In this document: positions 1 to 64,000 of the stretch, one piece after another | Layout of the letters: each line of letters starts with the position of its first letter | Numbering within the stretch: the first letter of the stretch is position 1 | Source of the DNA: Chondrosia reniformis | Taxonomy: Eukaryota; Porifera; Demospongiae; Chondrillida; Chondrillidae | Direction: 5' to 3' | Length of the DNA stretch: 64,000 bases | NCBI GenBank assembly: GCA_947172415.1 | Contig: OX359195.1 | Coordinates: 1,612,001-1,676,000, forward strand | Made by a program: the position numbers and the translations under genes | The notes under the pieces: model-generated | What the model saw: the letters and a program-made list of their open reading frames with translations, nothing else | What the model was told of the DNA's origin: nothing | Database searches by the model: none

Positions 1-1225
1 TAGATTTTATAGTTCCACTAACCACATATTTATTACTTGATTTATTAGTGCTAGCAGTCATTTGATTAAAATGTATTTATCATGAGGAATTGATCTTTTC
101 ATATAATATATACAGTACAAGTTACAATATACTAAGGTAATCTAATGTAAATAAATAAATAATTAAATAATTCAATGGCTCCAAGAAAGGACCTAGAAAT
201 AAAATGGGCATATCATCATAAAGTTTAGGGTATAAAACTCATTTTAAATTAAGGGATTTTTATTTCACATTATTATTATTATTATTTCAGTATTAAGTTG
301 TATCTGTCTGCAGTCAGGCACTTTAAGTCTTACATGTGTCATACAGATCACCGTCATCTACTTTTCTGTCTATATATATATACAACTAGCTATAGTTTGA
401 TCACACACAAATGTATAACTGATCTTGAAGTATTGTAGCAATTTTTATCAAACTGTAAATTTCAATATACCACAATGCCTATAGTTTCTAAGCGATGCTA
501 TATATATATATATCCAACTCTTTTGCTTCTGGAAGTCATCATCTCATCATAAACCTGTTCATTTATCATCCTGGAAAAGTTGAGATTTTGGTAAGGTAAA
601 TTAATATTAATACAATCTGTGAATATAAAAATCTCTTTCCATGCATGCATGAGCTTGCATTCCAGCAACTAATATAACATAATAGAGACATTACCTACAT
701 GCTGTCTAATTTAAATTTGCAATTGTATGTCTACTTCGTAACACTTGCATATACATGCATATTGGTTCATTGTGCCATTTTCCTTCTAAAAGTATCATTC
801 CTATAATATGTGATTATGAATTGTATAGCACGTCTAAATTTTATCAAACTTTTCCATAAAGGTACATTGAATATACATGAATGATTTAAAATGAGAATAA
901 TAACCTGTAGGAAGAAATCAATTGTTACCATTCATGCAAGGGCCTGTGATTATATACTGTCTAATAGTAATATTTAAGTGATTTGAATGCTTGCCTATAT
1001 CAGTTGGCCGTGGACATTTTACTCTGCTAACATTATCCTATGAATTTTTAATAAATGTTATCCACACAATATGAAATTAACACCAAGCAGCAGTAACTAT
1101 AAAAGTAAATGCAAGTCTATAGATTTAGCATATATTTCATGTATATACGTACGTAAATATCAGATCTATTAATATTTATACGTTTATAGACACAGGATTG
1201 TCCTTTTGAGAAAAAGAAGAAAAAC
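1..1225. other. AT-rich upstream region of the carboxypeptidase gene
   Basis: No coding exon can be supported here. The stretch is AT-rich with short (TA)n and (TTA)n runs. It holds one copy, reverse orientation (about 107-143), of a 37-bp sequence that recurs exactly at about 2537 and 24891. The promoter of the downstream gene should lie in the last few hundred bases, but I see no convincing TATA element among the many TATATA runs. Confidence 0.5.
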
Positions 1226-4200
1226 ATGCATGTTATTATCCTCTTTATCCTTCTAACTGTGATTCAGCAGTCCCAGGGAGTGACACTACAAGTTGGAGAT
1301 GCAGAGAGTTATGATGACATTAATAGTATCTTTAATACCAAACCTGCAAGTGACCAAGGGGTTGGAGATACCTTTGTAAGTATATAATAAATATATATGT
1401 GTGATAGTGCACATTGTATATATATATACACCTGTATAAGCAGTTAAATTATTATTAATGGTATTATATTTATATACATATGCTTAGTTTACACTTCAGA
1501 AAATAGAAGAGTATTTTAGTAGTCTTGAAAGGAGCTACCCTGACTTAGTGCATAGAACAAGAATTGGTACTACAAATTTGGGGAGGAATATCTATGCTGT
1601 ACATTTTGCTCATGGAAATCCTGATCCAGTTGAATTTTTTAAACCAAACAACCGAAAGAAAATTTGGGTCCAATGCCTAATTCATGCACGTAAGTCCATT
1701 ATCAATTTATGTCATGATCAAAAGCATTTTATGCTATATTGACCAAAAAAATTTAACGATTTCTGCATGAATCTGCATGATCAAGTTTATATATATTCTG
1801 CATAATATATGAATTTCACTTTGTTATATACACAGCTGTTCTGGTCCTTCTTCTACATATACTCTATATACAACAGTCAAAAATGTCTCAATTTAATTAG
1901 ACTCTTCAAAATATTATATGTTCAAATTCATCACTGAAATAATATATTGTTTATATATTGTTTATATAGTGTTTTCTCTGTACATAAACATTGTTGAATG
2001 CTTATATATATAGTTCACCGAAAGTTAATTTGATAAAACAGTCTTATTAGTGAATGAATAATATAAATGCTCCATCTATATACAGAAAGATAATACTTGG
2101 TTAACTAATGTAGTTTGTTTTTAAATTTGAATATGACAAAAAGGCACTATTAATAAATAAAGCATGGAATGAAAAAATGTGTAAAACTGATGGTGAAAAG
2201 GATTAATTTTTTATTCATTCCCAGCCTTCCTTCTTGTTTTCCATATTTTATATTGTTCAAATTCTAGATGACTCACTAATTAGGAAAAACATGGCTGCCC
2301 TAAAACTTTTCAATTAACAAAGCAATTTTTGGTGGCATTTAAATGTTGGCAGTCAATTAAGCATGCTTTTCAAAGTATATTATTGAATTAATGTAGGTGA
2401 GTGGGTGTCGGGAACTGCCTGTCTGTATTTCTCTGAGTCTCTCATTTATAATTATTATAAAAAGCCACTAAAACGAAGGGTAAGCATCTTCTCGTGCATA
2501 TATATGTTTACTATTAACATGTTATATGAATCTATATAGATTACCTTAGTATATTGTAACTTGTACTGTATATATATAATAGACTGTGCCTCACATATTA
2601 TATATACAATACAATGTAAATTGGTTAAATATTAATATATAGTAACCATAAAGTTATATATAGTAAACTGGTTAAGTGTAATGACATATTTTATACTTAT
2701 AGTATCAAAAAGTATTTTTGGAATGGGAATTTATTGTAATACCAGTTGTTAATCCAGATGGATATTTTGTGAGTATATATATAGTATATATAACACGTAC
2801 ATAGTATATATATTACCATTTTATTTATTAGAATGGTATATTAATTGTCGTATTGTAAACCACCACACATACATAGCCCCTCAGCCATTCAAAGAAATGG
2901 ACGAGCCATAGACTGGCATACAATGGAAGTTTTGAGTGGCTATCTGCTGATCAAAGTACCTCCAAAGGTTTTTACTTGTGGTTTCCTTATCAGTAGATAA
3001 GGGATACAACCAAACTTTCATTGTCAAATTGATCTTAAATTCCCTATACTTTTCATGTTTATGTAGTACACTTGGCAAAGTAAGGAAGATGATGACTTTC
3101 GCCTTTGGAGAATGAACAGAAGACCACTCAAAATACCTGATTCTGCTGAGAAGATACTTAACGACCTTTATATCGGAAGAGATAATCTGAAACCAACTTC
3201 TCCATATACTATAATGAGGGAAGTACTAAAAAAAGTTGATGAAACCTTTAACTCAAATTTTTGCGATGGAGTGGATTTGAACAGAAATTTTCCTTATAAG
3301 TGGGGGGTGAGTTAGTAATAGTAGAGCTAGAATAACAGATATTATAATTATATAGTCAATGTTATTCTTGTATAATATATACTGTATATCATCAGAGAAC
3401 ACTGTAAGTAGTACTTCCTATATATATATATATAGGGATGGTAGATCTATAACAACCCAATGTATTATCAATTTTCATGCACCTCATAAATCAACAACAA
3501 AGTGAATTTTTGTTATGTTCGACTAATTGCAGTCATTTACATGCGCTTTCTAAATGGCTAAACATGTTTCTATATGCTCTACAAAGTCGATCGTTAAACA
3601 GAAATAGGGGTAATTCTGAAGTTTCTCATTTTTTATTACAAAATTGACAAGTGACGGCTTATTGACTCTGTGTAAAGAGAAATTAACTGAAATATTATCC
3701 TCATCCATGAGAAAAGAGTCTCTTTCCCTACTAACGGTTTCCTATATATAATATGTCGGGCATATATATCAATATATATGGGAAAAGGGTTACATTTCAT
3801 ACATAAAAACATATACAGCATTAAGGCATTTTCCATTTAAAATTTAATTCTTTCTTATAATACTTTTATTAGTTATTTTTGTTATATAATTTGTAGTTTT
3901 GGTAACAGTAATACACTTGTAGTGTATATAGGCCATGTTAGTTTAACAGTCATTACATATATATTCTGCCTGTCAGATGTCATTAATTTTTCTAGCTAAC
4001 TACTGTGCTATCAAATATTTTTTCCAGTCATTATATATGCTGAATATTTATTAGACAGGGAAAGCTCAAGATCTTCCTTGTATAAATAGAGGAGATGGAT
4101 ATATTGGTAGTTCTGCCGGATCTGAATTAGAAACACAAGCCATTACTAGACATTTTACAGCTAGCCATCCAATAATGGCGGCAGTGGATTTTCACTCCTA

Positions 4201-6954
4201 CTCACAAGTTATACTGATACCATGGGGTATGTGAGACTATAATATTATTAATTATAACATGCATAATGTTCAATTTAGCTTTGTTTGATTTTCTATATAT
4301 TAAATGTAAAATGGAGTACAATATATCTATATCCCATTGCCCCAGTAATAAGCTACCATATATATACGTAGTGTCAATTACTGATTGATAGAATATACAG
4401 CGTGAACCAGTTAATTCAGCAATTGAAGTAAATCTTATGCATTCATTTTCTTATTTACAGGTGATTAGTACCTGTAGCCATTTTGTTCCCGCATTGCCCA
4501 AATGCTGTGTGTGCAATGCAATAAATCATTTTTTGCCTCAGACTTCCACTGTATATAATATATATAATTACTATGTACACATATAACTGTTAAAAGTTCG
4601 TATATATGATACACATACATATCTTTTTAAAATAATATCATATATAGGGTGGAAACACCCCATAGGCTGTTCAAAATGTGGAAGGCTGCTTCAGGCTGGA
4701 GCTACAGCTTTAAAGAGTGGACTCGAGGTATACAGATAAATATCTAATGAATTTATTTTTGTAACCAATAATATAAAAAGTGAATAAATAATAAAGTATT
4801 TTGTAACTTGCACTGTATATATAAAGAGAACAATAAAAATTTTCTACAAAATTTGTGAAGATGTAGGGATGGCACAAAAAGCAGAGAAACAAGAAAGGGA
4901 TGTTACACAGTGAAGCATTAGCTATATATGCATGAATCATACAACACCCTTGCTTGTAGGATTCATGCATATATAGCTAATGCTTCACTGTGTAACATCC
5001 CTTTCTTGTTTCTCTGCTTTTTGTGCCATCCCTACATCTTATTGTTCTCTAGTTTATGTACTTTTTATGGAGCATAAGCTAGGAATTTGTTGTATTATAT
5101 ACCACTTTGGTTTTGCAATTTTCGACTGAATATTACGTCATTAAAATGGCGAATTTATTGAGGTCTTGACTCTGGGGCCATGAAAACTGTCATACTCAAT
5201 AATAGCGTTATCGCTCTCGCTTCTACAAAAGAATACAGCTCGGAAAATTTAGAGTATTTTCGCTTATGAAGTAGTCCGAAGGCTTATTTCGTTTTTTAGT
5301 TACAGCGGGCGAAGAAGATGAAGAAGAAGATGAAGAAAACGAAAATGGGAGATTTCAAAGTTCGTTCATTTGCCAACGATACACGGTCGCTTGCCTTCAA
5401 GGCCAATTTATAGCATGGCTATTCTATATTTAACTCTACATAGTCTCGTTTCGGCGATTTTCAGCCTATTTCGGAATTTCGCTCCTATACCAATGTATGG
5501 GGAAAACGAAACAACCAGTATCATCCCTACATAGAGAGTACTACCGTACTCTCTGATATACATTCTCTATAATGTATAAATTAAACAATTTACGTAACAA
5601 TAGATTCATGGAACAAAGGAATATCCCATTTTGACAGCTTTCCAATTTGTTTCGAAGATAGCCGAAGAAGATTGGCCAACTTCAGGAGGTTTCATTGACT
5701 GGTGGGTATATGGATATATTATAATCAAAAAACAATATGGTTACAGTGAGACCTCACTTAACTGCACACAAGCAAATATCTCGATAAACTGATGGAATTG
5801 GATAAGTAAGGGATATATGTATATCATTGATTCATAATTTGTCTTTATATATTATTTTGGAAACTTGCACAGACATATATCTTTCTTATCGTTTCCTATC
5901 AGTGCATTCATTGGCCTTTTTGGTTGTAAACAATTGCAAGCAGCCATTCCCTATCTTGCTAAAAATAATACTGGATTATCGAGGGAAAAGTATTCGGAAA
6001 GTGAACTTTTATTATACAAAACAACACAAACAGATGAGACATGGACATAAAAATAACTTCTATATAGGCCTTAATTAGCCAGTTATCAAAGAGTCAGATT
6101 CTATACTCTGTGCATAATATTAATATACAATTGGTACAGGAATAAATACATGATATATATATACGATGAAAAAGGGAGTTAATTGCACTTGGCCTGTGCA
6201 AAGATTATGATGATAAGCAAAAATAATCACTGGAAACTATTATGTAAAACCAGCCAAGTGACTAAAGTCTAATCTTGGCTGGGGGACCGAATTCCTATTA
6301 AATTGGCAATCAGTGATCGCCTCCCAGTCATCCATGGAATGATGGAAAAATTCATCAAAGAACCACAGACAGCTGTTTTGCCCTCACTTGATTAGATTGG
6401 ACTTTGGTCACTTGGCTGTTTGGCGTAATACTTTCCAGTGATTATATATTTTTGCTTATCACAATTGGTTATATACATGTACACTAAACAGATCCTTTTA
6501 TATATAAACTCTAACTCACAGGGCCTTCAGTCGAGGCACAGCCTTGCGAAACACACTTAATAATCAGGCATATAAGCCTTTGTGCTATGCAGTTGAACTA
6601 AGTCCAAAGCGGGATGAGGTTGTTCATTTCGGGGATGGTTTTAAGTTTGATCCTTCTGGAGGAAAGGTTTGTTTAATAACACTATATATTTGTATATATT
6701 GCACAATCTTCATAAAAATTAAACTCCACCCTGAAGGGCTGTTTTAAATTTGTTCCTTCAGAAGGTAAGTTGTGTTGTTTTTTTATAGATAATGCTTTAT
6801 GGAGCTTCTCTATATATTATAGAATGAGTAATTATATGTAACATTTTAACCTTTTACTATATAGCTTAAAAGACTTGGCTGGGAAGCATCATTAGGCGTT
6901 TGGAGACTGTTTGTACATGTACATAAGTCTTACCAAGACCAGAAATATAATTAG
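1226..6954 (+). CDS. Secreted M14 metallocarboxypeptidase, 10 exons
   Basis: Joined exons 1226-1375, 1488-1689, 2397-2479, 2703-2768, 3067-3306, 4055-4226, 4648-4727, 5604-5701, 6522-6666 and 6865-6954 give 441 residues with every phase matching. A hydrophobic signal peptide (about 1-18) is followed by only about 35 residues before the catalytic domain, much shorter than the roughly 95-residue propeptide of pancreatic carboxypeptidases. Zinc ligands are His116 and Glu119 (HAREW) and His294 (DFHSYSQ). NPDGY (about 162-166) and DLNRNF (substrate-binding Asn/Arg) are present, and the general base is Glu389 in YAVELSP. The enzyme should remove C-terminal residues from peptides outside the cell or in secretory compartments. 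About 35 extra residues lie between the WRMNR and GVDLNRNF segments compared with carboxypeptidase A. Exon 8 start is the least certain junction, chosen because it restores an HGT motif in phase. Subfamily and specificity cannot be assigned. Confidence 0.93.
4825..5050. repeat. Hairpin with perfect 80-bp arms in carboxypeptidase intron 7
   Basis: Bases 4859-4938 and 4960-5039 are exact reverse complements over 80 bp, separated by a 21-base loop. An outer 11-bp arm (4825-4835 with 5040-5050) continues the pairing after a 23-base insertion in the left arm. The structure is a foldback or MITE. It lies in the sense orientation of a transcribed intron and could form long double-stranded RNA. Confidence 0.9.
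4861..5532. mobile_element. Possible DNA element with 11-bp terminal inverted repeats enclosing the hairpin
   Basis: The sequence ATGTAGGGATG at 4861-4871 is matched in reverse by CATCCCTACAT at 5522-5532, bounding a 672-bp stretch that includes the 80-bp hairpin. The right half (about 5050-5520) has base composition unlike the flanking AT-rich intron and includes a GAAGAAGATGAAGAAGAAGA run. No transposase is visible and no target-site duplication is clear, so this is a weak call. Confidence 0.35.
6150..6475. repeat. Foldback element in carboxypeptidase intron 8
   Basis: The segment starting at about 6209 (GATAAGCAAAAATAATCACT) reappears as an imperfect reverse complement ending near 6470, and CCAGCCAAGTGAC at about 6250 is matched by GTCACTTGGCTG near 6408. 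Arms are roughly 65 bp with a spacer of about 130 bp. Related fragments with GATTATGATGATAAG occur near 19980, and AAACCAGCCAAGT near 29610, so this is a dispersed non-autonomous family. Confidence 0.6.
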
Positions 6955-8160
6955 GAAACACATTAATTAGCAATTTAGGGAAGGTCTCCAACCCTATAGG
7001 AAATAACTAGCTTTAGGTTAATACGTAGTAGTCCACTGCACTTATACTTTCGGTTCATTTTTTAAAAGTGATCTCTGTAGTTTCATTGAATTTGATATGA
7101 AGTTATAACCATATAAATAGATATATAATACTATTGATTTGAACTCTTGTAATTTCATAAACATATATATGCATGATAAACATGATCGATATCAGGTATA
7201 TACTTCTTTCAGTCTAAGAAAAATGATTAATACAAAAGAAAGCTACTTAAGCAGGTCCTTAATTGAATCTTTGGACTTAGTGATGTAGTAAAAATAGCTT
7301 TTTGTGTTATTGCTATAGCAACCATTAGGAAACTATGCAACTAACAGTCTTGCATGTATACAGCTTATAACATGCACCTATTGCATGTAAATTAAATTCG
7401 TGAACTGCATAGAGAATAATGAAAGGATCTAACATATCTCTATACATAGTGGAATCTCGAACATATAATCATTACAGCTTTCAAATACATAAACACCCCC
7501 TCATCTGATCTTTGGGAATTGAGATTGCCATAGTCATTATATACTTACATAATGTTCTATCAGAAAAAAAGTGATTTCAAATTTAGAACGTTAAGAAATT
7601 AATTTTAATAGATTATATATAACGTATATATATATAGGTACGAATATTCCAGCTTAGGTTTGATATTAGGCAGTAGGTTTAGTTGTAGGCTATATAGTCT
7701 TTTGCTGGAAAACTTTGGAAGTGATTTATCGTGATTATTAATTGTTGGACTATTTCAACCAAGTTTGCAAACTAATTGGACGTTATGTAGTATATATATA
7801 GTTACACTGATTTCCCTATAACAGCTCTTGAATGCTATATACATGTATATATACATGTCTGAATAGCTTTAACACTGCTTCAACTCAACAAACACCGATC
7901 TCTTTTCTCATAATTTACTTCAGCAGGAGCATCATTCTTATACAAGTAAAAGCTTTAATCATCGCTTAAAGAACAGCTATATAGACCCCGGGCTATTAAT
8001 TGAACCTTCAAACATAACGCTTTCCAAAATCTATTGTTCATCCTCTTTAAGTCTACTCTGGATTTGCTGCAGGCCTTTAAAGAAAGAAAATACGAACGAA
8101 AAACCTCGAGTAACTTGGCGTGAGTATGCTAACTCGGCGTTGTTACTTATAATAAATACT
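6955..8160. other. 3' flank of the carboxypeptidase gene, nothing recognisable
   Basis: AT-rich sequence with scattered (TA)n runs and no exon, RNA gene or structured repeat that I can support. It probably contains the 3' untranslated region and polyadenylation site of the carboxypeptidase gene. Confidence 0.4.
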
Positions 8161-8167
8161 TTTATTA

Positions 8168-8395
8168 AGTATAGCTGGTGTTTAAATTTATATACTATTA
8201 TATAGTTACAGTCTGTGTACTAAATGTGTACTATATTTGACGGTGCTTAACCACTTTTTTGTATTCAATACCTGCAAAAAGTGGTTAAGCACCGTCAACA
8301 TTAGTACAGGAAGTATAGCTGGTGCTTAAATTAATATAATAAACTATTGCGCTATTAGTGTATAAAATGTTAAGCACCAGCCATACTTAGGAACT
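8168..8395. repeat. Nested inverted repeats (MITE-like)
   Basis: An inner hairpin at 8237-8298 has arms of about 23 bp (TTGACGGTGCTTAACCACTT and its reverse complement) around a 15-base loop. It is enclosed by AGTATAGCTGGTGTTTAAA at about 8171 and a direct copy at about 8310, the latter paired with the inverted form ending near 8391. The arrangement looks like two related short foldback elements, one inserted in or duplicated beside the other. Confidence 0.6.
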
Positions 8396-8446
8396 ATATA
8401 TATAGTGCATATTTATAAGTAGCATATTTTCACTTCAATCACCACC

Positions 8447-9300
8447 GCGCTGGTGGCAGAGTGATGCGAGAGAGAAGTGTATAGAATAAGAGGAAGCTTC
8501 TGGAATTGGATCAATTACAACGGCAATCAGTTTTTTTCTTTTTTTTCTTTATCATTTCACAACGTAGTTGCATATAAATAGTCCATTTTAACATGACCAT
8601 TCAGGCCTGCCAGCGTGGAGCCTCGGGTAAGGGAGTAAGTCCTTACTCGTTGGCTTGGCAGTGTCTAGGTTCCGTAGCTGCCCTGTATCGGTTGGTGCCA
8701 TGGGGATGTGCTCACCAATTATCGATTTATCGATACAACGGAACCCGGGGAGGGATAAGGCCGGTTCTGTCACTCCGTGACTACCAAAGCTGAAACTGCA
8801 CCAGTTAGGCGTTACCAACGATCCTGGCCCCAGACGACCAGCGATGGAAGGACGGCTCGCATTGTGGATGGTAACGTGAACTCCCTGCGTCGAGCAAAAT
8901 CCAAGTCACACCTCCTCGTGGTGCTCGACGGTAACAGCAGTCTCGGCTGGCTAACGTGACTGGTTTTTCTTTTTTCTTATCGTCAGTATATCGCGATATT
9001 TGTTGAAGGGTCTGGGAACCCATTGAGTTCCAAACACGCTTGGGTCGTTTTTTTTCTTTTTTCTCGTTGTAATATGTAATATTGACAAACCGGCTTACAG
9101 TAACAAACCTTACCGGTACACTAATCCACAAATTAATGATGCCAGTACCTGTACCGAACGTGAGAATTCTTAAAATACGTTACCAGCGCTTCAACCAAAA
9201 AGGTAACGATGCCGGTACTTGTAACGAACACACTCTAGTCACTGCGTATGTAATAATCATGCATTATGTAACATATTATGTTGCAAAAGTTTGAAACATA
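8447..9300. other. GC-richer block of unknown origin, possibly a retroelement fragment
   Basis: Compared with its AT-rich surroundings this block, especially 8590-8960, is GC-rich. It is interrupted by pyrimidine runs at about 8530-8550, 8962-8980 and 9048-9063. Short frames are open on both strands but none resembles a protein I know. Two related lines near 9137-9170 and 9205-9230 (GATGCCAGTACCTGTACCGA and GATGCCGGTACTTGTAACGA) indicate an internal degenerate repeat. A 5' region of a non-LTR element is one possibility; this is inference. Confidence 0.35.
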
Positions 9301-9427
9301 CTATTAGTGTATATCTACAGAAAAAGATAATTTGTGTAAAGGTAATTTGCAAAATCCTTAATAATAATACGACATAATGTAATGTCCTTGCACGGGGACT
9401 GCCAGAAACTTGTAAACTGTCTAAAGA

Positions 9428-16446
<7,019 letters not shown>

Positions 16447-17090
16447 TCTCTCTACTTCTCGTTTGTACAACTCCAAAAAACTGTACACCAGTCTGAGAGA
16501 CGTTCTATTTATATAATTATACTGGATGTATGTCTGTTACTATTTTCGTTATCACCATATATGGCAATTTTTAGGTGAATGTTACTATCTATAGACAGGT
16601 AACCTCGACACATTCCTATGCCCCCTCAATCAACACAAGTCTTGGATGTCTTGTGACAGATTGACAGGTTGTATTATAAAGAGATGAATGTACTTGGAAA
16701 GTTCAATTGTCAAGAATTGATTTTAAATATATAACTTTTACTGGTATAGAGTCATATAAGATTGACTATAACTAAGTGTCATGATTAGTAGATGTCATTC
16801 CTATCAGCTAAATTACACAGAAAAACAAAATTACTAGTTTAAAGTTGAGTTTTAAATATCAGTCTGTTATTTTCATTAGGTATGAATAAAATCTTTATTT
16901 TTTAGTATACATCTGATCTTAATCGGTGCCTATCAGCTTAGCATCAAAGCAATTTTGAAAAGGATTCAGGAAGCACTTTTATTGAAATGATTTTTATTTT
17001 TAGTAACATGGTAAAGTTGTTACTAATTTTAGCAACAACTTTAAGGTACCTACCAATAAGGTCTGGTATATACATATGTGCACATGGGAT
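16447..17090. promoter_or_regulatory. Upstream region of Ras
   Basis: No exon is supported. The Ras start codon is at 16446 on the minus strand, so the 5' untranslated region and promoter should lie within this stretch. I see no clear TATA box; the region is AT-rich without strong repeats. Confidence 0.35.
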
Positions 17091-17294
17091 ATGGAGAACT
17101 CCCCATTCTTTAGATTAATAATATTATTGTCTTTATCTGCGTCCATGTCAAGATTATCAACACATATCACAGCCTCCATGTGTACAGGATATTGTTACGA
17201 TGTACCATGTCATGCTGGTTTCTATATAACAAAGGAACCTTTTAACACAACTGGAGATATAAGAGCTATTCAACTTTACTTTGAATGGCCTTAA
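17091..17294 (+). CDS. Possible small secreted cysteine-containing protein (doubtful)
   Basis: A 67-codon frame begins with a hydrophobic leader (FFRLIILLSLSAS, about 6-18) and then has a short cysteine cluster (CTGYCYDVPC). That is the pattern expected of a small secreted peptide, and the start follows a plausible AT-rich upstream region. There is no homologue I recognise, no second copy in the window and no splice evidence. A chance open frame is as likely as a real gene. Confidence 0.2.
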   Translation: MENSPFFRLIILLSLSASMSRLSTHITASMCTGYCYDVPCHAGFYITKEPFNTTGDIRAIQLYFEWP

Positions 17295-17734
17295 GATAAA
17301 GAACTGCTAATGAAGATGTGGGTGGATACCTTATATATATTGTTCTCCAGAAACTTTCTAAATGACATAATTGAAAACTCCTTTTTAACATTGCTTATAT
17401 ATAAAAATGTTAGTTTCTATAAATACATCTCAACAAACTATACATATAGGCCATGACACACCGTAAATTCTATTATATATAATAGTAATCATGAACATTA
17501 TTTCAAGAATTCCTATTTCTTTAATGCATCCACTGTTGCTGACATTGTAGGAAGTTAATTGATATACAATTAAACGCTAAGCTCAGTACTTGGGTCAGCT
17601 GCTTCAAAATGAGAGAATATTTCTGACAGTTACAGTTTCAATTCACAATCAGTATGAATATATACACAAGACGAAGAGAAAACAAACTTACAAAAAGTTG
17701 AAAAAATGCATAATATAAGAAACTAATAAAACAT

Positions 17735-20700
17735 TCACAGTTCTCCCAGAGTATTGCCGGTCACATTAATGGCATTTCCTGTGAAAAGCAAAGCAGAATA
17801 GTATAACAAGAATCAGAGCATTGCACAGCATTGTATAAACACCTTTACTAACGCATACATACATATAATAATAATCAAATTGAGTGCAATGGATCATCCT
17901 ATAGATACATACATGTGAAATTGTTAAGTAGGGCTGTGAATTTTTGAATAACTGGAAAAAGACCTATGAAATTTAACAGCCTTCTCACCCTGTGAAATTT
18001 AAAATTTTACAGGCTGTTAAATTTCATAGCAATTCCACATGTTTGGAAATGGTAGTGTGTGTACACTATATAAACTATGTAAGATGAGATGGATATAATA
18101 TAACAGTATACAGCTTAGTCTTAATTCAAAATATGTCTTAGTCAGATATAAACAGTTTGATAAAATATGGACAATACAATATTCATTCCTACAAGTATAT
18201 CACTCCCTTTAATGAAATTTCACTATGTGGGAGGTTGTTTACTAGATGAAACTGGTAAACTATACATGTCTCAATGCTAGACTTTGCATTTGTCACTCAT
18301 GCCCCTGAGGAGATTAAATAACATTCAATTGGCAGAACTGAAGTAAACTGATGGTAATGGATGAGGAAAGTCCACAAACTGAAGTAAACTGATGGTAATG
18401 GATGAGGAAAGTCCACAGACTAATGATTGAAAGCTTTAAAATAGCTTCAGATCTACAGTTGAGCTACAATTGTTAGAACGTCTCTGTGAACACACATATT
18501 TATGGTAACTTGAGCTACACGTTTACAACGACAGTTTAGTAAATAATCAATACTCAATGCCACAGCAATGCTCCCTTCATGTTTCTCCTCTTATATTAAC
18601 TGCAAAAAATTGTAATCTTCATTCACTAATCAGTGATGATTCTCTTTATCAGAACAAGCTGATGCTCAAAGACCCAGCTCGTACACTCTCAAATAGCCAT
18701 ATGGTAGGTGTACAGTACTGACCATTGGGTGTCACCTCGTACGGTTTTGGAGGATCAATAAGTGCAAAGACAATTATTGCAATAATTGTGAGCAGCAGCC
18801 AAATTGCCATGGCAACAGCTGAGTGACTCCAAGCCTTTGAATCCTTAGAGGCATCCCTTGCTTCTTTAAAACATCCTCCATCATAGAGCTTTTTAACCTA
18901 AGAGATGAATGACACAAGAGATTTAATAGGATTAAGAACGGATTGGGGTTATACAGATTGGCTTAGAGTGTGAGGCCGGGAATGGTCCAACTGGTAGACA
19001 GTCATAGGAGTGGTGAGTGTTTTAATTTAGTAAGTAATACCAATGTATGCATACGTATATGTATATGCCAATCCGAGATTTAGAGTTTTACAGTAGCAGT
19101 TAAAGTTTGGTACTTTGTAGCAACAGCTGAAGGGTGGGCTCTTACTACCAAACAGTTGAAGGATAGGCTCTTACTATAACAGTTGAAGGGTGATATAAGT
19201 TGAAGGGTGGGCTCTTACTAAAACAGTTAAAGGGTGGGCTCTTACTAAAACAGTTAAAGGGTGGGCTCTTATTGTAAGAGTGGAAGGATCAGCATTTATT
19301 GTAAGAGTGGAAGGACCAATGAAAAACCAGTAAACAGGTACAGTACAGAAAGACTTACCTTAAGGCTATTCTTCAGTGCAATTAAACCAAAAAAAGGAAA
19401 TATTACACTTGCACATATTGCATAGCGAAGAAAGGTGCTTGGAGGAGCTGTTGGGTGGCCCTAAATGGCATGAATGGAAGGATTGGTCGACCAGTAGTAT
19501 AATAATTAAAGAATACAATATACCTACATACGTATGTACAATACACTGGACCCCTCAGCATTCTGGACCACTTTGGTCCACTGACAGAGAAATCCTGAAA
19601 AGTGACAATTACTACGTACATCACGTTTAAACACCATGGTTGAAACGTCCGACACTCAAGAGAGACAACGAAAACTGTGTCCTTAGATGCTCTAAAAGTT
19701 AAAAGATGATCCTTTAAAAAGATAAGTTCGACGCAGTTGGAGAAATCCTTATTCTATTATATAGCTGTTTTTCTTCATGTAAGTTTAAGGAAGAAAAACA
19801 GCTATTATTTCTCAATGATGGAACAAAATTTTCAATGCAATAATTTTTCTTTTTAAATTTAGTTTCTTGTACAGTGCAACACTGGACAAGTACTCCTAGC
19901 ATGGAGTATGCACTCAAAATGACAATAATAATTATCCAGGTATGAAATAAAGTTAATTGCACCAAGCACGTGAAAGATTATGATGATAAGAGAAAAATTA
20001 CTGAAAGTATATAGCTATGTACATACAGTAGTAGTAGCAGCTACTAAGCTGCCAGTAAAAGTATGAAAATGCATGCTCTAAAGTATCACTTAATCATCAC
20101 TTATCACTATATCATATCATCTTGATTTTAAAATGGTGTCTCAGTTATTTCAAGACCACATTGACATGTTAAAATAATTGTGGTTAAACACCAGTTTTAT
20201 ATGTAAAGTTTGATGCATCAAACAGACTTGAAGAAGATAACAAGGAACGAATGTGTTGAGACCAATTAACTAGATGACACATTAAATGGAAAAGGAGGAT
20301 TGAGCAATCACATCCGCATGATTTAAAAAGAACCAGAAAGTTAAAACACCCATGAAGGGGAATTGTGGAATACCCAGAAACATAACATGTGTACCTTACA
20401 ATAAAAACAAAAATACTTACATTTTACAAACATGATTTTTGAAAAAAAATTGCATGCAGTATTTCATGCTCTACTTTTTCCTAACAGTAATTTGAGGATG
20501 AACATTGCTACAATTAACTTCACGAGCAATCACATGGATAATTCTTCATCTTTTTTTACTGTATATATGGTGCTACACTTGGCAGCTGGTCTCTATAAAG
20601 AGCCCGTAGCATGGTGCACTTAAATAATAATATGTACAATTAAAATAACCACGGGTAACAGTTCCCAAAGGAGATCTTCATCGAGATCAGAACTTGACTA

Positions 20701-23390
20701 CTTAAGCACACTTCTCCATCTTAAAAACAAAAGCACATGACATCATCATCAATAAACTCTGGATATTACCTCTGCCCCTCGTGTCTCCTGGAAGAGTGCA
20801 ATGAGTTAATTGGCGGAACCAAAGTTTGCCTTAGAGGAGCGACTGCAGCGACTTGATGCCAAAGTTAAAAAACTTCATGCAAAGGACGAAGGTACGCCAC
20901 GTCCTGTGTGTTGTTTGATGGGAACCAGAGTCTTCCCCTAGCTACTAGAGTCTTCCCCTAGCTACTAGAGTCTTCCCCTAGCTACTAGAGTCTTCCCCTA
21001 GCTACTAGAGTCTTCCCCTAGCTACTAGAGTCTTGCCCTAGCTACTAGAGTCTTCCCCTAGCTACTAGAGTCTTCCCCTAGCTACTAGAGTCTTCTCCTA
21101 GCTACTAGAGTCTTCCCCTAGCTACTAGAGTCTTCCCCTAGCTACTAGAGTCTTCCCTAGCTACTAGAGTCTTCCCCTAGCTACTCAAAAAGTTCCCTAA
21201 AGCATATTTGACTGCTGTACAAAGGGTACATTCCAAGCAAAGTGCTAATAGTATCCATTGCAAGAATGTGAACTGTTTTAAGTAGACTTGTCTTTCTCAA
21301 TGCTGTATAACAACACCAAATCAGCAGTTTAGGTTTTACTACTACTAATAAAAATAAGTTCACCTTCGCACAACATGAGCGCTTGTGCTCATCTAGCTAC
21401 AGTATCTACCAGTTCATCGAATAAGTTTCTATCTATTACCTTCTGCCGTAGCACCTCTAAATTTTCCTTTGATTGTAGGCTTTGTTCCACTCAGGTTATA
21501 TTACTTATCACAATTAACCTTACAGGGAGCAATGATCACATGTTACTTTGTTATGATAACTTTACAATTGGATAGCACCTAAAAAGTCACTAGTTTTCTT
21601 TAGATAAAAGAATTTCAAATGTCATCAGAAAAACTTCTCAGTGTAGTTATTTAATATTTAAGATGGCTAGTCTTACAATAACCGTGAGCTCATAGTAGTT
21701 TTATCTAACAGTCTGACGCAAGGGATATTTTCACCATCTTGGTAAATGAAGGATTTAGCTCCAGACATTTAGCCAGCAGTTAACGAATTATGACATTTCA
21801 AGCACAATATTAGAGCATTTTATGACTAAAACATATGAATCAACTAGTATGGCAGTAGAAGTAATAGTTATACACTCTGCCTCAAGGCTTTTCACAAGTT
21901 TTAAGCATTTACTGAGTTATCGGCGGGATATCGCAATAATAAGAGGCCAAAGTACCGATTGTGGAATATAATTTGCATTGGTTGCCCCAGCAACGGAGTG
22001 TATGTAGTACATCCTTAACTGATGACATTCAATCTGCTACAATCACAGACTTGGCATGTGAAGACCGTGGGATTGCCCAGCTGATCTACTTAATGTGGAC
22101 TGCAAGATTTGGCTGATTCAGACTGACTATATTATGTACATTTGACAGTGCCTCATTGGGTCTGTGCCCTAGTGCCTTTTTTGTTTTGCACGTGTGCACT
22201 ATAATAATAATAATAATAATAATAATATGCAGTTTTGCACTATGAGTCACAAGCACCTTGATACTGTAAAGGCTCATTGCTGCATGTGGACAACATTAGA
22301 AAGGTTTTTGAGCTTTGAGATAGGTTTTACAAATACACAATGATAAAGACATTTCCATCTGTTCATTCTCAACTGTATGTACATTTATGAAATGTGATTC
22401 TTCCTCTATTAACTTTAAGAATGCATTCAAGTTTAAATTAAACGATGAACATCATCATCATCACTATAAATGTTCTCACCTTTGTGATCCTTGTCTTTTC
22501 CTCAAAGTCCATACCTTTCAATGACTTTGATCCTCTCACTTCCATTTCAATGTCTAAATTGGGAATGGGAAGACAGAATGTATACAGCTGCTCTACCCTG
22601 CACAAGACATCCACAATATCGTAGTGACTGCAAGTGGAATAACATGGAATTTCAGAGGAGGTAGACTCCCAGGATCACTGCCGAAGGGGGAGTCCCCAGA
22701 AACAGCATATATATATAAATAAGTACCACTCCTGGACGAATGACTAGCATAGGAATCTCTATAAATAGAGGCATTTTTCCACTCAGCCATCAGTCACTGA
22801 AGAAGACCCCAGGGTCGAAACGTTTGACCAAGAAACGAAACCAAACTGCTTTTTTAAACGCTCAAAAGTCAAAGAATGTCAAAGTCGATCGAAGAATGTA
22901 CCATCCCAAAGATAAGTTCGACGCAGTTAGAAGGAATCCTCATTCTATTAGTAATATGAGGCTAAGAAAAACACAAATAACTTACATAACTTACATAAAG
23001 TACAATCCTGACGTAGAGAAATCTATAGAACTTTATATGACAATACAGTCTACTTATACTGGGATATATACAAGTCTCTATACCTATAGATACACGTTGA
23101 AACTGACGTTTTGACTGACTGACTGTAAACAAAAGTTAATGCTGTTAAGTGATCTATTAGTTAATAATCTTGACTTAAGTACTAATAAAGGCTATAAAGT
23201 CCAACTGCATGCCAATTAACGATCAAAGCAAGCATAGATCATTCATGCGTAGTTTGTGATAGTATCAGATTTCAGACTTAAAATTCATTCGGTTGTAGTC
23301 TATAAAAACAATATAAAAGAAATATCTTTCTATTTCTATTCATATAGATCTCTTACCCTGCGACAAGGCGGTGTATCCAAAGGACGCCAT
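17735..23390 (-). CDS. CD225/dispanin (IFITM-like) two-pass membrane protein
   Basis: Exons in transcript order are 23390-23357, 22553-22480, 19460-19359 and 18897-18723, then 17778-17735 by splicing. That gives 142 residues; reading through the 18723 donor instead ends at 18649 and gives 152. The N-terminal half is polar (MASFGYTALSQ onward). A first hydrophobic helix is IFPFFGLIAL. The intracellular loop KKLYDGGCFKEARDASKDSK carries the basic and small-residue pattern of the CD225 second half, and the second helix is IWLLLTIIAIIVFAL. Known relatives include interferon-induced transmembrane proteins and PRRT/synapse-differentiation proteins, which act at membranes in fusion or vesicle traffic; the role here is unknown. 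The spliced tail (NAINVTGNTLGEL) is my preferred end because its phase and acceptor fit, but either is possible. Confidence 0.8.
18336..18417. repeat. 41-bp tandem duplication
   Basis: Two essentially exact copies of a 41-bp unit (core GTAAACTGATGGTAATGG) stand side by side in the putative last intron of the CD225 gene. Confidence 0.9.
19106..19318. repeat. Degenerate 26-bp minisatellite in CD225 intron 3
   Basis: Seven or eight diverged copies of a unit containing AACAGTTGAAGGGTGGGCT and CTTACTA lie between exons 3 and 4 of the CD225 gene. The last copies drift to GTAAGAGTGGAAGGACC. Confidence 0.8.
19625..19760 (+). mobile_element. Degenerate copy of a dispersed hammerhead-like repeat
   Basis: This shares with 22800-22950 the exact run GATAAGTTCGACGCAGTT and, more loosely, the preceding block with GAAACGT, ACTGTGTC and GCTCTAAAAG. 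The core corresponding to the hammerhead-like motif is decayed here (GGTTGAAACG). Another decayed copy is at about 26420-26525 and a fragment is at about 27230. Confidence 0.6.
20927..21185. repeat. 20-bp minisatellite in CD225 intron 2
   Basis: Thirteen tandem copies of GAGTCTTCCCCTAGCTACTA, nearly invariant with single changes in a few units. There are no unique spacers, so this is a simple array. Confidence 0.95.
22201..22226. repeat. (TAA)n microsatellite
   Basis: An uninterrupted (AAT)n run of about 26 bases in CD225 intron 2. A similar run lies at about 27184-27204 in the G-gamma intron. Confidence 0.95.
22730..22955 (+). mobile_element. Dispersed element with hammerhead-ribozyme-like core
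   Basis: CTGAAGA at 22797-22803 is followed by a short hairpin GACC-CCAG-GGTC (22805-22816), GAAA (22817-22820), then CGTTT which can pair with AAACG eleven bases on. CTGANGA, stem II and GAAA are the conserved order of a hammerhead core. An extra A sits between the core and stem II, and the base expected at the cleavage position is not right, so this copy is probably inactive. The region lies in CD225 intron 1 and shares its 3' half with 19625-19760. Confidence 0.55.
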
Positions 23391-23756
23391 TTTGGAAAAT
23401 GTATACGATTAAAAATTTAGATATTTGTATATCTAAGTAGGCCTAGGAATAAACGAATCACATATTATAAGGGGTAAAAAAGATTTGTCAAGCGCGACGC
23501 TTACCTTCTTTTAGAAATGCCATTTTATAAGAGTTTCAACATTCAATAGATCGGATTCTCCCTGCGGTACTATGGGCTCATTAGTGATCAATAATTGAAA
23601 TCGCAACTTTTATGTCTTCCTATAGACAGAAACATAGGCTGCCCATACATGGCACCAACTGAAAAAATCGAAAATCGGAAATTACTTTCCCAAAGGAACT
23701 GAACTGGAAGAGTAGTATATGTAGTTCAAAAAAAACAGATAACTTCACTAGCCACC
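23391..23756. promoter_or_regulatory. Divergent promoter region between the CD225 and 7TM genes
   Basis: Only 366 bp separate the minus-strand start codon at 23390 and the plus-strand start codon at 23757, so both promoters must fit here unless further 5' exons exist. A less AT-rich middle part (about 23490-23580) is visible and no TATA box is obvious. Confidence 0.55.
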
Positions 23757-24860
23757 ATGGATTTAACGACACTGAAGACAAATATTTCTACTCAAACTAC
23801 TCCAACCAATTTAATATTTGAGTGTAAGAGAGAAGACTCGCCTTTTCAAAGTTCCTACTCACCGCACATTTGGCAGCTACACGTGCCAGCCGAAATGATG
23901 GCCTTCAGGAGAGGCGTCTCAGCAATCACTATCTTGATAATTCTGGTCGCGATCGCTCTTTCTACGTTAATAGTTAATTGGATGCTCAGGACAAAGTTAT
24001 GGAGGACACCACAAGGAATTGTTCACTTGGTATACTTGGCTGCCTCCTTAATTGTCACAGTTATTATAGTACCTATTCATATAAAGACGCTGTTAGAGGG
24101 AGGATGGGAAATCGGAGGTTTTACGGACTGCAGCCGTCACGATTCTTGCATGGGAATCGGCGCATTGACGACAGGATTAATGTCGCTTCAAGTCTACCTT
24201 GCCATCCCTGTGGCATTGTTCAACCCTGGTCTACTAGATATAGAAAGAAACGTTCGTGAAAAGTTTTGGATCTGTTTATATGCTTACACGGGGGCCGCCA
24301 TTTTTGTATTGCCCGTACATCTCGTCGTGAATAGTATTATGTACGGCTTTTTCGGGTCCTTTGACCCCCAGACTGGCCTTTGTTTAGTGACTTTACCGTG
24401 TTTGCTCGGTATCTGCACGCTGACGTTCTTTGTGGCAGTAGTCATCATTTTCGTTGGAACTTGTGTTTACATGCATCACGTTAAGGAAAATTGCACAAAT
24501 TCACAGTCGATTGGAGTTAACTTTGAGAGTCGAATGATGGAAATCAAACGTCGGGAGACAGGCAAACAAATTATTGTCCTCTCTACTATATTTGGAATTT
24601 TCTTTCTGCTTATACTTATCGCCCTTCTCCTTTCGCTTGTCGAGCATGCGGTCTTTACGATTTTTGCATTATTCCTTTTCTACGTTCACAGTATGGTGGC
24701 TATTCCACTGTTTATTCTGCTTTCAACACGCGAATATAGAAGTTGTGCATGTATTCTCCTTGGGAGTCTGTCAAGAAAATACCATACAAGCTCTTCAGAG
24801 AGAGCAATCAAACTTACACAGGTCACATCCAATTCGCCCAACTTGAGTAGTATTAATTGA
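23757..24860 (+). CDS. Intronless seven-transmembrane receptor-like protein
   Basis: 367 residues in a single exon, with a near-perfect Kozak context (GCCACCATGG). The N-terminus is about 50 residues, with NIS and other possible glycosylation sites. Seven hydrophobic helices can be placed at roughly 56-78, 87-110, 132-155, 172-195, 206-235, 265-290 and 297-320, followed by a Ser/Thr-rich tail. A cysteine at the start of the third helix (DSCMG) and one in the second outer loop (TGLCL) could form the usual receptor disulphide. The DRY and NPxxY motifs of rhodopsin-family receptors are absent at the expected places, so the class is uncertain. It most likely acts as a plasma-membrane G-protein-coupled receptor; ligand unknown. 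Lack of introns fits many expanded invertebrate receptor families. Confidence 0.75.
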   Translation: MDLTTLKTNISTQTTPTNLIFECKREDSPFQSSYSPHIWQLHVPAEMMAFRRGVSAITILIILVAIALSTLIVNWMLRTKLWRTPQGIVHLVYLAASLIVTVIIVPIHIKTLLEGGWEIGGFTDCSRHDSCMGIGALTTGLMSLQVYLAIPVALFNPGLLDIERNVREKFWICLYAYTGAAIFVLPVHLVVNSIMYGFFGSFDPQTGLCLVTLPCLLGICTLTFFVAVVIIFVGTCVYMHHVKENCTNSQSIGVNFESRMMEIKRRETGKQIIVLSTIFGIFFLLILIALLLSLVEHAVFTIFALFLFYVHSMVAIPLFILLSTREYRSCACILLGSLSRKYHTSSSERAIKLTQVTSNSPNLSSIN

Positions 24861-25369
24861 TAAATTGTACATATTTGCTATATATAACATTAGATTACCT
24901 TAGTATATTGTAACTTGTACTGTATATATTAAATATTAATAATTAAATATGCAGTGTTTTTCGAATATAAAATAGGTAAATGGGAGTTCTTTATATTTTT
25001 TGCACCAAATTAACAGAGAAACTGAATCAGAACATACGCATATCCCATCATAGGACCTATTGTTTTTAAATGAATTAGTGGTAGAATGCTTTTACAGTTC
25101 AATTAAGACTATTGTATATGACAATTTAAAAATTTAAAAGGCATATATATGAATATCATCCATGCATGTAATCACATTGTAAATACGCATACTATGCCAT
25201 AATGGGGACTTTAAACTGATCTCTCCTAACAACGTCATACGCATGTTAATAGCACGAACCACGCCCATTTTTACGATTACGCAATAGTCTATAAGGCGTG
25301 GACTGTCTGCTGTATAAAAAACTATGGAAGGAAGCTAAAGTAGTATTTTCAGGAAGAAAGGGCTTAAGG
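24861..25369. other. Spacer between the 7TM and G-gamma genes
   Basis: Contains the third exact copy of the 37-bp dispersed sequence at about 24891-24927, directly after the 7TM stop codon. The rest is AT-rich; the last 100 bases should include the G-gamma promoter and 5' untranslated region. Confidence 0.45.
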
Positions 25370-28300
25370 ATGTCCACGTCGGCTGCAATGCACATTCAGC
25401 TAGCTGAAGCAACGCTTGATTCGCTACGTCGGCAAGCCAGCATGCCTAGAATAAAGGTTTCCGAAGCTGTTAGAGAGTAAGTCGTACCGTGTATCATGGT
25501 CGTATCCAGGAGTCTATATATACTCTATGATTATTGAGGTATAACAGCCGATTACGTATAACCATCCTTAAGCAGTCTTTAATTAGTCTCTCCAAGAACT
25601 ACAGTTAATTTGATATGGTCAAAACTTTCTTAAAAACAGAGATAGATTCCTTAGAGTATTCCACAGGATTGTAGTTTTGATCCAGAGGATATATCCTTAG
25701 GCTTTATATACAGCAGAGATTAAAAGTATCATATTCTGATTATATTAGGGCTTATGGTCCCAATGTCAGTCAGTCAAGTTAGAAGTACTATACTGTTAAT
25801 GATGTCAGCTATAGGAGTTACATACCTGTACCCTATAGCCAACCATTTTAAATTGTACATAGCACTGGGTTTAGGTGCAATAGCTAACACTGCCTATTTT
25901 TTGCTGAGCTGTCAGTTTAACTTTTGTTACCCAACTCAATTTTTGATGCTTCTGAAGGCAAAATCTGTGATATCCTTCAAGTTTAGACTAGCCTGTAACT
26001 GTGTCTAATTGTAGCATTAATGTAAATGATATCAAATTTCAGTTAAATGTTTGACAAAAACTATTATTGAATACAAGGCCTAAGTTTCACTGAGGAATTT
26101 TAGCTTTATTTCACTTGTTTTAGTGAACTAGAGTGCAATTTTATATATATTCTATATATTGGTAGCATCATACTTGTGTCGTTTTCTTTTCAGTTAGAGG
26201 TAGGTACTGTGAGTGTATCGGTTTAAAGTGAAAATAGAATTGCTTTCGAAAAGGAAAATGTTACCTAATTATACATGACCATAATGGTGCATATAGTGGG
26301 AATTGACCTTACTGGTTGGGAAGAAGAGATATTTTACCTTGAAAGCAGCTATATAGTTAAACTATTTGTGAATAATGAATTTGTAAATACATAACAAAGC
26401 TTGTTGCTTGTTGAGAAAAGTTGCCAAAGAAGACCCCATGGTCAAAATACCCAAATCCTAAAAGAACCAACTGTGTCTCTAGACATTCAAAAGACTGAAA
26501 GATGAACCATCTCAAAGAAAAGCTTGTGTAACTTGTGGTTTAATATATGGTTTTAACTTGAACTATATACTCACTATCCAAGACTTGATACAAACCAAAA
26601 ATATGCATATAGCCTCACTTTGTCAGCAGGTATATTATTGCCTGTCTGATATTTTTGATCCTGCGGTGATATTTTCAGCAACTCTGAACCACTTTAAAGA
26701 TAAATCTGATACAGTTGGAGGAAATCTGTATTCTACATTATTGTACAATGTATAACATAATGTTCACCTACTGAAACTGTGCAAGTGTGCAGTAAGATGC
26801 ATTTATATAGCTTTATAGGGAATAGAAAACTATAATGAAGACTTTGTAATATTATGAGTACAGTGAGTTTTATTTTCAAAATGAAGTAAACACTCAAACT
26901 TCCTTAACCACAGTCTCATGCTAGTACCTCCGTATGTCTCTTTGATGTATTCATATTTGCATAGTGTACAATTTTGTGTTTATGTACATATATGAATAAT
27001 CTAAAACATCACTTTTTCTGTGTATAGTTGAGAGTTAATGCTAAGAACTTGTACTCATCTTGTATACATAAAAAATATTAGAATAACTAAACCAGATAGA
27101 TTATGTGTCCCTAACTGATATTCTTGTATTGTTATTTTTGTGTATTTGTAAGGTTCCCCATTGGTCTTATGGGGCTATGCCTTTAATAATAATAATAATA
27201 ATAAAAGAAGGAATTTCTTTTAACTGCATCAAACTTATCTTTTAGATGCTCAAAGAGTCGAAAGAAGTACCATCTAAAAGACATACATAGTTCTCATTTG
27301 ATCGAGTGTTACTGAATATTTGTATACAATGTACTCTGCCCTAATCTGCTACTGTAACACCCTTATCCACCAAACTACATAATCTACCAAACTACATAAT
27401 CTACCAAACTACATAATCTACCAAACTGAATATTCCACCCGCCTTCTCTTGTTTATATTCATTTGTATAACAAAAGTTAATCTCTACTATATACATGTAG
27501 TTTTAACTATAAAATAGATTGCCAACCCGAAGATCGCTGTATCAGCTAAATTTTTGAGTTAGACATCTTGGTAAGTACATTTAAGATGTCCTCAAACATG
27601 TCACTGTAGTTTATACTTTGTTAGGCAGTTAATGCAGCTATATAGGTAACCAATCAAGTTTATTATGTATATATTCACAAGGATGACACCTTGTATTATT
27701 GCTGTACGCAAGCAGAACAGTATGTAATGGAAACGTTTGTTACTAAAAAGCAAGTAGCTGTACATAAGTGCCTATACTACCCCCAGCTAGTACCCCCAGC
27801 TAGTACCCCCAGCTACTACCCCCAGCTACTACCCCCAGCTAGTACCCCCAGCTATAGTACCCCCAGCTAGTACCCCCAGCTAGTACCCCCAGCTATACTA
27901 CCCCCAGCTAGTACCCCCAGCTAGTACTCCCAGCTAGTACCCCCAGCTAGTACCCCCAGCTAGTACCCCCAGCTAGTACCCCCAGCTAGTACCCCCAGCT
28001 AGTACCCCCAGCTAGTACCCCCAGCTAGTACCCCCAGCTAGTACTCCCAGCTAGTACCCCCAGCTAGTACCCCCATTATTACACATTACACATTTCTGAC
28101 CAAATGACTGACATATATATAACTGTATACACAGTATTATATTTAACTGTATGATGACAGTGAACCTTTTAACTGTACAATCTGGTTTAGGGGAACTAAA
28201 AATTACATAATTTGAAACATCAGCTAAGAAGCCAATCATATAAAGTAATGTATATTGAATATACTTCTATCCTCCATATGTGTGTACATATATAGTCCGC

Positions 28301-29285
28301 CTACCATCACCTGTTTTGGGATAAAGTGCAAGTAACTAGTACACAAGTTAACAAATTGCATGGTTTCAAAAGGTTTCCAAGACCTTACAAGTATATAAAT
28401 AATAAAGGAAACCTTTACAATGTTGTGTATATACGTATATGTTTCAACTGTATGCATGACAACCTTTCAATTCTCTGACATTTGTCCTGACTATATACGT
28501 ATATTGAACTGAATTAGCATGAGATTCACCCTTGATACACTCCATGCAGTGGATGTGTTATGATCTGTCTTATACACACGTCATAGGCAGCTAATACAAC
28601 AGAGGCATTTGCTACACGTTCTCTAGAAACACTACTTATATCCTTGCGGTTTTCTGTAGAGCTTTAATTGGAGGAAGGTTGAAGGAAACATCTTTCTGTT
28701 TCCTCATACCCTACAGGTCAAAGTCTAGGAAATTGTGTTTGTATAGTCTGTTTATTTTAATGGTTTCCTTTGTTTCATAATAATCACCACACTACACTAC
28801 ACCACACTATATTTTTCAAAATCCTACATCTAGAGTAAAAGATCTATAGGGAACTAAACCTAGTGTTACTGAGAGCTTTGGGTGAGGATACAAGACTTTT
28901 CTCCTTCTTCTTTTTCTCCGTGGGACAAGCAGCTGTTTCTGGGAGGGTATTTTATTATATATACAGTGGAATCTCATTATAGTGAAGCTCAAAGGAGACC
29001 AAATTAGTTCCTTATATCGAATATTCACTATATTATAATAGTATAGCAAAGTACTTCACTATATTGAGACATTCGCTATAAGTGATTTCGTTATAATAAG
29101 ATTCTACTGTAAATATCATATGTTGTCACGGCAATTATTGAAAATGGGGACAAACCAATATCATATACTCTTTATTTTTGTGTAGGTTGATTGCATACTG
29201 TGCAGAGCATCAGGAAAGTGACCCATTGGTCAATCCTCCACAGGGGAATCCGTTCAAAAACAGTGGGAAATGCAAATTCATTTAA
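25370..29285 (+). CDS. Heterotrimeric G-protein gamma subunit, 2 exons
   Basis: Exons 25370-25476 and 29186-29285 join in phase to 68 residues, the usual length of the family. The first exon forms the N-terminal coiled-coil helix (AEATLDSLRRQ) and the RIKVSEAVREL segment. The second has AYCAEHQESDPLVNPP, the conserved NPF near residue 58, and the prenylation box CKFI at the end. It should pair obligatorily with a G-beta subunit and anchor the dimer to the membrane downstream of receptors. The start was taken at 25370 because an earlier in-frame ATG (25298) would add 24 residues not found in the family. The 3.7-kb intron holds two minisatellites and decayed mobile-element pieces, but no exon I can recognise. 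Confidence 0.95.
26400..26530 (+). mobile_element. Decayed copy of the hammerhead-like dispersed repeat
   Basis: The run AAAGAAGACCCCATGGTCAAAA matches the core of 22797-22820 with three or four changes and is followed by an AACTGTGTCTCTAGA and CATTCAAAAGACTGAAAG block like that of the 19625 copy. It lies in the G-gamma intron. Confidence 0.5.
27368..27425. repeat. 17-bp tandem repeat
   Basis: Three to four copies of CTACCAAACTACATAAT in the G-gamma intron. Confidence 0.9.
27777..28075. repeat. 13-bp minisatellite in the G-gamma intron
   Basis: More than twenty copies of CTAGTACCCCCAG, with variants such as CTATAGTACCCCCAG and CTACTACCCCCAG. Strand asymmetry is strong, with the C-rich strand on plus. 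Confidence 0.95.
28964..29109. mobile_element. Tc1/pogo-type MITE, copy 1
   Basis: The element begins CAGTGGAATCTCATTATAG and ends with the inverted form TTATAATAAGATTCTACTG, flanked on both sides by TA as expected for Tc1/mariner target duplication. It is about 146 bp and cannot encode a protein. A second copy in the opposite orientation is at 31243-31415. Confidence 0.8.
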
Positions 29286-30383
29286 GAGGATGAAAAGTGT
29301 GAAACTTTAATTTGTTAAAATCTAAAGTAACCTTATAATGTAACTCAACTCACCTCTTCCTATATTTCCAGTGTGTTTCAAACTCTTAACTGTTGGTATG
29401 TATTTGTATAAAGAATTCAAAGTGTTGAGTGTAATTTAATGTCAACAATATATGTTAGGTACTAATTTACCTGTAACAATGATATTAATTATCATATATA
29501 TCATGCCTGACTTAGGCTTTGATGCACGTTAAAGTCCCTGCAGTGTATACATAAGAACTGTATAAGTTTGTTATACAGAAGGTTTTGCTTACTGAAAGGT
29601 TTATGTGCTAAACCAGCCAAGTAGATTGAGTCTTATTGTCTATGTTGGGAAATCTTATAGTCTATGTTGGGAAATTAAGTCCTTTAATTACATGACTGGA
29701 AGGCATGTATAATGGTTGTCCTTTTAATAAAACTTTATTTTTGGCCCACCCATGGTCAGCCAAGATCTAGACAGACTTTAATCATGAATACTTGGCAGGT
29801 TATTTGATATTATGATAAACTCTGTTACCATTATATACATATGAATTGTAGTTAATGAGCTTCATTCTATTCTTGGATCTTCTTCAATAAATGAAACCAC
29901 TTGCAGGGTCTTTGTGCTTTTTTGCAGCTTAATCTAGCTACATTTACTTGGCCACTTTATGTATACATATTACAATTGAAGAGGTAACTAATATACGTCT
30001 GATACTTATTAGTTGGGTCTTGCGAGACAGACTATCTTTTCTTTGCAATCATTTTTTAAATTCAAACTCCCGCTCCAATTTTTCTGCGCATGCTCATTTA
30101 AAATTTCCGGTTTATTTAGTTTGTGGTTTAGAACATTCATGACTCCATTCTTTCTGTTCTGTATCATCAGCACATTTAGCCAGTGAACGTCACGGAGACT
30201 TTTGAGAGAGGAGAAGTTACAAACATTTAAAGGGGTTAAATTTCACTAAACACTGGCAGTTTTTGTGTAAGATTAGGTTAGATTTCCCTCTTGACTCGTT
30301 GAGTCTTGTAAGCATTTTTCACCCATTTGGGTACTAAGGATCCGTCTATTCTTGTGATATTCACATGATATATACGTCCTAGA
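29286..30383. other. Spacer between the G-gamma and CCCH genes
   Basis: Contains the G-gamma 3' region, a small tandem duplication (TAGTCTATGTTGGGAAAT, twice at about 29637-29670) and, in its last 200 bases, the presumed promoter of the CCCH gene. No additional coding exon is supported. Confidence 0.45.
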
Positions 30384-33300
30384 ATGGATAACGAAGCGGA
30401 TAAACGTTCAAATGTAACGGATTCTGACCTAGAAGACGGCGAAATAGTAGATTCTGATGATGACATGACGCCTCGGTTAGAGGAGTCATCTGCAGCGCAA
30501 AGCCAGCAACAGCTTCAAGTAGGCCAAAAGGTAATTCATTTTAACATCTCAGGTCGTTACATTTGGTAAGACACGACTGTTTACAGTTAGTACCCTTCCA
30601 CGGCAGATTGGGAATCGGGACTCACCAAGCCCTTGAATTAGGAGATGGCCGGATGGGGTCGTTTTATATATCACTTGTGGCGCCATTTTCAATGTGTACC
30701 TAGATACTATTGCAGGGAAAACTACTAAAAACAGCGTTCCTCCACGCTTTCGCTCTCTTGCACTAATTCATAGTAACGTCTCTTGGTCTTTTCAAAGAGG
30801 TCAAAAGATTGTTCTCTTCCGATAGTTTAATTGAATGTCCTATTTATCTACAATTTTGTTGCCTTTCCACCAAGTTTAGAATTTGCATGGGAACTGTAGG
30901 GTCTGGATTTTCTTAAATGTTACTAGTAAAAGACTACTGTTGTTTTCCTCACAGATTTGGGATACTCCAATTATCTTATACGTATCTATATGTATTGATT
31001 AGAGCAAATGCACATTCAGTACTGCTTGTCTGAATGTGCATTTACATGCTATAATTGTGGGATAATGTTAAAACATGTCAACTAAACCATGTGTATTCTA
31101 AGCCTTGTGTTTGTAATGTAGAAATTGTTTTTAGACAGATAATTGATGTGTGTTACATTTTCAATATTGTGTACCCCTCTGGTTGTGTGTACATATGTAA
31201 TACATGCTCTTTTTGGATGCAATTATTCCAATGATGTATGTACAGTAGAATATTATTATAACGAAATCGCTTATAGTGAATGTCTCAGTATAGTGAAGTA
31301 CTTTGCTAGCCCCAGCAAAAGTTGTATACTATTATATACATTCAATATAGTGAATATTCGATATAAAGAACTAATTTTGGTCTCCTTTGAGCTTCACTAT
31401 AATGAGATTCCACTGTATATATGTAGTTGTGCTTAAACTGCAATGCATAGCCTCACTTGAACAATTCTAATACAAAAGCACATTTGAGTTGTAAATATTT
31501 ACACATTAGTAGAGATTAATGGCTGATTAATCTGCAGTTTCTCTTTGAAAAGGAGTCATTGCCTCCTTTGATAAACTTTAAACTGTTTTAATACCTAAAT
31601 GTACTAGTTTGTTGAAGTTAGAATTCATTGCACAATAGATATTTCACAGGTCGTTGAACCATAAATTATATATACTATATAGATAATCTATGATTGAACT
31701 ATGCACTTTGCATACCAGGCTATATTTGTTGGACAAAAGTTATTGAATTTGCAGTTTTCACATTTTTGGTGTATGGTTATAAATTAGTGGATAACATGTT
31801 TGATGGATTGATGGTTTGATTGTCAGTTTATTCTGATAAGAGAATCCACCACCAATTAAAAAATGGAAACTAATTATTTATCTGGTAGTTAGTTTAAGAG
31901 GGAGAACATGGAGGAGGCATTGCTGTGGCAATTGTAGCTCAGTGGCAGAGCAACTGGTGGTCATAACCAGCTGTCCTGGGTTCGATTCCCAGCAATTGCT
32001 TCTTTCATGTTTTTCCCTCCTATTGATGTTTGGCTGATTATACTTGTGGTTTGATTATCACTTTGATTATTCATGTAATGATGTGCTATTGTGTCCTGAT
32101 GTGCTGATTTGTGCAGGCTTCTCTGATGTAAGTTTGACTTGTTCATGTACCAATGTAAGCAAGACCAGTCAATGTTCATAATCCATCATATACAGAACAT
32201 TGTAGTTTTTTTTTCAATCATACAATATGTTAATATATATGCACATACGTATATTAGTATATATGCATATACATTAGTATATATTAACATACATTAGCAT
32301 ATGTATTAGTATATAAACATACACGAACATGCATATACTGGTATTGTAGTTGTATTCACTAATCTAAGCCTACTATTTGAGCTATCTGTAATGAATGGTT
32401 CATCAGCAATGATGAGAACAAAAATTACAATTACTATATACGTAGTAGATGCTAAATGAAACCTACAAATTGAAACATTCAAAGAATGTTACTATATATA
32501 ACTTAATCAGTAGAATTAGTATAAACTGTCTAATCCAATGTAAGTGTTCACTGTATGTACATGTAGTTGGATGAACCACTTTTTGTACATACGTATTATG
32601 AAAATGGGAGTTGTAATAAATAGTAGTCTGAAGTAGCTTAAGTTCAGTCCTATGCGATCAGACACTTGGAAACTACAAAGAGAACTTGTTACTAACCAGA
32701 CTAATTTTGACCTAATTGTATGAAATGTCTTTAAACAAATTGGTTTTATTGAAACCTTCTCCTCTATCTATTAATACATATATAGCCTGATTTATACATA
32801 TTATTATATGTGAATAGGAAACCATATAAAGTATATCCATTCTTTTACTGAGAATGCTTTGGGTAGTAAATCTACTGAACATATTCCAACCTGTATTGTT
32901 CAGCCACTAATATGTCTTGCTTTCAACCATAATATTTAGAGATCAGCAGATAGTGCAGCTAAGAATACTTTTAAAGAGAGAAAGAGACCCAAATTGACTT
33001 CTACTAGCCACTTAGCAGTGTTATCTGATGAAGAAGATGAAAGTAATCCGTATATCAGAAAGCCAGTTCAGAAACCTGCAAATGAGAAAAAACTTAAAAA
33101 CCCACACGCAGAAACAAAGCCTTTTGTCAAGCAGGGACTTTCCCCAGAGGTTGTAACCACTTTGCCGCAGACAATACAAAGACAACAAAATTACATACCG
33201 CAAGCCTCCTCGGTGCCAATTACTAATGCTCCACCAATTTACCAAACAAATATTTCCCAAAGTTATGGATCACCGACTTCTAAAGGGACAGCAGCTCCTT

Positions 33301-36300
33301 CTGGGACTAGGGCCAAAACACAGCAACCGAGAGGCGGTAAGAAACACACTGCCTTGCCTCCACCGACAGACCCCTTCTGGGGCCATTTTAAAGTACTTTT
33401 GGCCACACCTGATGTCCCACCCCTGAGGGGTAGGGATATGGAGCAAGCCTACCCTGTCCTTCCTAATGAGCTGGCAGAGGAGTACGGGCTGAACTTCACC
33501 CAGAAATTCAAACGGGATGACACTCACCTTCATCACCCACCACAGCAGGAATCACACCAGCATGCAGGTACGTACGTATATAGGTACTTACGTATTACTG
33601 TATATGCAAATGATTTTCTGGTACCGTATAGCCGGAAATATTGGCGGGAAGAATATTTGGCGATTTTAGACAGATTTAAGATATTGACAATTTTTTGGTG
33701 GTCACTACATCACAATGGATTACCTCACTATTATGCAATAATATTGGCAGATCATGATTTGGCAATTCATTTAAAAATCCCTGCCAATATTTCCAGCTAT
33801 ATGCTATATATGTATGGTTGACATGCATATGGGGTAAGTAGATTATGATTAGATAGAGGCTCTTTTCCTATACTTACATGTAGCACTTATAAGGAATGTC
33901 TATAGAGCTTTGGATGATGATATAGTTTCATACCTATAGTTCTTCCATATTTAGTGTGTCAAACGACGCCGTCCGTAATCTATAGTAATTTTACAAACAC
34001 TATTTCCCAATTGCGAGCATGTACAGATGGTCGTTAATTGATGATGGGTGATAATTGGTTATCTATGCTATGCCGTGTACAGATTTGAACATGAACTGAA
34101 TGCTTCAAATGACCCTAGTTTGTTTTAATTTTTTTCTTTTGATCCCTTGTTTAATCTCTCCCTATACACAGAGTTTGATCCTTCTGCTGTTTCTGAGGGT
34201 CACGTACAGCCAGCCCCTCCCCTCTCTGTACCTAATGTGGGATTTGGCATGCCACAGGAAGGAACAGCAGCTGAAAACAGTCACATGACACTAATGACAG
34301 GGACAACCTCTCCACCAGAGACGGGTTATGCTAATCATGCAAAGGTTAGATTTTTGTGCTTCCATTACCTCAATATGACCTATGACCTATGACCTATGAC
34401 CTTAGCTAATGAAAGGGAGCTAAACTATGCACTCTGATGTAATACAAATAATTGAAATTAAAAAGCACTGATTTCCAATTTAGTTAGTATAGTTTCTATT
34501 TGACTACTTTTAGATTCAATCTGTAATCATGCCTGTATGTGAAAACATCTCCAAGCGTATCTTAAGTTTATGATTTCAAAGTTCCCTGTTTTTAATTGTA
34601 GTAGGCAGCCATACTTGGCTGTTTCCTTATTATATTGATAAGGAAGACCACAAGCTTTTAGCTTATGAGAGTGCTGAGTCCAAGTAGGACAAACAGCAGT
34701 AGGTATACAGTGTAACCATAGTCTTGAGTGGCTTACTAGAGACTGATTCTCATCAAGTGGACTTTGGCTCCTCCCATTAAACTAGGAGGAATTAATGGAT
34801 GGCAGACTTTAATAAATTTACATTGTTATATTTGAATTTCTAATTTTGAATGAATTGTTGCATAATGAAACTTATATGTACGTACATACGTACATGTTTG
34901 TGTGTTGATATGTGTAGTTATATAGTCTATTGAATGGTTAATTGAATTTGGTTGTGATGCACTTCAGGGTGAAGGTGATCCTCTGAGTGAAGACTTTCCT
35001 TTGCTGGATGGAGAAGGGGACACACAGATGAGTCTTAAGGATCTTGTGTTTGGTACCAGAGGAGATGAGGTAGGTAGGAATCGGACAGCTAGGTCTTTAA
35101 CCCTCTTTGTTCAGAAGAGTGGCTCTAATACCGTTTGACCACTGGTTATGAAACTTTGATGAATACGGCTGAAATTTAGCAGCTACCGTAAATCAAGAAA
35201 TTCATACTGCATTAAATTCATGCAGTTTTAGTTTAAAGTTGATTCCTAGAAAAAGTAATGTGATTAATTCATGTGAATTTGCATTATCAGTATTGGGTGG
35301 TCACATAATTGGGTATTTATAACACTGACAATCATACACAAGATTCCTCTGAGTGCGCTGTAACCGTACGCCTACGATTGGATTGACCTAGCTGCTGCAG
35401 TTCAAGTACCTCTGCCACACGTTTGTTGGCCTCTGCAGTAGGTTTCTCCCCGATTCCTGTCTCCTCCGGGGTCGGTACCACCTTTGCCTTTGTAAAATAC
35501 CGCAGCAAGCTCATGGTCAAACTCTCCTACCTTTCACACTTAGCGCTGTAAAGCTACACGTACACATACCCGAGTGTTATATAGTAATTATTTCGTACGT
35601 AAGAGAAATTCCGTTTGATGTAATTTGTGCGCACTGAGACGCCTCGCACGAATACGCACGATTTAGATGCACGCATAAATTTCTTGATTTACGGTATGTA
35701 ACAACCACTTTTGCATTTCCAAGTTTTTTATCTAATAAATGGCCATGAAATGATCCATTTATGTCAAGGTTTTCCTAACTGAATGAATATCACTTCTACA
35801 TGGTCCTCCATAAAAGGTTAATTATGTAATCAGCCATTTTATGTTTAGAGGCTTTGAAAGTCTTGAAGCCCCCAACTAACCCTGGTATTAGTGTCTCCCA
35901 AACAGTAACTGATTGTCATGAAAATGGAGTGCTTTAGTGTTGTCTAGATGTACGTAATTATTTCATTCGAAAGTTCTACTTGTGTAGTGCCTATATTAAC
36001 AGCCTTGCTACGTATGTATGAAATGGATGAATTTCTTTGTTACTGTTAGGAGAAAAGAGACACTTCAAAGAAGGTAATGCCATCGCTAAAGAAGAAGTTG
36101 AAAGCTGCCGAATGGCATCGACGCCAAGCTGAGAAGGAAAAGACAAAAATACCAAAGTCTACTCAACCGTGCAAATTCTTCATTAGTGGAAGCTGTAGAG
36201 CCGTGAGTGAACTAGATCATAATTTATCAGTAGATGTTTAGTATCCCAGAAATATAGAAATATCTAAATCTATCTAGAGAAATGAATATATGTAGGTGTA

Positions 36301-39205
36301 TCAATGTTACCAGTTGATACAGTTTACGTATCTCAAAAACTAGTTAGAGATAGGATTTAGTAATTCTCTCAGAACTAGTCACAGTTGACTGCACAAGTTC
36401 TACTATCACCTACCGTGAATGCTGGTATATCTACGTACTTATATTCTTGTTTAGGGAGAGGAGTGTCCGTACAGTCATAATGTGCCACAAAGAGAGAAGA
36501 AGAGAGAGATATGCAAGTATTTTATCTCTGACAGTTGCATTAAGGGGCAAGACTGTACTTACTATCATGGTAAGGGAGGCCTTCAGTAATGGCTGACGTT
36601 TATGTGTTAGCTTGTTTGGTTTGATATTTCCAATGATTATCTTTATTATTTTATATAACATAATTATGTAATGTGGATGAAGATACATAAAAGTATTGAT
36701 ATTTAAAGTTGGTATTTCTGAAGCTTTTATTATGTATACGTATCTAATTCTACAACTTGTGTTAATTATATAGCTTATGTGTTCGTCCACAGCAGGATGT
36801 ATATATTTTAATTGCTATGATGATGCTGCTGTACTCATACATATACGTATATGTATGTATGTAGTTATACGTATATCACATTACCAGGGCAACCTTGTGA
36901 TATCTGGGGTGTTACAAACCTTATATTTCACACTTGAACTAGTGATAAATGTTATATCACCAGTAGGCCTACTCATGTTTACTTATCATCACCTTTACAA
37001 TTGATTTGAGTCATACAGTGATATATATTAATTATACCACACTCAAGTGTGAAGCTAAGTGATATCCGCCCTCAACCTTCAGTCTCGGGCAGATATCACT
37101 TATGCATCACACTTAAGTATGGTATAACTACTACATATAGATATACGTGCATACATATGTACGTACTTACTTATACGTATGTAGTTTAGATGATTCTGTT
37201 TGTATGTGTGTTGTATAGGTCCAATTCCCTGCAAATACTTCAATTCTCCCAATGGCTGTTCCAGGGGGGATCAGTGTAGATATTCCCATGAGCCTTTAAA
37301 TGAAGAGACCAGTGGAATACTACAAGAGGTATGTATGTGTGTATTCAGTTTGCTGATCCCTAATAATGTAGTGGTGCAATGATTAAATGTTGCGTTTTCT
37401 CTAAGTAGTCTCTTGTGCATTCTTACATATTATCAATCAATCAATCAATTCATCATGCAGCTCTTCTCCTCAGTAGGAGGTCGCTATTACATACAGTAAA
37501 AATACTAAAGATTTTATCAGTTACTATAGGAATATAGACTGCATAATAATAATATACGTATGGGCAAAATCATTAAGTGTCCTCTCCATCTCTTCCTTGG
37601 CCGTCCTCTTGGTCGTTTACCACACACCTCTTCCTCAAACACTCTTCTTGCCAACCTCTCCTGCAGCATTTCCTTAATCTTTTTCCTCCACTCCTTCTTC
37701 TTCCTATCTGCCACTTCTAAAACTGCTTCAACCTCCAGCCTTCTTATCAATATTAGCAATGGTGATTAATATTATAAGAATTTGTTTTACCAAATCCATT
37801 CACTGAGTGTCACTGATGTCAGTAGATATTATGTACATATTGATAACATTGCCCTGGCTTATAATGCCCAAATTTTTGGTGCTAATATTCTTATTCTAAT
37901 TTTAAAACTAATTTTCTTAGCAACAGAAATAATTAAATGTATGGTGTGGTGTGATTTATTGAACCATAGACTATGTATATTAGGTTACTAGTATAGATAG
38001 TCTATTATTCAGTAATCTTTTTGGCATTTCCTGTTTTAATTATCAATTGTTTTATCCTCCATAATCAGGTGCTTAAACTGGAACAAAAGAAGAAGCAATC
38101 TCAAGTCATAACCAGTCAATCTCTGCAAAACTCTGGTGTCCGAAGTGGTCCATCCACAGGTCATTCTCTCCTTGGCCAACCCCCTGTTCACCAGCAACCA
38201 CTCCTACCAACCACCCTACCCTCTGTATTAGGCAATCCACCTTCCATATTAGGCCACCCACCGTCCATTTTAGGGGAACCCCCTATAAACCCCCTACTTC
38301 CGCCGAAGGATTTTCAAGGACCAGGATTTCCACTATTGACTGATCTGTCTTCTGTTTCCATATCAAACATTCCTCCTCTGATGTCCACAGTTCCCCATCA
38401 GCCTTCTTTGCAAGCACCTCCTAACCAGCCTCCCTCTGTAGACCCACGAATGCTAAAAACAAAGCAATCTCCAGATTATTCCTGGGAGGATGAGATTGAG
38501 GATCAGCCCCTCTTCAAAGAGGAACCAGTTGCTTCAAATCAAGCCTCATTCACAGAGCCTAGAAAGCCTCAGAGTGGGTATTTTAATGTCCAAGAACAGA
38601 AAACGCAAGCACAGTCTGATAACTTGAGGACACAAGATTTAGTTAGTAAACCATGTCACTCAGCAAAGCTAAGAAATGACTTGCGATCTGACCCATCAAA
38701 GTACCCTAATATGAGAATAAAGAGTAAATCAGCTAAGCCAACCATGAGCCCTAAGCGAGACAGTGACTTGTTGCCAACCTCCCAGGAATCTATTAAACAT
38801 TTGGATACTAGCAAAAATCTGACTAAAGGAAGATTATTTCAGATGCCAGCATCACTGAATGATCCAAGCCATTTGGATAAACCGCTTGATCCTGTTACAC
38901 TCTTTGGATCATCCACAAATGATTTTCCAGCTAGTAGTGCAGGACACCCCAGTGGTATTTATGGATCTGGCAACCACTCCTCAAAACCAGCTCCCTTGTA
39001 TGGAGAAATTGATCTACAAGCAAATAATTCCAAGTTGGAATCTCAAAAGCATGAAAAAGAGGAAAACCATGTAATTAAGGAAAAGGAAGAACCCAAGAAA
39101 AATAGTGAGGACTCAAAACCAGTTTTACCCTATTATGCATTGTTTGATACTGGATTGGGGGGATCAGAAGACTTGGAAATTAACAGTGCCTTTGGGGAAT
39201 TATAG
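30384..39205 (+). CDS. Nuclear CCCH zinc-finger protein, ZC3H4/ZC3H6 (Suppressor of sable) type
   Basis: Exons 30384-30530, 32940-33567, 34172-34344, 34968-35069, 36050-36202, 36455-36569, 37219-37328 and 38069-39205 join in phase to 854 residues. The N-terminus is acidic (DLEDGEIVDSDDD), followed by a basic KERKRPK stretch. Three CCCH fingers are C391-C399-C405-H409, C421-C429-C435-H439 (both x7-x5-x3) and C444-C453-C459-H463 (x8-x5-x3). The long C-terminal region is proline-rich with repeated PPSILG units and a DPRMLK motif, as in ZC3H4/6. Those relatives bind RNA and restrict spurious non-coding transcription in the nucleus. The closely spaced three fingers and DPR motif favour ZC3H4/6 over CPSF30, which has five fingers. 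The last exon alone encodes 378 residues. Confidence 0.9.
31243..31415. mobile_element. Tc1/pogo-type MITE, copy 2 (inverted)
   Basis: It starts CAGTAGAATATTATTATAAC and ends TTATAATGAGATTCCACTG... as the inverse of the copy at 28964, with TA on each side. Shared internal runs include TATAGTGAAGTACTTTGC. It sits in intron 1 of the CCCH gene. A decayed relative of the internal part appears at about 47515-47580 and 55359-55424. Confidence 0.75.
31928..31999 (+). tRNA. tRNA-like sequence, probably the head of a SINE
   Basis: 72 bases fold as a tRNA. The 7-bp acceptor stem is GCAATTG/CAATTGC, the D arm is GCTC-AGTGGCA-GAGC and the T arm is CTGGG-TTCGATT-CCCAG. A-box TAGCTCAGTGGC and B-box GGTTCGATTCC are close to consensus. 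The anticodon arm is aberrant: CTGGT and ACCAG enclose GGTCATA, so position 33 is not U and there is an extra base after the D arm. It resembles an elongator tRNA-Met with a shifted CAT. Diverged sequences with the same TGGTGGT...CAGCTGTC block appear near 42013 and 50547, and decayed T-arm-like pieces near 41772 and 50300, which argues for a SINE family rather than a working tRNA gene. Confidence 0.6.
35184..35696. mobile_element. 513-bp TIR element carrying a coding fragment
   Basis: TACCGTAAATCAAGAAATT at 35184 and its exact 19-base reverse complement ending at 35696 bound the element; TA at each end could be the target-site duplication of a Tc1/mariner-type insertion. Inside, on the minus strand, a 62-codon frame (35520-35332) starts MTMSLLRYF and has clean amino-acid composition, unlike the surrounding intron. 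It looks like the 5' end of a transposon-encoded gene left in a deletion derivative. It lies in intron 4 of the CCCH gene, opposite in strand. Confidence 0.7.
37031..37127. repeat. Foldback in CCCH intron 6
   Basis: TTATACCACACTCAAGTGTG near 37032 pairs imperfectly with CACACTTAAGTATGGTATAA near 37127, and GTGATATCCGCCC pairs with GGGCAGATATCAC in the inner part. Arms are about 40 bp with a loop of about 15 bases. Confidence 0.7.
37566..37765 (-). pseudogene. Probable non-LTR retrotransposon C-terminal remnant
   Basis: The minus strand reads KKKEWRKKIKEMLQERL and then GKRPRGRPRKRW, the charged helix plus GKRxRGRPxxRW pattern often seen at the end of LINE reverse-transcriptase proteins. It is short, in intron 7 of the CCCH gene, and antisense to it. 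A low-complexity basic host segment is the alternative. Confidence 0.4.
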
Positions 39206-42200
39206 TTGACATTGTCATGAAGTGTAATTTCTTAATTGTACATTAAAATAACTAATAGCAAGCAAATATGTATATTCAATTTTGTTTTCTAACTACAAGC
39301 AATATAGGCATATACTGTATATATATATATTATGTTAAATGTGTTAAATGTGTTGTATTATGTTTTAATAAATTTTTATGAAATACTTTAATTTCCTTTG
39401 AGTTTAACCTAAATGCATGCTGCAAGTACATATATATATATATATGGCTATAGGTAGTCTTTGATCTGTGATGATCAGTATTGCATGTATAATTTGACGG
39501 TATGTTTAGGTTCTTTTCAACACTCTAAAGCCAAGATTTTTCAAGATTTCTTGCTTCAACTGTAAATATTTGAGTTAAGTAAGGATTTTCCAAATTCACG
39601 TGCACCTTATACGAACAGATATGATTTGTTCAGCTGGTACTAGATCTTCATTACTTTCATTAAACTCAACTTGCTTCAAGCATTTTGTTGATTGGAATCA
39701 TTGGATTAGCATTGACTCTGTCATGTTAATGGAATCAAAGAGATGATTGTGACAATTAGAAGAAATTTGTAACAATTTAAAGAAATTTGTGATAGACTGA
39801 TAATCATAACTGTTTATAATTGTAGCATAAGAATATAATAAATCCCAATTCTGAAAATTATTTTTCTTCATTTTTCAAGTGATCTAGCAATAATGTGTGA
39901 ACTTATTCAGGCACAGAAGAGTTATACATCACCAGTAATTTTCCAAACCTGCATGCAGGGAAGGCACCCATACTAACGTATGAATGCACTCTACTAGAAT
40001 CATGTGCACGTGGTCGCAAAGTGTTGCTACATGCACAGCTTAGAGATCTGATTGTATTATATACAATACATACTGCAAGTTACAAATATTATGCATGGTA
40101 TATATATAGGTTGACCATGTCTCTCATAACAGAGTTATAGTTGACAAAGTTAATGTATATATAATTTGGTGAGAGATAGAGCAAATTATAAGTTCCATCA
40201 AAATTTCAAAAACTCTTTGGACATGTTCTTTAGAAATCTCTGAAAGCTGACACAAAGTATTACCTTCAGATATATCTTACCCTTTGATAGATTTATATAT
40301 ATACAGCTTTCAATGTATATATTTACTTTAAATTCTTGTACATATACATGAACTTTGTATACCAGAATTTAATATATATACATTGAGGGCTGTAACTCTA
40401 GATCTATCAAAAGTAATTGAAGCTAATACATTGTGTCAGCATTCACAGACACCTATAGAGCATGTCCAATGAGATTTTGAAATTTTGATGGAACTTAAAA
40501 TTTGCCCTATCTCTCACCATACATTATGCTATGTATATACATGTACGTATATCTGACAGACTAGAGTGGCTTTTAAAGATTTTTTTAAACACATGGATAT
40601 ACACTGTGTAGTACTTGATTGTTGATGAAGTAGTATCTATCCATATATACTATATGGATCTCGTTAAAGTGAAATTTTGCCAATCGACAGCCAATGAAAC
40701 TCCAAAGAAAAAAGTTGGGCCATACTGAATGCTACCATCCACGACGCTCAGAGGCCAGGATCGGTGGTAACGTTCGATCAGCTTATCGAATCTGACGAAG
40801 CAAATTACTGCCAAGTTGAGCTTTGGGTGTCACTTGCGTGAGAAGAACCAGTTCTCGATATGGCCGACTCATATGAATCCTAAGATATCAGATGCCAATC
40901 CCACATATGTAGAACCCCCCCGAAATCTGGATTATTGGTGAGCACGTCTCTATGGCACCAACCGATTAGGAGACAGCTTCAGAGTCTAAGCACTACTAAC
41001 CACTATGGGAACCGCTACCACCATAGAGATGTTTCCAGGTAGGCCTACTTTATAAGGTTTTGCACTTCTATTTAAACAACAAAATTTCGAAAGAAAACGA
41101 TTGTGGTTAGCGCTATTTCATACTAGGGTATTTTCGAGAAAAATGGTCCAATTTCAAGTTAATTACAGATCAGGGCATCGTTTCAAGCAATCTTGCACTA
41201 ATACTCATTACTTGTGGTCCATCTCGAAACTGGGGAAAATGGATAAAATCCTGTATATGTCTTCACAGGCTGAGGAGAACAGCTTTTCTGGTCCCATGTA
41301 GAAACGATTTTAGCGAGAGGTGCTCCGATATCAATGTTTAATACTATAACCAGCCACACTCAATCTCAAATGCTGTAAAACGATACTGGATGCCTACCTC
41401 TATATAGATACCTTCTGTTAGCTGTTGTTTGGACTGTCTTTGTGTGTTTCTAGTTGGTCCCATGCATGTAAAACCTTTTTAGCCTCAGGTGTTCCGATAT
41501 TTGTATGAAAGTATCGTACGATGTACTATAATTAATATACATTTAGTGCTGTAACTTATCTCTCACCATACATAAACTTTGTATACCAGTAATTTATTGT
41601 AACTCTGTCAAACGAAGAGATACGAAGCAGCAACTTTGTATGAAAGATTTCCAATTTGATATTTGCCCAAATTTGTTCTCTATAATATCTTTAACCATAC
41701 ATTAACTTCGTATATAGCCATCTCCTGAGTGAATTCATGGAGCTTCATTATTCACTAAAAGTTAGCTGTCCAGGGTTTGGTTCCCATTGATTGTTCTTTC
41801 TGGTTTAACAATGAATTTTAATGATGAAGCAGATGTGGTTTGACTGTCACATCACATAGAGAGGTTTTAAACATTTAATAGTTGGATATATGCTATTTCA
41901 TTTGAGGACCATACTAACTTGAGCTTTGAACTTCTCAATAGCCATGCTGCTGACTATATTGGATAGCCATCTCCTGATTAATTCTGTGGAGTCACTAAGT
42001 GATGAAATGGTGGTTTAAAATTCAGCTGTCATTTATTCTTTCTGTTTTTAAAGTGAATTATAGCAGTTGCAATTTGGATATCACATCACTACTAATATCA
42101 TTCCTTAAAATAATGGATTTATAAATATTATATCTCTGCATTGAAGTTGTAAAACTTGATAATACTTGTATGTTATTTCATATGAGCACGACACTAACTG

Positions 42201-42451
42201 TAGTTTTAAATAACTTCTTAACAGCTATACATCAGTGGTATGTTAATGTGCAGAGGTTAGGTGTTGAGGAGAATAAGCAAGCATAGTAATTAAGAAAGGG
42301 GGCATGTGTGTGGGTGTGTGGGTGTGTGGATGTGTTGGAGGGGTGACAAACCATCTTTGTCTACTTGTCTCCAATATAAATGGGTGTGGAGGGGTTTATC
42401 AGTTATCTACAGTTAGGAAATAATTTATATGAAGGTTATGTGTTTACCAGG

Positions 42452-43677
42452 GATGGATGGATGGATGGATGGATGGATGAATATGAAAGGATGGATGGAT
42501 ATGGAAGGATGGATGGATATGGAAGGATGGATGGATGGATGGATGGATGGATGGATGAATATGAAAGGATGGATGGATGGATGGATGGATGAATATGAAA
42601 GGATGGATGGATATGGAAGGATGGATGGATATGGAAGGATGGATGGATGGATGGATGGATGGATGGATATGGAAGGATGGATGGATGGATGGATGAATAT
42701 GAAAGGATGGATGGATGGATGGATGGATGGATGGATATGAAAGGATGGATGAATATGAAAGGATGGATGGATATGGAAGGATGGATGGATATGGAAGGAT
42801 GGATGGATATGGAAGGATGGATGGATGGATGGATGGATGGATGGATATGGAAGGATGGATGGATGGATGGATGGATGGATGGATGAATATGAAAGGATGG
42901 ATGGATATGAAAGGATGGATGGATATGGAAGGATGGATGGAAGGATGGATGGATGGATGGATGGATGGATGGATGGATGGATGGATGGATGGATGGATGG
43001 ATGGATGGATGGATGGATGGATGGATGGATGGATGGATGGATGGATGGATGGATGGATGGATGGATGGATGGATGGATGGATGGATGGATATGGAAGGAT
43101 GGATGGATGGATGGATGAATATGAAAGGATGGATGGATGGATGGATGGATGGATGGATATGAAAGGATGGATGAATATGAAAGGATGGATGGATATGGAA
43201 GGATGGATGGATATGGAAGGATGGATGGATATGGAAGGATGGATGGATGGATGGATGGATGGATGGATATGGAAGGATGGATGGATGGATGGATGGATGG
43301 ATGGATGAATATGAAAGGATGGATGGATATGAAAGGATGGATGGATATGGAAGGATGGATGGAAGGATGGATGGATGGATGGATGGATGGATGGATGGAT
43401 GGATGGATGGATGGATGGATGGATGGATGGATGGATGGATGGATGGATGGATGGATGGATGGATGGATGGATGGATGGATGGATGGATGGATGGATGGAT
43501 GGATGGATGGATGGATGGATGGATGGATGGATGGATGGATGGATGGATGGATGGATGGATGGATGGATGGATGGATGGATGGATGGATGGATGGATGGAT
43601 GGATGGATGGATGGATGGATGGATGGATGGATGGATGGATGGATGGATGGATGGATGGATGGATGGATGGATGGATA
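42452..43677. repeat. 1.2-kb GGAT tetranucleotide array with higher-order structure
   Basis: Almost entirely (GGAT)n. In the first 900 bases it is punctuated by AGGATGGATGGATATGGA and GAATATGAAA interruptions; a block of interruptions is itself repeated (about 42640-42960 and 43070-43390), showing higher-order duplication, and the last 300 bases are pure GGAT. Both strands are open for hundreds of codons as a repeat artefact. Confidence 0.97.
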
Positions 43678-43782
43678 CTTGTAATTGGGTGAGGCCTGGG
43701 CTAGAGTGAGGGGCGGGGTCAGGGACAGAGACATCTCCACATGCATAATTGATTAGACTGATTGAAGCCTGAGCTTTGATGT

Positions 43783-43856
43783 GGCAGAGGGAGGGGGAGG
43801 GGAAGTGAGGGGAGGGGAGAGGAGTTGAGAGGAGTTAAGAGGAGGGGAGGGCAGGG
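43783..43856. repeat. Purine-rich GGGGA tract
   Basis: G/A-only sequence of (G)nAGGGG and GAGGAG units upstream of secreted gene A. Equivalent tracts lie at about 51326-51402 (copy B), and at about 58060-58150 and 60333-60428 (copy C). Confidence 0.9.
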
Positions 43857-44367
43857 GTGTAAGAATCAGCTCCGAGGAGAAAAGACCTGGATTTCCTGTG
43901 GTACACTTGTGATGATTCTTCCCGAGGAGACAGTACTAGTTGCATTGAAGTGCAGATTGGCTTTACTCGCTACTATCCCTTTGATCACATATATACATCA
44001 TGCATGCTCCCATAGAAGCTAGTGGCAGGTTTAGACTGTGAGGTCAGTGTTTAACAGGAAATATATAGAAATTGAGAAAGGGTTCAATGATCAGGCAAAC
44101 ATTTTTGTGAGAATGTATTTGAAATATGTTTTAAATTTTGCGAATTGCTTTTATGATTAAACATGAGTGAATTAAAAAATGAAGCCCTCCAGACTTAATA
44201 CGTTGGTGAAATTGAACACAGATAATGCTTGTATATATAATTCCTGAGTTGAACACGTTCACTTAGAAAAAAAGGAAGAAGATTAATTTAGAATAAAAAG
44301 TGAAGCCAGAAAAGAATATAAGGCACGCCAATATTACAAATCTGAAACCATTAAAACCAATTACAAC

Positions 44368-44406
44368 TGGTCATGACCACTAATCCGGTGCCATTTCCTA
44401 TAAAAG
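44368..44406 (+). promoter_or_regulatory. Core promoter of secreted gene A
   Basis: TATAAAAG at 44399-44406 lies exactly 101 bases before the start codon. The 12-bp palindrome TGGTCATGACCA (44368-44379) lies 31 bases upstream of the TATA box. The same arrangement is kept in genes B and C. Confidence 0.75.
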
Positions 44407-44499
44407 CAGCTTCATCACTGTAGCTGCAGCTCAACCAACCACTAACTGCTAGAGAAGCAAGCTCCTAAATCCCATAAGACAACTCAAAGGATCCAAAAG

Positions 44500-45366
44500 A
44501 TGAATTCTACTAAATGGAATTGGATTCTCCTTACTATACTGGCCACTCAGTTTAAACTCACAAGTACAGCTGATACTCAGTGCTGTGAGGTGAGGCAGCA
44601 ATTGGAAGAGATTCACAGCTTGGTAGATCAGTTATTGGAAAGTGTCACTTCAAACTGTCCTGAAGAAGAGGGAATAACACTTTGCCACATTACTAGCAGT
44701 GACTGGAGAAGAGTGGCCTACATCAATATGACTGATCCAGAAGCAGAGTGTCCAAGTGGTCTTAATGAGGTCTCTAACAGCAACACAGGACAGAGAGCAT
44801 GTGGAAGGAGTGTTGATGGAGCAGGCTACAAGGTTGCAGCTCCTGGAGGATGCTCTTCAGTGACCTTTCCTGTGAAAACTACTTACTCTCATGTATGTGG
44901 TTATGCAAGAGGTTATCAGTACAGGACAATGGATGGATTCTGGCAGTCATCACGAAGAACTATTAATGATGCATATGTTGATGGCCTCTCCATCACCCAG
45001 GGCAACCCAAGGAAGCATCTGTGGACCATGTCAGTAGGTTACAGTGAACTTGTTGATCTTTTGGATGTTAGGTGTCCAAGAGATAGAGATCCATTTGATT
45101 TCACCAAAGTACCTGACTTTGTTGATAATAACTTTTATTGTGAAGCTGGCTTCACTTCAAATGCTGAGAAGCGGATTGCTTGGGAGGACCCTCTGTGGGA
45201 TGGACAGCAGTGTGTCTCAAGTACTGCACAGTCTTGTTCAAGATGTGGTTGGTTTCATCGTGACATTATGCCAAGTCAAAAAGACATAGAAGTTAGGTGG
45301 TGTGCTGATCAAAGAAGGCAGGATGAAGATTTCTACACTGATCTTTTGGAGATATGGGTCCTTTAA
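44500..45366 (+). CDS. Secreted cysteine-rich protein, paralogue A
   Basis: A single exon of 288 residues. A signal peptide (about 1-24, WILLTILATQF) is followed by a short amphipathic helix likely to form a coiled coil (VRQQLEEIHSLVDQLLESV, about 32-50). A globular domain rich in cysteines and aromatics follows (about 55-288), with WRRVAYINMTDP, CGYARGYQY, YVDGLSITQGNPRKHLWT and an EIWVL end. Asn in NMT is a possible glycosylation site. I recognise this motif set loosely as a type of extracellular domain seen repeatedly in sponges and cnidarians, but I know of no assigned function or family name. The helix suggests oligomerisation. The start codon follows a TATA-driven leader of about 70 bases conserved in all three copies. 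Confidence 0.88.
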   Translation: MNSTKWNWILLTILATQFKLTSTADTQCCEVRQQLEEIHSLVDQLLESVTSNCPEEEGITLCHITSSDWRRVAYINMTDPEAECPSGLNEVSNSNTGQRACGRSVDGAGYKVAAPGGCSSVTFPVKTTYSHVCGYARGYQYRTMDGFWQSSRRTINDAYVDGLSITQGNPRKHLWTMSVGYSELVDLLDVRCPRDRDPFDFTKVPDFVDNNFYCEAGFTSNAEKRIAWEDPLWDGQQCVSSTAQSCSRCGWFHRDIMPSQKDIEVRWCADQRRQDEDFYTDLLEIWVL

Positions 45367-45655
45367 ATTGCCACGAACTGCTATGATTATTAAGCCAAAA
45401 ACTGTAGTTAATACACATTTATTAAAATATTAGTCAGTCTTTATTGTATTTCGCTTGTATATACATGTATATATGTATGATTGTATGTACATATTAAAAG
45501 AAATTATTTCATTTATTTGTGAAGTGAACATTCCTACAAAGTTATACCAGTTTTGGAAAGTTTGATGAAATATTGAATCCTAACTCTGCACCATATATAA
45601 TGGTCACATGCATTCTCATTCTTGAAGATTATTATTGTATATATATAACTTATAA

Positions 45656-46454
45656 AGTACTACACAGTGCAAGTTATGAATTTATACATGTACATGTACA
45701 CGGATGCAAGTGACTCCCAAAATAATCACAATCAGGTATACATATTAAACGCTACAAGACTCTAGCCACACTGAAATTCTTAACTTCTGTATACAGAGTA
45801 GTAGTCTCTACAGAACATCTAAGGGGTTAAACACATGGCCTTCCAATTACCTTTTCACACCTTAGTATAGACTGAAGATAATGCATCAGCATGCCATTAT
45901 CAGCCAAATTCTAGTCTCAGGGGGTCTCAGCTAATAATCACTGCAGATTTGATTTGCCTTGAGTGTGATTCACATAGACAACAGAATTAGAGACCATTTG
46001 GTAACTTGCACACAAGGGACATAAAGGCAGGGGCCTTTAATTTATTTCATGCACAATGTCTCTATCTCCCTTAATTGTGTGCAAGTTACCAAATGGTCTA
46101 TAACCCTGTTGTTTATGTGAATGCATACAACCAACCGTCGGTACTCTAACTCACACTCAAGGTAAATCAAATCGATCTGCGGTGATTATTGGCTGAGACC
46201 CCTTGAGACTGGAATTTTGGCATGCAGATGCATCATCTTCAGTCTATACTAAGGTGTGAAAAGGTAATTGGAAGCCCATGTGTTTAACCTTATATGATCT
46301 GTAGAAACTAATACTCTGTATGCAAAAAGTGAGAATTTCAGTGTGGCTAGAGTCGATCTTGAAGAATTTAATTTACCTGATTGTGATTATTTTGGGAGTC
46401 ACTTGCATCCGTGTACATGCATGTATAAATTCGTAACTTGCACTGTGTAGTACT
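45656..46454. repeat. 800-bp foldback element downstream of gene A
   Basis: Arms of about 380 bp start AGTACTACACAGTGCAAGTT and end in the inverted sequence near 46454. Paired inner blocks include CCAATTACCTTTTCACACC with GGTGTGAAAAGGTAATTGG, and AGAGACCATTTGGTAACTTG with its inverse. The arms are diverged, so it is older than the 80-bp perfect hairpin. A second foldback of similar sequence follows at about 46780-47330. Confidence 0.8.
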
Positions 46455-49400
46455 ATATAAGTTATGTTAGTGAGTTTAGAAACTGTATGTTAATTATAGC
46501 TATGTATATAAACCAATTAGGTTTCATTTATGCTCACTATACGTACGTATGTGTTTATCATTTAAACAGGAAGTTACAGAAGCATATAGCGGTAATCCAT
46601 TTACAGTATACATTAAAACTGAATTAAAAACATGATTCTAAAGCGTGTCAGGTATTTGTAAACCAAGATTTCTCAACCGTGACTAGTCTTTTGAAATATA
46701 GCCTGTTAAGCTTAAATATGAACCAAATTTAGGTAAACCATTAGTTTTCACTTCAGTTAGTTTTTTGGGACACTCCTATAAAATTTTGTTAACCTGTGCC
46801 TTCCTGTTCGTAACCTTGTATATATAGTACAAGTTACAATTAATCAAATATATTTTACATTGTATACTATTACACATGAAAAAAGTTACATTATACAATA
46901 TAAATAATATAATGGAGTAGAAGTTGATACAGATCATACAAGGTAGAACACATGGCCTATAAATTACCTTTTCACACCTTATGATAGACTGAAGATGATG
47001 CATGCATTCACATAATCAACAGGGTTAGAGACCATTTTTTAACTTGCACACAAGGGACATCATATGACATATATATGTATATAAAGGCCTTTCATGTCCT
47101 TGTGTGCAAGTTACAAAATGGTCTCTAACCCTGTTGATTATGTGATTGCATGCAATCAAACGTCGGTATTCTTTAATAGCTCCCTCACAAGGCTAGTCAA
47201 ATCTGCTGTGGTTATTAGCTGAGACCCCTTTAAGACTGGAACCTTTGTTGATATATACCATGCAGATGCATTATTGCAGTCTATACTAAGGTGTGAAAAG
47301 GTAATTGGTAGGCCATGTGTTCTACCTTATATGATCTGTAGAGACTATACTACTCTGTATGCATAAGTTGATAATTTCAGTGTGGCTAGTCGTGTAGCTG
47401 ATTGTGATTATTTTGGGAGTCACTTGCATCCGTGTATATATTCGTAACTTGCACTGTGTAGTATATGTCAAATAAGTTGCATCATCTTTAGTCTGTTCAA
47501 AATATATTATATCGAATGTAACTTTGCTAGCAAAGTACCTCACTATAGAGACATTCACTATATATACACTAAATCGATTATCTTCAAATATTGGTATCAC
47601 ATTAATAATCTACCAAATACACCATTACCTAAACAAATACTACTACATCTTTCTAAACTAAACTTAAAGGACAGTTGGTACTCAAACGATTTATCAGTAG
47701 AGAATCATAATTATTCCTACTCCTACACTGATGTCCCCTTTAGTAATAAACAGGCCTTCATCAAATATACACAGCATTAAAGGAATGGAATAAGGACGTA
47801 AATATGGGATAGTAATTAATAGCCAGTCTGGTGGTAGGTTGGCTCTCTAGAGACTCTTGAAAGGGTGCCCCTCTGTGGAGGAGTATGTGGTGATGGGAGA
47901 TCGAGGTTGACTATGTGTAGTCTTTGATCTGTGATGATCAGAGTTGCATATATAATTTGACGGTGTGTTTAGGTCTTTTCAACACTCTAAAGCCAAGATT
48001 TTTCAAGATTTCTTGCTTCAACTGTAAATACTTGAGTTAAGTAAGGATTTTCCAAATTCACGTGCACCTTATACGAACAGATATGATTTGTTCAGCTGGT
48101 ACTAGATCTTCACTACTTTCATTAAACTCAACTTGCTTCAAGCATTTTGTTGATTGGAGTCATTGGATTAGCATTGACTCTTGTCATGTTAATGGAATCA
48201 AAGAGATGATTGTGACAGTTAGAAGAAATTTATAACAATTTAAAGAAATTTGTGATAGACTGATAACCATAATTGTTTATAATTGTAGCATAAGAATATA
48301 ATAAATCCCAATTCTGAAAATTATTTTTCTTCAAGTGATCAGTGATCTAGCAATAATGTGTGAACTTATTCAGGCACATAAGAGTTATACATCACCAGTA
48401 ATTTTCCAAACCTGCATGCAGGGAAGGCACCCGTACTAACGTATGAATGCACTCTACTAGAATCATTTGCACGTGCATGGTCGCAAAGTGTTACTACATG
48501 CACAGCTTACAGATTTGATTGTATTATATACAATACATACTGCAAGTTACAAATATCATGTATGGTAAATATATAGGTTAACCTTGTCTCTCATAACAGA
48601 GTTATAGTTGAGAAATAAATTCTGGTATACAAAGTTAATGTATATATAATTTGGTGAGAGATAGAGCAAATTATAAGTTCCATCAAAATTTCAAAAACTC
48701 TTTGGACATGCTCTATAGAAATCTCTGAAAGCTGACACAAAGTATTACCTTCAGATATATCTTACCCTTTGATAGATTTATATATACAGCTTTCAATGTA
48801 TATATTTACTTTAAATTCTTGTACATATACATGAACTTTGTATACCAGAATTTAATGTACATTGAGGGCTGTAACTCAAAAGGAATTGAAGCTAATACAT
48901 TGTGTCAGCATTCACAGACACCTATAGAGCATGTCCAATGAGATTTTGAAATTTTTTATGGAACTTAAAATTTGCCCTATCTCTCACCATACATTATGCT
49001 ATGTACATACATGTACGTATATCTGAAAGACTAGAGTGCTTTCAAAGATTTTTTTTAAACACATGGATATATACTGTGTAGTACTTGATTGTTGATGAAG
49101 TAGTATCTATCCATATATATTATATGGATGTCGTTAAAGCAAAATTTTGCCAATCAACAGCCAACGAAACTCCAAAGAAAAAAGTTGGGCCATAATGAAC
49201 GCTACCATCCACGACACTCAGAGGCCAGGATCGGTGGTAACATTCGATAGACTAATCGAATCTGAGGAAGCAAATTACTGCCAAGTTGAGCTTTGGGTGT
49301 CACTTGCATGAGAAGAACCAGTTCTTGATATGGCCGACTCATATGAATCCTAAGATATCAGATGCCAATCCCACATACGTGGACCCCCCCCCCCCCCCGA

Positions 49401-51002
49401 AATCTGGATAATTGGTGAGCACGTCTCTATGGCACCAACCGATTAGGAGACAGCTTCAGAGTCTAAGTACTATATACTAACCACTATGGGAACCGATACC
49501 ACCATAGAGATGTTTCCAGGTAGGCCTACTTTCTAAGGTTTTGCGCTTCTATTTAAACAACAAAATTTTGAAAGAAAACGGTTGTGGTTAGCGCTATTTC
49601 ATTCTAAAGAATAGGGTATTTTCGAGAAAACTGGTCCAATTATTTCAAGTTAATTACAGATCAGGGCATCGTTTCAAGCAATTTTGCACTAATACTCATT
49701 ACTTGTGGTCCAGCTCGAAACTGGGGAAAATGGATAAAATCCTGTATGTGTCTTCACAGGCCGAGGAGTACAGCTTTTCTGGTCCCATGTAGAAACAATT
49801 TTAGCGAGAGGTGCTCCGATATCAATGTTTAATACTATAACCAGCCACACTCAATCTCAAATGCTGTAAAACGATACTGGATGCCTACCTCTATATGGAT
49901 ACCTTCTGTTAGCTGTTGTTTGGACTGTCTTTTTGTGTTTCTAGTTGGTCCCATGCATGTAAAACCTTTTTAGCCTCAGGTGTTCCGATAGTTTGTATGA
50001 AAGTATTGCACGATGTATTATAATTAATATACATTTAGTGCTGTAACTTATCTCTCACCATACATAAACTTTGTATATCAGTAATTTATTGTAACTCTGT
50101 CAAACGATAAGATATGAAGCAGCAATTTGGTGTCAGTCTTCACAGACATGTATGAAAGATTTCCAATGAGTTTTACAAAATTTTATATTTGCCCAAATTT
50201 GTTCTCTATAATATCTCTAACCATACATTAACTTCGTATATAGCCATCTCCTGAGTGAATGCATGGAGCTTCATTATGAAATGGTGACTAAAAATCAGCT
50301 GTCCAGGATTTGATTCCCAATGATTATTCTTTTTGGTTTAACAATGAACCCCAACGATGAAGCAGTTGTGGTTTGACTCTCACATCACTTGCATAGAGAG
50401 GTTTTAAACATTTAATAGTTGGATATATGTTATTTCATTTGAGGACCATACTAACTTGAGCTTTGAACTTCTCAACAGATATTCTGCTGACTACATTGGA
50501 TAGCTATCTCTTGACTAATTCCGTGGAGTCACTAAGTGATGAAATGGTGGTTAAAAATTCAGCTGTCATTATTCTTTCTGCTTTTAAAGTGTATTATAGC
50601 AGTTGCGAATTGGATATCACATCATTACTTAATATCATTCCTTAAAATAATGGATATATATATATATATATTATATCTCTGCATAGAGGTTGTAAAACTT
50701 GATAATACTTGTATGTTATTTCATATGAGCACGACACTAACTGTAGTTTTAAATAACTTCTCAACAGCTATACATCAGTGGTATATGTTAATGTGCATAG
50801 GTTAGGTGTTGAGGAGAATAAGCAAGCATAGTAATTGAGAAAAGGGGCATGTGTGTGGGTGTGTGGATGTGTGGGAGGGGTGATAAACCGTCTTTGTTTA
50901 CTTGTCTACAAAATATAATATAAATAGGTGTGGAAGGGTTAATTTGTCAGTTATCTACAGTTAGGAAATAAATTTATATGAAGGTTATATGTGTTTAACA
51001 GG

Positions 51003-51206
51003 GATGGATGGGATGGATGAATGGATGGATGAATGGATGGATGGATGGACGGATGGATGAATGGATGGATGGATGGACAGATGGATGGATGGATGGATGA
51101 ATGGATGGATGAATGGATGGATGGATGGATGGATGGATGGATGGATGGATGGATGGATGGATGGATGGATTGATATGGATATGGATAGATGGATGGATGG
51201 ATGGAT
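51003..51206. repeat. GGAT array of cassette B
   Basis: About 200 bases of (GGAT)n with GGAC and GAATGGAT interruptions, in the same position as the 1.2-kb array of cassette A but about six times shorter. Cassette C has no GGAT array. Confidence 0.95.
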
Positions 51207-51935
51207 TTTATTTGGTGAGGCCTGGGCTAGAGTGAGGGGCGGGGTCAGGACAGAGACCCACTGGACACACCTCCACATGCACTGATCAGACTGATTGAAG
51301 CCTGAGCTTTAATGTGGCAGTAGAAAGGGGAGGGAGGGGGAGGGGGAGTGAGGGGAGGGGAGAGGAGTGGAGAGGAGATAAGAGGAGGGGAGGGCAGGGG
51401 TGTAGGGATCAGCTCCGAGGAGAAAAGACCTGGATTTCCTGTGGTACACTTGTGATGATTCTTCCCGAGGAGACAGTTGCATTGAAGTGCAGATTGGCTT
51501 TACTCACTACTATCCCTTTGATCACATATATACATCATGCACGCTCCAGTTTTGGAGGGAGAAAGATGGCTGACATCCATTGAAGTGGCAGGTCTGGACT
51601 GTGAGGTCAGTGTTTAACAGGAAATATATAGAAATGGAGAAAGGATTCAATGATCAGCCAAACATTTTTGTGAGAATGTACATGTATTTGAAATATATTT
51701 TAAATTTTACGTATTGCTTTTATGATTAAACATGAGTGAATTTAAAAATGAAGCCCTCCTGACTTAATATGTTGTTGAATTTGAACACAGATAATGCTTG
51801 TATATATAATTCCTGAGTTGAACACATTCACTTAGAAAGAAAGGAGAATATTAATTTAGAATAAAAAGTGAAGTCAGAAAAGGGCATAAGGCACGCCAAC
51901 ATTACAAATCTGAAACCATTAAAACCAATTACAAC

Positions 51936-51974
51936 TGGTCATGACCACTAATCCGGTGCCATTTCCTATAAAAG
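51936..51974 (+). promoter_or_regulatory. Core promoter of secreted gene B
   Basis: TATAAAAG at 51967-51974 is 101 bases before the start codon, and the intact palindrome TGGTCATGACCA is at 51936-51947. Confidence 0.75.
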
Positions 51975-52067
51975 CAGCTTCATCACTGTAGCTGCAGCTC
52001 AATCAACCACTAACTGTTAGAGAAGCAAGCTCCTAAATCCCATTAGACAACTCAGAGGATCCAAAAG

Positions 52068-52928
52068 ATGAATTCTGCTAAATGGAATTGGATTCTCCTT
52101 ACTATACTGGCCAGTCACTTGATACTCACAAGTACAGCTGACACTCAGTACTGTGAGGTGAGGCAGCAATTGGAAGAGATTAACAGCTTGGTAGATCAGT
52201 TATTGGAAAGTGTCACTTCAAACTGTCCTGAGGGAATAACACTTTGCAACATTACTAGCAGTGACTGGAGAAGAGTGGCCTACATCAATATGACTGATCC
52301 AGAAGCAGAGTGTCCAAGTGGTCTTAATGAGGTGTCTAACAGCAACACAGGACAGAGAGCATGTGGAAGGAGTGTTGATGGAGCAGGCTACAAGGTTGCA
52401 GCTCCTGGAGGATGCTCTTCAGTGACCTTTCCTGTGAAAACTACTTACTCTCATGTATGTGGTTATGCAAGAGGTTATCAGTACAGGACAATGGATGGAT
52501 TCTGGCAGTCATCACGAAGAACTATTAATGATGCATATGTTGATGGCCTCTCCATCACCCAGGGCAACCCAAGGAAGCATCTGTGGACACTGGCAGCAGG
52601 TTACAGTGAACTTGTTGATCTTTTGGATGTTAGGTGTCCAAGAGATAGAGATCCATTTGATTTCACCAAAGTACCTGACTTTGTTGATAATCACTTTTTT
52701 TGCGAAGCTGGCTTCACTTCAAATGCTGAGAAACGGATTGCTTGGGAGGACCCTCTGTGGGATGGACAGCAGTGTGTCTCTAGTACTGCACATTCTTGTT
52801 CAAGATATGGCTGGTTTCATCGTGACATTACACCAAGTCAAAAAGACATAGAAGTCAGGTGGTGTGCTGATCAAAGAAGGCATGATGAAGATTTCTACAC
52901 TGACCTTTTGGAGATCTGGGTCCTTTAA
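52068..52928 (+). CDS. Secreted cysteine-rich protein, paralogue B
   Basis: 286 residues in one exon, collinear with paralogue A except for a two-residue deletion in the acidic segment after the coiled coil (NCPEGI instead of NCPEEEGI). Near the N-terminus one cysteine of the CC pair is replaced by Tyr (DTQYCEV), and near the C-terminus Cys becomes Tyr in SRYGWF. Both substitutions remove cysteines and could leave a pair of partners unpaired or reflect loss of one disulphide. The central domain is otherwise nearly identical to A, including YVDGLSITQG. The open frame and conserved promoter suggest it is functional. Confidence 0.87.
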   Translation: MNSAKWNWILLTILASHLILTSTADTQYCEVRQQLEEINSLVDQLLESVTSNCPEGITLCNITSSDWRRVAYINMTDPEAECPSGLNEVSNSNTGQRACGRSVDGAGYKVAAPGGCSSVTFPVKTTYSHVCGYARGYQYRTMDGFWQSSRRTINDAYVDGLSITQGNPRKHLWTLAAGYSELVDLLDVRCPRDRDPFDFTKVPDFVDNHFFCEAGFTSNAEKRIAWEDPLWDGQQCVSSTAHSCSRYGWFHRDITPSQKDIEVRWCADQRRHDEDFYTDLLEIWVL

Positions 52929-53049
52929 ATTACCACAAACTGCTATGATTCTTAAGCCAAACTGTAGTATTAATACTATATAAACATTTATTAAAATATA
53001 TATATATATATAGTCAGTCTTAATTTAGTATTGTATTTCATTTGTTAAT

Positions 53050-55100
53050 GGCATGCAGATGCATCATCTTCAGTCTATACTAAGGTGTGAAAAGGTAATT
53101 AGAAGCCCATGTGTTTAACCCCTTATATGACCTGTAGAAACTACTACTCTGTATGTAAAAGCTTAGAATTTCAGTGTGGCTAGAGTCTCTCTTGTAGCGT
53201 TTAATATACCTGATTGTGATAATTTTTGGGAGTCACTTGCATCCGTGTACATGCATATATAAATTCGTAACTTGCACTGTCTAGTACTATATAAGTTATG
53301 TTAGTGAGTTAAGAAACTGTATGTTAATTATAGCTATGTATATAAACCAATTAGGTTTCATTTATGCTCACTATAAGTACGTATGTGTTTATCATTTAAA
53401 CAGGAAGTAACAGAAGCATATAGCAGTAATCCATTTACGGTATACATTAAAACTGAATTAAAAACATGATTCTAAAGCGTGTCAGGTATTTGTAAAGCAA
53501 GATTTCTCAACCGTGACTAGTCTTTTGAAATATAGCCTGTTAAGCTTAAATATGAACTAAATTTAGGTAAACCATTAGTTTTCACTTCAGTTAGTTTGGG
53601 ACACCCCTATATTGTTATCAGAAATTATGTTAACCTATGGCTTCCTGTTCGTAACCTTGTATATACAGTACAAGTTACAATTAATCAAATATATTTTACA
53701 TTGTATACTATTACAGATGAAAAAAAGGACATTATACAATATAAATAATATAATAGAGTAGAAGTTGATACAGATCATACAAGGTAGAACACATGGCCTA
53801 TAAATTACCTTTTCACACCTTATGATAGACTGAAGATGATGCATGCATTCACATAATCAACAGGGTTAGAGACCATTTTTAACTTGCACACAAGGGACAT
53901 CATATGACATATATATGTATATAAAGGCCTTTCATGTCCTTGTGTGCAAGTTACAAAATGGTCTCTAACCCTGTTGATTATGTGATTGCATGCAATCAAA
54001 CGTTGGTATTCTTAAATAGCTTCCTCACAAGGCTAGTCAAATCTGCTGTGGTTATTAGCTGAGACTCCTTTTTATGTGGCATGCAGATGCATTATCTTCA
54101 GTCTATACTAAGGTGTGAAAAGGTAACCCCATGTGTTTAACCCCTTATATGACCTGTAGAAACTACGAGAATTTCAGTGTGGCTAGAGTCTCTCTTGTAG
54201 CGTTTAATATACCTGATTGTGATAATTTTTGGGAGTCACTTGCATCCGTGTACATGTATATATAAATTCGTAACTTGCACTGTCTAGTACTATATAAGTT
54301 ATGTTAGCGAGTTAAGAAACTGTATGTTAATTATAGCTATGTATATAAACCAATTAGGTTTCATTTATGCTCACTATAAGTACGTATGTGTTTATCATTT
54401 AAACAGGAAGTAACAGAAGCATATAGCAGTAATCCATTTACGGTATACATTAAAACTGAATTAAAAACATGATTCTAAAGCGTGTCAGGTATTTGTAAAG
54501 CAAGATTTCTCAACCGTGACTAGTCTTTTGAAATATAGCCTGTTAAGCTTAAATATGAACTAAATTTAGGTAAACCATTTGTTTTCACTTCAGTTAGTTT
54601 TGGGACACCCCTATATTGTTATCAGAAATTATGTTAACCTATGGCTTCCTGTTCGTAACCTTGTATATACAGTACAAATTACAATTAATCAAATATATTT
54701 TACATTGTATACTATTACACATGAAAAAAGTTACATTATACAATATAAATAATATAATGGAGTAGAAGTTGATACAGATCATACAAGGTAGAACACATGG
54801 CCTATAAATTACCTTTTCACACCTTATGATAGACTGAAGATGATGCATGCATTCACATAATCAACAGGGTTAGAGACCATTTTTTAACTTGCACACAAGG
54901 GACATCATATGACATATATATGTATATAAAGGCCTTTCATGTCCTTGTGTGCAAGTTACAAAATGGTCTCTAACCCTGTTGATTATGTGATTGCATGCAA
55001 TCAAACGTCGGTATTCTTTAATAGCTCCCTCACAAGGCTAGTCAAATCTGCTGTGGTTATTAGCTGAGACCCCTTTAAGACTGGAACCTTTGTTGATATA
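53050..55100. repeat. About 1,028-bp tandem duplication inside cassette B
   Basis: Two nearly identical units begin GGCATGCAGATGCAT at 53050 and at 54078; a partial third start is at about 55104. Cassette A has one such unit (from about 46220). Each unit includes the TTAACTTGCACACAAGGGAC foldback and its inverse. Confidence 0.85.
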
Positions 55101-56478
55101 TACCATGCAGATGCATTATTGCAGTCTATACTAAGGTGTGAAAAGGTAATTGGTAGGCCATGTGTTCTACCTTATATGATCTGTAGAGACTATACTACTC
55201 TGTATGCATAAGTTGATAATTTCAGTGTGGCTAGTCGTGTAGCTGATTGTGATTATTTTGGGAGTCACTTGCATCCGTGTATATATTCGTAACTTGCACT
55301 GTGTAGTATATGTCAAATAAGTTGCATCATCTTTAGTCTGTTCAGAATATATTATATCGAATGTAACTTTGCTAGCAAAGTACCTCACTATAGAGACATT
55401 CACTATATATACACTAAATCGATTATCTTCAAATATTGGTATCACATTAATAATCTACCAAATACACCATTACCTAAACAAATACTACTACATCTTTCTA
55501 AACTAAACTTAAAGGACAGGTGGTACTCAAACGATTTATCAGTAGAGAATCATAATTATTCCTACTCCTACACTGATGTCCCCTTTAGTAATAAACAGGC
55601 CTTCATCAAATATACACAGCATTAAAGGAATGGAATAAGGACGTAAATATGGGATAGTAATTAATAGCCAGTCTGGTGGTAGGTTGGCTCTCTAGAGACT
55701 CTTGAAAGGGTGCCCCTCTGTGGAGGAGTATGTGGTGATGGGAGATCGAGGTTGACTATGTGTAGTCTTTGATCTGTGATGATCAGAGTTGCATATATAA
55801 TTTGACGGTATGTTTAGGTCTTTTCAACACTCTAAAGCCAAGATTTTTCAAGATTTCTTGCTTCAACTGTAAATACTTGAGGATTTTCCGAATTCACCTT
55901 ATACGAACAGATATAATTTGTTCAGCTGGTACTAGATCTTCACTACTTTCATTAAACTCAACTTGCTTCAAGCATTTTGTTGATTGGAATCATTGGATTA
56001 GCATTGACTCTTGTCATGTTAATGGAATCAAAGAGATGATTGTGAGAGTTAGAAGAAATTTATAACAATTTAAAGAAATTTGTGATAGACTGATAACCAT
56101 AATTGTTTATAATTGTAGCATAAGAATATAATAAATCCCATTTCTGAAAATTATTTTTCTTCAAGTGATCAGTGATCTAGCAATAATGTGTGAACTTATG
56201 CAGGCACATAAGAGTTATACATCACCAGTAATTTACCAAACCTGCATGCAGGGAAGGCACCCATACTAACGTATGAATGCACTCTACTAGAATCATGTGC
56301 ACGTGGTCGCAAAGTGTTACACAGCTTAGAGATCTGATTGTATTATATACAATAAATACTGCAAGTTACAAATATCATGCATAGTATATAATTGGTATAG
56401 GTTGACCTTGTCTGTCATAACAGAGTTAATTGTATTACGTATAAGTTGAGAAATAAATTCTTGTATACCAAGTTAATG

Positions 56479-56720
56479 CATGAAATGATATGGAGTAGTT
56501 GTTGCGATCATAATTAGTTAATTGATGATTATTGAGCTGCAGCAACAGGAATATTCTTTAGAATTGAACGTTTCGACCCTAAGGTCTTCTTCAGCAATAA
56601 TGAAATGTGTGAAATGAATTGTGTTCCTATTTCATTATTGCTGATGAAGATTTTAGGGTCGAAATATTCAATTCTAAAGAATATTCCTGTTGCTGCAGCT
56701 CAATAATCATCAATTAACTA
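56479..56720. mobile_element. Palindromic insertion with two hammerhead-like cores and a 9-bp target duplication
   Basis: The 242-bp insertion is bounded by AAGTTAATG at 56470-56478 and again at 56721-56729; cassettes A and B have a single uninterrupted copy of this site. Its arms (from about 56515 and to about 56720) are inverted repeats over some 55 bp. The left half in reverse reads CTGAAGA, AGACCTTAGGGTC, GAAACG (56594-56571), and the right half reads CTGATGA (56641-56647), AGATTTTAGGGTC, GAAA (56661-56664). A third helix is possible between ATATTC and GAATAT. It is related to the repeat at 22797. Confidence 0.75.
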
Positions 56721-59707
56721 AAGTTAATGTATATAATTTGGTGAGAGATAGCAGAGAATCCATCAAAATTCAACATGCTCTATAGATATCTCTGAATGCT
56801 GATCATGACACAAAGTATTACCTTCAGATATATCTTTCTTTTTGATAGATTTATATACAGCTTTCAATGTATATAATATATTTACTTTAAATTCTGGTAT
56901 ATATATGTACATGAACTTTGTATACCAGAATTTAATGTACATTGAGGGCTGTAACTCTATCAATAGGAATTGAAGCTAATACTTTGTGTCAGCATTCACA
57001 GACATGCATGTATAGAGCATGTCCAATTAGATTTTGAAATTTTGATGGAACTTAAAATTTGCCCTATCTCTCACCATGCATTAAAAGTCTGTATACCAGA
57101 TAGTACTTGATTGTTGATGAAGTAGTATCTATCCATATATACGTACTATATGGATGTTGTTAAAGTGAAATTTTGCCAATCGACATGCAGCCAACGAAAC
57201 TCTAAAGAAAGAAAGTTGGCCATACCGAAACGCTACCATCCACGACGCTCAGAGGCCGGGATCGGTGGTAACGTTCAGCTTATTGAATCTGACGAAGCAA
57301 ATTAGTGCCAAGTTGAGCTTTGGGTGTCACTTGCGTGAGAAGAACCAGTTCTCGATATGGCTGACTCATATGAATCTTAAGATATCAGATGCCAATCCCA
57401 CATACGTGGAGACCTCCCGAAATCCTGATTACTGGTGAGCACGTCTCTATGACACCAACCGATTAGGAGACAGCTTCATAGTCTAAGCACTACCAACCTC
57501 TATGGGAACCGCTACCACCATATATAGATGTGTCCAGGTAGGCCCTCGGGTGTGTCCCGATATTTTGCATGAAAGTATCGCACAATGTACTATATCTTAA
57601 ATATGCATTTAGTACTGTAACTCTTTCAAACGGAGAGATATGAAGCTGCATGAAACCTTGAATCAGTATTCACAGACATGTATGAACGATTTCCAATGAG
57701 TTTTGCAAATTTTAATATCTGTTCACCTTATCTTTCATCGTATACATTGTCTTGGTATACCAGTAATTTAATGTACATTTAGTGCTGTAACCCTGTCAAG
57801 TGGAGAGATATGAAGCAGCAACTTTGTGTCAGTATTCACAGACATGTATGAAAGGTTTCCAATGGGTTTTACAAACTTTGATATCTGCCCAAATGTGCCC
57901 TATCCTCACCATATATTGCCTTCATATATCAGTAATTTAATGTACATTGAGGGCTGTAACTCTATCAAATGGAAATATATGAAGCTAATATACTTTGTGT
58001 CAGCATTCACAGACACCTATAGAGCATGTCCAATGATTGAATGATTGGTACATAGTACGTAGGAGAGAGGAGAGGAGAGGAAAGGAGAGGAGAGGAGGGG
58101 AGAGGAGAGGATGGGAGTGGAGTAAAAAGGAGTTAAGCAGAGGCGAGGAGAGGTAAATATAATAAATTAGTAATTAAAAGAGTTATTAGAAAATAATTCA
58201 AATTCCTTTCCAAAAAAGCCTCTTGAATATTCAAACACTTTGAGATAATAACTAATAAAGAAGAGATGGGGATATCTTCTTTTGTTGGAATGTGACAATA
58301 TCTACATTTATAGTTTTGCAATGTTTTACAAATTTCTGTTTCTGCTAATAACTTTGTTGAAGGTACTGATATTCTTACTCCGGTTAACTTTATTACATGA
58401 ACATATACCACACCCTGCAATATAAATACAATATAATATATAAGATGATACATAGTGTATGTAATATCATGAAACTCACTTCACTATCAACTAAGAACTA
58501 TCAACCTTATGAAAGAGAGGCGGAGCAATAGACAAACCACACCCAAGTAATATACTGTATAAGCAGGCCAGTAATGATATTCATGAGAAGGCCGGAGGTC
58601 TCACATGATCTTAATATATATTATTTTGTTGCTGTACAATATCAGAGCGGGTACCTTGAAGGTTGCCTTGGGAACCAGCCATATCTCCTTAGGAGTCAGA
58701 CTCAGAGGAGAAAAGACCTGGATTTCCTGTGGTACACTTGTGATGATTCTTCCAGAGGAGACAGTTGCATTACAGTACAGATTGGATGTACCCACCACTA
58801 TTCCCTTGATCACATACATCATGCACGCTCCCATTTTGGAGGGAGAAAGATGGCTGACTGCCATAGGATTAGCAGGTCTGGATTGCATGAGGAGGAGTTT
58901 AACTTGAAATATCATAGAAATGGAGTTAGGATTCAAAGTCATTATCAACCAAACATAAAATGACATACAGTATTTGTGTTTGAAAAAATATTTTTAATTA
59001 CATATATATTGCTTTTATGATTAAACCTGGAGTAAATTAAAATTGAAGCCCTCCAGACCTAAATATGTCAGAAATGAAACACAGATTACACTTGTATAAT
59101 TCCTGGCTGAACTGTTTTGAACTAGGAAGAAGGAAGAATTTATATAGAAGAAAAAAAAGAGGCCAGAAGAGTATAAGGATTATGATTATAATATTTGTCT
59201 AATCCTAGCTATTTTGCAATTTTAGAATTTTGCATGCAAATATTCCACACACTAAAGTACGTACCTGATTGTTGTGTGTAGTGTCTTTGGGTGAGGTATA
59301 AGGTTCATGTGGTCGTACTGATCTGTAGGGAATGCGCTATCATGACTATCCAAGATCTGTACACAAGCCAATATTGAATGGTCAACTTGCACCTGTAGGG
59401 TGGGGTGGGGTAGATCAGTATGACTTCAGGTGGGAGGAGTGGGATCCAGTCACCTATTATATATATACCAGCCACTTGCACATTAATGAGTATATATCAG
59501 ATAAAACCACTTTGGAAGAAAGAGAGGTTCCCAGATCCAAACACTGATCTCTAATTAACATGGACATGGAAACTGCCCTCCAACTTGGGGTACACCTATG
59601 ATGCAACAATTACACAATCATAAAAAGTGAAATGAGAAGATAAAATATTCCTAAAAGCCAATCAAAAGAGAAAAGAAACAAGCCATATGGGAAAGAGTAC
59701 GTATACA

Positions 59708-59818
59708 GCACAATAATCCACCCCCTCTGTAATCCACCCCCTCTGTAATCCGCCCCCTCAATAATCCACCCTTCTGTAATCTGCCCCCTCTAAAATCCAC
59801 CCCCTCAATAATCCACCA
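59708..59818. repeat. C-rich 16-bp tandem repeat
   Basis: Six or seven diverged copies of TAATCCACCCCCTCTG in cassette C, not seen in the other cassettes. Confidence 0.85.
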
Positions 59819-60654
59819 ACACCACTTATCTGATCATGAAACATTAGTGTTTCAACCGATTATTGAGGTGATCGATACTGTTAAAAAATAGTTTAATATT
59901 GAGAAACTAAAGGACAGGTCACATGCATATCACATGCTGAGGGAGCTATGAATATAATTACATCCATACCTCATTATCAATATGGTTAAACAGTAGTAAT
60001 CTCTTTGGATTCAGCAATTTGATAATTTAGAAGACATTTCTTTTGACTCCAATGAAATGCCTTCTTGAAATAATACTTCATCAAGGTAATGGTTTGAGAA
60101 AGTTTTCAAAGTCACGGACCCAATCTGATTGGTTAGAGAGACTGTAGTGGGTGCATGGTTACCATGGTGACACATTTCAAATGTGTCAGGAGGTATATAG
60201 GAAGGATTGCTTGATCCCCATTTCCATTATAGATGAAAAGTTGTCCAATTTGGAAACATGGACACTTTTAATAGATATATAAAATGATAACAATATTATC
60301 AATATGCACATGTACAAATATTGTTTTACCAAAGGGGAGGGAGGGGAGGGAGGGGAGGGAGGGGAGGGAGGGGAGGGGAAGTGAGGGGAGGAGAGAGGAG
60401 AGGAGAGGAGTTGAGAGGAGGGGAGGGCAAAATCATGCATGATCAGCCAAACATTTTTGTGAGAATGTATTTGGAAAAATATTTTAAATTTTACGTAATG
60501 CTTATATGATTAAACATGGAGTAAATTAAAAACCCTGTGTTGAAACACTTTCACTTAGAAAGGAAGGAAGAATTTAGAATAAAAAAGTGAAGCCAGAAGA
60601 GAGTATAAGGCACACCAATATTACAAATCTGAAACCATTAAAACCAACTACAAC

Positions 60655-60693
60655 TGTTCATGACCACCAATCCGGTGCCATTTCCTATAAAAG
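60655..60693 (+). promoter_or_regulatory. Core promoter of secreted gene C
   Basis: TATAAAAG at 60686-60693 again lies 101 bases upstream of the start codon. The palindrome is broken by one base (TGTTCATGACCA, 60655-60666), the only copy with such a change. Confidence 0.72.
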
Positions 60694-60786
60694 CAGCTTC
60701 ATCACTGTAGCTGCAGCTCAACCAACCACTAACTGTCAGAGAAGCAAGCTCCTAAATCCCATTAGACAAATCAAAGGATCCAAAAG

Positions 60787-61653
60787 ATGAATTCTGCTAA
60801 ATGGAATTGGATTCTCCTTACTATACTGGCCAGTCACTTGATACTCACAAGTACAGCTGACACTCAGTGCTGTGAGGTGAAGCAGCAATTGGAAGAGATT
60901 CACAGCTTGGTAGATCAGTTATTGGAAAGTGTCACTTCAAACTGTCCTGAAGAAGAGGGAATAACACTTTGCCACATTACTAGCAGTGACTGGAGAAGAG
61001 TGGCCTACATCAATATGACTGATCCAGAAGCAGAGTGTCCAAGTGGTCTTAATGAGGTCTCTAACAGCAACACAGGACAGAGAGCATGTGGAAGGAGTGT
61101 TGATGGAGCAGGCGCTGCAGCTACAGCTCCTGGAGGATGCTCTTCAGTGACCTTTCCTGTGACAACTACTTACTCTCATGTATGTGGTTATGCAAGAGGT
61201 TATCAGTACAGGTCAATGGATGCATTCTGGCAGTCACCAATAAGAACTATAGATGATGCATATGTTGATGGCCTCTCCATCACCCAGGGCAACCCAAGGA
61301 AGCATCTGTGGACCATGTCAGTAGGTCATAGTGAACTTGTTGATCTTTTGGATGTTAGGTGTCCAAGAGATAGAGATCCATTTGATTTCACCAAAGTACC
61401 TGACTTTGTTGATAATAACTTTTATTGCGAAGCTGGCTTCACTTCAAATGCTGAGATGAGGATTGCTTGGGAGGACCCTCTGTGGGATGGACAGCAGTGT
61501 GTCTCTAGTACTGCACATTCTTGTTCAAGATGTGGCTGGTTTCATCGTGACATTATACCAAGTCAAAAAGACATAGAAGTCAGGTGGTGTGCTGATCAAG
61601 GAAGGCATGATGAAGATTTCTACACTGATCTTTTGGAGATCTGGGTCCTTTAA
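60787..61653 (+). CDS. Secreted cysteine-rich protein, paralogue C
   Basis: 288 residues in one exon with the same signal peptide, coiled-coil helix and domain as A and B. Most of the protein is identical or nearly so, but replacements cluster in one stretch (about residues 109-157): GAGAAATAPGG instead of GAGYKVAAPGG, TTTYSH instead of KTTYSH, and SMDAFWQSPIRTIDD instead of TMDGFWQSSRRTINN-like sequence. All cysteines of A are retained. The clustering could reflect gene conversion from an unseen paralogue or selection for a changed surface. Confidence 0.88.
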   Translation: MNSAKWNWILLTILASHLILTSTADTQCCEVKQQLEEIHSLVDQLLESVTSNCPEEEGITLCHITSSDWRRVAYINMTDPEAECPSGLNEVSNSNTGQRACGRSVDGAGAAATAPGGCSSVTFPVTTTYSHVCGYARGYQYRSMDAFWQSPIRTIDDAYVDGLSITQGNPRKHLWTMSVGHSELVDLLDVRCPRDRDPFDFTKVPDFVDNNFYCEAGFTSNAEMRIAWEDPLWDGQQCVSSTAHSCSRCGWFHRDIIPSQKDIEVRWCADQGRHDEDFYTDLLEIWVL

Positions 61654-61924
61654 ATTACCACAAACTGCTATGATTCTTAAGCCAAACTGTAGTATTAATA
61701 CTATATAAACATTTATTAAAAAAAAATAGTCAGTCTTAATTTAGTATTGTATTTCATATGTACGTATATACATGTATATATGTATGATTGTACATACATA
61801 TTAAAAGAAATTATTATTTCATTTATTTGTGAAGTGAACATTCCTACAAAGGTATATCCTACCAGTTTTGGAAAGTTTGAATCCTACCTCTGCACCATGG
61901 TTACATGCATTCTCATTCTTGAAG

Positions 61925-62303
61925 TTTACATATATCATATTATATACATTTGGTGCTCAAACTCTACGTATATAGCAAATATAAATATATATACATATAT
62001 ATAACTAACACCAATTCTAATTATGGATACATTATATGGTTTATATATATATACAAAAAATCATTACCAGCTGCAGTCTTATAAAATTACTGGTATATGG
62101 AAGTTTAAACTAGGCCGATAAATATTTTTATATCACCACTTACATTTTCAGTTTGAAATCATAAAAAATATCACCAACGTTTGTCATATAGTGAGTTTTA
62201 GTAAATAATAAATAACATTCAAGTGAGTAAATTAATGTTTATAATGCACAGTCTATTGCTATAATCAATTTATCATGTAAAGAACAGCTAATTAACAAGA
62301 GCT
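61925..62303. other. Spacer between cassette C and the helicase gene
   Basis: AT-rich with (TA)n runs. It holds the convergent 3' ends of secreted gene C and the DEAD-box helicase and nothing else I can identify. Confidence 0.45.
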
Positions 62304-64000
62304 TTATTTATTGTTTAATAGGTGCAATGCTAATGCTTCATCTACATCTAGGTCATTAAATTTAGCTTTCTTTGACGGAAATTTCTTCATCTGTTTATTT
62401 TCTCCTCTTTTCTCCTCCACTGTCGGCTCTTCCTCCTCGTTGTCTGCAGAATGCATCATTTCTTGTTTCTTTTGTATTGTTTTCTTCTTCTTAAGTTTGT
62501 GTTTGGCCTTTACTCTTTCCCTTTCTCTCTGTCGGTCTGCAGCGTCCCTCTTGTTCACTAACTTCTTAGCTTCTTCCAGCTCCAGACCTCCAACAAGATG
62601 GCTACCACTCTCCATATCTTCCAGACTAACAAGAGACAGAGGTTGATTTCCCCTTTCTTCCTCATACTCTGAGTCACTCTCCTTAGGAAGGACTACCTCT
62701 CCAGTTGGGTCACCATTCTCATCAAATGTGATGTACTTGTTAACTTTAATCTTTCTGTTCAAGATGCTCTTGGCCTGACTGACTTTGGTCTTGTGTTTCT
62801 GGGAAGCAACTCTTTCTGTCTCCTTTAACTCATCTTGAGCAACTGGACTGTGAACCTTTCGAATAGTCAAAATATTGTCATCTGAACTTTCTTCTGAAGA
62901 TGAATAATCAGGAATCTTACGTTTATTGTCTCCCAAAGTAGGTGTCCTTGTGGAAGAAGTCTCTTTTCCACGTAGTTTCTCCGCCTTCTTCAAGAACCTC
63001 AGTTTAGGTGGCCGAGCAAGACCAAGTGAACTGGAAAACTCTTCCAATGGAAGTAGAGACACTTGAAATATCTTCTTGTTGGAATTGAGGAAGACGGACC
63101 TAATGTAAGTGACGATACTCTTCTGTGCCCAGTGTTTTATGTCAGTATCTTGGGCACAAAAAGCTTCTAGCTTTTTTTGAATGTTTTGAATTTTTGAAGG
63201 ATTAATTTCTATCTTGTTTATGGCTACCTTTCTCTTCTCCAGATCCTCTGTCATCCCCTCTACCTCTGTGGGCAGGAGGAATAACAGAGCCTGCCCACCA
63301 CTCTCGTACCTTGCTGTTCGGCCCACCCGGTGAATGTAGGTGTTTGTATCTTCAGGGCAGTCAACCTGGACCACCCAGTGTACTGAGGGAAAGTCGAGCC
63401 CTCTGGAGGCTATGTCAGTGGCAAGAAGCACAGCTTCATTTCTCTTACAAAAGTCTTGATATATGGCCATTCTCTTCACTTGTTTCTGCTTGCCATATAA
63501 GGCCATTAATGGTATTCCCGGTCTTAATCTTTTAAATGCCTCATATATAAACTTGACTTGCTTGCAACTGGACAGAAATACCAGGGTTTTACTCTTGAGG
63601 TGATTGCGAATAAAAGAATAGAGGACATTGATCTTTTGAGGCAGTTCTACTACAATATAGGACTGCTCCAGTTTGGTGGGTGTTGCAAGAGGGGCGTGTT
63701 CATGAACTGATACATATTCTGGCTTTTTTAAACTAAGTCTTCCCAAGTCACTCACAGACCTTGTCTGAGTAGCTGAAAAGAGAAGGGTCTGGCGGTCAGA
63801 GGGCAAGTTCTCCAAAATGGCCGACATGGTTTCCTTAAAGCCAAGATCCAAAATCCGGTCTGCTTCATCAAGAATCAACATCTTCAGTGTAGAGCAGTCA
63901 AAGAAAGGTGTCTGGTCCATGTGCTGCAGCAGCCTCCCAGGAGTGCAGACCACAATGTTTGTCTTCTGAATATGCTGCTGTTCCTCCTGTACACTCTTCC
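62304..64000 (-). CDS. DDX10: DDX10/Dbp4-type DEAD-box RNA helicase, C-terminal part
   Basis: The open frame runs from the window edge to a stop at 62304, about 565 codons, without introns; the N-terminal part with motif I lies outside. Visible motifs in order are CTPGR (Ib), DEAD in LILDEADR (II), SAT (III), an ATDIASRGLDF segment (V) and HRVGRTAR (VI). After the helicase core come KLEAFCAQDTDIK and YIRSVF, typical of the Dbp4/DDX10 group, then a long acidic and lysine-rich tail. The end (EALALHLLN) matches the conserved C-terminal end of DDX10. The family works in the nucleolus on early pre-18S rRNA processing, releasing snoRNAs. It is a single-copy housekeeping gene and marks the boundary of the cassette array. 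Confidence 0.93.
   Translation of the reverse strand, partial: KSVQEEQQHIQKTNIVVCTPGRLLQHMDQTPFFDCSTLKMLILDEADRILDLGFKETMSAILENLPSDRQTLLFSATQTRSVSDLGRLSLKKPEYVSVHEHAPLATPTKLEQSYIVVELPQKINVLYSFIRNHLKSKTLVFLSSCKQVKFIYEAFKRLRPGIPLMALYGKQKQVKRMAIYQDFCKRNEAVLLATDIASRGLDFPSVHWVVQVDCPEDTNTYIHRVGRTARYESGGQALLFLLPTEVEGMTEDLEKRKVAINKIEINPSKIQNIQKKLEAFCAQDTDIKHWAQKSIVTYIRSVFLNSNKKIFQVSLLPLEEFSSSLGLARPPKLRFLKKAEKLRGKETSSTRTPTLGDNKRKIPDYSSSEESSDDNILTIRKVHSPVAQDELKETERVASQKHKTKVSQAKSILNRKIKVNKYITFDENGDPTGEVVLPKESDSEYEEERGNQPLSLVSLEDMESGSHLVGGLELEEAKKLVNKRDAADRQRERERVKAKHKLKKKKTIQKKQEMMHSADNEEEEPTVEEKRGENKQMKKFPSKKAKFNDLDVDEALALHLLNNK

Follow-up and report, generated by a model that had tools for sequence, protein, structure and literature searches.

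A three-unit tandem array within a large, clustered family of putative secreted proteins in the sponge Chondrosia reniformis

Results

The window analyzed here, a stretch of 64,000 nucleotides, maps to chromosome 7 of the Chondrosia reniformis assembly odChoReni1.1. Self-alignment of the window revealed three units on the same strand (Table 1), which have the start sequence TAGTCTTTGATCTGTG in common and in which the similarity extends over the gene and its upstream DNA. The head-to-tail array of three copies proposed in a preliminary description of this DNA is thus real. An upstream block of about 3 kb, said there to travel with the gene, is present as a whole in units A and B, whereas unit C has kept it only in part. 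The order, orientation and shared starts of the units fit a tandem duplication, for which unequal exchange is the simplest mechanism. A 41-base TATA segment occurs three times in identical form, and 0 times in 100 shuffles.

Table 1. Features of the array (window positions)
Feature	Position	Strand	Remarks
Unit A	39445..45631	+	upstream block, GGAT array, purine tract, conserved block, gene A, short 3' flank; self-alignment
Unit B	47908..53042	+	self-alignment
Unit C	55753..61928	+	upstream block kept in part, plus extra DNA; self-alignment
Gene A	44500..45366	+	288 codons, uninterrupted ORF, apparent signal peptide (by eye)
Gene B	52068..52928	+	286 codons, uninterrupted ORF, apparent signal peptide
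Gene C	60787..61653	+	288 codons, uninterrupted ORF, apparent signal peptide
TATA box TATAAAAG, gene A	44399..44406	+	101 nt before ATG; near upstream limit of similarity (26 loci compared)
TATA box TATAAAAG, gene B	51967..51974	+	101 nt before ATG
TATA box TATAAAAG, gene C	60686..60693	+	101 nt before ATG
GGAT microsatellite array, A	42451..43676	.	1226 bp
GGAT microsatellite array, B	51002..51206	.	205 bp; none listed in C
Purine tract	A 43789..43857, B 51326-51400, C 60333-60427	+ (A)	
Conserved upstream block	A 43860..44323, B 51403-51867, C 58690-59178	+ (A)	self-alignment
Dispersed part of upstream block	40344..41560	.	short tandem satellite and ~1-kb sequence present on other chromosomes
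Foldback/palindromic element between A and B	45640..47463	.	dispersed transposon-like family
Same family, between B and C	53043..55308	.	includes tandem doubling of ~1 kb

Indels and repeat growth differ among the units more than substitutions do. The large events described earlier were recovered for the most part: the GGAT arrays have the expected sizes (Table 1), a doubling of about 1 kb follows unit B (53049-54289 against 54077-55308, 90% identity by self-alignment), and alignment gaps point to an insertion in C, with apparent extra DNA at 56429-56719 and 59179-60438. The foldback element was ruled out as a component of the cassette; it belongs to a dispersed family, and part of it is still present in inverted orientation between B and C (53043-53299, 88.6%). 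The idea that the GGAT repeat is specific to the array and drives it is likewise unsupported, because its 28-base pattern is frequent across the genome (2098 forward and 2143 reverse matches, overlapping ones counted; among the matches listed, all are on C1). The conserved upstream block, of which the A and B copies are 71% and 78% identical to the C copy, respectively, is also found at a locus at 1.95 Mb of chromosome 7 (72.7%).

Coding sequences differ by substitutions at 3.3-4.2% of positions (A-B 28/861, A-C 36/867, B-C 36/861) and pooled aligned non-coding DNA at 5.2-6.0% (201/3845, 96/1598 and 79/1459 for the same pairs). The coding value is thus the lower one in all three pairs, significantly so in one (Fisher p 0.014, 0.061 and 0.199). 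Leaving out the dispersed-repeat piece gave p = 0.125 for A-C and 0.723 for B-C. Against the far upstream segments alone, p was 0.060 (A-B), 0.706 (A-C) and 0.126 (B-C), and in the B-C pair the coding sequence is the more divergent one. Gaps number 0-1 in the coding sequences and 2-26 in the upstream segments. The earlier statement that coding sequence stays nearly identical while non-coding DNA diverges is therefore only weakly borne out. The suggested comparison of dN/dS with the flanks gave a modest contrast, dN/dS among the three genes being 0.43-0.80. As the pN/pS ratios of the gene pairs (0.44, 0.56 and 0.80) have Fisher p values of 0.060, 0.091 and 0.535, and the coding sequence is significantly below non-coding DNA in a single pair, the constraint on the array genes is mild. 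Of the proposed expansion by unequal crossing-over with constraint on the gene, the first part fits and the second holds in this attenuated form.

The higher divergence of the pooled non-coding DNA, together with the three units in order and pN/pS values below one, favors the duplication proposed in the preliminary description, as an ordinary event followed by mild purifying selection and with no special diversification, an explanation to which we return below. An assembly artefact, i.e. uncollapsed haplotypes or a false duplication, would have a precedent in the four haplotypic duplications reported as removed during curation (PMC12181767) and possibly in two 5.5-kb stretches elsewhere on chromosome 7, 63 kb apart and 100% identical. 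However, such an origin of the array is very improbable, since its units are about 3-6% divergent and are further distinguished by kilobase-scale events, and since PacBio HiFi reads at about 70x went into the assembly according to the same report (PMC12181767).

The family of the three array genes occupies at least 159 places, some of them broken, on all 14 chromosomes, with 82 places on chromosome 7. A neighbor within 15 kb is found for 132 of the 159 places; when places were assigned at random 200 times, the average was 6.2 and the highest count 16. Base-by-base examination covered the retrieved members. In those compared, similarity starts abruptly near the TATA box, and most of the shared DNA lies downstream of this point: among 26 leader loci, pairs differ on average by 0.06-0.17 between TATA box and leader and by 0.415-0.630 upstream (all 26 were kept, including three whose frame is broken and a further one that lacks ATG). 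The array is best read as a local tandem triplication within a very large, clustered sponge family of putative secreted proteins. Chondrosin, a cytotoxic protein of C. reniformis described as having 199 residues and a 21-residue signal, was considered and set aside on the basis of this description.

The family architecture consists of a uniform TATA core promoter and leader, a variable stalk and a C-terminal domain of about 230 residues, in which a cysteine-rich framework carries hypervariable patches. In many distant members a collagen stalk, in these cases collagen plus neck, or an intelectin-like segment was read N-terminal to this common domain. Among 20 members fetched outside the main set, 10 of which had been chosen for matching a long-form query, collagen runs (at least 5 G-X-Y) are present in 12, the intelectin-type segment (strict motif SC..I...GYYWI...YCDM) in 10, and collagen, neck and intelectin-like N segment together, again by the strict motif, in five. 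Neither the collagen stalk nor the intelectin/fibrinogen-type N segment is present in any of the three window genes, and their own domain has no significant match in Pfam or PDB. A structure model of gene A with two sisters was unusable (mean pLDDT 29.5). Many chromosome 7 members have about 63 additional codons, which were first considered as an intron; since the reading frame stays open through them, they are better read as an extension of the stalk.

A profile of 12 long-form paralogs matches the lectin XEEL (E 1.4e-6) and intelectin-1 (E 5e-5), in the N segment only. The Pfam fibrinogen domain gave no match in the window genes, nor in those distant members that were scanned, and of 12 sponge proteins scanned for Pfam Collagen, 5 gave matches, all below the cut-off. 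The collagen runs raise the alternative of a structural matrix family, whose collagen- or coil-stalked secreted proteins would build the collagen-rich, spicule-less body, copy number serving as dosage and the patches being unconstrained loops. The body of the species is described as dense and collagenous (PMC7459819), and the N segment matches COLFI, the C-propeptide of fibrillar collagens, below threshold in all seven members of one scan (E 1.1e-5 to 0.044), though in none of five sponge proteins in another. In PDB, however, this segment fits intelectins better than collagen propeptides (1.4e-6 versus 0.14).

Variation of the C-terminal domain was analyzed in copies from the DNA scanned. Removal of two copies with stops and eight below 62% identity reduced 47 copies to 37, and removal of four of the five near-identical copies of one array left 33, which were used for the dS profile, PHI-type test, triplet ranking, segment trees and patch analysis. 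Along the domain, dS in windows ranges from 0.046 to 1.149. The PHI-type test gave a count of 0 out of 2000 shuffles with all four window sizes used, and AU tests rejected the trees of other segments in six of six comparisons; by the SH test one of the six was not rejected (p 0.053). The segments of the domain have different histories. Selection at the nucleotide level is a possible cause of the low synonymous divergence seen at the 5' end. Conflicting segment trees, uneven synonymous divergence and the size and clustering of the family all speak against ordinary duplication, which we regard as unlikely.

Variability is clustered (0 of 10000 shuffles) in three hypervariable patches, at residues 108-116, 181-192 and 217-226 of gene A, with pN/pS of 0.86-0.98 versus 0.37-0.68 elsewhere in the domain. 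Values near one do not by themselves demonstrate positive selection and are consistent with the relaxed loops of a matrix protein. Against this, the patches are interspersed with invariant columns (81 of 230), and a dosage family would be expected to be homogenized over its full length, whereas the copies are here alike mainly at the 5' end; a matrix function therefore seems rather doubtful, though less so than ordinary duplication.

In gene C, alignment columns 87-100 are closer to a paralog about 1.1 Mb away than to A or B (values of 26/200000 and 15/200000, uncorrected for the choice of donor, with either direction possible). With other donors the values were weaker (134 to 2285 of 200000); the tract rests on eight triplets chosen after a wider triplet ranking. 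That ranking itself yielded for the most part long tracts whose backbones are distant, and is little informative on single events. Tandem clusters with sequence exchange among members, a trait of diversified immune multigene families such as SpTransformer and the FREPs, are found here.

Discussion

Judged from sequence, the family probably represents a repertoire of secreted recognition proteins that owes its diversity to tandem duplication and to exchange between genes. Tandem units would arise through unequal exchange; gene conversion would keep promoter, leader and the beginning of the domain similar, and the later patches would have variants that persist or move between loci. The proteins may be secreted and oligomerize via the stalk, and by analogy with fibrinogen-related and collagen-stalked defence lectins the variable patches may bind diverse targets, namely microbes, symbionts or foreign cells. 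More tentatively, and with clearly less confidence, we propose that the recognition proteins are secreted and multimeric, have an unnamed binding domain and form a repertoire diversified in the germline, in which exchange locks promoter and leader, patch variants circulate between loci up to megabases apart, and part of the domain passed to or came from adhesins of marine viruses.

Sea urchins and snails provide the best-known examples of large, diversified families of secreted proteins for recognition. The SpTransformer (Sp185/333) proteins of the purple sea urchin are secreted, and to our knowledge their architecture is unrelated to that of the sponge family. The likeness lies in an immune multigene family with tandem copies of gene plus flank, three such genes being reported together with microsatellite-bounded segments and a proposed role of gene conversion (PMC3091723). 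In contrast to the two-exon urchin genes, the sponge genes are single ORFs, and their GGAT repeats are common genome-wide. The diversity of snail FREPs has been ascribed to gene conversion and point mutation (PMC12074976); distant sponge members share with them a fibrinogen/intelectin-type segment, which the window genes lack, and the sponge proteins scanned gave no Pfam fibrinogen match. The five distant members described above resemble ficolins and intelectins in their combination of collagen, neck and intelectin-like segment, but the C-terminal part of the sponge proteins has no match in PDB or Pfam. Ficolins with collagen are reported in one survey from vertebrates and urochordates only (PMC11312191).

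Our results suggest that even a sponge may hold a diversified recognition repertoire in its DNA. A family of this extent with collagen and intelectin-type parts would carry the repertoire strategy towards the base of the animals, and it is a candidate for how a microbe-rich sponge discriminates partners from intruders. It also offers a natural test of conversion versus selection, as the profile of synonymous divergence along one exon predicts the sites of exchange.

No prokaryotic relatives were found on scanning genome contigs, nor viral ones in 50,697 phage records. Among the IMG/VR contigs scanned, only two encode relatives. Although a matching cysteine framework was not seen in the alignments, these adhesin-like viral proteins (L055 and L056) have the C-terminal part in common with the sponge family, with an hhalign probability of 98% (E 1.4e-13).

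Structure of the array and its surroundings

Self-alignment of the window yielded three aligned units, A, B and C, in head-to-tail order with spacings of 8463 and 7845 bases, in agreement with the three-copy array of the preliminary description. The window corresponds to C7:1,612,001-1,676,000 and lies on chromosome 7 of assembly odChoReni1.1 of the kidney sponge Chondrosia reniformis (PMC12181767); the 15 contigs of the genome add up to 117,379,552 bases. Each unit contains a single uninterrupted open reading frame (A 867, B 861 and C 867 bases). The proteins have an apparent signal peptide and coil by eye; identity with the protein of A is 94% for B and 92% for C. A TATA segment of 41 bases, TATAAAAG, is identical in A, B and C and located 101 bases 5' of each ATG. 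The GGAT array, described as unequal in size and missing from C, indeed extends over 1226 bp in A but 205 bp in B, and no such array is listed for C; GGAT repeats are common across the genome.

Positions of features in the window and in two viral contigs
Feature	Position	Strand	Remark
Minisatellite	20927-21185		clean, 20-bp unit
ORF of 367 codons	23757-24860		several hydrophobic stretches, receptor-like by eye
Minisatellite	27778-28075		clean, 13-bp unit
ORF of 274 codons	38381-39205		left of array
Unit A, start	39445
Upstream DNA of unit A	39445-44370
Dispersed repeat	40344-41560		about 1 kb, plus short satellite
Conserved segment	43860-43934		about 70 bp
Foldback element	45640-47463		between units A and B
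Unit B, start	47908
Unit C, start	55753
ORF matching DEAD-box helicase and CTE_SPB4 models	62304-63920	minus	right of array
Viral adhesin-like protein, contig L055	874-1923		shares C-terminal part of sponge domain
Viral adhesin-like protein, contig L056	3-1511		shares C-terminal part of sponge domain

A Pfam scan of the 367-codon ORF gave no convincing match.

The upstream block had been proposed to travel with the gene. The aligned units bear this out for A and B; unit C retains only parts of the block. The upstream DNA of unit A has only small blocks in common with three of the 21 other family loci tested. The palindromic foldback element looks like a non-autonomous transposon. It gave 216 genome matches, in which a single palindromic copy is often counted on both strands, and is present on at least 13 of 14 chromosomes among the matches listed. 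Its core measures about 740-820 bp, and 69-bp end pieces lie beside other copies. Some copies of the dispersed repeat are situated near chromosome ends (within about 250 kb) and others are not. The conserved segment, some 70 bp in length, recurs near three further paralogs on chromosome 7 with 91-98% conservation and is a possible distal regulatory element.

Divergence of gene and flank

The coding sequences differ by 3.3% (A-B), 4.2% (A-C) and 4.2% (B-C). Their description as nearly identical was overstated. Pooled non-coding differences (5.2%, 6.0% and 5.4%, respectively; 2.7% to 13.5% by segment) exceed the coding value in all three pairs. Fisher tests of this contrast gave p values of 0.014, 0.061 and 0.199 (A-B, A-C, B-C) and, without the dispersed-repeat piece, 0.125 (A-C) and 0.723 (B-C). 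Compared with far upstream DNA alone, none of the three pairs was significant, and B-C was reversed. Synonymous differences (5.8%, 6.4% and 5.0%) are near the pooled non-coding values, and dN/dS was 0.43, 0.55 and 0.80 by Nei-Gojobori and about 0.42, 0.42 and 0.57 by YN00 (A-B, A-C, B-C). Taken together, these values indicate that the gene is mildly constrained. Gene and flank are separated more clearly by indels and repeat growth than by substitutions. The array would have arisen by unequal exchange; that it is an artefact is highly improbable in our judgement.

Family size and segment histories

The family shows clustered duplication, a sharp promoter boundary and conflicting segment histories. 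Two genome protein searches gave 135 and 142 scored matches, which merged into at least 159 places, of which 146 span no less than 600 bases; this is a lower bound, as only the best candidates were scored, and some places carry stops or are fragments and are not proven genes. Chromosome 7 harbours 82 places, 63 of them below 2.8 Mb, and for 132 of the 159 the nearest other place lies no more than 15 kb away (200 random placements: mean 6.2, maximum 16). Two chromosome 7 loci at about 530 and 593 kb (L025 and L027) are 100% identical over 5481 bases at a distance of 63 kb, and L026 and L028 share 99.9% identity across 4.2 kb, reflecting a large duplication of very recent date or else duplication in the assembly.

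The 26 leader loci, analyzed in bins of 28 bases, differ pairwise by 0.415-0.630 on average in the bins 5' of the TATA box, and by 0.06-0.17 between TATA and leader; gene conversion may have produced this 5' uniformity. Windowed dS along the C-terminal domain of 33 copies ranged from 0.046 to 1.149, a PHI-type permutation test gave 0/2000 at each k of 2, 5, 10 and 20, and trees of three segments rejected one another in 6/6 comparisons by AU and 5/6 by SH (other p 0.053). Plain duplication as an account of the array is given a low probability. Invariant columns amount to 81 of 230 usable ones, and patches above the permutation threshold cover gene A residues 108-116, 181-192 and 217-226. Positive selection on the patches is unsupported by their pN/pS of 0.86-0.98 (rest 0.37-0.68).

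Gene C equals gene A over alignment columns 1-50 (150/150), agrees equally well (54/63) with A, with B and with a further two paralogs over columns 51-72, and over columns 73-112 is nearest to a paralog at 504 kb (117/120; A or B 113/120), a resemblance backed by an uninterrupted run of seven informative sites within columns 87-100. Uncorrected permutation gave 26/200000 (A backbone) and 15/200000 (B backbone) for this tract, and 134 to 2285 of 200000 with three other donors. Exchange inside the array involving columns 87-100 is possible from this pattern; A and B rather than C may have changed there.

Architecture and relatives

Collagen runs (at least five G-X-Y triplets) occur in 12 of 20 further members, partly read, a fibrinogen/intelectin-type N segment in 10 (strict motif) and both in five; 10 of the 20 were picked as long-form query matches, so that these fractions are not whole-family estimates. 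L059 and L063 have an apparent N segment by eye beyond these 10. Pfam Collagen matched five of 12 sponge proteins scanned, always below cut-off, and COLFI, the fibrillar collagen C-propeptide, gave sub-threshold matches in 7/7 of one set and no match in the five of another (0/5). A profile of 12 long members matched XEEL lectin (E 1.4e-6) and intelectin-1 (E 5e-5, 6.1e-5) in the N segment only. The window genes lack both collagen and N segment and align with the remaining C-terminal part (E 6.7e-59), suggesting that they were derived by loss. The family proteins would be secreted and oligomerised and would bind targets. We moderately favour a recognition repertoire; a matrix family is rather unlikely.

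According to one survey, collagen-bearing ficolins are restricted to vertebrates and urochordates (PMC11312191); five of 20 sponge members here combine collagen runs with the N segment. Further reports describe altered fibrinogen-domain gene expression upon exposure of another sponge, Dysidea avara, to microbial molecules (PMC6208332) and thirty-one intelectin-like genes in a placozoan, some expressed in secretory epithelium (PMC12013895). Titles and abstract openings, with most subscription journals outside this search, contained no description of the family or of diversified collagen-stalked sponge families.

The window domain had no significant Pfam or PDB match (best PDB E 0.17) and no match in two scans of genome contigs. 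Within the limits applied, 50,697 phage records gave no match either. Of five viral-contig scans two found nothing, and the other three returned only L055 and L056, which encode a protein with a related C-terminal part (probability 95.9% and 98.1% in two profile comparisons). Both contigs match phage families of unknown function, and one also carries an Ig-type domain. The N part of the L055 and L056 proteins also looks fibrinogen-like, with a weak angiopoietin match (E 0.02).
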